From Sparassis latifolia (lineage: Eukaryota; Basidiomycota; Agaricomycetes; Polyporales; Sparassidaceae): a stretch of DNA of 64,000 nucleotides. Numbering within the stretch: the stretch's first letter is position 1; each line of letters opens with the position of its first letter. Of this stretch, positions 1 to 64,000 are shown in pieces. The translations under genes and the position numbers were made by a program. The notes under the pieces were generated by a model. It searched no databases. It had not been told where the DNA came from and was given only the letters and a program-made list of their open reading frames with translations. Where the stretch lies: contig JAENRS010000022.1 in the NCBI GenBank assembly GCA_018466975.1, positions 744,001 to 808,000 of the forward strand. Reading direction: 5' to 3'.

Positions 1-2081
1 TGGGAGAGATGCTTTGTGAGTCTAATTTCTGTCTCGATGCCCACCACATCTATCTTCATATGTGGTGCGTGCTGGCACTGCTTGATGCGGTGTGTCCGCC
101 CAACTCGAACGACCCGTTGCAGACGGTGGATGCTAATGGGTCTTCCATCCGTCACCTTGATTCATGCAATGACTCATCGCATCTCATAGGTTTCCTCCCC
201 GTGGTATACGCGTGGCTTGCCACACGGAGATCACCCACTCCTCTACAGCTCCCGACCGATGCCGAGGAAGAACCCGCTGAAGGGTCGAAGATGCAGATTG
301 CAGGGAAGCCTATGCGCGGTTGGAGCATCCTTCTGTTCTGGTTCCCTGCTGCGTGTGATCTTACGGGTACCACGGTTCGTGCATTTTTCCTTTCTTCATT
401 GCTTATACTTCCGTCGAGGAACACTATATTGCGTTCTCGAGTATGACCGCTGGCAACTTGAGCACATTCCGCGCAGATCGCTCGACTGTCCCTGTTGCTG
501 TCTGGCGTCTGAGGCAGTACGCGTACTGGGCTTCCGACTTGGATTCTGGCTGCGCATCTCCAGCTCTTCTGCAGTTACGCACTCTGAACCAATCATGAGT
601 ACATGCAGAGCAACTGGAGTTGTTCTTCATGTGCGGTATGTTCGTACACCGTTGGTATGTCAAATATGTCGTTCCGTATCAGAGTCGAACGCTGCGAGGA
701 TATGAAATTGACGTGCAGGTTCAATTGTCACAAGGTGCAGTGACAATGAACATCGGTTCATTTTGCCGGATGGCACTCATTTATTTGTTTCTTGCTAATG
801 CGTCTCCTGCAGCTCATGAACGTCGGGCTCTTATACACGCCGGTGTCTATCTATCAGATGACACGTGGTGCACTCGTGCTCTTTGTCGGAGTGCTTTCTG
901 TCATTTTCCTCCGCCGCAAACTGTGGTTGTATCAGTAAGTGCTATTTTATACCTTCGATATCGCATTGTTAATATTTCTTCGCAGATGGATATCATTAAT
1001 CACCGTGATGGGGGGTGTGTCATTAGTCGGCTACAGCGGCTCGCTCATTAAGGAGGCGGTCAAAGAGACCGACCTCCTTGACGACGCGCCTTCTGGCAAG
1101 CCTGAGGTAACTCAGGTGCTGGTTGGTAAGTAGCCTTCTCGTGTGGATTTAACATGTACTGACAAGTTCTACCTCAGGCGTATTCTTCATCCTTTTCGCA
1201 CAGATTTTGTACGCTTACGTCTTATCTCTTCTGCTTTTTGCTAAAATTTCATCTCTAGTGCCGCGACACAGTTCGTTGTCGAAGGCAAGTGCAGTGTATT
1301 TAATCCTGCATTGTCCTGAGAATAACTCCCTCCACAGAGAAAATCATGTCTCACTACTCTGTTGGCTCCTTCATGGCAGTCGGGTATGAGGGTTTCTTTG
1401 GCGCGCTGAGCATCGTGCTCGCGATGCCGATCCTCGCGCGCTTTGCGTCCGTCTCCCCGTTCTTTGACCTTCCGCGCGGATGGCACCAGATGGTCGACAC
1501 ACCGACGGTGCTCGGCTCCGCGTTCATAATCGCGCTCTCGATCTCGCTGTTCAATTTCTGCGGGCTGAGCGTCACGCGGCACGTCAGCGCAACCGCGCGC
1601 AGCCTTACGGATACATGCAGAACGCTCAGCATCTGGCTCATATCCCTGGCACTCGGCTGGGAAGCGATCGTCTGGCCGATCTCGATGCTGCAGGTGCTGG
1701 GGTTCTCGCTGCTGGTGTACGTCATTAACGAACCTTATATCGTGACATCTCCATTTAACGCTCGTGTTTTTTATCCACTCAGATACGGCACGGTATGCCT
1801 ACTTCTGTTTATTTTGTCCGCCGTAAGTACTGACCCGATTCTTGCAGTTCCTCTTCAACAATCTCGTCACACCCCCGGCCTTCCTCCGCCGCCCCTCCGA
1901 GGCTACACCAACCTTGCTGGCCGAGGATGCAGGCGAGGAAGCTGCACTCCTAACGGAAGAGACGCTCGACGAGACCGCGGCACTCCCTGTCGATCTTGGC
2001 CGGAGCGGTTACGACGCGGTGCCTCCGCACGCGCACGCACGTCGGACGAGCAGCCCCCATACGGCGCGGCGAATAGATTGA
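1..2081 (+). CDS. SLC35F6-like membrane transporter (5' end outside window)
   Basis: Likely a drug/metabolite transporter superfamily protein of the SLC35F6 type. Exons that keep one open phase: <1-15, 190-374, 813-934, 986-1125, 1178-1208, 1259-1284, 1338-1716, 1783-1792 and 1848-2081. The spliced protein shows family-like segments CDLTGTT, SIYQMTRGALV and FLRRKLWLYQW, several hydrophobic spans, and a hydrophilic, acidic C-terminal tail. The exon 1/2 junction gives GEMLCFLPVVYAW, which supports the model across the left edge. Three oddities: the 375-812 intron is long for this window, 1285-1337 has a GC donor, and 1783-1792 is a 10-nt micro-exon needed for the VYGTFLFN segment. Substrate and membrane location are not visible from sequence. 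The exon model is good; the transporter subfamily is recognised from memory. Confidence 0.8.
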
Positions 2082-2724
2082 AGGTGTTTCGTAGACAGTG
2101 ATCTGTTGACAACTAATGGCAGACGAGATAGCCTGTGCTAGATCGATGCGTGTGGAGTTATGTGGTAGAGGGATTGGATCCATGTTGATTCCTATGTGTT
2201 CCCAGGGACGAATCTTGTTACTGTAGGGTATATAGTACGGACCGCTGCACCTGCAGTGCCTATATTTCAGCCGTCGTTTCTGACGGACGTCACTTTATGT
2301 GGTTGCAATTTGGTTGCAATAGTCGATGCCAATACGGCGTTAGTGTCGACAAAGTTTTCGCCAACAACATAATCGGTTGACGCCAACATATAACTGCTTA
2401 AGGGCCGATGCAGTACTCTGCTGGACGCCAACATTGATCGGTTTAGATGCCTGAGAGCGTGGAGATCTACAGGAAAGATACTTCCGCGGTTAGAATAGAC
2501 ATCGAATGCCCCCGACGTGGTGCACCTTACTGTGATATTAAATTGCCATGGGTTGGATCAACTCAACGCAGGCAAGAGGGTAGAGTTCTTCATGGTTTTA
2601 CCTGTTTTAACAGGTGCAGGAAGGAGTGAGCGAGCCTCGTGGCGGCTATCCTCGTCCATCTCCGTGTTCTGGCGCGGCGTCTCTTTTCAGCCATGTCAAG
2701 TCCAACATCCTCCGTGACTCCGCC
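2082..2724. other. Intergenic, no gene seen
   Basis: The stretch holds the transporter's 3' flank and the 5' flank of the next gene. Short open frames here lack splice support or family features. Confidence 0.5.
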
Positions 2725-3292
2725 ATGTCGTCCAGAGGCAACAATTACAATGCACCTCCCTCCAAGTAAGTTTTCCTGGCCGTTCACTGCTGATCTCTAC
2801 TAATCATGTCCCAGTAAATATATGAATGACTTCAGCAAAGCCCTGTCGTATGAGATGCACATTCTTCTAGAGGAGGTCGGGAAGCTCAGAGACGAACAGA
2901 GACAACTACAATAGTGCGTCTGTTCCACTGGATCCGTTTCTCCTACCTGATCGTACTCCGTGCAGTGAGATTGACGAGCTGAAGAGCATAAAGGCGAAAT
3001 ATGGTGGTGCAGTTGAGGAGGTGGGTCTCTGCATCTGATCTCGTACGACCATTTCACAAAACCATTGCAGCCTGCAGCGCCGGAGCCAGAACCCGTTCCT
3101 GCTCCGCCTGCGCCTCAGGGCATCCTCGGCGACGCACCTGCACCCCCTGCCTGGCGCACAGTGCATAAGCGCGAGGAGCGTCGCAAGTCTAAGTCTAAGC
3201 CTAAGGCACTTCCTACTCCCGAGCCTGTTCCTGCGCCATCCCCGGCACGGGCTGCCATGAACATGCCCAGATGGGCTCAATGGAGGCGTTAG
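2725..3292 (+). CDS. Small coiled, Pro/Ala-rich hypothetical protein
   Basis: Exons 2725-2765, 2815-2913, 2966-3020 and 3071-3292 join in phase; the first intron has a textbook CTAAT branch site. The N-terminal half (about 65 residues) is charged and probably helical (EEVGKLRDEQRQLQYEIDEL). The second half is rich in Pro, Ala and Glu with a Lys/Arg patch (KREERRKSKSKPK). No catalytic motif is seen and I do not recognise a function. The last exon reads TAG at 3290-3292. However, 3353-3503 also reads Pro/Ala-rich in one frame, with a possible intron at 3430-3480, so the true C-terminus may lie further downstream through an extra splice that I could not place in phase. Confidence 0.6.
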
Positions 3293-3871
3293 TCTATCCT
3301 CTACTCATAATTATATTTGCTACACACTAAACCTATATCTGATCGTGGACAGCGAACGTCGGGATGTCGCCCAATCCTCGTGCAGCGCCAGCTGTAACAC
3401 CGTCGCCCGTGCCCTCGCGTCTTGGCTTGTTCGGTGCGTCATTCTCGTTCTGGCAATGACCCGTGCTCACACTCCTCGAAGGTCCTCCGTCCCCGCCGCC
3501 ACATTAATCCACCTAGACCTTGCTACGGAACTTTTGATTATTCTGTCATGCTATAGGAATAAATATCGCTGTATGGACCGCTTTGTATGATATTTTATTG
3601 ACTTTTATCGACAAAGGTCTGCTTGGCTGAATGGTTTGATTCCTGACGCCGCATCTTCAATCGTGCAAGATCGTCTACTGAGCATGGCTAACGATCAGCT
3701 GCCATAATGCAAACTCCCAAACAAGATGAGACCTCGTCCGCATCTTCGTTCTGGTCCGTGCAGCGAAATTGATGCGTCGCCGTGAAGCTAGGATTGGGCT
3801 CTCTCTCCAAACGACCCAACAGATCTTTCAAAGGGTACGCCACCACCAACGTGGGACTGAGCCTTCGCACT
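3293..3871. other. Space between two converging genes
   Basis: Contains a possible extra 3' exon of the upstream small gene (about 3353-3503) and AT-rich sequence near 3530-3600. Nothing else is supported. Confidence 0.4.
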
Positions 3872-5994
3872 CTATTGGTCTGATTTCCTGCTCGCTCGCT
3901 TCCTTTTTTGCGTCGGTCTTTGAGCCTGTGTCGTGGCACCACTAGAGCGCGACGACGGTGCAAGAGCCGCTGGCACGGCAGCCGATGTGCCAGCCAGCAT
4001 GCTTGACTCGTTCGCATGCGGCGGAGAATTGATTTTCTTAGCATCCGCCGAAGACGAGCCCACTGCCCGTTGCATCCCACTGAAAGAATGTCGGCATCAG
4101 TAGGTGGAATGTCGGCAACAAAAGTCAAAGTGAAGTTACGCAGTCGGAAACAACTGCTCAGCGCTCAGTCCCATCACATATTGGTCCACTCTTTTCTCCC
4201 ATGTTTCGCGGTAGGAGGATGGCTCGTAGAGCTGGTATTTAAACTCTGGTTCGATATCTGTGGGAACTACGAAGACCAACTTCCACTTCTTCCTATACCG
4301 ACTCTTGGTAGGAAGAATGTTCGCGACACTTTGTAGTCCTTGTACTTCGATTGAGTGATCCAGACTGGTTGTGAACCGAAATAGGATCGGTGTCCCGTCA
4401 ACGAAGGTGAAAGAATTAATACTCGGAATATTTGAATTCAGAGGACGGTAGTACGTGCGTGGCACCAGATTACCGGAGATCTGACAGATCTTCTCGAAGA
4501 TGACCGCTTGCGAAGTTATAGAAAGGTCCCACTGCATCTGAGAGGAAGAATTATGACCACTCGGAAGAGACCTAACGGCGTAGCTCTGTGTCCCGACAGC
4601 TGAAAGGACGTGATACGCGGTATCTTCAAAGATGCTTCCCGCCGTCCCTCTGGAGATACGATCCGACAAGAGGTTATTGTAGATTTGGCGCATGGACGAT
4701 CCTAACAAACGCTGCGCATGCTGATGAATCATGTCCCAAATGAATGGAGTGGCGACCTTCCCGTGCATGATGCCTCGATAGATCTTCCCGTCCAAAGTTG
4801 CCTGGCCTACAATCACTAGTACGTTGCTCACCGAATCATCCCAGCCACCGTCTGCTAGTGGGAACAGAGCATGGGGATCCTGACATTTGTCCAATGCGCC
4901 ACGAATTTCTGACAGATACTCCGTACGGTGCACGCAGCACCAGTACACGGTGCGCGCAGACGCAGTAAACTGACTGTAGGCGGCCCAAAGTTCCCGATCA
5001 GTGGGCTGACGACCAGATACGGTCATTTGCAGTGGCCTGAAACAAAATTTCGTCAAATCCTTGTAACAGCTGCAATACCTTCATACATACATCGCAGCGT
5101 ATATCTCACACCAGGACCAGGGCTTCATGATATATTTGTTAACCCCTGCTTGTTTCGCCCATTCCTTGTACCTGCTAGGTTTCGGGAAAGAGGAAAGGAT
5201 GACCTTCCACGTCTCGAAATAGACGCTATACCAACGTGGCATCGCTTGACTTTCATTCGAATCAAACAAGATCCATCCTTCATCCGTGCCGCTAATATTC
5301 CCTCCGGGAATGTCCCCGTCATGTATATTGGACAACTCCTTGCATAGGAATGCGACGTCCATCTCAGTTCCAGGGAATTGGTAGGCGCCTGACTCTCTAA
5401 ATAAGAAGAACGAATCGGCGTGGGGTGCGTAAATGGTCGGCAATCCTTTGATCAGCCGGTCGACCAGGGCGTATATCAGGAATAGACTCTTTCCTGTTCG
5501 CGCAGGTCAGATTCAGTATCATTTTTAATACCGTATGCTACACACCGACGCCAGGCTGACCAGTCAAGACGACCGGCATGTGATTTTCCTCGAAACTCGC
5601 CATCGCATCCTTATACTCCTGTCGACAGCAAGGACCGATGAGCCCTTACAATGGTCGCAGGCAGCCACGACAAATCAAGCCGAGTGTAGTCGAATGGAAT
5701 CCGAGGGACATCGGGGTCGATGCTAGCTAATGCGGCTGCTGCATCGTCGTCGTCATCTTCCACGATACCTCCTGAAGAAGAATCGACCTTCACAGCACTG
5801 GACTGCATGCTGTCCTTCAAGTTTTCGTAATCTGGGATGGAAATACGACTTTGAATGAAGACTTGGCGCCTGTCCTCGGTTTCGTCTGAGTCGCCCCTTT
5901 TCCACAATTCGCGATATAGAATCCGAAAGCTACGGGATACGGGCTCAAAAGCGTCGTCTTGAGCATTGGGATCAGAAAGATAGCTGACTGGCAT
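3872..5994 (-). CDS. Crinkler/RHS-type P-loop NTPase with putative nuclease-like C-terminus
   Basis: Five exons read from 5994 down: 5994-5650, 5618-5546, 5493-5091, 5036-4140 and 4079-3872. All phases agree and give about 641 residues. Residues 135-142 are a Walker A motif (GQPGVGKS), with upstream text typical of fungal Crinkler/RHS proteins (LPATI...EYKDAM). The C-terminal third carries GSIFEDTAYHVL, YYRPLNSN and LFRFTTSLDH, which resemble the degraded nuclease fold described for this class; that part is inference. The tail ends in a basic stretch (KRKRASRKSDQ), a possible nuclear signal. An acidic Asp run lies near residue 80. The first intron would be only 31 nt (5649-5619); if it is not spliced, the gene is frameshifted. 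An LTR element starts 156 bp upstream of the start codon. Confidence 0.65.
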
Positions 5995-6065
5995 GATAGG
6001 TGAGAGCAGCAGGCTCCTAAAACCAGCCGACTTCTCGCTCCCTATGTTTATGTTTCAGCGGATCA

Positions 6066-6094
6066 TGTGACAAACATTTTATGAGACTTACCTG
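6066..6094 (-). repeat. Left copy of an inverted repeat flanking the LTR element
   Basis: Read on the minus strand, this reads CAGGTAAGTCTCATAAAATG and onward. It matches 10588-10616 on the plus strand except at a few positions. Both copies start with a splice-donor-like AGGTRAGT. Confidence 0.6.
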
Positions 6095-6144
6095 ATTGAT
6101 GGAGATGGGAGGAGGGGTTGAGAGAAAGGAAAGAAGAAGAGGGG

Positions 6145-6149
6145 ATAGG
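6145..6149. repeat. Target site duplication ATAGG, left
   Basis: The five bases before the left LTR equal the five bases after the right LTR (10587-10591). Confidence 0.9.
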
Positions 6150-6677
6150 TGTTACGAGGGAACCCAAGGGGCGACCCGAGTACACGCCAGCCTTTAGGAG
6201 GCTCAAGTCATCGATGCCAACCGGCCCCGTCGGAGACCGGTGCAAGACTCAAGCGATCGTCCTCAAGCCAACATGCACCAGATATGGTCTATGAATGGGT
6301 AGGTTCAGATTGGGGAACCTATCGAATACATGCCATGTATATATACTCGTACATACAATGTAATACAATGGCCGTCATTGGTCCATCTTATCAGTACAAG
6401 GTCAGGTGCACACCATGAGGTATAGGTGTGTCATCGATAAGCATCATGAGGTGGCCATGAGGCCGGGCCGACTATACGTACCGAGGTCTAGGGTCGGCTG
6501 TACCTAGACTAGGTCGAGAACCATGACGTCATGTTCTAGATTAGTGACATCATAGCACGTGATATCCAAAAGTCTAGCCTCTAGGTGAGGCCTCGACATC
6601 GCAGTTGCGTACTGCGAGAATGTTCCAACTCGGGCCGGAGCCCGTTCGCATGGCCCATGCCAGGGACCGTTGTAACA
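6150..6677. repeat. Left LTR, 528 bp
   Basis: Direct repeat of 10059-10586 with a TG...CA boundary and a 6-bp terminal inverted repeat (TGTTAC/GTAACA). A TATATATA run near 6337-6346 could be its promoter. Confidence 0.9.
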
Positions 6678-9600
6678 TAAGCTCCCGCTCAAGGTTCAAT
6701 CGCCTCGATTGAGTGTCAAAATCTAAAAATCGAAATCCAGGGGAAAAGTCCGGAGTCGAAAAGACGGAGGGAAATGAAAAGAAATTCCGCGTCTTCATCG
6801 TTCATCGTCGAAGTGCGGCCTCGCATGATTCTTGAAATCAGAGGCGGAATCGGTGAAGAAAAAAAAGAAAAAGCCAGAGGCCAGAGCCGTCGCTGCGCTC
6901 CGCCCCCCTTACAGTCGCAACCTTCTTGCCGGTTGCTCCCTTCAGGTCGCTCGTCCTCAAGCTACTTCACGTATCTCTTCGGACTCGTGATGGAAGTTCC
7001 TTTGTCACTTCTTTTCGAAGCTCGGCTCGCTAAGCCCTGCGCTCTGCACCACTTGACCCGTTCGCCTCACTTGTCGATGGACCTTTGCAGGTCCGTAAGC
7101 CTTCAGCAGGCTTACACCTCCTCTATACCCTGGCACCAAAATTGGTAAAAGCCCAATTATTCTAGGCTATCATGGGTAAGAGTCGTTTTCATGGGGAGGG
7201 AAGGTGGGAAAAAATTGAGCCCTGTGGTAGGGTTCCTCGCTCTCGCTTGTCACCCGGGCTCATAAAGCCCAATTACTTCAGCTCGGATATTCATCCTCGC
7301 TTACTATGCCTATTAGCTCCCGCTCAAGGCTCAACACCCTCGACTTGAAAACCATTCTTCACAACTGGAGCATTCGGCTGTCTTCAAGTTTAAGGTCATT
7401 ACGGACTCGTGGTGCTCATTTGACATCTGAGCAAGATCCTTCTAGTTTATAGTCATTGCAGACATGTGTTTCTTTTTGAGAAGTCGGACAGTGTCATCGT
7501 GGTCCCGATTTACCACGATTCTTCTGTAAAGACTCGTCTTGAACGTCCCTGCCTCATCCTTTTAAGGTATGGTCAGACTCTCATCTGAGACTGTCGGCGG
7601 TTCTGGGATAGTGGTCCTGTAAAAGCTGGAGCTCCAAAGCTCCATCCGTTCGAACACACAAGCATGATGGTGTGTTAGAACTTCCGGTTCACTTCGGGTG
7701 GGGTTCTACAGTCTCGGATTGGGCCCGGTGACTAGCCGTTTGGTGTAGCCCTTCGCATTTCCGGTATACGTGTGCATCACCCACACAAGGGGTTCTTCGA
7801 AGTTTCTTGTCAAGTCATTCGATAAGACTATCAGGCCCTCAGGCTATTTGCACCAGCATAGACTCCTGGGGAAGCACTCTTCAAGTGCTGATTTGTGTAT
7901 CAACTGGTTTCTACAGAGCGCCGGTGTCTGTCACTGTCTCCGAAGGAGACCTTCAACGTTTCTAATCGTCAGGATGACCATGGCCTTATCTTGGGTCAAT
8001 GTCGCATGAAAGCGACTATCTTCCTTCACATTCCGTGAATGCCACGGTCCTGCCATTCGGCTTTTATTTCGTGTTCATTTGTCCAAGTCGATATTCCAGT
8101 AATTCATCAGGAGCAGAGAGCATCAGCTCCTGCTCAAGGTTCCGTTCGATATTCTAATATTGTTCGTACTCGGCCCAGGTTCGTACCCTGGCCCAGGCAT
8201 GTACTTCGTCATTGTTTCTCGTCGGGTCTTATCGTGCATCAGCGTCGAATAGAATCGACTGCCTCTGTCCATATTCCATGGATGCCCTATTCATCGCGTG
8301 TTCCAGTTTCGTGTGTCATTCCTAATCCACGGGAACAACCCCTCACATGGCATCAAAATTGCCATTCATCGCTGCTCTAAATCATCCAAGTGATGAGGCC
8401 TCGGCCTACATCAAATCCAAGGGTCGGCCGTGACATCATCCAATGGGAACCAAGGGTCGGCCGTGACCCAGTGAAAGTGCCTTTCTATCCATGGGGAACT
8501 GGTTTATACCCTCACATGTCAAAAGTGCCATCTGTTCATGGGGAACAACCCCTCGCGTGTTTCAAAAAGCGTGCCCTTCCCAGGGGCTTGGTTTATAAGG
8601 GTTGCCAGCGCCCTTTCTTCATCAGGTTCGGGGAACTTAATCCCTCACGATTCATCTTCCGGTAAGATATCGTTCAATGTTCGTTGGTTTATATGAAGAG
8701 CCAATATCCATATTGTCATCGGGTTGGAGTGTCGCATACTGTTAACCTCCAAATCTTTCTTTCTTCAATTCGTTGTTCATTGAAAGGCGTGAAAGTTCGC
8801 CTCCTCGAGCCTTCGGCCTAGGCTCGGGCATCGTCATCATGTTGCTTCCAGTTAACTCCGTGGTGCCCTTCGCCTTTATATTCTTCCAGCACTGCGTTCA
8901 TTGGAGCCTCCCTTCAGCCGTTGTTCATCAATCAGACCTTTTGGTTATTGCATCAAGGTCTTCAAGTTGGTTTCTTTAATGTCGAGAGCCATGATCGACA
9001 TTCATTTTTGGATGTGGTGTGTCAACCACTGATATCGTGCGTACCCCGGCCCAGGGTTGTACCCCAGCCCAGGCACCGTTCATCATCGAGAGAATCGAAC
9101 TGGTTTATTCTTCGGGTATCCAGTTCCCGCATTCATTGATCGGGACCTCGAGCTCATAACGCTGGTCATTCCAACCTCTGGCACTAATCATTGCCTTTGG
9201 CCTTCATCGGAGATTGTGCCCTTTGGCAATAACCTTTCTTGTCAATCAACTTGTAAGATACTTGAGTTGTCAATCTTTCTGCACCCTGGGCAACTCGCCT
9301 CACTAGGTGTCATCAGCTAAGATCTATCGTTTATTTATAGTGGATAGCGAATGTCCACTCGAGCGATGGTTTGTTTAGCCTCGAGAGCCATTATCGAGGG
9401 TTCGGTCGAGATCGTCTTTCTTGTTATTCGATCATTCTTGTCATAAGGTATCTTTCAGCTTTGCGGATTCGTTCATCGTCGGCTAAACAGCCCGTTGCTT
9501 GTCTCGAAGCATTGTACCCTGTACACCGTCTTGCTGGTTGCGAGATTGATTACCTCAGCCTCCTCGGCCTATTGGTCTCTCAGACAGACCCCTCTCCAAG

Positions 9601-10058
9601 GATCAGTGATCAGTCTGTCTCTAGCGGCAGCCTCAGTCATGAGCATGACCTCAAGCGGCATCTGGCAACCGAACTGGGTGCACCTCTGGAGGGTAGGTGT
9701 TCGGCATCGTCAGTGTTCATCGTTCATCATGAATCATCAGTGGTAGTGATCAAGACATAAGAGTAAGAGCACGTAGCGTAGTCTCTGCTACTGCTCGTCC
9801 ATCCTTCTGCCATTCTTATCAGTGAGCTATCCAGCTCATGGTCATGTCTGTTGTCGTCAATGTCGTTCATTAAAGTCCAATCCAGGACTGGGGGATCATC
9901 AGAGATCTTGGTCATCAGAGTCGGAGCCATCATCAATGTCTTCGATTATCAGAGTCGTGGTCGACAGGTCATCATCGTCAATGTCGTCAAGTGTCGCCAG
10001 ATACAGTGGATGCCTTAGACCGTAGTAGGTCAGGCAAGCAAGGGAAATCTGAACCTTT
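6678..10058. other. Interior of the LTR element, apparently non-coding
   Basis: No gene is supported. It contains diverged internal repeats: AGCTCCYGCTCAAGG at about 6680, 7315 and 8115; AAGGGTCGGCCGTGAC twice at about 8419 and 8453; a GGGAAC...CCCTC unit repeated between 8325 and 8600; and a 'GCCCAGG...TACCCYRGCCCAGGCA' block at about 8170 and 9043. Confidence 0.6.
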
Positions 10059-10586
10059 TGTTACAAGGGAACCCAAGGGGCGACCCGAGTACATGCCAGC
10101 CTTTAGGAGGCTCAAGTCATCGATGCCAACCGGCCCCGTCGGGGACCGGTGCAAGACTCAAGCGATCGTCCTCAAGCCAACATGCACCAGATATGATCTA
10201 TGAATGGGTAGGTTCAGATTGGGGAACCTATCGAATACATGCCATGTATATATACTCGTACATACAATGTAATACAATGGCCGTCATTGGTCCATCTTAT
10301 CAGTACAAGGTCAGGTGCACACCATGAGGTATAGGTGTGTCATCGATAAGCATCATGAGGTGGCCATGAGGCCGGGCCGACTATACGTACCGAGGTCTAG
10401 GGTCGGCTGTACCTAGACTAGGTCGAGAACTATGACGTCATATTCTAGATTAGTGACATCATAGCACGTGATATCCAAAAGTCTAGCCTCTAGGTGAGGC
10501 CTCAACATCGCAGTTGCATACTGCGAGAATGTTCCAACTCGGGCCGGAGCCCGTTCGCATGGCCCATGCCAGGGACCGTTGTAACA
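10059..10586. repeat. Right LTR, 528 bp
   Basis: Same length and ends as the left LTR, with about 1.5% difference counted by eye. Confidence 0.9.
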
Positions 10587-10591
10587 ATAGG
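10587..10591. repeat. Target site duplication ATAGG, right
   Basis: Matches 6145-6149. Confidence 0.9.
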
Positions 10592-10616
10592 TGAGTCTCA
10601 TAAAACATTTGTCAAT
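10588..10616 (+). repeat. Right copy of the inverted repeat flanking the LTR element
   Basis: Begins TAGGTGAGTCTCATAAAACA and is near-identical to the minus-strand sequence of 6066-6094. Confidence 0.6.
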
Positions 10617-11177
10617 TGAGGGAGAATTACTGTGAAAGGATAGCCGAACATGCCTGACCGTTCAGTCGGCGCACCCCCTCATATACACAGTCATCTACCG
10701 GTCTTTGAGACACTACCACTCCTTGAGACACATGACTTTTTCTCACTCACTTTTCCACATTTTACCTCGGAGTTTTTTTACATGTAGTAGTACTATGTGA
10801 GCTACTTCTATGGAAATATTGGAGGGTAGGTATGCCTGGATTGTTTCTGAGAGCCAGAAAGATGTGAAAATGACTGAACATTCAAATTTCTTGGGCAAGA
10901 TCTTGAGATTCTGTCAAGGTACAAAAATCCAAAAACCTCTTCAAATATATTGATTAACATGCATCTTGTTCACTTATGTGAATAGGGTAAGAGTTTGTGA
11001 GTTGGAACAGATGCTTATAACTTATAAGCTTTTTGGATACTGAGGTATCCCGAGAACTCCGTGGTAGAGAAAATCAACATATGCACAGAACGAAGAACAT
11101 GCTGACAAATATTTATTTACACGAGTGTTCGCAGAAGCGCTCAGTCCACTATCCGGTATGAAAGGGTCAGAGCAGAA
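10617..11177. other. AT-rich intergenic, no gene seen
   Basis: Many stops in all frames and no recognisable motif. Confidence 0.5.
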
Positions 11178-11349
11178 ATGGCCAACAACCTGCATTCTGC
11201 CATATACTCACTCAGGTCGACGCTAGATCTCTACATCACCCCATCAAACATGGACTCGGATGAGGGATGCAGTCTGGACCGGGATTCGGATTTGAGTTTC
11301 GAGTCGAACTCGGAATCTAATTCCCTGACCAATCACCAGAGTTTCTCTC

Positions 11350-11357
11350 GCACATAT
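11350..11357. repeat. 8-bp target duplication GCACATAT, left
   Basis: Identical to 11953-11960 on the other side of the MITE. Confidence 0.9.
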
Positions 11358-11952
11358 TAGTGTTGCCGAAGTTCAGTTCAGAACCAAGGTTCGAACCTTG
11401 AACCTCTGAAATGAACCTAGGTTCAGTTCTGGTTCTGGTTCTGGTTCAGCCTCTGCTAGGTAGGTTCAGTTCAAGCATGAACTGGTTCGAACCTGATAGG
11501 CTAAAACCCATTGGAAAAACCAAATATATGGGCATCCTTATGACTTCGAGAGTTGTCAGTGCAACTAAAGACTGCAAAATGGTATAGAATATACATGTGC
11601 TGACTATAGTCTCTTATATTCTGCTGAAATTGCACAGACATACCCTGTATAGCATCCTCTTATGTAATACTCACTCTTGGTCAAACATGAGATTACCATT
11701 CTACACAGTTCACTGCAGCATTTTGATGGTGGGTAATGCACCAATAATACTAAGAAGCATGTAGAGTAAAGGTGGGAAGCCCCCATTGTCCTTAGAATTG
11801 CTAGATTGAAAAATCTCAGGTTCAGAGGTTCGAACTGGTTCTGAACCTATGGTTCAGACTTGGTTCTGGTTCAGCAGGTTCACTGTAGGTTCAGGTTCAG
11901 GTTCGGAGAAAATGGCTTCTGAACCGGACCGAACTGAACTTTGGCAACACTA
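11358..11952. mobile_element. hAT-superfamily MITE, 595 bp
   Basis: Terminal inverted repeats of about 22 bp start TAGTGTTGCC and end GGCAACACTA, with one internal mismatch. An exact 8-bp target duplication (GCACATAT) and the TAGNG-type end are hallmarks of hAT elements. The subterminal regions carry dense GGTTC/GAACC repeats, including tandem GGTTCT near 11425-11445, which could be transposase-binding repeats. There is no transposase frame, so it is non-autonomous. Confidence 0.88.
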
Positions 11953-11960
11953 GCACATAT
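11953..11960. repeat. 8-bp target duplication GCACATAT, right
   Basis: Identical to 11350-11357. Confidence 0.9.
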
Positions 11961-12450
11961 GAACAAGATAGTGAACTGCAACTGTCTGTTCATGCTACGC
12001 GTCTGGACGGACACGGGAATATTTTTGTCAGCCAGCTTGAGTACACATGTTTACCGACTCACTCGCAACGTGTGGTGTGCACGATCTCAATAGTGGGGAC
12101 CACCATGAGGCTGCCATGTACGATCATCTCAAGGACTTGCAGGGCGACGTCATCCCTCGTTGCCATGGACTCTTCAAAGGACACGTGGAGGAGGAAGAGG
12201 CCGTATGTCTCGTCCTGGAATATTGCGGTGCCGATATTGCTGAGCTGATGTTTGCAATCTCTAATGCCTGGATTTCATGCTGATGCTGCATAATTTCTAG
12301 GAAAGACGTCGTCACAGCCATGCGGAAGATCCATTCGCTCCGCGTACGGCACGATTACTTTTCTGCAACGAAGATTGTTGTGCGAGACACCGGAAACCTG
12401 TTATTATCAATTTCAAGTAGGCCGTGAAGGATCACGCGTGTCCCAGCGCG

Positions 12451-15073
12451 AATACCGACATCGTGTTTGACCAGCTGATGCCATTGGTTGGCGATCAGGA
12501 ATGGCTGATGTGCAATGAGATGCGCAACGTAGCAGAGTCTATGGATGCATGGAAACCTCGTACGTTCTCGTCCTGAGGAAATAGGGTTGCACTCACTAAC
12601 GCACAAAGCTATGTCGATGTGAAATCGGCAGCTACGCCGGAAGACCTGGCACGGCATGCTCAATGAGGAACCGACAAGTAGTGGACACTGTATGAGCAGG
12701 ATATTCTCCGCAGATCGAGAATTGACGGTATAAGTTCTGAGTAGTATTGTTGGTTCTATCGACTCGTACGTGGCGAAACTGTCTCGCTGTCTTGGCTATC
12801 CTACAAGTCTTGGCTATCCTACAAGAGTGTCTGAATATTACCGACTTCAGTGCTATTCTGAATGACTTCGCACCTGAAATATGGAAGGAACAACGTATAC
12901 GTTCGAAGCTTCAGAGCTATGCACGGGAGCGCATTACCTATTTACTCCGAAGGGTAGCTCATGCTGAGGACTGAGCCATGGAAGCATTGTCTACGGACAA
13001 ACCTGGTAGGCCACCATGTAACCCAATAGCCCGCCTGTATTGTCACACTGTGTTTCCCTTGTGGGCGAGATAATATGCGAAGCATTTCGGTGATCGACGA
13101 TAGTCTGGATTAACGTATTCCGTATTGAAAACGCCCGGACCACTTTGAACAGGGTGGCTAGACGTTTCGTTCGTTATACATGTAGGGTTAAAGATACTTG
13201 ATATGGCGCCAACATCAATATCACTGACCACACGTATACTACCGTGAGTGAGAATAGCAAGTCCGCAAACCGCAGCGCGGCATCGAACCAAGGGCATTCC
13301 AGATAATCAGACAGATGAATCCTGCATTCAAAGTTGTTCTCAAGTGGCAGATGCAACGCAAGCTCCATCTTATTGACTGGCGGGATCCATTCCGATGGTT
13401 TTTCCTCGAAGCTTTAGGTGAACAGTAAATCGAGTCGCACGGTTGGAAAGAATAGCGAAAATTACCGGTGCGATCGGTTTACTGTTGGTCCTTCCTCTTT
13501 CGGACGAAGTTGGCCAGTGCGTCCAGGCTCCATCAAAGTTATTCTCTTCAATCACGAGCTCTGAGAAGCAGACAGCATTCAGAATGGCGCATGGTGGCAT
13601 CGACAAAGCGGGGCTGGAACAAGCTTGATCTACGTGATCGGATGTGACGGTTACCGAGTTGAAGGTTGCGACCAGACCTACGTAGGTGTGGATTTTCGAC
13701 GTTCTGGTCAGGCACGAAGGCAGGACCATGTTAGTGTGCCATACGAGAGAGCGTCTTCACCAATGTAGTGATTTGAAATCGATTGGTAGGCAGCGTAAGT
13801 ACCATTCCGAGGTAAGCGCGCCTCTGAAGAGCTCGGGCCTCTGGCAATTATTACAGTGTGTCCCTCCGGGATATGCGTAGATCGGTTTCATGGATCAGTT
13901 GCCCTTTGTCCCGATCTACCTTCAAGCAGACGACAGCAGGAAACACCGGCGGGGCGACTAGACAGCGGACGAAGTACACAAGCAGAATCAAGTTATTAAG
14001 ATACGCGTTTCGTTTCGCTGAAGCCACAGGAACAATCAGCTCTTCCTGCTGATCTTGAAGTTCTGAAGTCAAGAGAACCACAGACACGAGTATGCGGTGC
14101 GTCCGACCTGGAGAACTATCCGAGATCACGATCATCTGGACCCAAGGATGCGGGCATTCCGAAATTGCTGCAGTTTAGCCTTCACAATGAAACGGATCGG
14201 CGCATACATAATCGTGATCAACTGTAATTTTGCGACGTTCAGCGCATGAAGATGAACGGCACGGTCACGTACTTCCTGTCATGAACATAGGCCGTATGAT
14301 ACAGGGCAGATCACGATTTCATTTGAAGTTCTATCCTTTGATCGAGAGCCTTACAACTGTCAGTCAAACAAGGATGGGTCTAACATATGAGAAAGGAAAA
14401 CTTCTGACGAAGTCTGCACCTGTTAAACGTCGGAGAGATTCACGCACAGGCGATCTCTATTCACCTGAAATCCGCAAGCCTGTAGTTGATAATCGCTGTA
14501 GTCCTTAGCCGTCCGCCCTTTCTGAGCCTGCCGACCCGGGCCGTGCATCGCTGGCATCATCATCACGAAGACTCGTCTAGGGAGTTGTCTTTGCCTCTTT
14601 CATGAACACTAGGCTTCTCCTGCCAGCTGCTGAACGTAGATCCTGCTGCTGCATTTCCTTCCGCTTTGTGCCAGGACGAGTGGAATGTCGTCAGGCTTGC
14701 AACGGCCTATTGAATTGCAGGAAGATCTGCGAACACGTACCAATTCACGCGTCATAACGCGCGATCGCACGACTCTCTTCGGGAACCCTTCTTCCCGGTC
14801 TGTGCTCGCATCGCCAAGCTTCGAGAGTGGAGAACAGAAGCTGAGCGAGAGATTGTGGCTGTCGGACTAATCCATGGGAGAAAGATGACGGTGTAAAACA
14901 AATGCTGAGCAAACCGGTGGCGGCATTGCATCACGTGGTGAGAGTAACGTCACTATCGGCATCAGTCTTGCATAAGTAGGTGATCAGGAGAGTCGATAAC
15001 ACCACCATAAATACCGCCGCTGCTCCTGTCCTTCTCTCTCCTAACCTCCATCTCGGACCAGCACAGTACAACC
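12451..15073. other. Long stretch without a confident gene
   Basis: A few minus-strand open frames (13370-13729, 13851-14135) cannot be joined into a model with family features. The stretch may hold decayed genes. The last 100 bases are the superoxide dismutase promoter and leader. Confidence 0.4.
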
Positions 15074-15882
15074 ATGGCCGCCGCAGCTACCGGACAGCAC
15101 CAGCTCCCCGACCTCCCCTACCGCTACGATACCCTCGAGCCTTTCATCTCGAGGCAGATCATGGAGCTTCACCACAAGAAGCACCACCAAACTTACGTGA
15201 CCGCTCTCAACGCGGCTGAACTAGCCTACGCCAAGGCGAGCACCCCTCGGGAGCGCATTGGCCTCCAGGCTGCCCTCCGGTTCAACGGCGGTGGTGCGTA
15301 CTCCTCGCGATCTTCCTGCGATCTCACTCAGGCGCAAGTGAACTGATGCGGGGGCAATTCTAGGTCACATCAACCACTCGCTCTTCTGGAAGAACCTCGC
15401 TGGCGCGTCTTCTGAGGGTAAGGGCGTTGGTGGTTCCCTCAGGGACGGCCCGCTCAAGAAGGCCATCGTTGAGACGTTCGGCTCTCTTGACGCTTTCAAA
15501 AAGGAGTTCAATACCACCACCGCAGGCATTCAGGGCTCTGGGTGGGGCTGGCTTGTGAGTGTCCAGCCTATTGGTGCTAACCATGCGCTGAGGTGAGAAT
15601 CGGTACCGTAGGGCTTGAACCCGTCCAACAAGCGCCTCGAGATCGTCACCACGGCGAACCAGGACCCTCTCCTGACGCACGTGCCCATCATTGGCGTCGA
15701 CATCTGGGAGCACGCGTTCTACCTCCAGTACCTCAACGTGAAGGCCGATGTATGTCCCCTTTCTTATAATCCATTGCGTCAAAGTTGCTGACAAATTGCA
15801 GTACCTCAACGCCATCTGGAGCGTGATCAACTTCGATGAGGCGGAGAAGCGCTTCCTTGAGGGCACGAACTCGAAGCTCTGA
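15074..15882 (+). CDS. Manganese/iron-type superoxide dismutase
   Basis: Converts superoxide to hydrogen peroxide and oxygen. Exons 15074-15293, 15364-15554, 15612-15749 and 15802-15882 join in phase to 209 residues. Visible family features: [13 protein letters not shown] at the N-terminus, the helical [13 protein letters not shown] with the first metal His, HINHSLFW with the second His, GSGWGWL, and [13 protein letters not shown] carrying the Asp and His metal ligands. The length suits the core enzyme. The start [16 protein letters not shown] leaves almost no presequence, so a cytosolic form is more likely than a mitochondrial one; that is inference. Whether Mn or Fe is bound cannot be settled by eye, but fungal members are normally Mn enzymes. 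Confidence 0.93.
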
Positions 15883-16804
15883 GAGACTCGGGCTCGGATG
15901 CACTCGGGCTGGGGGAAGAGGAGCGAAGTTTGAAAGCGGTGTACGAGAAAATTAAGAGAGGCCGGGCACGTGTATGATGTTTTTGTCAAAGCAAAATTTG
16001 CATCTGTACTGATCTTGAGAACGTGTATGCTTTCTCTGCTGAAGTTTGAACCTCGCGATTGTTTGGACTTGGTCGCCATTCGGAGTCGGTCTTGGATGTG
16101 TCCGTTGTGCACCGATGAACGGCCCGACAAACCCGAGATGCAGATAAGCTAGCATTTTGCTCCATGGACGTCTATCGTGCAGGCGAACTGGTAGGTCGCG
16201 CTGTGGGCGACGCGTACCAGCCCCAGTCTCAACGCTCTCACCTAACTCCTACTAGCAAGAAGAGTTCTAGGCATGCGCACAATTGGTGCTTCTATGCGTG
16301 TAATCACTGACACGTTTGCTGAACAACTATAGGCGCTCTTTGGGTGTACTACTGGAGGAATGGAGAGAAAATGAAGTAGTACGAGTCACAAAACGTGGTC
16401 GTAATGAATACCGTGCATCTTCATGAGTATAGCCACTCACCGCCTATCCATAGAATGAAATTTTGTGACGACGTGAGTAGGGGCCCCTTCGTGTCAACGC
16501 CAGCGCCGTTTAATCCTTCGGTGTCATTGGTGGATCTTTGGAGATGACGGGGTGCACCATGGTCCACTACTAGCAGTCTACTGCGACACGATCAATTTGT
16601 GAAATTCTGCTGCTGATATGTACTCGTTAATTCAGGACGCAGTGAAGGGCATTGTCGATTACAAACGGTGCCGTATGCCATTGTTCTTTTCTAGGTTCAT
16701 CTGAACAGTGCACGTGCTGTGCCACAGACGCGTCTGCAGAAGTCACGCTTGAAACGTTAATGTATAAACTTTCAACTGCTTAGTACTGGTGTCACCTTGC
16801 TGCT
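15883..16804. other. Intergenic, no gene seen
   Basis: 3' flank of the dismutase and 5' flank of the kinase-like gene; short open frames only. Confidence 0.5.
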
Positions 16805-17749
16805 ATGTCCACCCTCAGATTTCCAGACCAACATTCCTATACATCTCCCAAACCTACCTACGAGCTTGCTCGATATGACGATGCGAACAGCAATCTGCAA
16901 CTTGCAGCAACGAATACGCTGCGCATCCATCATGGTCACTCCGTAATCTATACCGCTACTCTTCAAATCCCCAACCAGCCCGCACAAGCCGTGATCTGTA
17001 AGGTTGTATTGGGGAAGAGAGGCGTCGCTCGACTGCGAAATGAAGTCGACATGTACTGGCGGATCGCAGAGCTCCAAGGGGATGTGGTTCCGCGGTGTTT
17101 TGGGCTCTTCGAGGGTGAACTGGAGGATGGTCCCTCGGCGTGCCTCGTTTTGCAGGATTGCGGGGAACGTTTGTACAAGGAGTTTTTTGCCACCAGTTGG
17201 ACCTTCAGGTAAGCAGCTCTACTATCCGCAGAATGCGGCGTACCAATACTCCCGACCGTGTCCCTGCGGCAGATACGATCTTATTATAGCTATGTCAAAG
17301 ATCCATAATGCGGGCGTCGCGCATCGTGACTTTGCTCCAAGAAACATTGTGGTTAGCAACGACAACAAGCCTTTCATAATCGACTTCGACCGCGCAAAGA
17401 AGCATGATTGCTATGCTGCCACAGATATCATCTTCAATACTCCGGAGCCTCGTGAAATGCGGGACCAGTGTCAAGAGCTTTGGTTGGCGTGTAAATCAGT
17501 TGACGTATGGAAACCCAGTACGTGTATCTCCGTGCCATGGCATAACCACCGATCGCTACACCTGCTTCAGGATCTTTGCGCTACATGGGATATTTTGTGC
17601 CGCTCGAATATGCTGATACCCCAGAGATGCTTGCAACTCGGGCACCGGAGGGCACCCCTGAAGAAGAAGCCCTCAAGCAGGCTCGACTGTCCATTGCGAT
17701 ACACAAGGAGAGGATGCGGCTGAGGGCTCATTGCTTATACTACAGCTAG
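16805..17749 (+). CDS. Kinase-like protein (window family), intact copy
   Basis: Exons 16805-17208, 17273-17517 and 17571-17749 give 275 residues, the same length as the copy at 39195-40131. A putative ATP-lobe Lys lies in VICKVVLGKR. LQGDVVPRCFGLFEGELEDG is a family signature. Exon 2 has the catalytic loop HRDFAPRNIVV (HxD with the Asn four residues later) and the metal motif IIDFD. The C-terminal exon (PLEYADTPEMLATRAPEGTPEEEA) is also conserved in the paralogues. The layout is that of a minimal protein-kinase-like or aminoglycoside-kinase-like fold without a long activation loop. The substrate is unknown. Unlike three others, this copy has no nuclease-like neighbour. Confidence 0.75.
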
Positions 17750-18878
17750 CCGTATAGTCACATTTCTTACGATCCCGTCTATACTTGCTTCACAGCCTCT
17801 GGATTATCTGCGATACTGTTTCATAAATGCTGGAGGATTTTAAGAATATATGTGGTTTCAGTCAGGTATCTGCAGCTCCACAAATTATGATGTGTATTTG
17901 CCTCGACGACAGCAGCGGTATTAGTGTGTCTATGGTTACTCCAAGATTTTACACGGGCATCGTCAGCCCCTCACTCCCGTACTGCAAATTTGTTGTTAAC
18001 CAAGGGTGACGACTACGCCTGCCATATCGGGACGCTATATCAACCGTCCGGGATAACTCGGAGCTAGCAGCGACTTGGGCAACGTCCAAGCCTCTTTCCT
18101 CAACAGTCGTTTATGCTAACTCTAGGTCAACGTTAAAACGGCGTTCATACTTTTTTTGTGTTCTCAGAAGAGTGCTTGTAGTTCCAACAACGTCTAAACT
18201 CCAGACCCGGTGGACGATGCCCTTATATGCCATTCTAGTGGACTCTTATCGGTAGCCCATTCGGACAACGGCGCGCGGAACAGCTCATAACTGTCGCTCA
18301 AAGTATGCCGAATAGTGAGAAGGGAAGAGTGGCAGTACTTGCATCTATGCTGAGGCGACAACTCTGGACACGTTCTATTGCTGGTGGGTCGATGCGCGGT
18401 TCTCTTGCTCGCGATCGGAAATCTGCCATGAATTCGATATATCAGGTGTGTCGGAGTAACTTTACCAGTGACCACAATCGCTGAAATATACTAAGTGTGC
18501 GGGGTGAAAATTTCCACCACACTGCAACAACGTCATTGCGTGGAGGTCGTCTGTATTGTAGTATACTTGACAGCTAGTGTGAGTACATGCGGCTTGTATA
18601 GCGTTCGATTGTAGACTCTTACACCGAAGCTCTCACGCCGTCGCATTACGTTTCTCCAGATCACCTTGAACGTTCGTCATCGCCCCGATGCGTCCACTCT
18701 GTAGTTACCAGCACTTTGATACAACACTATGCTACTCAGGTCATGATGGCTCCATGGCGAATTTGTACTCTCTCCAGGAAGTACGTTGTCCAGCTCCACT
18801 ATGCTCCACGGTCATATTACTGACCTCTATCCTCTCGGTGGGTCTCATTATCAGTACGTTCCGTGCAGTCATCTGTCT
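17750..18878. other. Intergenic, no gene seen
   Basis: No supported gene; the minus-strand frame at 18194-18475 has no family match or splice partners. Confidence 0.45.
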
Positions 18879-19510
18879 TCAACCTGGAGTACCAGCCAAG
18901 ATCGCTGAATACAATGGTCGGATCTTGTCTTCCCTCTCTATGCTTTCCCACTCGTCCTCAATGGCTTCTACCCTCTCCTCGTACCCGAGCTCAAAGTCAT
19001 CCAGCACGATCACTCGCTGGACTGAGTCCACCATCTCGAACTCCCGCGCAGGTCCTGTCGCTACTACACGACATCATTCAGCGCTCGCTCAGATCTGCGA
19101 TGACTTGCATCGAGTTACCTTTCTTCTTCTTCCTCTCTGGTTTCGCGATGTCACCGAGGGAGATGTCGTACAGAGAAGGAACCTGAATCTCCGCGTCCTT
19201 ATATCGGACTGCATGTGTGTCGCCGCTCGAACACTCGAGCTCGTGCGGGTAGTCTTCCTCAATTCCGTATCCACCGCCGTCAATATCTGACCCGCAGACG
19301 AAGTTGCTACCGTTCCAGGTATATCCGTCATTGCGTCCAGGGTTGCGCCGTCCCGCGCGAACGCCTTTTCCGAGCTTCCATGGTGCAGACTTCGTCGAGC
19401 CGTCGCTGTTCTGGTGGCGCTAGATGCCACCAGCTGCGTCAGTGATTGAGACAATGGTGTCACAGACTAAGACGCACCGTAGTGATCTGTTTCAGGCTTA
19501 TCTTTCCCAT
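18879..19510 (-). CDS. Unknown small protein, basic middle and acidic C-terminus
   Basis: Found by splicing rather than by a long open frame: exons 19510-19478, 19419-19119 and 19054-18879 have clean GT-AG borders and continuous phase, giving 169 residues. Visible parts are the start MGKISLKQITT, a Gly-rich middle (GYTWNGSNFVCGSDIDGGG), a Lys run (PERKKKKG) and a strongly acidic end (ERVEAIEDEWESIERED). I do not recognise the family. The agreement of three exons in composition and phase is the main support. A charge-segregated protein like this could be nuclear, but that is only a guess. Confidence 0.5.
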
Positions 19511-20629
19511 TGTAGATCCGGGATTGTGCCGCTGTTATTGGTGTGTGGAGGGTTGTTGCCCTTGTACGGTTTTGCCGCAGATCACCTCTCCATTTATAAT
19601 GTTATATGCACGACAGCAGTCATGACTCGGGTTGTGGGATAGCTGTGAATCGTACTAACTAGGATTTGATGGCTCCAGTGCCGGTCAGGACGACTTGGCA
19701 GCGGGTGACTCGAAGTGAAGTGGTCTGCCTCCTGCGAGTCAACGAACGTCGAGAGGGTGTCATTGTTATCTTCAGCGGAGCCGTGAAGCGTGAGAGGCGC
19801 GGATACTTGTCTTGCACCTTATGGACAACAGTCACCACGAACTGACTGAGGCGGTCCTGGTCATTTGGCCGTAGTACATACCTATCAGCGTGACAAGACT
19901 TGGCGCAGGAGTCTCGGACCCGCAAGTCGTCCGCAATCACCTACCTACCTCCTGGGGCTGGATGTGTTCCAATCGGATTCTTCAAGAGGTTCGCGAAGCA
20001 GAACGAGTAATGGAAGACACTCGCAGAACATTGTTCATCGGAACGAACACTACGTCGAGGAACTCTCGCCGATGCGCTGTGACCGCACTGGTGGGCGGCT
20101 ACTAACGAACTTGAACGTGGAACTCAGCGCCTCAAATTGGTGTACATATCTTCGGTATTTGATGCACTCGTTATCCCTATCAGTTGCCAGAAGGGCCAGC
20201 CTCATGTTTCACCGTTTCCCTCTCATGCTAGTCACTGCTCGCAACATGACTTTATCCAACCTCTCTCGGCAGATATCCAAGCACCGCTCCGCACGCAAGG
20301 TACCTCCCTCGACAACAAGAAGTTACACGGCTCCGACCTCAACACCGAGGGCATGGAATCAAGTGAGTACACCAAATGGTAGATGCTCTACCTCGCGACC
20401 GTCCTCGGATGGACAAAGTCTGCCCATAAGACCAGACCTTTGTCGCGGTCGTGGCTGTAAGTATGTTTCTCCGATCATCGGGCGATATCAGAGGAAAGAT
20501 TTTGTTTGGTAAGTGACGTCAGTTCATCGACATCCACAACTGACGGCTGAGTATGTTAGGCGAATCGCAGCCATATAAGCTCCAGATCTGTGGATGGTCC
20601 CCTACATTCGAGTACAGACAACGCCGACA
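19511..20629. other. Intergenic, no confident gene
   Basis: Two overlapping open frames on opposite strands (19659-19940 minus, 19865-20512 plus) lack motifs and splice context. Confidence 0.4.
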
Positions 20630-21585
20630 ATGCCTCACCATTCCGGTCAGTCATTCCATGTTTTCACTACATTCGAGATCATCGACCGCAGATGCAGGTT
20701 CCTATTTCGTCCCTACCACGCACCATGACACTTACCCAGCTATCGACCCTACCAAAGCCGACCTGTCAGGCAAGGTCGTTCTTGTCACCGGCGCATCGAG
20801 AGGCATTGGGAAGACTATCGCAGTCGCCTTCACCCAAGCAGGGGCTTCTGGCCTTGTGCTTCTCGCTCGCGGAGACACCGAAGCTGTTGAGGCGGCATGC
20901 TTGGCGGCACAGCGCCCTGGTCAATCGGTCATGATTCTTCCCCTCGCTGTTGACATTACGAACCAGACGCAGGTCGTGATGCGGCCAGGAAGGTCAAGAA
21001 GACTTGGACATCGTCATTAGCAACGCTGGCTACATGAGTCCGCTGAAGCTATTGGCGGACAGCGATCCGGTCGACTGGTGGAAGGTCTGGGAAGTCAACA
21101 TCCGTGGGACGTACAACGTCTCTCAAGCGTTCATCCCTCTTCTCATTGACTGTGGAGGCGGCAAATTGATTGTGAGTATCCTTGCACACCAGTCAATGCC
21201 AGCATTATCCACTTACCAGGTAATAGCACATTGATCTTGTTACCTCGCGCATGAACCTGAATGTACTGGTTAGTCGTCCAAATTCGTCGTCGTGCGCGTC
21301 ACCGAGTCAATCGTGGCAGATTACGGCCCTCAAGGCATTATTGCCTTTGCGGTTCATCCCTGCGGGACGCCGACCGACATGAACGCCCATGTTCCACCTG
21401 AAATCAAGAAGCCGTTCATCGATACTCCAGAGCTTGCGGCACACACCATGGTCTGGCTTGTGCGCGAACGTAGAGAATGGTTAAGTGCAAGGTATGTAAG
21501 CTGTGAATGGGATGTTGAGGAGTTGTTGGCAAAGAAGGAAGACATTATTGAGGGGGATAAGTTGAAATTTAGGATGATTGTGTGA
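20630..21585 (+). pseudogene. Short-chain dehydrogenase copy with frameshifts
   Basis: Structure matches the SDR at 34766-35745: a 16-nt first exon (20630-20645), intron to 20697, exon 2 from 20698 to 21219, and last exon 21274-21585 (312 nt, as in all paralogues). Exon 2 keeps the cofactor motif TGASRGIG but is 522 nt instead of 548. Near 20973 one base is missing, and about ten bases are missing before LDIVISNAG (about 21000). Together they break the frame and remove the segment that reads VKETFGR in the paralogues. Part of the region around the catalytic Ser is also altered. The last exon is fully open, so inactivation looks recent. Confidence 0.75.
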
Positions 21586-22439
21586 GCTTCGTGTTGTAGT
21601 ACATACCTAGCAGCGTCTCGCAATGCGCATGGTGACCCTTACTGATACCTCACTATCACTATTGTCGACGTTGAGTCATCCACAGTAGCATCTGCGAGCG
21701 AGCAGTCTCAACTTAATATCATGCTGTTGGTGGAGCACAGACATTGAGCTGTGAAATAAATTATTGATACAGAAACCTTGTATGAAAGTAAAGACATAAT
21801 GCATAAAGCTAGCTCAGGTCACGTTTCCTGCAGACAGCAGAGACAAGGCCCAAGCGGCGAGCGGACAACTTTGTTCCATAACAACTTCCACCGGCACCTG
21901 GTGGCGCTTATGTTGAGCGCCCAAGGCTTCTGCGTTCATCCTTTAATTACCTCGACTCGGATGGCGGCACTACTGGAGGCCAGTTTCCAATTGAGAGTGC
22001 CGTGAATGTCAAAATGAAATGTAGATTGATCCAAGAGGATTCGGGTCGTAACATGCATAACTTGCCGTGAGCCTCGTCATTCATGTAGCGAAAGCCCGAA
22101 GCAAGGCCCAGTGGGGTACCTTCAGCTTGTTTTGATCTTTGAGATGCTTACTGTGTTATCTATAGGGCTTCTCTGTGATTAACTCCTACATTTTGAATCT
22201 GTATCTGGCAACTAGAGTAACGCGTAGATGTTTGACACAGCACCTTCATCGCGCTGAGATGCAGATTGAAACGGTACACTGACTAGTATCCGAAGCCGCA
22301 GATGAACGCAATGCGGCAAAGCTCATACTAACCAGAATGAATACTGTATACGTAGTCGCTTGGCAAGCGGTGATGCGCCGCCTGGCTAACGATATATGAG
22401 GTCGAGAAGTTCGCAACTTTGAGCATCGTCCTTTCTACA
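21586..22439. other. Intergenic, no gene seen
   Basis: Spacer between SDR copies without supported features. Confidence 0.5.
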
Positions 22440-22745
22440 ATGCCCGACTCTACTGCCTTCTCTAGTAACCTTCCAGACTTCACTCTGTTTACACCGGTAC
22501 GTCGCATTTCTGCTCAGACTGTGGGCGCTCACTGAGATGGACATGCAGACCTCACCTTTGTGCTCACTACGCACCGTGACATTCATCCCGCCATCAATCC
22601 TCCCAAAGTCAACCTCTCTGGCAAGATAGTTCTCTCACCAGCACGTCCAAGGGTGTCGGCAAAGCACTTGCGATCTCATTCGCCAAACTTGGCGTGTCGG
22701 GCCTGGTCTTGGTCGCTCCCTCCAGCATGAAGACTATCGAAAGGC
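22440..22745 (+). pseudogene. Truncated SDR relic
   Basis: Begins with an ATG exon like the SDR at 23643 (DFTLFTP), then LTFVLTTHRDIHPAINP and LSGKIVL, matching the SDR N-terminus. A frame break follows at the cofactor loop (STSKGVGKALAISFAKLG in another frame). Homology stops near 22745, so the catalytic part is gone. Confidence 0.75.
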
Positions 22746-23642
22746 CGATTCCCACTTGATACACCTGCAGTAATCTTCCGCGCATCGATTCCGGGAGTTG
22801 GCTACTACTTCACCTGAGACTGAATAACAGCAGAAGGGGAAATCACGAATGTCCCAATCCCTTGGAGGGTGAATGGTAGGAATTGATACCAATGGCGGCA
22901 GCATCTCCGGATGGGCCTGTCGGGGCAAATGATCGGCAGTGATCAAACCGACTGGGAAAATCGCCAGAAATGTTCGGCGACATTGATTCAGCAGAATCAA
23001 AACATAACATTGACAATGTGACAAGAATATCCACCAGTTGACTCACCTCGATGGAGAACGCAGAGATGGAGGATCTGGATGGTGGTAAGCTCAAAGACGG
23101 TGAGATCTCTCTTGAAATTGAGCTCGATGATGAAGTGTCTACTTGTCGGCTGATCAGGGGTGATGTGTCTCACCGTGCCGCCCACCTCACCCTCGGCCTG
23201 GGTCTGCGGTCGATGATAACTCCGTGCTTCCCGGCGTGTCCAGTCTCTTCTTCTGGTAGAGAATTTGCAGAACCGCAAGTCAACTTGCAACCGACCAGGG
23301 CTCGTGAAAATTCCCACGGGTACGTTCTGTAGCAGTTGCCATTTCGACCTCAAGCAATATCCCGTTACAGTATCCCACTATTTGCAAGTCTGATCTCCGG
23401 GTTTGCGTTGGCTACACTGATGCCACACATCGCTAAATCACCGCCGTAAGATGTGGATGATTCAGCCCCTCGTTGCTCGCAGAGCTTCGCACATCCGGCC
23501 AGCATCCTGAGGCGTGCATACCTCCGGCAATTGAATACATCTTGTGCAAGCGTACGCGCTTGCCCGAACGGCTGCCGCAAGAAAGGTATAAAGAGTCGCA
23601 TCAGAAGCCATGTCGTCCTATCCGAGCATCGTCTTCTGCGCC
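22746..23642. other. Intergenic, no gene seen
   Basis: Spacer inside the SDR array; no supported gene. Confidence 0.45.
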
Positions 23643-24659
23643 ATGTCTGAGTCTACTATGCCATCCGGAGACTTCACTTTGGATCCTCACACTGGTCCGT
23701 CGCGTTCCATCTGAGACCGTGAACATTCACTGACACAGAAACGCAGGTCTCACCTTCGTGCCTACCGTACGCCACGACACGTATCCCGCCATCGATATAT
23801 CCAAGGCCAACCTGGTTGGCAAGGTCGTGCTGGTCACTGGCGCATCTAAAGGCATTGGCAAGGGCATCGCTATTGCGTTCGCCAAAGCTGGGGTGTCGAG
23901 CTTGGTCCTCGTTGCTCGTTCTAACATGACCGCCCTCGAGACGGAGTGCCTGACTGCACAGCGTCCTGGACAGTCACTGAAGGTGCTTGCGCTCTCCGGG
24001 TTCGACACGACGGACCCGACACAGGTCGCAGATGCTGCCAAGAAGGTCAAGGAAACCTTTGGACGCCTAGATATTCTCGTCAACAATGCGGGCCTGGTAG
24101 AGCCCCTGCACCTGGTCGCAGACTCCGACCCTGCGGAGTGGTGGAAGGTCTGGGAGGTGAATATCCGCGGGACGTACAACGTTACACGTGCATTCCTCCC
24201 GTTGCTAATCGAGTGCGGCGGTGACAAGACCATTATCAACATGTCGAGTTTCTCTGCTCACCTCATCGTGCCCACGTGCTCTGCGTATCTGGTATGCTCG
24301 TTCATCTCTGCCTTTCCTCGTCTGCCCACGCGTTCACTTGTTACCAGACCTCGAAGCTGGCGATTTTGCGCCTCACCGAGCTGGTCGCGTTGGAGTACGG
24401 GTCTCAAGGTGTAATCGCCTACGCTGTACATCCCGGTTCGATTCCGACGGACATAACGGCGTCCATAGGAGAGAAATACCAGGAAGTTGTCGTAGACACC
24501 TTGGCGAGTGCCACGGACACGCTCGTGTGGCTCGTCAAGGAGCGTCGTGACTGGCTTTCTGGCCGCTATGTCAGCTGCCAGTGGGACGTCGAGGAGCTCT
24601 TGGCGAAGAAGCAGGAGATCGTGGCGGGTGATAAGCTGAAGGTCAGAATGATGGTATGA
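23643..24659 (+). CDS. Short-chain dehydrogenase/reductase, intact
   Basis: An NAD(P)-dependent oxidoreductase of unknown substrate. Exons 23643-23694, 23747-24291 (545 nt) and 24348-24659 (312 nt) give 302 residues. Cofactor motif TGASKGIG, NNAG, INMSS with the catalytic Ser 13 residues before Tyr, and the YxxxK active site (SAYL|TSK) are present; the last intron falls inside YxxxK. The C-terminal WDVEELLAKK...GDKLKVRMMV segment is shared by all array members. The start was chosen by match to the neighbour at 25559; an in-frame ATG at 23610 also exists. The neighbours are paralogues, so the cluster arose by tandem duplication. Confidence 0.88.
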
Positions 24660-25558
24660 TCGAAATGATAAGGTGACGCAGCGAAGCTGGCTCGAGAAGC
24701 TGTTATGTGTGAATAGTACTTGAAGCGTGAAGTTGTTTGATACAGCCGATTGTTGCGCTACTGGAAATTTGATAATAATCTATAGAAGAAACCCCGTTTG
24801 GGTGAAAATTCATGAGGGATTCAAGTCATAAAATTAGTCCAGTATCGTGCTGTGCATCAACGGACCTATATAGGACGGTGATAGCTTACGCGGAGAATAG
24901 GTGGACAGTATTGTTCTACAGCAACTGCCTATTGTGTCACTTCTGCACTTCTGCGGTGTACCAGCGCTTATCTATCCTCTCTCGGTCGATCATCGAATTT
25001 GGAAAGAACACAGCGTAGGTCGGGTTGCAAAATGAAAGCTCACGATTGGTCAGGGCCCCAGGGGTTCATCTCCAATAGGGGGCGACAACCAAGGTCCGCC
25101 CTATGTGCGAGGGCCTATTACTCCGCAGAACCAGTCCGAAAGGTGTGTTGTGTATATGCGTCTTGTTGTTTCCGGTAGCAACCTGGCAAATTTTGAATGC
25201 AGAAATGCAGTTGAATGAGGATGAGTCGCATTTCACGCAAGTGTTCGTATCTATCCATAAATTTCACAAATGTTTTTTCCACGTACATGTCTGGTCTCTG
25301 ACTGCGTGCGCAGTGCATGCCCCTGGCCGCCAGGGAGGCTTGATGCTGCGTAAGCAATGACTCCTTACTTTGCGACGCGTTGTTCTTTGTCACGAAATTG
25401 TGAATGATTCAGCATCTCGGGAAGACCTTCGCGTTGAGCTGCTCGAAACGCTGATTATCAAGCCACGTTACATCGTAAGTTAAAAGCTCGCATCACTTAA
25501 CCAGATCTTCTCACGTTCAGACATTTCTAAAACCGCATCAGACATTGTCTTCTTAGCC
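24660..25558. other. Intergenic, no gene seen
   Basis: Spacer between two SDR genes; short frames only. Confidence 0.5.
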
Positions 25559-26586
25559 ATGTCCGATGTTACTTCCCCTGCCCGCGACGTCCCGGACTTC
25601 CTTCTCGATCCCCACAACGGTAAGCCGTGATTTTCTTTCGTGCAATCACAGTTCACCAACGACTGTGCACAGGCCGCACCTTTGTGCCTAATGCACACCA
25701 CGACTCATATCCCGCCATCGACCTCGCCAAGGTCGACCTACCGGGCAAGGTTGTGCTCGTCACAGGCGCATCCAAAGGCATCGGCAAGGCGACCGCGCTA
25801 GCCTTCGCAAGAGTTGGCGTATTGGGCCTCGTGCTCGTCGCGCGCTCCGACATGGAGACTCTCAAGGCAGAGTGCCTCGCTGTGCAGCGTCCCGGGCGCC
25901 CACTGAAAGTGCTGACGCTCTCTGGCGTTGATGCCACGGACCCCGGGCATGTCGACGATGCCGCGAGGAAGGTCCAAGAGACCTTCGGACGCCTGGATGT
26001 CGTGATTAACAATGCTGGTTTTATGGAGACGCTTCTCCCCATTATCAAGTCGGACCCTAACGAGTGGTGGAAAACCTGGGAAGTTAATGTTCGTGGGACG
26101 TTCAACGTCACACGCTCCTTCCTACCTCTCCTCATCGAGAGCGGAGGCGACAAGACTATCATCAACATGTCGAGCATTGCTGCCCACCTCGTTCTGCCTC
26201 AGGGTTCTGCCTACACGGTACGCTTTCTCTTACTACTGCATGACACGCCAACCTGATTGTTTGCGCATCATCAGACGTCCAAGTTAGCACTGTTACGTTT
26301 CACAGAATGTATTATGGCGGAACACGGGGACCAGGGCGTCCTCGCCTATGCTGCCGACCCCGGTGCGATTGCCACCGACATGGCTAAGGCGTTACCCGAC
26401 GTTATGCAGAGCATGCTTATTGATACGCTTGAACTGGCGGCGAACGGCGTTGTATGGCTCGCGCGGGAGCGCAGGCCGTGGCTGGCCGGGCGGTACGTGA
26501 GCTTTATATGGGACGTGGATGAGTTGTCTGCCAAGGAGAAGGAGATCGTAGCTGGAGATAAGCTCAAGGTCAAGCTGGTCATCTGA
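25559..26586 (+). CDS. Short-chain dehydrogenase/reductase, intact
   Basis: Exons 25559-25619, 25673-26217 (545 nt) and 26275-26586 (312 nt) give 305 residues. The cofactor loop TGASKGIG, NNAG, catalytic Ser (INMSS) and SAYT|TSK active site are intact, again with the last intron inside YxxxK. The ending GDKLKVKLVI is the array-specific tail. Compared with the 23643 copy it differs in the first exon (three codons longer) and at MAEHGDQGVLAYAADPGA, so it is an older duplicate. Substrate unknown. Confidence 0.88.
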
Positions 26587-27029
26587 CGGTACGGAGAAAT
26601 CAGAGAGCTGCGGAGGTGCGACTGACCCGTCCCGCGGATCTTACGTGTGCGTTTTGGTTGGCATACATGGTATTAACGCTCACATGTCTAGATTGTAGTA
26701 ACCCGAAGCACATCTAGGATAAAAATTCGGCGCTCACCCGGTTTCGAATGCATCTTTTGCCAAAATCACAGGTCCAGCGCATCGTGACAATCCACTTCAA
26801 CACCGCCTTCTTGTTTCAATTTGATGCGTGGTTAAATATTGCCTGAGTGTTTCCAAGCTGCATTTTCTGAAGCAATTTTTCTGGCTTCCTGCTCGTTTCT
26901 CATAGGACGCGAACTTGTGCAGACTACAGGTCCGTGGTGCGGTGGCTGGACATTTAGTTAAATTGCTTCCACTCACAACGAATTTCGCGGACCCCGAGGA
27001 GGTCACGAATGCGGCTGGAAGGTGGAACG
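26587..27029. other. Intergenic, no gene seen
   Basis: 3' flank of the SDR gene; nothing supported. Confidence 0.5.
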
Positions 27030-27597
27030 GATAACTGGGGATCGATGTCGGTTATATGGAGCATCCCAAACCGCTCGTGCGCAGCGATTCGCTCGATTGG
27101 TGGAAGGTAAAGGAGGTAAAAATCCGTGCGACGTAACAACCGCTCGCGTTATTCCCCTGCCCATCAAATACGGGAGCTACAAGTAACTCAGGGGCCGTTG
27201 ACTTCGGGGCATGCCCAACCTTCACAGCGAAGTAGTAGGTAACGATGCATTTGTCAAATCACTGAAGCGACAATCTTAACTTGGCGACTTAAGCAGCAAA
27301 TTCTCTTGCGTATAGGTTGAACGGAGTCAATCGTGGGTAACGGCGGTGTCCTGACATTTTCACATCCCCGCCAAACGCCTACATAGTTGAGTGCCTCTGT
27401 TTCGCCCCTACTCCACGCATCACTCGTTGATACGCACGAGCTTGCAGCACATAGTATTTTTGGCTTGTTGCAAAGCAGAGGGAATTACTTGTCTGCCCCT
27501 GTTTAGCAGCGATTGTGACATCAGCTAGCTCGAGGCGTAAAGCAGGAGATTCAATGCGGAGGAGCGACACACGAAGATCCAGGATGATAGTGTTTGA
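27030..27597 (+). pseudogene. Decayed SDR relic
   Basis: Fragments of the family remain in order: GYMEHPKPLVRSDSLDWWKV, then a stop where the paralogues read RGTYNVT, and later a segment reading SLVDTHELAAHSIFGLL followed by several stops where the last exon would be. The cofactor domain is missing. Confidence 0.7.
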
Positions 27598-28258
27598 AAG
27601 TTCTGGTTATGACTTCAATTGAATTTCATTAGAAGGGTTTTCCGGGTCATTGCGTATATATGATCCACAGCTTTCTATGTAGAGGTGCAAGTTGTTACTG
27701 GGTGTAGTTTATCTGCGACACTGAGGTCTGAAAGCGGAATGTGTATTAACTTTTATGGCAGGTAAGTATCCTGAAGTTGTTTCTTGCCCGTCAGCCAAGT
27801 GAGCGCGCGTATACGCAGCGCTCACCGTCTTGATTAATTGCGGCTTGCTACGTTATCACCAGATAAATTTCGTCAAAAATCCTGAGTCTCTTTGCAAAGA
27901 CCAGCGAAGACGTCACGCGTGCCCAGATGTATATCATCCTGCTGTCGTGTCGAACGTCTCTTTTGGCTTTAACTACAACCTGCATAATTCTCTCTCTTAT
28001 ACTACAACTCGACGTTTCATCGGGGCTCCGTCAATACCGGTGAACCTTAACCTCGCAAGATGCCGGGAAGAGCCGAAGGGCACATGGATTGCGATCGCCG
28101 ATTTGACGTGGACGTTGTGCTTGAATGAGCCATCCGACCTCTCCATCGCTGCCCATAGCTTGCAGGTTCGGTGCGTGTCCTCCATCTCCCTCATATGTCG
28201 TCTCCTGACACGCCACAGTACCCACTGATCAGTGGCTGGTCACGCACTTGCAGCCATC
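27598..28258. other. Upstream flank with one unexplained open frame
   Basis: An open plus-strand frame (27830-28228) could hold upstream exons of the next gene, but I cannot connect it in phase. Confidence 0.4.
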
Positions 28259-31179
28259 ATGGTCGATTGGCCAGGTGAAACAGTGCTTGCTCGCCAAGTT
28301 CCTTTCACCCACCACCTCAGTCATTCCTTCTGCTATAAGTCGCAAACCTCGTCCAATTTCTCCCATTACTTTTGGAACGGACGCCAACGGCTCTAATGGC
28401 TCTGATACTGACTCTGAGCTCGAGTTCGACGCGCAGTACCTCAAATTCAAATATACGCCAGGCCCATCTGTACCTGCGTCCACGGCTGGAGCTTCGTCCT
28501 CTTCTCATAACCAGCCTTCTACTACTATTCCTGAGCGGTATTCTCTTATCGCATTCTCTACCAGCCAACTTCTCGAGGATCACTTTCACCTGTCGTGGTA
28601 TGCGTTCCGTTCGTACGAGCTCCTCGAGCTACATGCAGGGCCCGGTCTCGTATCCCTTCCGCGTGGTGTACTGGATGACTATGTCCATCCATACTTCGAG
28701 GCGCGCGTGTGGGCTCTCCGCGTTGCCCCTGCGACATCTGGAGACGTTCTGCGAAAGCACCGAACGAAGCGCAAGGAGGATGACCGGGGCGAGGAAGCGA
28801 AAGATTCGCAGAGGGAGAGAGGCAGTCGTAGGAAGATGGAATGGCGCGTGCGATGGCTTGTCATCCACCAGGGCGTCTTTAAGCTCTGCAATCACCGTAA
28901 TGTGAGTCCCGACGGCTTCTGTATGTGTCTCGATCTATCGCGGATGATCCATCTGATGATTTGTGTTGACGCCACTCGCAGCGAGGGGTTGACCGTCGGG
29001 CGCTGCCAGTCAACGCGGAAACAGTGTTGGGCGCTGCGCCATTTTGTTTGAGGCGTACCTGAATGGAAGCTGAACTTATTCTTAGGATCCCTCGCCAGCG
29101 CATAGCTCATCTATGAGCGCGCTGCTAGCTCTACGCGGGGCCGAGCACTTGCAGCTCCACATGTTCCGGCGCACGCTCTCACCTCAACGCCCGACCTCTC
29201 CGCCTTCCTCTGCCACTCCCATGCCAATTCCAATGGCGAGTCCGTCGCGCAGCATGGCACGTACGCCTCTCGTCTCACCAGCGCTACAGGCGCGCTCGCA
29301 CATACAGCAACATCCCAGCTCACCGGTAGAGGAGAGCGATCTCGAAGGCGACACGCACGGGCATTCGCGCATCGTGTGCGCCAAATTTCGGGTGTATCCA
29401 CCCTCTCAAGCTCATGAGATTCAGTCCCGAGCAGGCGTCGGTGCATTATCAAGTACGGCAACTGAAGAGCACAGAGAGCGCAGGAGCCTCGATGGGGGCG
29501 GTTGGTGGCGCCGCGGATCGAAAGATGAGCTGGCCCACATAGGTAGCAATGCAGGTATTATGCATGAAGGTCTCGAAGACGATGCAAAGGTAGAGGATGA
29601 AGCTGTTTGGGTGATTATGGATATGTTGACGGATGAAGGTGTGTTGATAAAGCTTGAGGCCATCTTTATCGCTGCTGTTCGCGAGCAACGGCCACGTCCG
29701 TTTACGCGTTTGATACCTGGATGCTGATGCTTTATGTTTCCAGCATTTGCAAACGTTCTACGAGTGCTACATAGGGATGCCCCTCGCACGTGTGTTTCCT
29801 CGTTCTTTTCCCCAGATCGTTCTCCTTTGTCTCCCCAATCCCATCCAGTTGAGGGGTACAGGTTCCCTGACACATCGCATGCGTCGCCGTCCTTTTCTAC
29901 ATCTCCCAGATCAGTTTCCCGGGCAGCGAACTCCCTCCATACAAGTCCACAAGAGACCCATAGGCAAGGCCCAACCGCCGGCACAGGGACGTCGTTGAAA
30001 GCTCCTTGTCCATATCCAGAGTGGCGTCTCGCCGTTGCCACTCGCGCACGGCGCGCCGGCCTTGGCGAGGTTGGACGTGCAACAGAGGCTTGGCTGCTTG
30101 GCTCGGAAGCGACTGATTATATTCAAGACAAGACACGAGATCAACGTGTTACAAGAGAGGAAAGCAGCGACAGCGAACCTGATGACGACGGTGGACGTGA
30201 GGATAAATCTGAGGGATCTGACGTTGGCGACACTGATCCAATGAGCCCGGACTCTGATGCGGACGACCCTATTTGGACAGGCGCACACCCCCACTACCTT
30301 GCGGGTGACTTCAGTGGTGACGAGAGCTCAGACGAAGAATCCAACGAAAGCGACAGTAACTCTGAGCGGGAATGGGAATCCTGGGCCGACGATCTGCCAA
30401 GGCAGTGGCACTGCACGCGACAGGCACGTCCGAGAAAACCCAGCGCCCCGGAAAACCGGGTGTCAGTCGTCTCGTCTGCATGGGCGGGCACATCTGACAA
30501 TCCCAGGACGCGACACGATGTCGATAGTAGCCCTAGATCAGGTTCGCCTCCTCCTGCGCTGGCAACCTTCTCATCTATGGAATCCTTGCTGTGGCATACT
30601 TCGCGGAGTCCGCCCGTGCGTGCGCGTCCGCAGACACCACCTGCGGACGAGGAAGCTCTGTCGTCTTCTCTTCCCATGCCAATATCACGTCCGCGTTCGC
30701 CACTGTCTTCACTATTGGATGACGGGCCGCCTTTCAGCTCGTATATGCCACAGTCGTATGAAGATCCAGGAGCCCGTGCAAGTTCATACGAGTCCGGGGC
30801 CAAGGGCGCGAAGGTGGTGGTCCCAATGCACATGGCAATGACCACCATCACGTCCACTGTTAGTGTCGGTGAGACCGGTGAGCGCAAGAGTCGATGGAAG
30901 ACCAAGAGAAAGGAGAAGGTCAAGGATAAGCCGGCGAAGAAGCTGATAAAGGAGAGGGGGGAGAAGGAGAAGGGTGAACCAACTCAGACGAGTCATGCGC
31001 TCCCCAACGCGTTCCTTCGGCCCTCTAAGCTGAAGGTGTCTACGGAACTTGGTCCCGGACTGTCGTCTACCCCGGTGTCGTCGGGGAATACTCTTGCTCC
31101 GCCGCCTGATCCCGTCTCGGCGGTGAGCATGAGCAGCATTCATAGCTTGCGGTTTGTGACGCCAGAGTGGAGTGATTGA
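28259..31179 (+). CDS. Large low-complexity protein, possible PH-like region
   Basis: Model: 28259-28274, 28321-28901, 29086-29638 and 29744-31179, all in phase, about 861 residues. The ordered part includes YSLIAFSTSQLLEDHFHLSWY, DDYVHPYFEARVW and MEWRVRWLVIHQGVFKLC. The last segment followed by a basic/acidic loop and RIVCAKFRV suggests a PH-like fold, by inference only. NVLRVLHRDAP and PYPEWRLAVATRARRAGLG look conserved. The rest is Ser/Asp/Glu-rich (ESSDSEPDDDGG, SSDEESNESDSNSE) and ends with a Lys-rich stretch. The first exon is the weakest part of the model. I know of no function; it resembles hypothetical proteins common in basidiomycetes. Confidence 0.6.
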
Positions 31180-31500
31180 AGTGCTGTTGCTGTAATTTGT
31201 CCTCTTATTCTCGGTAGCGACAGACATCGGAAATTTCAGGACCTCAATAATGCTAATGAATTCATATAGCCGTGGTTATGGATTACTTATTTGACCGGTC
31301 CAGGGTCCAAGGTCTTGAATTATGATGAGAGGAATCAGTTTATCGAACGGGCCTCCAATGATTTCAATATGATTGTCACAATCATGCTTCTACGAATATG
31401 ACTGGCGGTTACATCATCTGCAAGGCACTGCGGTCTTTAGGAGTACGACGGTCACTACTTTGGTACTACCCTCCGCCTCATATATTCTCTCAGCATCCAT
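31180..31500. other. Space between converging genes
   Basis: 3' flanks of the large hypothetical gene and the minus-strand SDR; no gene. Confidence 0.5.
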
Positions 31501-32529
31501 TCAGACAATCATCCTGACCTTGAGCTTGTCACCGTCGATGATCTCCTGCTTCTTCGCCAGGACTTCCTCCATATCCCACAAGCACTTCACGTAGCGTCCA
31601 GAGAGCCACGCCCGACGCTCTCGCAACAGCCACAGGAGCGTGTCCGTGGCCAGTGCCATGGTGTCTATGAGCGTATGCTCCCAGTCCTTGCCCAAGAACA
31701 GCCCCATGTCCGTTCTGATGGAACCGGGATGGACAGCATAAGCGATGACACCTTGAGAGCCGTACTCAGTCACGAGCAGTTCCGTGAAGCGCAGCATAGC
31801 GAGCTTCGTTGTCTGGCGACGAGGAGCAGTTGTCAGTAGGGTGCACGCAACAGGTGCAAAACGGACAGTACCAGGTACGCGGAGCCCATGGGTAGGATGT
31901 GGTGCGCCGCCGCACTTGACATGTTTATGATCGTCTTGTCGCCGCCGCATTCGATAAGCAGGGGAAGAAAAGCGCGCGTGACGTTGTACGTCCCACGGAT
32001 GTTCACCTCCCAGACCTTCCACCACTCGAGCGGGTCGGACTCGGCAATCAGGTGCATAGACTCCATGAGGCCTGCGTTGTTGATGAGGATATCCAGGCGT
32101 CCGAAAGTCTCCTTAGCCTTCTTCGCAGCCTCAGTGACGTGCGACGGGTCCGTGGTGTCAACGCCGGAGAGCGCCAGCACCTTCAAAGCCTGCCCTGGGC
32201 GCTGTGCCGCGAGACACTCGGCCTCAAGGGCCTTCATGTTCGAGCGTGCGATGAGGATGAGGCCCGACGCACCAGCCTTGGCGAATGCGAGGGCTATGCC
32301 CTTCCCGATGCCCTTGGACGCACCAGTGATGAGCACGACCTTTCCTGAAAGGTCGGCAGTGCTGGGATCGATGAAGGGGTAAGTGTCGTGGTGGAGAGTA
32401 GGGACAAAGGAGAACCCTGTATTCCACGATGATCACACTACACTTATGATGTAGTAGGGAACGTGACCAACCGTTATGAGGATCCTGGGTAAAGTCTGGG
32501 ATCTCCGTAAAAGATGTATTGTTCTGCAT
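31501..32529 (-). CDS. Short-chain dehydrogenase/reductase, intact
   Basis: Exons 32529-32472, 32416-31872 (545 nt) and 31812-31501 (312 nt) give 304 residues. TGASKGIG, NNAG, INMSS and SAYL|TTK are all intact, with the last intron again between Tyr and Lys. The tail reads GDKLKVRMIV. Its closest neighbour in sequence is the 23643 copy although it lies on the opposite strand, so duplication here included an inversion. Substrate unknown. Confidence 0.88.
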
Positions 32530-34765
32530 CGTGGAGAGGAATGCTGTTTGGATGAGAACACTGTGGACCCAAAGTGCGAGCTTTATACCTCTTATCTAGG
32601 CTGCAGGCGACATCCGGCCTTGGAATGCCGGGAGGACGCATACCGGCTGTGGGTGAACACTAATCCATGATCATTCGAATCGGCTGAGCATCTTCTGTTG
32701 CCTGCAGGGCGCGTACGCCACTAAGCTGACAGAAAGACCGATGGGCGGAGTGAGCGTCTCGGTGAGAAACAGGCTGAATCATCAACGTACTTTGACGCTG
32801 ATCAAGCAAAGCTGGTAGCTGCTAGACCTGCGGCATGAGGAGAGGAAATATCCCAGGTAATTTGGTCAATCTATCAGGGATCTGCGTGGCTGATGGAATG
32901 TTATACAGTGCTGTACAGCACTGGAAAGCTCTGCCCAGCAACTTCAATCTCTCTGATATAGGCCTTGACGACAAGTCCAGCTTTGACTGCCCCGGATGTG
33001 GCCTGAGGAGCCTCGGCGCATGAATAACTGATCTGGAACTTCGATCTCTCCGACGAGCTTGGCCCGGGAAGAACGGGATGAGCTCACTCCGGGAAAAACG
33101 GACTAAGACTTTCCCGCGGGAAACACGGAAGACAGAGGATCGGCGATGGCCGACCAGCGCCTAGTGACGCGTCGCGCGACTGAGAGCGTTCACAACCTCG
33201 TCCCCGTTTTGCCGCATCGCATGGTACTTGGGTGAGTCGCCAAACCATTTCTGAGTCTCTCTGCTATAACTCCCCTTAACGTCAGCGGTGATTACCAGCA
33301 AACTGGATCCCAAACCTCAATCGCTCCGGTTGTCGACGTTTCCCATCTGCAACTCCGAAAGTGATTGATGTGATGGCCCAAACCACGGAAAAAGCATTGT
33401 TCAGCGCGCTCCAGAAGGATTTAGACTGCATGCGCGTTCGAAATTTACGTGTTTAATACACCCCCAATTCCATTGGAGACGGATACAGTCTTGGCACTCC
33501 AGTAACAAATTTGAATGCCAGATCTACCAAGGGAGCACATTCTTGCGGCTTTGCTATTATCCCGATATCTGATGTCCAGCCAGTCTCACGCAGGGCTACT
33601 CAGGAAGGTACGGTTCTTAGTTTTTCTTTTACCCAACACCCACCATCTGTTTCATCGCATGACGTTCGTTCTGCGACGCGAGGAGAGGCACCCTGTTGTC
33701 TGTCTGTTTCATTTTACTGTACGACAACCGCACAGATGTGACTATTTCTGCATTTCATCCGTGCGTAGACTGGCTAGCACCTTGTGGCTAGCTTGCTAGC
33801 TGATCACTTCAATTCAGGCACTCGATCCAAATCACCACACAGGCATCATGCGTTGCAAAATTCAAATTTACTTTTCCTCATCAGTCGGACATCAACGGCG
33901 TCAATCCTATAGAATCACCCGCTCGGTAATATGCAGGGTTGGTGTTATCTCCGCGCATCATATAGCGTATTCTGTTCGTAACAATTTCATGACTCATCCT
34001 TGCCACGTATAGCCTACATCAACCTTGTAGTGTGAGTAGTGAGCTATACTCATTTGCCGTTTCACTGACAAGGCTATCACGTCCCAGAGTGAGATCCCTG
34101 TTTCTCCCACTCAGACTTCAGGTACGTACCACTTATTCCAGCGAAACCATAAGTCCAGGTAAGTCCAGATTTGCGGAATAGACTAGTTCTCACCGTCCGA
34201 CTTCACTGGTCGAATCTTGTTCATTAGGAATCGACTGTCCTTCTACGCAAAGTATCTGGCGTCTCCCAAGGACGTTCTTCCCGTGCTCTGCATAGATAAT
34301 GAGAACTTGACAAGGATGCTGTCGCTGTCCTCTCCCTATATCGAGCGGACCACACTTCGTGTCAACGTCACTCCTTTGGCCTGTGGTTTGCCAAGACCGG
34401 ACGTGATCTAAACTTCCTCTACGACGTCGAGCTTTTTCTTCCTTCTCAGAGTATCTCGGGGATCTCAGTGCTGCTTCTACGGAATTTTTGGGGTGGTGCA
34501 TTGTTAGATGCCTTCCATTGGCCAGTTTATTATCGGTGATCTACTTGCAGTGCCATGAGCTGACATCTTGCGGGATCGTCGTCAGAACACTCGCGTTTGG
34601 GTCGAGCGGTCGAAAGGTAAGTACATAGAGCAGCGCTGCACATCCCAAAGACACTGATATGGTTCTCAAGAGCACCTTACCAATAAACTACATCGTAGGA
34701 CATCATGGACAACGCTACGACGTGGTTCTACTCTCCATCTTTACTCTCATACCGTCTTAGATTGC
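32530..34765. other. Long intergenic stretch, no confident gene
   Basis: Short frames at 33511-33799 and 34190-34501 have no recognisable motif. A GGGAAAAACGGA-type repeat occurs near 33068-33130. Confidence 0.4.
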
Positions 34766-35745
34766 TCACACGACCATCCTAAACTTCAGCTTGTCCCCCT
34801 CCACGATTTCCTGCGTCTTTTGTAGTAGCTCGTCGACGTCCCACTGCGTGCTGACGTAGCGGCCGCCGAGCCATTCCCTCCGCTCCCTTGCAAGCCACAC
34901 TATACTGTGCGCGGCCAGTTCCGGAGTGTCGATCAGTCTCTTCTTCACCTCTTCAGGCAAATCCGCATTCATGTCAGTCGGCGTTGCGCAAGGATGGACT
35001 GCATATGCAAGGACACCCTGATCTCCGTGGTCCTCCATGAGAAGTTCCGTGAACCGCATCAGCGCAAACTTGGACGTCTAGAGGAGGTGAACTTAGCAGC
35101 CAATAAATTTGTTCGCCGGAACTCGTACCTGGTATGCCGAGCAGTGTTTTATGGCCCAGTGTGCCGCTGCACTGACTAGATTCATGATAGTCCTGTCGCC
35201 TCCGCACTTGGTGAGGAGAGGGAGGAACGCGTGTGTGACATTGAACGTCCCTCGCATGTTGACCTCCCATGTCCTCCACCACTCGTTGGGGTCCGTTTCA
35301 CCCATCGTCTTCCAAGGATCCGCGTACCCGGCATTGTTGATTATGATATCAAGGCGTCCGAACATCTCTTCGACCCGCCTGGCTGCGTCTGAGACCTGCT
35401 CTAAGTTCGTAATATCGACCGCAAGCGTCAAGACCTTGAGCGCATGTCCGGGTCGCTGCGCCGCCAGACATGCCGCCTCAGTTGTCGCAGTATCCGAGCG
35501 CGCAAGGAGGACGAGTCCAGAAACCGCTGCCTGGGCGAATGCGATGGCCATTGGCCTGCCGATCCCCCGCGATGCGCCCGTGATGAGCACGACTTTGCCC
35601 GTCAAAGTCACGGTGGATTTGATCGGATCGATGGCGGGGTAGGTGTCGTAGCGCTTGGTTGGCACAAAGCCGACTCCTGCGTTCTGCTGTCTATACCTGA
35701 CGTTCTACATGGCGAACGACATGACTTACCCGTGTGTGCAGACAT
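34766..35745 (-). CDS. Short-chain dehydrogenase/reductase, intact, short first exon
   Basis: Exons 35745-35730 (16 nt), 35676-35129 (548 nt) and 35077-34766 (312 nt) give 291 residues. Motifs: TGASRGIG, NNAG, the catalytic Ser in NLVSAAAH exactly 13 residues before Tyr, and SAYQ|TSK. Compared with the 23643 type it has a much shorter N-terminus and one extra codon in exon 2. It shares this layout with the frameshifted copy at 20630, so these two form a second SDR subtype. A tail ending GDKLKFRMVV is present. Substrate unknown. Confidence 0.86.
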
Positions 35746-36297
35746 CGTGGACGGGTGAGAGTCTTGATAGACAATCTCTGGAATTCCTGTATTTGAACGC
35801 TATTAAAACACTTCGGCATTTGACGAGCGCTCGGTGGCATTGGCTGATACTTCTTGCGAAGGTGAGACAGGAAGCTGCTGTAGAACGCTGAAGAGAATAG
35901 CGAATTTCTCCGATGCGGCCGATGACCGAGCCAACTTAGGTCAGTTTCTGCGATCTCTTGCCCCTGCATGTCAGAGGTGCTGCGGCCATATACTGATGTT
36001 TTTTCAACATGATCATAACATTCCGGTACTACGAGCTTCGAAAAGGGCGCCAACGTTAATCATCTGGGTGGATAAGACCAGTCTCCTTACTTTAGTGTCC
36101 GACGTGTTGCTGAGACAATCACGGCGGGACAACAGCGGCGACCGCCGCGGATGGCCCTGTCACCGTGCGGCCTCGTGCCGTACGTCGATGCTGACTCGCG
36201 CATCCCCCCAACGCGCCAGCTACCAACGACAACGGCGCCCCAACGTCCGGGCGCGCTGCGCGCTCGACAAAGCACGCCACTAGTGGCGTATCACCAC
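35746..36297. other. Intergenic, no gene seen
   Basis: Contains a GC-rich patch around 36120-36280 without a coherent gene. Confidence 0.45.
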
Positions 36298-36369
36298 TCT
36301 CTATCATAATGTATCTAATACGCGTATCGGATACGCATTTCCCAATGGATGGAACGTTCTCAGCTATGC

Positions 36370-36545
36370 ATCAAGTTAACGATTGTTTCCTCCGACCGCG
36401 CCTAATGAGCAGCGGGAGAAGAGTGCGTGTATATTGTACATCCCACGTAGGTTGACCTCCATAGTTGTTCACCCTACGTCAAGGTCAATGTCTGTCATTG
36501 TCAATGGTGGGTCCATGAGGCTGGCGTTATTAACGACGTCTACGC
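36370..36545 (-). pseudogene. SDR relic inside duplication copy A
   Basis: The minus strand reads VVNNASLMDP, a stop, then TTMEVNLRGMYN, matching NNAGLMEP and WEVNIRGTYNVT of the SDR genes. Only this middle piece survives. Confidence 0.65.
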
Positions 36546-36646
36546 GCCATAAAAAAGTGAACTACGGACTCCTGCATGCTGATCTAGGGGTTCACAAAGT
36601 TTAATGCTCTACACTGGCATATGTGATACAGTGCAGCATGAAAGAT

Positions 36647-37584
36647 CTAAAGTTCATAACGTTCACATGCTTCTCTCTTGCTAAGCGCCTTCTTGTAGAG
36701 CTTAATGGATTGGACGGCATGCCAGCTTGCTACGTGGCGAGGAACGACATCAGGCGCAGCCGACATCAGGGTCTCCACGGACTCCGCATACTTCACGGGT
36801 ACGTATCCCTGCATGAAGGGGATGACACCTGTAGATGAATGTAATATTAGAAATTACTCCCCTTCAAAAAAGAGTTGTACTGACGGGGAGTCCACGCATC
36901 AGCCATCAACGCAGCTAAAAACAATTCTTCGCATCCGAATACTTCGAGCTCAGGCTCTTCAGTATGAAAGTGGATGTCGTCCGTCACTTTGCATTCTTCC
37001 TTCTGTGCGCGAAAGAAATCAATGATGACTGGTCTTCGATCCTTTCCCACTAGAATGTTGCACTCAGAAAAATCATTGTGTTGGACTCCCTTGGCATGAA
37101 TGGCAGAGATTGCCTTGATAGTTTCCATCCTAAGAAGAAATTATGCATGTCATATACTATATTCAGTGAAAATAAGAGAAACGTACTTGAACGTCCAGTC
37201 CATGAAAGCCAGCTCATCCGGTACAGGATCACCGCAGTACTCCGTAATCAAACACCCCGCCTATCTATCTTGCATTTCTCCCTGGAAAAGGCCCAAACAG
37301 TAGGGAATGACGCCACCTTGGAGGTCGCGAAGGTGCTGATAGATCTCAACTTCGTTGTGCAATTTGGCAATAGAACGCTTCCCATAGACAACTTTGCAGG
37401 CGACTTCTTGAGGCTCTATATCACCCTCCAATGTAGCTCGGTATACACTGAAGGGTCCTTTGTTTATGCGATGGAGATTCCGTACGGATAGACGTAGGTT
37501 GGACTGGAGATCATCGGTGCGAGCTAAGCTGAAAGTCTCGAGCGATGGATTAGAGTGTTGATTGGGGAAAACCAGAATCGACAT
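36647..37584 (-). pseudogene. Kinase-like gene copy A, premature stop
   Basis: Near-identical to the intact copy at 39195-40131. The codons that read Gly-Arg there (EMEDGR) have become Arg-stop (TAG at 37261-37263), ending the protein before the catalytic loop. Downstream exons are still readable (HNDFSECNILV, IIDFF), and the metal motif has also changed from IIDFD to IIDFF. A TATA box lies 85 bp upstream at 37669-37677. The gene is probably dead as a kinase-like protein, though a 107-residue N-terminal product is possible. Confidence 0.8.
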
Positions 37585-37668
37585 GACAATGTAGCAGGAA
37601 TGGGGAGTAGGCTTCGCTTTGAATCGAAATGAAGGATGTATGAGCTGGAGTGTCTAGCATTGGTCGGT

Positions 37669-37677
37669 CTTTATATA
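37669..37677 (-). promoter_or_regulatory. TATA box of kinase-like copy A
   Basis: TATATAAAG on the minus strand, 85 bp before the ATG. The equivalent site in copy B is deleted. Confidence 0.6.
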
Positions 37678-37918
37678 GCCACCTAGAGCATAGGCGCTCG
37701 AGTGGGATTGTCATTGTCTTCAAGATCTGAGATCTCGCTATTCAAACCTGAGTGTACTGAGTACAATCGCACCGTGTCTGCTGCCATCAGAGTAAAATTT
37801 CAGGATGGAATATTTACCGTATGCCGGTTGCCATATCTCGCTCGGTTACCCCAATGGTCGCCAACTGTTCCAGATTCGAGTGAGAATTCTGCGACGCTCT
37901 GTAGTGGACACTCGCTTA

Positions 37919-38845
37919 TGTCAGTTGAGCTCACTGCTGGTTGATTCATTACCTAGTACTGTCCTCTATCACGGCGACATTCACCATCACATGCTGAGCC
38001 GCCGCCTTGCCACACTTACCAACCGTACTTTGCACCTCCGGCTCTCCATTCAACTTGCTGTCCATGCCCTACATTTCTCTGTACCGGAGAGTACCCAGAA
38101 TTGCAGGACTGCAGTGCGCGGCATGTCCAGCAGGAACGAGGATGGCTGTCTCAACAGTAGTGATGCGAAATGCGGGAGTCAATGAAATGACAGCGGTGCA
38201 AACTTCAGTCACAACATGGTCAGGCAAGAGCAACAGGACAGCATCGAAGTTCCTTGAAGACGGGTGTGTTGATGGGCATGCTAGTAGAGCACGTTCTTGT
38301 GTGCTACAATGTACTCGACGTGGAGGCCGGCAGATGTGAGATACGGTGTAAGGACATTGTGGGAATTAACAAGTACGCTAAGACCACGAGCCGCGCTATC
38401 CACGGCGACTGTGGGCGCCAAGTTTATTCGGAGAGAACACAGTGAGTTGATAGTACTCTACCTAGATTGATGCTGATGCATTTGTGCGTCTTCGTGCCCT
38501 GCATGTGTCATTACATCATTCGATGCAATCCGACCTCATTTGTGAGACTGCCGGTTCATTCGACACCGTTAGATCTAAATTTTCGACATTTTCACTGGGA
38601 GTAGAGCCTGACAGACGCATCTTTCCTCATTCCTATTTTACAGGGTCTGTGTTTTCTCCACGATCATGATATTGCATACCGGTAAATAAAGCCACAGTGT
38701 TCCAACTTAGGCTCGACATACTGACACTATGATAAAGGGACTGCAACACCAGAAGCATCATGATGGATGCCCGTTCTCTATATCCACAAGGCCACCATCC
38801 GATCAACATCAACAGTGCTCACAACGGATTCAATAGAGCCCTTAC
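37919..38845. other. Spacer between duplication copies
   Basis: No supported gene; open frames lack family features. Confidence 0.45.
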
Positions 38846-38924
38846 CTCTATCATAAATGTATCTAATACGCGTATCGGATACGCATTTCCCAATGGATGG
38901 AACGTGCTCAGCTATGCATCAAGT

Positions 38925-39100
38925 TGACGATTGTTTCCTCCCACTGCGCGTAATGAGCAGCGGGAGAAAAGTGCGTGTGACATTGTACATCCCACGTAGG
39001 TTGACCTCCATAGTTGTTCACCCTACATCAAAGTCGATGTCTGTCATTGCCAATGGGGTGCACGAGGGGGTGCACGAGGCTGGCGTTATTAACGCGCCCA
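38925..39100 (-). pseudogene. SDR relic inside duplication copy B
   Basis: Second copy of the relic at 36370-36545; the minus strand again reads EVNLRGMYN and is more decayed. Confidence 0.6.
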
Positions 39101-39194
39101 TAAAGTGGACTAATGACTCCTGCATGCTGATCAAGGGGTGCACAAATTGTAATTCTCCACGCTGACATATGTAATACGGTGCAGCGTAAAAGAT

Positions 39195-40131
39195 CTAGAG
39201 TTCATATGGTTCACATGCTTCTCTCTTGCTAAGTGCCTTCTTGTAGCGCTCCATGGCATACTCAGCATGGAAGCGTGCTACATCGCGAGGAACGACGTCA
39301 GACGCTGCCGACATCAGCGTCTCCACGGACTCCGCATACTTCACAGGTAGGTATCCCCGCAAGAAGGGGATGACACCTGTAGATGAATGTAATATTAGGA
39401 ATCATTCCCCTTCAAAGAAGAGTTGTACTGACGGGGGTCCACGCATCAGCCAACTTCGCAGCTGAAAACAATTCCTGGCATCCGAATACTTCGGGCTCAG
39501 GCTCTTCAGTATGAAAATGGACGTCGTCCGTCACTTTGCATTCTTCCTTCTGTGCGCAATCGAAATCAATGATGACTGGTCTTCGATCCTTTCCCACTAG
39601 AATGTTGCGCTCAGAAAAATCATTGTGTTTGACTCCCTTGGCATGAATGGCAGAGATTGCCTTGATAGTTTCCATCCTAAGAAGAAGTTATGCATGTCAT
39701 AGACCGTATTTGGTGAAAATAAGAGAAACGTACTTAAACGTCCAGTCCATGAAAGCCAGCTCGACGTCTACAGGATTACCACAGTACTTCGTAATCAAAC
39801 ACCCCGCCCGTCCGTCTTCCATTTCTCCCTCGAAAAGGCCCAAACAGTAGGGAATGACGCCACCTTGGAGGTCGTGAAGGTGCTGATATATCTCAACTTC
39901 GTTGTGCAATTTGGCAATAGAGCGCTTCCCATAGACAACTTTGCAGGCGACTTCTTGAGGCTCTACATCACCCTCCAATGTAGCTTGGTATACACTGGAG
40001 CGTCCTTTGTGTATGCGATGGAGATTCCGTACGGATAGGTGTAAGTTGGACTGGGGATCATCGGTGCGAGTTAAGCTGAAAGTTTCGAGTGATGGATTGG
40101 AGTGTTGATCAGGAAAAATCAGAACCGACAT
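39195..40131 (-). CDS. Kinase-like protein copy B, open frame intact
   Basis: Exons 40131-39734, 39676-39429 and 39376-39195 give 275 residues. Family marks: CKVVYGKRSIAKLHNEVEIY with the candidate ATP Lys and helix-C Glu, LQGGVIPYCLGLFEGEMEDG, catalytic loop HNDFSERNILV, metal motif IIDFD, and the C-terminal KKALSKREACEPYEL. Codons are open throughout, unlike copy A. It lies head to head with a broken nuclease-like gene starting at 40968. Its promoter lost the TATA box that copy A retains, so expression may be reduced. Confidence 0.75.
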
Positions 40132-40464
40132 GACAATGTAGCAGGAATGGGGAGGAGGCTTCGCTTAGAATCGAAATGAAGGATGTATGAGCTGAAGTGT
40201 CTAGCATTGGTCGGTACCTAGAGCATAGGCGCCCGAGCGGGTGTACCCGCGCAACAACGTCAAGATCTGAGATCTCGCTATTCAAACCTGAGTGTCACGG
40301 TACTGAGTACGTGTCTGCTGCTATCACACTCCAGAGTAAATTTTTTAGGATGGAAAATTTACCGTATGCCAGTTGCCATATCTCGCTCGGTTACCCCAGT
40401 GGTCGCCAACTGTTCCAGGTTCGAGCGAGAATTCTGCGACGCTCTGTAGTGGACACTCGCTTAT

Positions 40465-40967
40465 TCAGGACCAATGATACGACATGTGCAAGTTCGCTGT
40501 TCATAAAACCATCACTGTGTATGCCCTGATTCGGTCATGGTGACGCAATCTCAAGTGGTTGCCTCACTGGCTGTCCTATGTGCATTTCAGATTTGCCTCT
40601 GTAAATGTACGTTTCAAATCTGAGACATTCGTGTTGCTCAATGTTTAAGAAATATCCACTGATGAGCCAACAGGACAATAGCGAATTTCCCGTAAGAAGT
40701 ATTCAAGTCCAGGCTAAACCCTACTATTCTCTTCCCGCAGAAGAGAGCGCTCATGCACTTCCTTGTACAGAACCCCTGCCACAAGCTGCCGCGCCATGGT
40801 TGCCAGCCTGACAATTACATCAAACCTCATGGCGTAGGCACGCCCGCAGCTGTGGAGACCTAGTGCCTGTGGTGCGTATTTAAGAACCCAGTTTACGATG
40901 CGCCGAACACAGTCTTCTGTCTCCCCTTAACATCTCGCCAAAGGGCACCTGTATTCTTCCTATACGG
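40465..40967. other. Spacer between divergent kinase-like and nuclease-like loci
   Basis: Holds a TATTTAAG at about 40877, roughly 90 bp before the old start of the nuclease-like gene; no gene. Confidence 0.4.
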
Positions 40968-42340
40968 ATGCTTCTACGCCACGACCCGAGCAGCGACATC
41001 AATGCACACTGCCAGATAATGATCCAGCAGCGACACCGAAAGCAGTCAAGGTTTCAGACAGGCGCAGGGCCGATAGCAGCGGCGACATTTGCTTACAAGG
41101 ACCTGCACAAGACACTACTACTTCCTCACAAATTCCTTACTTATGTTCCGTCGACGAGCTTTCGTGGGTCGAAGCCACCATGTTTGGTCGACCTGACCTA
41201 TCGGCGATCAAGACTCTGAAGGACGTACTCTGCGTCATGCCACCTGACCTTCCTGGTAGATACCAACGTGGCAAACTGGAAGGCACAAAGGACTTGACAC
41301 AAACCGAAATCACCCTTACCGTCACTGACCAACTCCAGAAAGTGGTCTATTTGCCTAGGCTCGTGTCTCAACTCCTCGACCGCGCGTTGGAGACGCTTCA
41401 GTTGGCTCTGCCCTTGGTGGATGCGAACGGCTATTCCGAACCTGTCGCCAGGATACATCCTTATTTTACAGCTGGCAATTTACCCCAGGTGATCTGTAGC
41501 GAGAAAGATATAGAAGCTTGGTCTCAAGCAACGCTGTTCCGTCCTGCGTTGGCAGCGCTACGTGCTATTCAGACGAAATCTCTGAGCCACGACTTTGGCA
41601 AGAAATTTCCCTACCTGTCCTCGGCTCCTTCAGGAAATGTTATTCCTGATGGCATGCTAATCTGTAAACCCTCCGAGGAGGGCCTACCGCCGCCGATGAG
41701 CATCACAATTGAAAACAAAACGCCCACCGCTTACAAGACACTCTTGTCGAGCTGCAATCGATTCCGAAAGACCCTAATGTTCGGATTCCCGAAGGAACTG
41801 CTATTCGTTTCGTATGGCCTGGCCCCCTTACCAGTAACCCCGAAGCTCGTACACGAATAATCGTCCAAGTAAGTTTACCCGCAAACCTGAAGTGCCTCAA
41901 AAAATAATAGCTAATCCTTGTCATTTAATAGGTTTGGACGCAGATGGTGGTGGAGAACTGCGACCTTGGAATTTTGTCAACGTCCACGTCAACAATCTTC
42001 TTCGCTCGTGCACGGGGAACCAACAACGACACCCTCTACATGTCGCCTACTTATCGAAGCGATGATTGCCCAATTTTCGCCGTCTTCTGTCGGTTTGCCG
42101 TTGCGGCAGGTGTATTTAGCTTCGATAGTCTGGACCTCCCAGACCCGAAGACAGCCAAAGAGGCCTTGGAGGATCGATATACCTCTGGAATAACTACCTC
42201 GTATGTCGCCACTGTATCGCAACGCTTTCACTGCTCATGTCCTTGACAGCACACTGTACAGAAATTACGACAAAACGACTGTTCGACCGCTAGGAACAGG
42301 CCCACGAACGAGATCTCAGGCGGGCTTGGCGTGATGCTGC
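40968..42340 (+). pseudogene. PD-(D/E)XK nuclease-like gene 1, frameshifted
   Basis: Aligns with the intact gene at 59397. Body: a WVEA segment, TKDLTQTEI, VVYLPRLVSQLLDRALE, IHPYFTAGNLPQVICSEKDIE, then VIPDGM and TIENKTP, which is the PD...ExK signature. After ENKTP the frame shifts (about 41745) before a segment reading IPEGTAIRFVWP. The next exon (from 41932: VWTQMVVENCDLGIL, YMSPTYRSDDCPIFAVF) is open. At the N-terminus the ATG at 40968 is out of frame with the rest, as if one base were lost. It is therefore a recent pseudogene. I give only the positions of the breaks. Confidence 0.75.
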
Positions 42341-42368
42341 AGAAGTCTACAACGAGGGTGTGTTGTGT

Positions 42369-42608
42369 TTAAATGTCTGCCTTTCGTGTCCCCTGTATAT
42401 GTCCCAGAGAACAAATATATGTTTGATGTGTCTTACTGAATAGTGATTTCCGTAAAGTATGACGATATTGAAGTTGCCTTGCATACGCGGATTGTACATG
42501 CTTCATCCAGCACATTCGTCCACTGGCAACACCTAGTTCCTTCTGCGCTCGGCAGAAGTCATTGACGAAGGGTTTACCGACTAGCACATGATTATACGAT
42601 TTACACAC
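42369..42608 (-). pseudogene. Kinase-like relic
   Basis: The minus strand reads HVLVGK, then PFVNDFCRAQKE, corresponding to NILVGKDRRPVIIDFDRAQKE in the family. The surrounding domain is lost. Confidence 0.5.
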
Positions 42609-42903
42609 AATGTCTGCTATTCTGGATCGGTTCCAACAACGTCAAACGAGGAAGAAGATCAGAAGGTATTACAGCAAAAAATGAACCTCCGCTCAGGGCA
42701 ACTATACACCGCAAGTTTTGCGGTGAGATACACGGCGCATCTCGAGAAGGATTTTACCAATATGGCGGGCGGAGTCTGTGAACGATGGGATACACAATTC
42801 CATAAGATTCATTTTGTGGCTAGAAGTACATGCGAAACGGTTCCAGAAAGTACCATGAGCATATGATACACTTTGATTCAAAAAATACTCGAAGTCGCAT
42901 CAA

Positions 42904-43776
42904 TTAAACCGTAAAACCCTAAAAATGGGGCAACTATCAATACAGACATATCGTAATACACAACAGGAGGCACTCACGCCATTGACCATCAAAATCTGGC
43001 CATTCACCCAGCTCGCATCGTCCCGGGCGAGAAACGCAACAGCAGGGCTGACCTCATCCGGCTGGCCGACGCGCTTCAACGGATGCATATTCGCAATCGC
43101 GTTAAACACCTGCTCTGTCTTGCCCGTGCGAAAGAGATCGGTGTCGATCGGGCCGGGGGAGATGGCGTTAACGGTAAGGCCCTTGGCGCCGAGGTCCTTG
43201 GAGAGCACCCGCGTCATCTGCTCGACAGCGCCCTTGGTTGCAGCGTAGACGAGGTAATTGGGCGCGATCATGGAGTTCTGGGTGAGAGAGGTGGAGAACA
43301 AGATGATGCGCCCCCCTGTGGACTCATTAACTCGAGTACCGCTAACGTATCGGCGTTCACTCACCTGATTTCATCAGCGGCGCTGCTGCTTTGACCATGA
43401 AGAACGGTGCCTTGACGTTCACCTGGAAGTGACGGTCGAAGAACTCCTCCGTCACTTCTGTGAGGCTCGCGTTCCCCATGATACCTGCGTTCAGCACCAG
43501 GATATCGAGCTTCCCGAACTCGCGGATCGTCTCCTGAATCAAGTGGGCCCCGCGCTCCGTGGACCCTACGTCGGCCTTCACGCTGATCGCGCGACCACCG
43601 CCCTTCGCAGTCTGCGCATTGATAGAGTCGACCACAGCTGCAGCGGCAGAGGGGTTAGAGACGTAGTTGACCACGACATTCGCACCGTCCGCTGCCAGGC
43701 GACAAGAGATGGCTGCACCGATGCCGCGCGACGCGCCGGTGACGAGGGCTACTTTTCCCGCAAGTGGTAGTGTCAT
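42904..43776 (-). CDS. FabG-like short-chain reductase, separate from the SDR array
   Basis: Exons 43776-43365, 43315-42978 and 42918-42904 give 254 residues. Motifs: VALVTGASRGIG, NAG, catalytic Ser in FSTSLT, YAATK, PGPIDTD, and a C-terminus restored by the last 5-codon exon to VNGGFTV, the usual ending of this family. The last exon is easily missed: reading through it would give an atypical Cys-rich tail. It resembles 3-oxoacyl-ACP reductase/glucose-dehydrogenase-like SDRs. Its exon pattern differs from the array genes, so it is not a recent copy of them. Confidence 0.88.
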
Positions 43777-44200
43777 GGTAAGATTATCCTTGGAACTTTG
43801 GTGTCGAGAGTGTTCGTTCGGTGGGTACTTTATGGGAGGAAGAGAAAGGAGGACGCAAGGACCCGGGCGGCAGCAACAGCATCGTGAGCTCAGTAATCTA
43901 AATCGATCTGGACCAGAGTAAAGTTCTCGGATAGGAATATTATGGCAGATGGAGGGTACGTCATCTCGGACTTGGCGGTGGATCCTCAAAGTCGATCTGC
44001 GCGTTCGGTTCGGCTGACAAATTACGATCCAAACTGATCTGAAATTGCAACTTTCCCCCGCCACAACGTAGATGTGGCTCCACATCATGTCTCGAAATTT
44101 TATAGCACTGACTCTTCGGTAGTCTCAACCATTGAGTAGCGTGCAATTATGTCTTACCGATTCATAACATTGGCAGACTAGACAAACTCGGTGTTCCGAG
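43777..44200. other. Divergent promoter region, no gene seen
   Basis: Lies between the FabG-like gene and the F-box/LRR-like gene. Confidence 0.45.
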
Positions 44201-45593
44201 TTGCCATACCTGTCAACCTGTCGTCATTCAACTTTAACGCACTGTCCTATTTCCAGTTTTCTATCTTGCAAAGATGCACTGTCTCTTACTGCCACAACTC
44301 GGGTTCTTCATGCTGTTGCTATCCGCCACGCTCTTGTCCAGCTCTACTGGCTCACATCTTTCCACGCCGTTACGCTCTCTCTGAACCCTATCGCTCCAGC
44401 TCGGTGCGCGAGCTTATCACAAAGACGGAGTCATGGAGACATGTATTTACGAAAGCGTCGCCTGGATTTGCTTTCGACGCACAACAATGCGCGGCACTAA
44501 CGGACCTGTTGCTCAAAGCTGTGTCTCAATTCCAACACCTGTCGCTCACTACCCCCACAGAACGATTATTATCAGAGCATCCCCAACTTGCACTGGCTAT
44601 CATAGGTTTGTCTAATCTCTCCAAGCTCTCTATGAGTAGCATTGGCTTGTTGGGCTTGCAGGTTCTGCAGTGCTTCCCAGTCTCCCTGCGCATGATCAAG
44701 CTCAGGAAGACGATCATTGACATGACCCAAGTGGTCACGGGCCTCTTGCACCTGCACAACCTTGAGACTCTATACCTTGACCATATTCCATCTGCCAATC
44801 ACCCCGTCAACGCAGAGTGCTCGTCGGTTAGGAACCTCTGGCTGTATTCCAACTTACTATATATCCCAATGCTCCCGCGTATATTCCCGGCTTGCGAACA
44901 CTGGGTGCGGGTTCGGTGGTGCCCCAAGCCTCAGAACCCGCCGCCCGCTTTTTATCGCAGCTTGGATCATCTCAGGGTGGATTTCGCACATACTGTGCGT
45001 TGGGTCATCACCCCGCTGGCGCATTCGCTCGAGGTTCGTTTGCCGCCATTCCATGCAGACCAAGTACTTGAGTCAGCCTGCGGCCTCATCCGAAACATCA
45101 CGCTACCTGTGCTTGCTCTGAGAGAATGCCACAATATTGAGGATTTGTTCTTGGATGCCCTCTGCAATGATGCCCAGGCTACACTGCGCGCGCTTCATCT
45201 CTGCTTCAAAGATGTCAACGGGTCTGATTATGATGGTATGTTGCCTCCCAGATCTCATCACGCACGTACTCAATTAACTTTCGATGGTAGGATATACTTA
45301 CACGGTCCCTTGCTTCGCTCAATCTCGTGTGGCTGCAGATCGGGTGGCCGGAGAGCACCACCCTATCCAGAGCCGCTGAAATTGTGCACGCCCTCCAACT
45401 TACCTGTGCCATCCCCTCCATACGGTACATTTCGTCTGGAGAGACAGCGTTTTCACCTTATATATGCCTTACGCGCACATCCGGATGGTGGCGCATGGCC
45501 TCGGAAAGTCGGTGCACAGTGAAGAAGCTCGCACCGGAGGTAGGTTGGTGGCTCGAGATGCGTATGGCGCATTGTGATTTTGAGCGTGTATAG
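44201..45593 (+). CDS. F-box/LRR-like hypothetical protein
   Basis: The main exon (to about 45212-45235) encodes leucine-rich text: LALAIIGLSNLSKLSMSSIGL, QVVTGLLHLHNLETLYLDHIP, SLDHLRVDF and RALHLCFKD. This looks like the LRR half of basidiomycete F-box proteins. Upstream, another frame gives SCKDALSLTATTRVLHAVAIRHAL, like the second half of an F-box, so an intron or frame change is expected near 44350-44420. The last exon starts about 45291 (ILTRSLASLNLVWLQIGWPES) and ends with stop 45591-45593. The start codon and two junctions remain uncertain, and the gene may be partly decayed. F-box proteins recruit targets to SCF ubiquitin ligases. Confidence 0.5.
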
Positions 45594-46798
45594 CACGTTA
45601 TGCAGCGATATTCTTCACCGGGACGAGCAAAGATCCATACACTAAATTTTTACGCTCAGATCTCGTGGACAAGCACACCGGCGACTTTCCCAATTGTTCT
45701 GGCCGCTGCTCCAAATTATATGCTTCGCCTCGTGTTTGCGTGCTGTTTTTGATAGGCGAGCGCCTACGTGGTAAGTCGATACTGAAGTCGCCGTTACTTC
45801 TCTCTTGGTCCAACTCTACTCTGACCCTCTCAGCTACTGAAGACTTAAAAGTCTTTCATTTGGTTAGTTCATTTGTGACAGAGGAGAGCTGAGGAGCATA
45901 CCCAGCGTCCAGGCATCAACAAAGTCCGCTACCGCCGAAGAGCTCGTCCCAGCCAAATAATATCTGACGAGGAGTCTCGCTGTAAAATATGACATCCGTA
46001 TTCAACGCGCACCCGCGTCGTTCGGTGAGGCTGTCTGTCTTCTTTCACGGCGATATTTTGATAGCTGACATTGCTGGATCCCTTTCTCATGGATTAGAAA
46101 ATATTGAATACGCGGGCTCTGCAAGAGTAATTATTGGTAGTTCTCTTCTCCTTATACCGGCAAATTCGGTGAACTGGCCTGAATGCCCAAAATATCTGTT
46201 TTAGGTGCATTTCGTTGAGTCTTCATAATGCATCGCTGCCTACTACGAACTGAGTGCCGACATGCCAAGGCAGCCTCAGCCGGCGGCGCAGATGCAGCAG
46301 GCAATAAACCGCGGCCTCCCATGGCTCAGGAAATATAGCACGAGCGGAAATACACAATTACCGTGGTAACGAGCTTGGTCAGCGATATTCGTAAAGATTG
46401 CTGTAGTCGTATTGAGACGAGTTTAAGGCAATAATGCCTCCACGGGGCCATCGCTACGCCAACTCAGGTGTTATATGAACGTTCACGACGTACCCATATC
46501 GGCGACGATTACGAGATGGAAGATATACCCATGTTGTTGTGACGACGATACCGTGTCAGATTGCAACGTTGTATGACCTTTCGAGAACAAAAACGTTCGT
46601 GGTTCTTGAATAATATAACATCCAGCTCGTTTAGACGCAACAGTAAAAGCGTCCTGCGATGGGAAATCGTTGCAGCTTAGCACGGGTAATGCTGGAGATC
46701 TTGCACTCTTCAAGTGGAGGTAGATACAACTACATGTACTAATATCGAAGGCTAGGACAGGACATCAGGATGGTCAGTTTGGATTACATGATATCCCA
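45594..46798. other. Intergenic, no gene seen
   Basis: Short frames only, with no motif. Confidence 0.45.
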
Positions 46799-47757
46799 TC
46801 ACCACGTATAGTACTCATACCGCCTTCTCTTCTCGAAAGTTGAACGGAACATATCATAATACTCCTGTCCGGCCTTGAGCGCCTCGTCAGGAGAAACACC
46901 TTCGGGAGCACACGTTGCAAGCATCTCTGGCGACTGTGCGAATTGTGTAGGCACATAGAACCCCATGAAGAGAATTTTACCTGTGAGGAATTAAGCCTCG
47001 CATGCGCATAGTGGAGGTTGTGGAACGAGGACGTACCGGGCAGCCATACTTCGGCCAATACGGCTGCATTGAAGAGCTCACGGCATCCAAAGTCTTTAAG
47101 CATAGGCTGTATATCATCAATTGTAATGGGCATTGTGGCCTCGCACTCGTGTTTCTCCGCCTCGCTGAAATCAATGAGGAATGGACGCCCTTCTACGTCG
47201 ATGACAATGTTCTCTTCGGAGAAGTTGCCATGCTCGACGCCTTTATCGTGGATTTGACGTAACAGGTTAACAACCTCACCTCTGGTATGTGCGGTTAGTC
47301 ATGCGGAATGCAGGCAGAGATACGGACACACCTAAAATCCCACTTTGTACCGCACAAAGGTTTCCGCAGTCGTTCGCCACAGTATTCTCGGACGAGACAG
47401 GCACAGCGCCCATCTTCCATTTCTCCTTGAAATAAACCAACGTAGCGTGGAATTGCGATACCTTGCAGGTCCTTCAAATGGATGTATATGTTTGCTTCGG
47501 CTTGGAGACTATTCCTGGATCGTTTCCCGAAACCAACCTTACAGACTATGTCCATCGGAGGCGGGGCTGCACCCTCCGGCAAATAGGCAACACCATCAAC
47601 AGACCACGGTAAACAGTCGCTGTTTCTCCCTTTTTCATCAACTTGACATTGGCTATTGTCAGCTCCATGTCGTCTTCCAGATCGCCGACGCTGTGTAGGT
47701 CGTACAGCTGGGGATGCTCTTCCTCAGAGTACACATCTGGAAAGTAGAGAATAGCCA
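46799..47757 (-). pseudogene. Kinase-like copy C, frameshift and HxD Asp replaced by Asn
   Basis: Starts MAILYFPDVYSEEE at 47757 and ends at 46799 with KRRRYEYYTW. Between VYRG and SVDGVAYLPEG (about 47604) one base is missing, so exon 1 is frameshifted. Downstream text is open: IVCKVGFGKRS, LQGIAIPRYVGLFQGEMEDG, and catalytic loop HGNFSEENIVI where the paralogues have H-x-D. The next motif reads LIDFS. It has therefore lost both frame and catalytic Asp. It lies in tandem upstream-to-downstream with copy D on the same strand. Confidence 0.7.
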
Positions 47758-48184
47758 TTAGAGCTGGTAGATACGATCTGAATTTGGAGGATGGGACGCA
47801 GAACGAGGTTGATGGCAACTATGCGCTGAGTGTCGGTTTACATGGCAGGAGATGCGTGCACAGTAAGCGCCTCCACACCCACAACATTCCAGATCTGACG
47901 AGAGCCCAAATTCTCCAAACTTCCAACTATAGCAATCACTCGTGACGAGCAACGAACGTCATCGCAACTTCTTCTTTGGCTTGGGCCCTTGGCAGAAGAA
48001 CATTTGTTCACCCCGCCAAGAATTATATAACTTCACGTCGGCAATGTCAACGATGAATGTGCGTCCGGCTTTGATGGTCGTTTCTGAGCTAGCACTTAGG
48101 TGAGGAATTGACAGCTGAGTCGTTTATAAAATCCAAGTCGGACCTGCAACTCTATTGAGGAACTACGTTATGCTCATTGATCAC
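47758..48184. other. Spacer between kinase-like copies C and D
   Basis: No gene supported; likely promoter of copy C and 3' flank of copy D. Confidence 0.45.
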
Positions 48185-49183
48185 TTATTGGAAGCCCATC
48201 GTGTCGAATTCGTAGGTATAAGGCTCGCACTGCGCTCGCTTGGCAAGAGCCCGGCGAAAAACCTTGAGAGATAAGCGTGCTTCCTCAAGAGCCCTCTGCG
48301 GTGGGACACACCGAGGCGCTGACTCGGCAAGCATCTCAGGTGTCAGCGCGCGCCGCGTGGGGATGTTTGATCCCATGTACCGCATTGTCTCTATATAAAA
48401 ATGAGCACCTCCAGGTGAAAGCGGTAGATGGAAACATACGAGGTAGCCACACATCAGCAAATACAGCGGCTCTGTGTAGCTCGACGCATCCAAATTCGAC
48501 CTCGTCCGGCTCCACAATGTCAAATTTGAGGGGCGGCTTGTACTGACAGTCATGTTTGGTCGTCGCTGTGGAAAAATCGACAACGATAGGCGATCCTTCG
48601 TGGTTAACCACAATGTTGTTTTCAACAATATCGCCATGTTTGATGCCTTTGCGATGCATCTCTTCCAAAGTATCGAAAAGTTGTCGTCTAATGTATCAAG
48701 AAGTTCGGTCAGGAATAGGCAGTAGGTGCGGGACAAAAACACTTACCTGAATCTCCAGTCTGTGTAGCGCAATTTTCTCTCTAGCTCTCGCCCGCAATCC
48801 TCCAGCAGGAGACATGCGGCCAAGCCATCCTCCATCTCGCCTTTATATAGACCAAGACAGCATGGTATAGACCTGCCCTGCAGGTCTCGTAGTATCTCGT
48901 AAATGTGGGCTTCGACGGCCAATGCGTCCCTGGATCGCCTGCCATACACAACCTTACAAATAACCCCACTAGGAATTTGTTCGGTGGCCTCCGGGGATCC
49001 GGATTTAACATCGACGGTGGCACGATAAACTTGTTTGACTTGCTGTTCCTTGCGGACAGCCGTCACATTGGTAAGCGTCAGTTCAATGTCGCCGTAGTTG
49101 TCTGGGACTTGAACGCTCGACAGTTCAAAAAATGGAAACGGAGTGTTTTCGGCATAAAGGTCGGGAAACCGAAGGATAGCCAT
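48185..49183 (-). CDS. Kinase-like protein copy D, intact
   Basis: Exons 49183-48747, 48687-48440 and 48390-48185 give 296 residues. Marks: GVICKVVYGRRS with the ATP Lys, LQGRSIPCCLGLYKGEMEDG, catalytic loop HGDIVENNIVV, metal motif VVDFS, and a C-terminus with RRALAKRAQCEPYTYEFD. Exon 2 is 248 nt, as in copy B, and exon 3 is 206 nt, as in copies E, F and G. A minus-strand TATATAAG lies 80 bp upstream. The nuclease-like gene 2 starts 877 bp away on the other strand, forming a divergent pair. Substrate unknown. Confidence 0.78.
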
Positions 49184-49263
49184 GATCCAATGCAAGGGAA
49201 GAGGAAATTTATGAAAACGGGTTTAGAGAGCTCACTGCACTGAGCGTTCGTTTGGAAGCAGGT

Positions 49264-49271
49264 CTTATATA
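49264..49271 (-). promoter_or_regulatory. TATA box of kinase-like copy D
   Basis: TATATAAG on the minus strand, about 80 bp before the ATG at 49183. Confidence 0.6.
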
Positions 49272-49932
49272 TGAATGCCAGTTTGTTCCACCATGCCGAC
49301 GGTGGCGCAGTCACAGTGATCGGAATCTCGTCTTCGGAATCTTGTGCTTCCTGCCAAGTCTCTCTTGTCGTGCAATTGCCAGTGCCATCGCCGCCGACCT
49401 CGAAGCTATGCGAGTAAAAGCATGGAAACACAGCATATTCTCCCACGGGTGCGTTGACATGCTCAATTGCTTTGATCTCCGTGCCAAACCCATTCTTCGG
49501 TCGTTTATGTTGCAGCTGTCGTTGCCGCAGCTGTTGCACCTCTGAGTCAGCTTTTCCATCATCTTCTGTAGAATCGTTTCAAGCGCGCCGTCGCATCTCA
49601 ACACTTGATACTTTCATACACTGTATGGATACTCGTGGTTGACACTCGCCTACAGTAGCAACTGCCACATCGTGGCAATTCCATCTCCGAGCTATCCCTT
49701 TCCAGGTATTATGGAATAGCATATATGTCCACCGGAGCGTTGCTATGCCTGATAGTTCACACGAGGATCTACAGGGAATCCCTGCTGAAACATGAGTACA
49801 ATAGCTTCGAAGGCTCGCAGGCTATTTTCAGATGGTTTATCAGATCTGCCGCGCTACGACAATTGTGAAGTTACATCCATTGAATACTGCGGAAAGCCGT
49901 CAACAAACACGGATAGATGCTTGTTGTGCTGC

Positions 49933-49939
49933 ATAAAAG
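49933..49939 (+). promoter_or_regulatory. ATAAAAG box of nuclease-like gene 2
   Basis: About 120 bp before the ATG; the setting GC-ATAAAAGC resembles CTATAAAAGC upstream of nuclease-like gene 3. Confidence 0.55.
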
Positions 49940-50059
49940 CCGCCTGTCTGTTCCGTAGACTCTACAGTTCTCTTCCTCGTTGCTCACGATCCAGCCTACG
50001 ATTCAGCCTATTGACGCCCTTGCATATCTGACCACTCCATATTTTTTTCACTAGTTATC

Positions 50060-51055
50060 ATGGAACCCTCCACGCCACCGAGAAAACACACCACCGATCA
50101 GCTGAGCACGCCACCCGGACAGACTGGGTCTTACTCTAACTTGTTCTCGTTGTCACCTCTCAGCACCATGTCTAGCCCGCGATCCGACCAGGAGCGCCAA
50201 AATCATCCCGCAATCCTTCCTATGACCTCAAGGACGTCGCCCGAGGACTGGAACATGTCTCCTAATGATTCTCCGAAGTCCAATAGAGACTGGAGCATGT
50301 CGCCAGATGACTTGTCAGTTCGAAGACATCTGATGCCGGGTCCTCATTCGCCCATGGAGGTACAAGATCCCGACCCTGAGGTTATGGAAATCGGCAGTGT
50401 TGCCCATCGTGCAAAATGGGTGGAACCACTGCCACTTCGGCCGCCCACTCCATTCGCAATCACAACGCTGCATGATGCATTGCGTGTTGAACTTCCCCGA
50501 ACTTCTCATGTCTACAAAACAGGTGCCTTGACGAGTACCCGAGCGATCCGAGAAACAGTGATCGACCTTCACATTCAGAACCCCCTTCATAAGGTCGTCT
50601 ACCTGCCGACACTGGTGACTTCTCTACGTGATCTTGCTATGGAAGAGCTCAAGAAGGTATCCATCAAATGGGGCGACCTAGATGATGTCTTGGCGATGAC
50701 AAACTTTCACCCATATAATACCTCTCAGAACTTACCGAAGGTTATCTGGTCGGAGAAGGATGTGGAACATTTGTGTCATGCAGAGTTGTTCCGACCAGCA
50801 TTGGCCGCTGTACGTGCAGTAATCTCGAAGAATATCAAGGACAGCTCTAGTGTCCATCCTTACGTTTCGTCAGCTCCGAACTTCGATGGGGTAATTCCCG
50901 ATGGCATGGTTGTTTTGGACAAGGTGGGACCAGATCCAACGGTCGGAGTCGTCATCGAGAATAAAACCCCATCAATGTGGGCTGATGGCATGAAGTTTTC
51001 CAAACTGGAGCGCCCTACTGACGAAACACAAGATGCACGGATTCCTAACTGCTAA
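50060..51055 (+). CDS. PD-(D/E)XK nuclease-like protein 2, C-terminally truncated
   Basis: One 331-residue frame from an ATG in the same context as gene 3 (M-x-x-STPP...LFSLSPLS). The Ser/Pro-rich first 110 residues look disordered. The ordered region has KVVYLPTLVTSLRDLAMEELK, FHPYNTSQNLPKVIWSEKDVE, LFRPALAAVRAV, HPYVSSAPN, then the signature GVIPDGM followed by VVIENKTPSMW. In gene 3 the exon continues with IPAGTAMRFYWP and ends VIVQ at a splice donor. Here that stretch is missing, the frame ends at TAA 51053-51055, and no donor in phase with the next exon is visible. The putative catalytic core is kept. It forms a divergent pair with kinase-like copy D. Confidence 0.65.
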   Translation: MEPSTPPRKHTTDQLSTPPGQTGSYSNLFSLSPLSTMSSPRSDQERQNHPAILPMTSRTSPEDWNMSPNDSPKSNRDWSMSPDDLSVRRHLMPGPHSPMEVQDPDPEVMEIGSVAHRAKWVEPLPLRPPTPFAITTLHDALRVELPRTSHVYKTGALTSTRAIRETVIDLHIQNPLHKVVYLPTLVTSLRDLAMEELKKVSIKWGDLDDVLAMTNFHPYNTSQNLPKVIWSEKDVEHLCHAELFRPALAAVRAVISKNIKDSSSVHPYVSSAPNFDGVIPDGMVVLDKVGPDPTVGVVIENKTPSMWADGMKFSKLERPTDETQDARIPNC

Positions 51056-51097
51056 CGAGAGAAAACCTCGTTCTGAGGTTCTCATTCATCCTGACAG

Positions 51098-51511
51098 GTT
51101 TGGACCGAGATGGTCAAGACGACGTGTGATCTCGGGATATTATCGACCTCCCAAGTAACCGTTTTTCTCACACGCGGACGAGGGAAGCATAATGACACCC
51201 TGTACATATCTCCCGCCTATTCGCGTGGAATGTGCCCTGTTTACGCGGTATTCTGCTGGTTTGCCATATCTGCGGGTGTTCTCAAGTACGAAGACCTAGA
51301 TCTACCTCCTCCGGAAACTACTTGGTGGAGTGATATGGTTCGTCGGGATGCCTACAACGAGTCCCCTGGTATATGTGCACGGTGAGTAATCTCTCTAGCA
51401 CTGGTACTTTGAACTTGAGTTCATGCGGCGAAACCACAGAACCTATTATTCGAGATTTGACAGTGAAATCAAGGAGTCCACACTCTGGAAAGAAAGACAT
51501 CATCTCACTTG
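51098..51511 (+). pseudogene. Orphan 3' exons of nuclease-like gene 2
   Basis: After an acceptor at 51097, VWTEMVKTTCDLGIL and YISPAYSRGMCPVYAVFCWFA match exon 2 of gene 3. After a second intron, TYYSRFDSEIKEST (to 51511) matches its last exon. These exons are open, but the exon they should be spliced to has lost its 3' end. Confidence 0.65.
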
Positions 51512-53294
51512 ATCTTGCCGAATGTAGGCTCCTTTCTGGCGGTCTGATTTGAAAGATCTCCTGCGTCTGTAAACATGTACTCGCTTCCTCCGGCTTACTG
51601 AGCAATGGATAATTGTCTTTCTGTGATATATAGTCCGAATTATCTCACTCACATTGTGGTTTGTGTTATACATGAAGACAAATGTATTGCATACGATGCT
51701 CTAACGAGCCCCCCTTAGTCATGACCAGTCGGATGCGCCTCCAACTCTCAAACTTCATGCCGCTCTCGATAACCTTCTTGCGAGCCCCTCAGAAATACTT
51801 ATCGACGTGCTGCGCGAGCCCCGCAATACGTTGGCGCAAATCCGGAAGGAAAGGTTCGTAGCTGAAGCAACTGCTTTATCCCACTCGCTATTCCAGCCTA
51901 TTGTTGCCACTCACCTTGTATGAGATCTGATCCACTACATCCACCTTGTTCCGTCTGCGCCGCGATGCCACTTCTCCAGTTGTGTGCAATGTTTGATCAC
52001 CGTAACATCCTACTCCACCTTGTTGGTATCTGTAAAAACATCGGACCGATGTCTGTGAAAATGTACCTCTGATATCAATGAAGATAACTAGGTCATCTTA
52101 CCTCCATCCCTCCATAAAATCCCCCAAATCGCGGATTTGAAAAGATCGTGATCGCATACATGGTGCGTGCGAATTCTGTAGAACGGGAGCACCACGTCGG
52201 GCATGCGAGCTCATTGTACCTTATACCTTGAAGAGCTTGGGCTGCATGCTACAGATTAGACTACAAAAAGTCCCAGAAACTTGTGTATGCACCTTCACAT
52301 TTTCGCGCCGAGGCCAGCCTTTACGTCTCTGGGTTAGACTGCTTACGGACGGTTGTACCGTTCGGGACATGATACTGCGCACTTACGACTTGCAGAGAAG
52401 GACGTACGGTGACTGACTTCCGGGGCTTCCACGGCGCCGTGTGACTACGGCCGACATCCAAAGAATGAGTGCAAAGCGAATTCGCCGCAGCACAATCTGC
52501 AGACTGCTCCAGTTCAAAATCTCGAGCATATGTGCATAGCCTACCGCCCTAGGATCCTCGCACATCCGAGTCTCGAGTCGGTCCATCAGGCTTTACGTCA
52601 TATAACATGCACCTATCGAGACAGACCTATGAGCAGCATGAGCCGGAATGACAAGATGCGCCTACGACCGCACAACGACAAGAGCGCAAAGGTATCGCAA
52701 ATGTAGGCTCGTTAACCAGCCTGTAGTAGATAGGAAGAAAAAGTTGTTCCTCTCTATAGTGTCGAGTGAGCACCTTGATTACCTCGACACCTCCCAAAGC
52801 GCCGCGCACGTACCTTCTACTGACAAGGATCAGGTTCCGCCCATCGGGGAGCACACGGAAGCAGATCCAGTTTGCTGACGCGGAGGATCGATCGTTGAGT
52901 TATCCAGATGAGATTGAAGTTGGATGAGCACTCATCGGGATACGGTTCAACCGGGATCTGAATCGGACAGTGCAAGCTGCAGCCCGAGCAACGAGAAGGA
53001 CTGGGCACTGGGCAGGGATCCCTCTTTTTCTTTCTTTCCTTTTTTCTTTCTTACTAGTTAAGAAAAAAAAAAAAAAAGGAAGTCCCGAACAGATGGCCGA
53101 GTTTGGGTAGGCGCTGATGGCTAGTTCAAATGTCTGAGGTGCGGCGGCGAGGCAGAAGAGTAGCGAGTATGGTGGTTGCCACGCGGATGTATTTGCATTT
53201 GACACGGGTGAAGCTTGAAATTGTTGAGTGACTTGAGTCTCGCAGTGTCCGAATCCGGAACTTGGTGTGCGTAAGCGCGTCTTCCAAGACCAAG
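51512..53294. other. Long intergenic stretch
   Basis: An open plus-strand segment at about 51720-51920 (LHAALDNLLASPSEILIDVL) looks protein-like, but I cannot place it in a gene. The rest is short frames. Confidence 0.4.
53021..53080. repeat. Pyrimidine tract followed by poly-A, able to fold back
   Basis: CTTTTTCTTTC-type run, ACTAGTTAAG hinge, then fifteen A and GGAAG. It lies about 215 bp before the BTB gene. Confidence 0.6.
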
Positions 53295-54444
53295 ATGGAC
53301 GACGGTGACAATACGCGCCCTTTGTCTCACTCCAGGTCTCGACGTCTCCGCTCTCATGACAAGCAAGATTCTTCCAGGCCGACGAAGCGCATTAGGCTCC
53401 ACCCCTCTCGCGTGAAGCATGACGAATATATTCGTCACGGCGTGTATTGGTATACTAGCGGTTCTGTCATTTTGCGCGTGTCGAATACCCTCTTCAAGCT
53501 CTCCAAGATGCGGCTGGCAAGTCAATCGCAGTATTTTGCCAAGCTGTTCGAACAGGAGAATGCACAGGGCGGGTCATCTTCGCAGGGAAGCGAGGAAGTG
53601 TTCAAGCGCGAGATCGTGGACGGTTGTCCTGTGTACGAGGTCCTCAATCTCAGTGTGTTGGATATGGAGAGATTGTTAGGAGCGTTGGATGATGGACTGT
53701 ACGTGCTCAAAACTCTTGGCGAATACTAGCGCGGCTCATTTTACTCGGGCCAGCGCCCTCTCCGTGGTGACTCCATCGTTCAAGGTCATTGTATCCATTT
53801 TGCGTGCAGTATCTACACTATCTGTTTCATCTTCAATCGTTTACGCTAAGCACCAGCTCCGTAAAGCTTGGCCTTCCGATCTTGACAAACTCAACTGCGG
53901 TGCAACAGACCTGAAGAGGGTGACAGAGTTAATCATCATCGCGAAGCACTACAATGTGCCGGAGGTGCTCAAGCGGGCATTCTACGAACTGCTTCAAAGC
54001 AAGCAATTTTGGCTGCACATGAAGAACGATCGTAACGACGTTCACCCTGGAGACAAAGACTTCATCCGTCTCCTGGTCGCTCGCGACGAAATGCAGTCTG
54101 CGTGGATTCGGACCATGAAATCACCTCCATTCTCACATAATTTGCAATTGCAGCACTCTGACGACGCCGACATTGTAAAGCGGTGCCAGACCGCCTGGGA
54201 AAATAATCAGCAGCAGTGGATTGAAGTCGTCGTCCAGTCTGATATCTTCGAGGAGGGCAGATTCGATCCATTTACTGGGTTGGATGCCATCGTCGATGTC
54301 GACTGGGCTGCAATCGGCTATTGTTCCCGGTGTGTGGGTGCTCGCAAGAAGACTTTGACAGGCCTGAAGGCTACTTGGTGGAAAAATTTGGATCCATGGT
54401 TGAAGCTGGAGGGGAGAAGACTCGTCTGGACACTCGAGGTCTAG
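53295..54444 (+). CDS. BTB/POZ-domain-like protein
   Basis: Exons 53295-53698 and 53730-54444 give 372 residues. After a basic, Ser/Arg-rich start, HDEYIRHGVYWYTSGSVILRV and NTLFKLSKMRLASQSQYFAKLF match the BTB fold as it appears in the many basidiomycete BTB proteins. GCPVYEVLNLSVLDMERLLGALDDG is the usual continuation. The second exon has FKVIVSILRAVSTLSVSS and LKRVTELIIIAKHYNVPEVLKRAFYELL, a BACK-like helical region. BTB proteins mediate dimerisation and CUL3 recruitment; no partner is visible here. The only intron would be 31 nt (53699-53729) and must be removed to keep the frame. Confidence 0.75.
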
Positions 54445-54533
54445 CGCTCTACTTATCGCGTAAGTTCCGTCAAATACATGCTTGCCCTTGCCGTCCTGGC
54501 TAATTGTCGTCGTAAGTCATCGCGGTTCGTACC

Positions 54534-55743
54534 ATGGTTTGCTTAGTCGATCGAGACAAGCTTGTGCCCTTGGAGTTCTTCCCCGCGACGTTCGTGGTTT
54601 TATTGACCGCTCGCGTGGATATAGTGCAGATGCTCGTAGGCGAAGAGAGTGTATTTATACGTATGCGACCTCGAGATGAATTCGACACCTGGTTGCATGC
54701 AAGCACCTTTCGATCTATTATACAACGGTCTCAGTCTCTCGATGTCTTCGCACTACACATTCCTTGTTCCCGGGCATCCGGATGCTCCATCCTCTAGAAC
54801 AGTACGCCCTGCTCAAGATCGACCAATACGCCCTTCCTCTTGTTCGGGCTCTCGAAGATCTCGAAGTTTTCATCCGAGACGTCATCTTGAATGACATCTC
54901 GTATCCCTTGTGCGCTGAAGAACTGTCAGCCCACGTTAGCACATGGTACGATGGAAATGGAGATGCACCGCGAATGGCATCGCTTGCCGTGAGGATCAGC
55001 TCGCGACTATTATTGAAGTCGTGAAGGCGTTTCGGGTGGACGATGAACAGCTTGCTCGGGTGCGTTCCCAGATATACCTATCACCGCCAAGGAACTGTGT
55101 ACCTGGCACTCAAATAGGTATTACTACACTGGAGGAGATGATGGATGAAGAGATAATATGGCGACGAAAGTGTTTTGTTGTCAGTTCAGCCACAGACGCG
55201 TTAGAGGCACGTGACGGACGCGAGGTGACAGCACCCTTTGTTCAAAACCTCTCTGGAACGCCTATCAGAACTACGCCTGCTACACACATGTGTCGGCCGG
55301 CTTGGAGTTGTACAACCTCTACATACAAGGACCCAAAAGGCTCTGGTCTTATGTGGAAGGATTGTGCAGGACCACGATGGTATATGATGGTGAGTAAGGT
55401 CGTGCAACCCTCCCCAGTCATTTGTGTACACCGACGACCCTTAGCTGAGGATCTCGAACGTGATTTTACCACCAATCATAGACCGTATTTCTCCTGCCGG
55501 GATGGTTGAAGATCGTGAGTCCTTTCTATATTCTTGAGATAATTGTACTCAAGCTTCTGCGATCTGCATGTAACAGTAATTCACGCACCCGGAGATCGCG
55601 TCCTCGTTATTGATCTCGCTCTCATTCCAGTCTACCGCGAGCCGGGGTTGTGTACAAGGCGATGGTCCACCATGTCGTCTTGCGCCATTCTATTAGCGCG
55701 TCCGCTCGTGCATCGGTGTGTTCTACTTTGCGATGCCCGATGA
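54534..55743 (+). pseudogene. Decayed hypothetical gene of a basidiomycete family
   Basis: Successive open pieces make sense only with frame changes: MVCLVDRDKLVPLEFFP and FDTWLHASTFRSIIQR; then MLHPLEQYALLKIDQYALPL and CAEELSAHVSTW; then EVVKAFRVDDEQLARVRSQI and EEMMDEEIIWRRKCFV; then AGLELYNLYIQGPKRLWSY; then LRISNVILPPIIDRISP. Breaks lie near 54770, 55015 and 55265 with no intron that would bridge them, so I call it a pseudogene. I recall similar hypothetical proteins in mushrooms but know no function. Confidence 0.5.
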
Positions 55744-55989
55744 CGGGCAGACGACTCGCTCCCCAACACTTGTCACATTCCTCGCGAAGATCTTCGTTAA
55801 TCTCGCAGATTGTTTAATGTTGTATGTATGTGCCATTCGCGAGCCTTTGTTCCTCCTGTAGCGGCCAGGCGTCACAACCCTTGCCGGATGGGTCATCTGC
55901 GCAGTTTGAAGATGTATAATTAAGACACCAAGAAACAGTGGGTCCATTCGTCTAATACCCTGCCAAAATCCGATATCGACTTCCACGAC

Positions 55990-56345
55990 ATATCCCACTG
56001 GTGAGTCCATTCTCCGTAGTTCTCACCGCCTTCATTAACATAACAAAGTCTCCTACATCTCTGTTGTCTTCTACTGGTTCGCAAACCTCTAGCATGGCCA
56101 ATGGTATGTATTGCATTTGCGAGTTCTTCAGCCGTACGAACGCGTCTTTCGATATTATAATCAACATTTCAGCAGGTCCTTCAGAAGACAGCAGGCGTTG
56201 CGGAAATTGCACGAAGCGAATATTCTGCACAATGATACTTGCATGAATTTTTTTTCGACCCGATGGACTTCTGAAGACCATCAATTTAGATTGTGCACGC
56301 GCAGACCATCCCTGTTTAGCCATCGAGATTATACCTTACAACCGT
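55990..56345 (+). pseudogene. Kinase-like relic, different subtype
   Basis: RRQQALRKLHEANILHNDT with MNFF following resembles a kinase catalytic loop (HND...N). Frames are broken on both sides and the metal motif is not recognisable. The wording LRKLHEA is closer to fungal FunK1-like kinases than to the local family. Confidence 0.4.
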
Positions 56346-57021
56346 GAGCCGCCGCCCAATGTTTTTGTGCAGAGTTGCATTGCATCGCTGTTTGTGTATA
56401 CGATCGCCAGGTATGCGTGTTTTTACTGTTAGTCTAAGTACAAAATTAGATTAACAGATGCACTCAACTCGATGGCAGGTACAGTCATATGTTTCGGTAA
56501 ACTGCACCATTTCACGGTTGCTTGCTGTCCTTCCACTGTACTGTCGTGGTTGCTATGACTCTGGTCGCGACAGGCATGCTTGTACGATTGAAATAGGTTA
56601 CCTGAGGCAAACTCCGGGTCTTGTTTCGAGATGGCGCAGTGTCCTGACTCCTGACACGGAATCTGTGAGTACGTGTTTAGCCTAAGTCTTCTAGCATGCT
56701 TGCTATACGAACCACTACAGTAAATTCTTAAACCTAGCACCTTTGGGGCGTGGAAGTCAAGTTGGGAGGGAGCTAAAGCCCCCACGTGCCTGTCACAATG
56801 TCTGCGTTCTCCGTGTTCTCGTTTGTCTGTTTTCTCTGCAGTCATCATTCGTGGCGTTCCCCGTGGACATTGTTTTAACATGTTAACGCCCAAAATCTGC
56901 ACGATACAGAATCGCCAGGCGAAGAATACGAATTTTTCGTGTCGACGGTCTACTGCCTCGACCGGGCCCCTTGGATGGGTACATTAGGGGAATCGCAGGA
57001 CCTTGCGCACCACGCTAGAAT
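56346..57021. other. Intergenic, no gene seen
   Basis: Short frames only. Confidence 0.45.
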
Positions 57022-57629
57022 GTGCTGGAAGTCTACGTCGAGAAGTCGCATGCAAGGTCAACTATGGGAAGCGATCCTTCCTGGCATTGCGTCATGAGCT
57101 GGATGTTTACCGGCAACTCTGCTAGTTGCGGGGCGAATAGTGTATCCCTCACTGCTTTCGGTGAGAACCTGAGGAGACCGCTGCGCGGTTCTGGTTGGAA
57201 CTTGAGGTGAGGCTGTGTACCTATCGGTCCATATGGCTGCAGCTAACACTATCATCTTAGAGATCAAGTCCTTACCTTATTTCGTCGGATATACCACATG
57301 GATGTTGAGCATGATGACTTCTATGAGGACCACATTGTAATCGACATGGACGAGCGTCCATTCCTCGTCGATTTCGGCGATGCGGCAAAACAACAGTGCA
57401 TACTTACGACACTCACCAAAATTAACTTGTGGGTCTACATTATCTCCTTGTTGAGATTATTTCCACGAGGACCTCATCATCGTATAGGATCTGTGGATAA
57501 GTATTTTAATACAAAATATGGAGACACCAACTCCCAGTCAGACCTTGCAGAAACAAGCGGCTCTTCGCAAGTACAGCAGAACTCTCGAGAAGTGGTCGCG
57601 GTGCGAACCGTAGTCGTACGAATGTGCTA
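57022..57629 (+). pseudogene. Kinase-like relic H
   Basis: Pieces in order: CKVNYGKRSFLALRHELDVY (57046-57110), a gap, GENLRRPLRGSGWNLR with a donor, then IYHMDVEHDDFYEDHIVIDMD and FLVDFGDAAKQ in exon 2 (note DFG rather than DFD). The tail LRKYSRTLEKWSRCEP is followed by a stop where intact copies continue. It converges tail to tail with kinase-like copy E. Its 3' end was duplicated together with copy E. Confidence 0.7.
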
Positions 57630-57822
57630 AATGAATTTTCGCCAACCTTCTACTGTGATACGCAAGTAGGGCGAACTGTATAGTCGGCATGATTCTCGAG
57701 TCCCAATAGTCCCTTTCAATACAGTTGGCATGACATTGGAAGTTTAATCATTGAAGGTACATTGTCATCCAGAATACAGAAGCTATCACGGGGACATCCT
57801 AAGACCGAATGATGATTGAGGC

Positions 57823-58831
57823 TCACTCTTCCACCATACTGTTATCGAGATACTTATAAGGTTCACAGCGCTTTCGTTTCTCGAGAGCTGTGCGGTACAT
57901 CTGATGATAGACGTGTGCGCGTTCAAGTGCCTCTTCCGGCGAGGTCCCCGGAGGTGCAACCGTAGCAAGCAACTCTGGCGAGTCGGTGTACTTTATCGGA
58001 ATTCTCCTTCCCAAAAAACGGAATGTTTCTTCCATAGAATGAGTACCGCATGCACACAAATGAAGATGCAGACGTACTAGGTAGCCACACATCTGCCAAT
58101 TGCCCCGCCCAGTGCAACTCGTCACACCCGAAGTGGAATCGATCAGGTTCGGGGATGTCGAACTGGATGGGTAACTTAACCGGACAGTCATGGTTCTTGG
58201 ACTCGGAGATGTCAAAGTCGACAATAATGGGGTGCCCTTCCTTATTGATAACAATGTTCTGTTCACGGACGTCGTTGTGCACGACTCCCCGGCGATGAAT
58301 CTCGAACAATGAGTCGAGTACCTGTCGTCTGTGGTATTGGTTAGATGACTAGATAATTGTCTATCAATAGAGTGTGTAGGCTCACCTGAAGTCCCAAGAG
58401 GTGTATCGCAATTTTCTAGTGAGTTCCTCACCGCAGTACTCCAACAAAAGGCAGGCAGCCCGTCCATCGTCCATTTCACCCTCGTAGAGGCCAAAGCACC
58501 GAGGAATGAGACGACCTTGCAAGTCCTGCAGCTTTTCGTACATGCCGGACTCGAAATGCAACTTGTCCCTGGCAGGTCTGCCATAGACGACTTTGCAAAC
58601 AACTTCGCGAGGAAGATGCTCGGCGGCCTCAGGGGAATCAGACGTAAAATGGAGAGTGGCGCGATAAACTGCTGACAGTTTCTTGCCCTCGTGGATACAC
58701 ACTACGTTGGCGAGGGTCAACTGCAAGTTGTTATGAGGTCCCTCGTCAGCCTGAGGATCGACAGGGAGCAAGTCATAGAATTCGGGGAGTCTGGCGTCGG
58801 GAATGAGGCTAGGAAATCTCAGAAGGGCCAT
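57823..58831 (-). CDS. Kinase-like protein copy E, intact
   Basis: Exons 58831-58386, 58328-58078 and 58028-57823 give 300 residues. Lys80 in EVVCKVVYG is the candidate ATP Lys. LQGRLIPRCFGLYEGEMDDG is the family signature. Residues 166-173 hold the catalytic loop HNDVREQN and 186-188 the metal motif DFD. The C-terminal exon has SPELLATVAPPGTSPEEALE and KRKRCEPYKYLDN. A minus-strand TATAAG lies 66 bp upstream and a hairpin-forming palindrome sits between it and the ATG. The intact nuclease-like gene 3 starts 566 bp away on the other strand. This is the only pair here with both members open. Confidence 0.82.
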
Positions 58832-58873
58832 AATCGCAGAGAGCAGATGATTTCAAGTGAAGAGGGTGAGGAG

Positions 58874-58897
58874 GAGGGTGAGGTTCACCTCACCCTC
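58874..58897 (-). promoter_or_regulatory. Leader hairpin of kinase-like copy E
   Basis: GAGGGTGAGG, loop TTCA, CCTCACCCTC: a 10-bp perfect stem directly after the TATA box, so likely in the 5' leader. Copy F has the same hairpin with a longer loop. Confidence 0.55.
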
Positions 58898-58902
58898 TTA
58901 TA
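58897..58902 (-). promoter_or_regulatory. TATA box of kinase-like copy E
   Basis: TATAAG on the minus strand, about 66 bp before the ATG at 58831. Confidence 0.5.
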
Positions 58903-59284
58903 CGTGGTTGGGTTGTGGCGTCGTGTGGGCGCCCGCAATTAGTATGCAAGATCTCAATCTGGTCGCAGCCGTGCGCCCAATTTCTCTGATCCCTGATCCG
59001 GCTACCGCATAACAATTGTCTCTCGTTGTTAAAGGGCTTCATAAGTCTAACTACGGTGCTGATTTCCGACCGCTCACTGCTTTCTATGACAACCACTATT
59101 CACTTCTCTATGGCACACATGTCGAACTCCCACGAGAAGCTCCCGGGCATCCTCAAGAAGTCTCGGATCCCATTCTTCTTCGAAGGTCCGTGTCGTGTTT
59201 GCAGATGCTGTACAGTTCGCAAGATATGGAAGTGCTGCCACCTCGACTAAAACTCCACATCCCATGATTTTGGCCCAGGTCAGC

Positions 59285-59292
59285 TATAAAAG
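59285..59292 (+). promoter_or_regulatory. TATA box of nuclease-like gene 3
   Basis: TATAAAAG, 112 bp before the ATG at 59397. Confidence 0.65.
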
Positions 59293-59396
59293 CTGCGCCT
59301 CCATTCGACCACTTCCCTCAGTCCCCCCATCTCCAGAGATTGCGGCTCGTAAGCACCCAGCACTACCATCTCCTTTGCTATACAGACTGCATCCTC

Positions 59397-60845
59397 ATGT
59401 CCGCTTCCACCCCTCCCAGCAGGCGCAGCGGCGCTGTCCAGCAATCCTTTACGCCATCTCACCAGACAGGAGAGGATCCCGACCTCTTTTCTCTGTCGCC
59501 ATTGACAAGTGTCTCGAGCCACGATGGATCAACTGAAAAGAGCCTCAGGCTGCAGTCTTTACCGTCTCCGACGGAGGAGACCACCCCGACACAAGGCCAA
59601 CCGAGACAGAGAGAAGAGGAACTGTCACCAACATTGTCTCTTCATCGTAATCTCACCACCGATGTCGGGGATGTCGGGTCTCTTTCCCACAGAGCACAAT
59701 GGTTGGAACCCCTAAAATTTGTTTCACCACGCCCATCGAACACATCGACAGTAGATCAAGCACTGCGTACTATACTACCTCGAGCGCCAGACCCATACGA
59801 AGAGGGTGCATTAAAGAGCACGAAGGATATCACGCAGACAGAACTGAATGTCAACGAGAACGATCAGCTGGAGAAGATCGTCTATGTTCCAACTTTGGTC
59901 ACCTGCCTGCGAGACCGGGCCGTCGAAAAACTCCAGAATCTGCACATCAACTGGGACGAAGACGATGATATTCTTTCTGTCACGAATTTCCATCCATATA
60001 CTACCGCTAGGAATCTGCCGGGGACAATCTGGTCTGAGAAGGATATAGAACACTGGACTCACGCAGTGTTGTTCAGACCAGCTGTAGCAGCCGTGCGTGC
60101 CGTGATGCTCCAAGATATCAAGCACGATTTCGACAAAGTTCATCCTTATGTGTCATCGTGCCCTAACATTGGTGTAATCCCGGACGGGATGTTCGTTCTA
60201 TCAGAGGAAGATTCAATACCTACTATTGGTGTGGTCGTCGAGAACAAAACACCGTCAATGTGGGATGAAGGAATGGACTACGGATCCCTGGAGTGGCCCG
60301 AAGGTAGTGAAAGAGACATCCCTGCAGGAACCGCAATGCGTTTTTACTGGCCAACGAAAATAAGAGGCAACAAAGAGCAGGATAGGGTTATAGTCCAAGT
60401 ACGCTGCTGTGGTCTCCATGGTAGTGATTTCTAGTAATCAATCTGATGTTTTTCTTTTGCCTAGGCATGGACGCAGTTGGTAAAGGCAGAGTGCGACCTC
60501 GGAATTATCTCGACTCTTAATACCAATGTTTTCCTCGCGCGTGGACGAGGAAATCACCGGAACACTCTGTATATTTCACCTACCTATCAGCGTGCAATGT
60601 GCCCTATCTACGCGGTGTTCTGCTGGTTTGCCATCGCTGCGGGTATCTTCAAGTACGAGGATCTGAATCTCCCTACACCGGACGCTAGCTGGTGGAACGA
60701 CCTAGTTAGGCGCGATTTGTACAGCGAGTCCCCGGGCGTATGTGCAGCGTGAGCTATCTAAGTATCAATGCTTATTCTTCACGCATTAACTCACGTGTTG
60801 TGTATTTGCAGGACATACTACACAAGGTACCTGGAACAGATTTGA
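59397..60845 (+). CDS. PD-(D/E)XK nuclease-like protein 3, intact
   Basis: Exons 59397-60398, 60465-60748 and 60812-60845 join in phase to 439 residues. Residues 1-90 are Ser/Thr/Pro-rich and probably disordered. The ordered part runs VGSLSHRAQWLEPL, TQTELNVNENDQLEKIVYVP, FHPYTTARNLPGTIWSEKDIE, LFRPAVAAVRAVML, HPYVSSCPN. P262-D263 and E282-x-K284 form a PD-x18-ExK arrangement, the metal-binding signature of the PD-(D/E)XK nuclease superfamily. A Cys/aromatic-rich C-terminal part follows (ISPTYQRAMCPIYAVFCWFA). The family is not one I can name; nuclease activity is inferred from this signature only. Divergent pair with kinase-like copy E. Confidence 0.75.
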
Positions 60846-61321
60846 ACTTTTAATTATGGAGGACGTAGTTGTATTGCTCGATTCGTGTTTCTGTTAGCGA
60901 ACATTGCATGTTACATACATCATTTTGTGTCGAACAAATCACTACAGAGTCATTGTGTTTACATATCGAACAGGACAGTCAGTTATTCAAAGTCGCATTT
61001 AAACAACTGTGTGCCACAGACACGACGATGTGAAATATCCAGACTCCATCTTCAAGGAGTCGACGCGTACGGAGCCGTGTCCCTTTCAGCCACAGTCGTG
61101 TCGCCAGTGACTGGTGACGCGTGACCTCGAGGCGTTTCCACAAGCTCTGACAAGATTTGCGGTACGATAGCGCAATCCTTCACTGAAACCGTCATAGTCT
61201 ATCTCTTCGACCAGCGGCACACGGCCCCGTATATTTTCAGCCATCTCTCTCACTAGATAAACCCGGCTGTCCTCCGATATGAAATCCCACCTTCCTACCT
61301 TCGCATCTATTGCGCGCTGAG
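60846..61321. other. Intergenic, no gene seen
   Basis: 3' flank of nuclease-like gene 3 and upstream flank of an aldo-keto reductase fragment. Confidence 0.5.
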
Positions 61322-61620
61322 ATGCCCTGGGGAAGCATCACCTCAACGACGGTCAGTCTTCTCCCTTCATTCATCCTTCTATGTTCCCGCTGACGGCCGC
61401 TTTGACTGTAGGAATGACTGCGCCGATCGTCGCATTTGGTACATGGAGGCGAGGCAACGGGCCGATGGGCTGCAGACCATCGACCTTGTTCAGCTCGCCA
61501 TCGCCACCGGGTTTACTCACATTGGCGCGTCCCTTATTCTTCAGCTGAGTGCTCTGGCGGTTGACCTATCGCTAGATACCGCGCAGGTGTACCGCAACGA
61601 AGAGGAGGCAGGTGTGGCGA
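61322..61620 (+). pseudogene. Aldo-keto reductase N-terminal fragment
   Basis: After an intron (ending near 61411) the text MTAPIVAFGTWRRGNGP, then LAIATGFTHI and, past a short intron with a GC donor (about 61526-61576), DTAQVYRNEEEAGVAI. This is the classic start of fungal aldo-keto reductases up to the catalytic Tyr-containing strand. Homology ends abruptly at 61620 where the duplicated kinase-like unit begins, so the gene was cut by that duplication. Confidence 0.7.
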
Positions 61621-61745
61621 TACAAAATATGGAGACACCAACTCCCAGTCAGACCTTGCAGAAACACAAGCGGCTCTTCGCAAGTACAGCAGAACTCTCG
61701 AGAAGTGGTCGCAGTGCGAACCGTAGTCGTATGAACGTGCTAAAT
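61621..61745 (+). pseudogene. Kinase-like C-terminal tail, duplicated relic
   Basis: Copy of the end of relic H: LFASTAELSRSGRSANRS in one frame, and RKYSRTLEKWSQCEP in the family frame. Confidence 0.6.
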
Positions 61746-61935
61746 AAATTTCCGCCAAACTTCTACTGTGATACGCAAGTAGTGCGAACTGCATAGTCGG
61801 CATGATTCTCGAGTCCTAACAGTCTCTTTCAATACAGTTGGCATTAGATTGGAAGTTAAATTATTGAAGGTACATTGTCATCCAGAATACAGAAGCTATC
61901 ACGGGGACATCCTAAGACTGAATGATGATTGAGGC

Positions 61936-62938
61936 TCACTCTTCCACCATACTGTTATCAAGATACTTATAAGGTTCACAGCGCTTTCGTTTCTCAAGAG
62001 CTGTGCGGTACATCTGATGATAGACGTGTGCACGTTCAAGTGCCTCTTCCGGCGAGGTCCCCGGAGGTGCAACCGTAGCAAGCAACTCTGGCGAGTCGGT
62101 GTACTTTATCGGAATTCTCCTTCCCAAAAAACGGAATGTTTCTTCCATAGAATGAGTACCGCATGCACACAAATGAAGATGCAGACGTACTAGGTAGCCA
62201 CACATCTGCCAATTGCCCCGCCCAGTGCAACTCGTCACACCCGAAGTGGAATCGATCAGGTTCGGGGATGTCGAACTGGATGGGTAACTTAACCGGACAG
62301 TCATGGTTCTTGGACTCGGAGATGTCAAAGTCGACAATAATGGGGTGCCCTTCCTTATTGATAACAATGTTCTGTTCACGGACGTCGTTGTGCACGACTC
62401 CCCGGCGATGAATCTCGAACAATGAGTCGAGTACCTGTCGTCTGTGGTGTTGGTTAGATGACAGGATAATTGTCTATCAATAGAATGTGCAGGCTCACCT
62501 GAAGTCCCAAGAGGTGTATCGCAATTTTCTAGTGAGTTCCTCACCGCAGTACTCCAACAAAAGGCAGGCAGCCCGTCCATCATCCATTTCACCCTCGTAG
62601 AGGCCAAAGCACTGAGGAATGAGATGACCTTGCAAGTCCTGCAGCTTGTCGTACATGCTGAACTCGAAGTGCAACTTGTCTCTGGCAGGCCTGCCATAGA
62701 CGACTTTGCAAACAACTTCGCGAGGAAGATGCTCAGCGGCCTCAGGGGAATCAGATGTAACACGGATAGTGGCACGATAAACTGCTGAAAGTTTCTTGCC
62801 CTCATGGATACACACCACGTCGGTGAGGGTCAACCGCATGTTTTTGTGAGATCCCTCGTCACGGTCGACACGGAGCAAGTCGTAGAATTCGGGGAGTCTC
62901 TCATCGGGAAAGAGCCTAGGAAATCTCAGAAGGGCCAT
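61936..62938 (-). CDS. Kinase-like protein copy F, intact
   Basis: Exons 62938-62499, 62441-62191 and 62141-61936 give 298 residues. Catalytic loop HNDVREQNIVI, metal motif IIVDFD and the C-terminus are identical to copy E at the protein level (exons 2 and 3). Exon 1 differs from copy E at roughly 18 of about 147 positions by eye (for example RLFPDERL against SLIPDARL). A longer in-frame N-terminal extension up to 63094 is open, but the ATG at 62938 matches the family start MALLRFP. No nuclease-like gene lies upstream, so this copy is unpaired within the window. Confidence 0.8.
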
Positions 62939-62960
62939 AATCACAGCGAGGAGATGACTT

Positions 62961-62984
62961 GAGGGTGAGGTTTGACTCACCCTC
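62961..62984 (-). promoter_or_regulatory. Leader hairpin of kinase-like copy F
   Basis: GAGGGTGAG and CTCACCCTC arms, 6-nt loop, right after a TATTAAG box; counterpart of 58874-58897. Confidence 0.5.
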
Positions 62985-63119
62985 TTAATACGCGTAGCGC
63001 GGTCGGAAGTTTCAGCCACTGCTGGCAGTGACGCGTGACCTGCACCTCGAGGTGTTCCCATATTTGCCGTAAGATACATAGCGCAATCCTTCATGATCAG
63101 TCCACCCTCGTACTATGGG

Positions 63120-63292
63120 TTACCAGAACTCTCGAGAAGTAGCTGCAAGTTCGATCCAGAATCCCGCTGTTTTCGACCTGCTCTATTTATCAATATTTCC
63201 TGTTGTCTTGCGTGAGTGAGCGTAAGCGATGCCTTTGGACTGCCGGCGTAGGTCGCGGTGTGAACCGTACTCGTACGAATGTGCTAAATAAA
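63120..63292 (+). pseudogene. Kinase-like C-terminal tail, third relic
   Basis: Contains CCAGAACTCTCGAGAAGT (63123-63140) and, at 63255-63292, a frame reading RCEPYSYECAK then stop: the family C-terminus, here with Tyr where relic H has a stop. Confidence 0.55.
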
Positions 63293-64000
63293 ATCCCACC
63301 AAACTTTGACTGTGATACTCAACTTGAAGTAGTGCGAACCGTATAGTTGGCATGACTCTAGAGCCCTAACAGTCTCGTCGTTCAATACATCATGACGTCG
63401 AAAACGAAATCGTTGGAGGTACATCCAGAATACAGAAGCTGTCACGGGGACATTCTAAGACTAAATGACAAGGGCTCATTCATCCACCATACTGTTGTCG
63501 AGATACTCATAAGGTTCACAGCGCTTTCGTTTCTCAAGAGCTGTGCGGAACATCTGATAATACACGTGTGCGCGTTCAAGTGCCTCTTCCGGCGAGGTCC
63601 CCGAAGGTGCAACCTTAGCAAGCAACTCTGGTGAGTCGGTGTACTTTATCGGGACTCTCCTTCCCAAAAAAAGGAATGTCGCTTTCAGGGAATGAGTATC
63701 GCGTGCACAGAAATGAAGATACAGACGTACTAGGTAGCCACACATCTGCCAATTGCCCCGCCCAGTGCAACTCGTCACACCCGAAGTGGAATCGATCAGG
63801 TTCGGGGACGTCGAACTGGATGGGTAACTTTACCGGACAGTCATGGTTCTTGGAATCGGAGATGTCAAAGTCGACAATAATGGGGCGCCCCTCCTTATTG
63901 ATAACAATGTTCCGTTCGCGGACATCGTTGTGCACGACTCCCCGGCGATGAATCTCGAGCAATGAATCGAGTACCTGTCGTCTGTGATGTTGGTTAGATG
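63249..64000. repeat. Duplicated unit, copy 3 (continues past window)
   Basis: Shares relic tail, 3' flank and kinase exons 2 and 3 with the units at 57509 and 61620. Confidence 0.8.
63476..64000 (-). CDS. Kinase-like protein copy G (5' exon outside window)
   Basis: Exons 63981-63731 and 63681-63476 are visible; the intron continues past the right edge and exon 1 is missing. Catalytic loop HNDVRERNIVI, metal motif IIVDFD and the ending KRKRCEPYEYLDNSMVDE are intact. It differs from copies E and F by a few residues (LEIHRR, DISDSKNHD, ATFLFLGRRVP). The spacing between exons is identical to copies E and F. Whether it is whole, and whether a nuclease-like gene sits beyond it, cannot be seen. 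Confidence 0.75.

Follow-up and report, generated by a model that had tools for sequence, protein, structure and literature searches.

The nuclease-like and kinase-like genes that lie head to head in Sparassis latifolia constitute a real, conserved and apparently undescribed two-gene variant of the nuclease–kinase conflict theme. No description of such a divergent pair was found among the openly licensed PMC papers listed (titles and abstract starts; for some topics only part of the papers found); the neighbourhood analysis of Zhang et al. 2016 could contain one. Each pair is interpreted, with slightly more confidence than doubt, as a two-gene toxin–antidote module (nuclease toxin, kinase antidote). 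A toxin–antidote, selfish or defence function is suggested by the domain content, by the work on Spok (PMC6660238, PMC9972908), which concerns other proteins, and by the asymmetry of gene loss.

Gene pairs in the window

The window is the whole analysed stretch of 64,000 nucleotides. The three head-to-head pairs reported in an earlier note were present at the positions that it gave, and their starts were confirmed: pair 1, kinase 40131(-) and nuclease 40968(+), 836 bp apart; pair 2, kinase 49183(-) and nuclease 50060(+), 876 bp apart; pair 3, kinase 58831(-) and nuclease 59397(+), 565 bp apart (Table 1). Among the three window nucleases, the main exons read open in pair 3 alone (last exon of the model inferred); SEKD, IPDG and ENK are present, and the junction of exons 1 and 2 carries Q. 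In the pair 1 nuclease, the ATG at 40968 is out of frame with the catalytic core and the frame changes near 41735; the gene is indeed broken and keeps the PD then ENK signature, as had been claimed (IPDG and ENK, and also SEKD). In the pair 2 nuclease, a segment ahead of exon 2 is absent and stops follow, and this gene, too, looks broken; an unrecognised intron was considered, and the gene is called broken, though this is not proven, because inspection by eye revealed no good donor. The second intron boundary of the pair 3 kinase was placed by inference; its exon 2 gave a Pkinase match barely above the cut-off in the Pfam scan. The first exon of the fourth kinase and its nuclease (C14:808955) are located just outside the window.

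Table 1. Kinase-like and nuclease-like features of the window (positions counted from its first nucleotide).
Feature	Position	Strand	Remarks
Pair 1 kinase-like gene	39201..40131	-	two main exons without stop
Pair 1 nuclease-like gene, broken	40968..42193	+	SEKD, IPDG, ENK retained
Pair 2 kinase-like gene	48197..49183	-	two main exons without stop
Pair 2 nuclease-like gene, apparently broken	50060..51388	+	SEKD, IPDG, ENK retained
Pair 3 kinase-like gene, 300 aa	57823..58831	-	exons 58831-58386, 58328-58078, 58028-57823
Pair 3 nuclease-like gene, open	59397..60845	+	exons 59397-60398, 60465-60737, 60812-60845
Kinase of fourth pair, exons 2 and 3	63479..63983	-	straddles window end
Kinase-like copy, solo	61939..62938	-	tandem duplicate of pair 3 kinase
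Kinase-like gene, solo	46802..47758	-	catalytic Asp replaced (HGN)
Kinase-like copy, solo, with stop	36871..37587	-	tandem duplicate of pair 1 kinase
Kinase-like gene, solo	16805..17743	+	no nuclease partner
Degenerate kinase-like fragment	56979..57402	+	
Degenerate kinase-like fragment	12101..12672	+	

Nuclease-like protein

The PD-(D/E)XK motif and its usual spacing were taken as generally known, in part from the description of Spok. The columns S-E-x-D, I-P-D-G and E-x-K are invariant in 11/11 aligned nuclease sequences, and the PD-(D/E)XK catalytic set (first-helix Glu, Asp, Glu-x-Lys) is complete in each of them, with an Asp-to-Glu spacing of 15–31 residues; of the rows that extend to the junction of exons 1 and 2, 9/9 have Q there, six of them having been joined at this point by hand. 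From these conserved catalytic residues the plus-strand gene is predicted to encode a nuclease of the PD-(D/E)XK type and fold.

Two AlphaFold predictions were uninformative (pLDDT 36 and 42), and fold searches gave nothing significant; a Pfam scan of 11 family members gave no convincing match; Chou–Fasman-type propensities agree weakly with the expected strand order of a PD-(D/E)XK core. Profiles of Type I restriction subunits were compared as follows: 30 HSDR_N_2 and 30 HSDR_N loci were fetched, and 23 and 25, respectively, were kept after removal of loci with the matched part not open or without E-x-K, which favours the hypothesis. The D...E-x-K signature was found by simple pattern in 8/23 HSDR_N_2 and 19/25 HSDR_N rows, so that mis-translated rows may remain. 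Score of HSDR_N_2 against the nuclease profile: 16.5 (reached by 1/100 column shuffles; a value above 100 in one shuffle was an artefact), kinase control 15.0, reversed 14.1; score of HSDR_N: 12.4 (reached by 77/100 shuffles), kinase control 18.7; the sensitivity of the comparison is low because the nuclease profile rests on few sequences. HSDR_N_2 gave no match in the host genome.

Kinase-like protein

The kinase-like identity proposed earlier is solid. The protein-kinase-like motif set (Lys, helix-C Glu, HxD, N, DFx) was recovered: the N-lobe Lys, helix-C Glu, catalytic Asp and Asp-Phe are kept in 9/9 partner kinases and the Asn after HxD in 8/9; the catalytic Asp is lost in 2/12 aligned solo kinases. 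In Pfam, P0005 scored above the cut-off for Pkinase and APH, and P0006 above it for APH and slightly below it for Pkinase; the C-lobe is regarded as atypical because the matches mostly stop soon after DFx. HNN, considered as the catalytic motif of the C14_808 kinase, was rejected as an N-terminal pattern match, the catalytic motif being HND. PADLOC matches of the kinase were set aside as generic kinase matches.

Pairing across the genome and in related fungi

The host genome (41.4 Mb) was searched with four queries, which returned the same nine nuclease copies; the nuclease-like gene is thus present in at least nine copies on four contigs (C14, C10, C4 and C7), and the counts are lower bounds. 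A divergent kinase-like gene was found at 9/9 of these copies, at start-to-start distances of 281–876 bp; that on C7 was recognised by reading ORFs and is not among the kinase matches listed in the genome searches. The claim that the nuclease-like gene always has a divergent kinase partner within 0.9 kb therefore holds for the window pairs (565–876 bp) and for the genome (9/9). The nine pairs do not amount to nine independent observations because the copies are related by duplication. Distances between nucleases and between their partner kinases are correlated (Mantel r 0.97; 0/20,000 permutations), and the C14_794/803/808 and C10 groups are common to both trees. The gaps are retained even between pairs of only about 26% identity; in all nine copies the genes are separate.

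In Sparassis crispa, to which the closest proteins found belong, one orthologous pair carries neighbouring locus tags, SCP_1700250 (nuclease) and SCP_1700260 (kinase). The fourth pair, at the window end, is its ortholog; the pair 3 nuclease and kinase are 90% and 89% identical to SCP_1700250 and SCP_1700260, respectively. With pairing at 9/9 found copies, joint divergence and this orthologous pair, the earlier view of mutually diverged pairs arranged as a unit is borne out. All relatives found are from Polyporales (searches of limited reach), and 0/6 of them are nuclease–kinase fusions; these searches covered proteins no longer than 1.75 times the query, a limit by which fusions could be missed. 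No relatives were found in prokaryote and virus contigs. In the third protein search only the 7,997 candidates sharing most words were scored, and known relatives such as P0001 were not among the matches listed; the family may therefore have more members than those recovered. The Amylocystis relative P0007 has a coiled-coil-like stretch by eye; none of the others shows one.

Compact fungal genomes commonly contain divergent co-regulated gene pairs. Joint duplication by itself yields joint divergence, and partial tandem duplication can give kinase-only copies; the pair might thus be an ordinary one, a nuclease and a kinase of the same DNA-processing pathway, tandem-duplicated and non-toxic. This explanation is considered improbable: 0/9 found nucleases lack a kinase, the 281–876 bp gaps persist at such low identity, the family differs from core DNA repair genes in being fast-diverging and multicopy and in having pseudogenes, and the relatives found in searches of limited reach all belong to one order. 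Occurrence at four dispersed loci would suit a mobile element with both genes on board, as cargo or as a relic; the direct repeats found at 34000–64000 of the window nevertheless consist of the genes duplicated locally in tandem, and no transposase was detected in the seven neighbouring ORFs scanned, which makes such an origin very improbable.

Selection and loss of genes

Both genes are under purifying selection: dN/dS in the unsaturated comparisons of young copies was 0.31 and 0.21 for nucleases and 0.35 and 0.24 for partner kinases; comparisons of kinases with solo kinases gave 0.16–0.42. In one comparison, pN/pS was 0.69 in the nuclease tail vs 0.21 in the core.

Broken-looking nucleases number 2/9, and a stop in the two main exons was found in 0/9 partner kinases. 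Among the kinase matches listed in the host genome, 24/32 are non-partners, some of the solo kinases being kinase-only tandem copies; 15 overlapping sequences screened at E ≤ 0.01 contained no further nuclease remnants, and none was found around the C5 and C14:652 kinases. Every nuclease found is paired, kinases are often solo, and broken nucleases stand beside stop-free kinases, which fits a nuclease toxin and a kinase antidote; a toxic gene never without its antidote and an antidote that may be solo are what is expected of such a module, and this was observed in one genome with non-independent copies.

The purifying selection seen in several diverged copies of a single genome, the pair orthologous with S. 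crispa, the faster change of the tail in the one comparison and the clustered tandem families would also suit a host-beneficial immune or allorecognition device, i.e., a nuclease effector restrained by the kinase and freed when infection occurs, transposons are active or the cell fuses with another strain; an arms race, not drive, would then account for copy number and divergence. This is judged unlikely: Pfam scans of the proteins tested revealed no receptor, NACHT/STAND or recognition domain, and a toxin–antidote module agrees equally well or better with the asymmetry of loss and the precedent of Spok.

Proposed mechanism

As a toxin–antidote module, the pair may operate as follows: the plus-strand gene would give a nuclease of the PD-(D/E)XK type, with a tail that is rich in Ser/Thr-Pro and probably disordered, and this nuclease, left uncontrolled, would damage DNA; the divergent gene would give a small atypical kinase that prevents harm from its own nuclease, most likely through phosphorylation of the nuclease, with the tail as the obvious site, or of a common target; the short common intergenic region would allow both genes to be switched on jointly. 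The module might either drive selfishly through spores or have been taken over by the host. Tentatively, and with more doubt than belief, the pairs may be the first molecularly defined spore-killing (meiotic drive) family in mushroom-forming basidiomycetes, with killer nuclease and protective kinase as separate divergent genes; fused Spok would either descend from the split form or be its independent counterpart, and, since killing and protection could be separately lost or copied, the kinase-only copies would represent resistance genes of natural origin.

The activities of Spok are hard to separate because both are on one protein. If the proposal is true, nine diverged two-gene versions would make protection testable in trans (which kinase guards against which nuclease) and tail phosphorylation testable as a switch; candidate killer–antidote elements would be extended to mushroom-forming basidiomycetes, and a clear model for the origin of resistance-only genes would be available.

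Comparison with known systems

Bacterial restriction–modification and toxin–antitoxin modules consist of two linked genes, for harm and for protection, and solo protectors are tolerated. The Sparassis pair would resemble them in linkage, in the division into harm and protection and in its solo protectors, as a functional analogy only; here protection would be provided by a kinase, with no methylase, and the genes are divergent and in a fungus. With Type I restriction R subunits (HSDR_N, HSDR_N_2), the best local HSDR_N_2 alignment sets the two ExK strands in register; for neither family is the score significant, being near the controls for HSDR_N_2 and below the kinase control for HSDR_N; their helicase part or a methylase was not seen in the Sparassis pair.

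According to PMC12693581, citing Zhang et al. 2016, the combination of nuclease and kinase spans the domains of life. Crinkler and related effectors have this theme in common with the pair (PMC12693581), but there it is found in one effector and in Sparassis in two separate genes; membership of the Crinkler-type effectors found no support in the Pfam scans, in which neither a header nor a Crinkler domain was hit.

Killing by Podospora Spok resides in the nuclease domain and protection in the kinase domain (PMC6660238), and killing acts by DNA damage (PMC9972908); the way in which the kinase counteracts the nuclease of the same protein is described as unclear (PMC9972908; PMC12693581). The best HHPred match reported for the Spok nuclease is an HsdR subunit (PMC6660238). 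By the account in PMC6660238, Spok combines a nuclease part of the PD-(D/E)XK type with a kinase part, has unstructured stretches and occurs in multiple diverging copies with pseudogenes; the Sparassis family resembles it in these features, its nuclease type and disordered tail being predicted. Decayed Spoks perhaps lost the killing part first, as here broken nucleases stand beside stop-free kinases. The described N-terminal coiled coil of Spok has its only likeness in P0007. By its domain content the pair would suit a Spok-like mode of action; Spok, of Podospora and other ascomycetes, is a single protein, whereas in the basidiomycete Sparassis the two parts are encoded by two divergent genes.

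Nuclease-like genes: A search of the genome (41.4 Mb, 22 contigs) with the pair 3 protein as query gave at least nine places for the nuclease-like gene (four on contig C14, three on C10, one each on C4 and C7). Searches with the copies on C7 and C4, and with a relative from Amylocystis lapponica, recovered the same nine; all copy counts from genome searches are lower bounds. C5:1592337 was also matched by the A. lapponica query, through a coiled-coil-like stretch only. When 11 nuclease sequences are aligned, S-E-x-D, I-P-D-G and E-x-K are among the columns that never vary; a PD-(D/E)XK enzyme would be expected to have these residues (motif spacing 15–31 residues). No sequence match was found in the PDB and no convincing one in Pfam, two structure predictions gave no usable model, and profile comparison of the family with two known families was not significant. 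Judged by the motif alone, the family is quite probably a nuclease.

Pairing: The three kinase/nuclease pairs described for the window (C14:744001-808000) in the earlier note are present, with the starts listed in the table. The divergent kinase-like partner claimed there for each nuclease-like gene was found genome-wide (9/9 copies, opposite strand, just upstream); eight partners were recovered by kinase searches and the ninth (C7) was identified by reading ORFs. Start-to-start distances are 565, 536, 876, 836, 281, 389, 416, 632 and 855 bp; the values for the C4 copy and for gene 1 (the nuclease-like gene of pair 1) depend on uncertain starts. That the arrangement was copied as a unit is borne out: nuclease and kinase distance matrices correlate (r 0.97; 0/20,000 permutations) and the main groups of the two trees agree, which argues for duplication and divergence of whole pairs. 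Being related by duplication, the nine pairs cannot be counted as nine separate cases; more independent evidence for pairing comes from the three lineages C4, C7 and C14/C10, which are about 26% identical.

Features in and near the window
Feature	Position	Strand	Remark
Pair 1 (kinase/nuclease starts)	window 40131/40968	(-)/(+)	
Pair 2 (kinase/nuclease starts)	window 49183/50060	(-)/(+)	
Pair 3 (kinase/nuclease starts)	window 58831/59397	(-)/(+)	
Short-chain dehydrogenase gene (adh_short)	window 42900-44124	(-)	between pairs 1 and 2
Solo kinase-like gene	window 46802-47758	(-)	HGN: Asn replaces catalytic Asp
BTB/POZ-like ORF	window 53232-53729	(+)	just under Pfam cut-off
Solo kinase-like gene (L044)	C14:738261-738826		HNN: Asn replaces catalytic Asp
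Stretch with solo kinase (L055)	C14:650501-656000		
Stretch with two tandem, strongly diverged kinase-like genes (L054)	C5:2975501-2981500		no match to nuclease-like family; adjoins 248 aa ORF of unknown kind

Kinase-like genes: Pfam Pkinase and APH were reached by the S. crispa ortholog of the partner kinase; solved kinases match mostly residues about 110–200, and the region after DFx is unlike a standard C-lobe. The N-lobe Lys, helix-C Glu, catalytic Asp and Asp-Phe are kept in 9/9 partners, the Asn in 8/9. N-lobe matches numbered 32 (8 partners and 24 non-partners, the latter including some fragments and perhaps some other kinases). The catalytic Asp is lost in two of 12 aligned solo kinases (those without a nuclease); by sequence, these two genes (HGN and HNN) appear to be pseudokinases that arose from this family. 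The L055 solo kinase has no nuclease match nearby and shares 93% identity with S. crispa SCP_1700840 (P0006) across its main exons, and is thus a kinase-only member common to both genomes.

Relatives and age: A fourth pair, straddling the window end (C14:808), matches S. crispa SCP_1700250 (nuclease, 98.8%) and SCP_1700260 (kinase, 99.1%, main exons), the one pair found in that species; the two S. crispa locus tags are consecutive in steps of ten, and the contigs that carry them are equal in length. By these identities the genome is probably that of S. crispa or of a close relative (Polyporales). In the nuclease tree two A. lapponica proteins group with C14/C10, not with C4 or C7 (support 82/86, midpoint root, long branches). 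This is a weak indication that the three lineages had separated, and the pairing therefore existed, before the Sparassis–Amylocystis split. The S. latifolia nuclease P0002 is only 65% identical to its best match among the nine copies (C10:3505), a hint that sister species may have gained and lost different copies.

Selection and decay: Between C14 803 (pair 3) and 808, the youngest two of the complete pairs, dN/dS was 0.31 (nuclease) and 0.35 (kinase); between C10 3591 and 3595 it was 0.21 and 0.24 (nuclease dS near 1); by these values both genes seem to be kept by selection. Both main exons are open, as read, in 7/9 nucleases; the other two, both in the window, look broken, and the two main exons of each adjoining kinase contain no stop. 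The authors of PMC6660238 suggest the same asymmetry for Spok relics, the killing part having been lost first. Kinase-only tandem duplication can be another source of the asymmetry. Several non-partner kinases are tandem duplicates in which the kinase alone was copied. No nearby nuclease match was found at the C5 and C14:652 kinase loci, and no nuclease remnants near solo kinases at E ≤ 0.01 (15 overlapping sequences).

Tail and proposed mechanism: The modelled nuclease tail has 80–106 residues in 6/9 copies and 62 in pair 2, with four to nine Ser/Thr-Pro sites in each of these seven (gene 1 left out; C7 model without tail). The pair 3 nuclease has six such sites in its 80-residue tail vs five in the other 356 residues; the Amylocystis relative P0007 has no such sites. 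In one comparison pN/pS was 0.69 for the tail and 0.21 for the core, so that the tail is the faster-changing part there. On the precedent of Spok, the kinase would phosphorylate its own nuclease, likely on the tail in copies having one, and hold it inactive; loss of the kinase would free the nuclease to damage DNA. The pairs may well be a toxin–antidote system; that they are active spore killers is possible but less likely.

Comparison with known systems: In Spok, killing is assigned to the nuclease domain and protection to the kinase domain (PMC6660238), with action through DNA damage (PMC9972908, Discussion). The likeness lies in the proposed mode of working; the one-protein architecture is absent in the Sparassis pairs, which are not filed as Spok. 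Spok is described with an N-terminal coiled coil; residues about 46–129 of P0007 are coiled-coil-like by eye. The general nuclease-plus-kinase theme is already known (PMC12693581, which cites Zhang et al. 2016). Among the papers listed in the literature searches, judged by title and abstract, none described a version split over two divergent genes or one from basidiomycetes.
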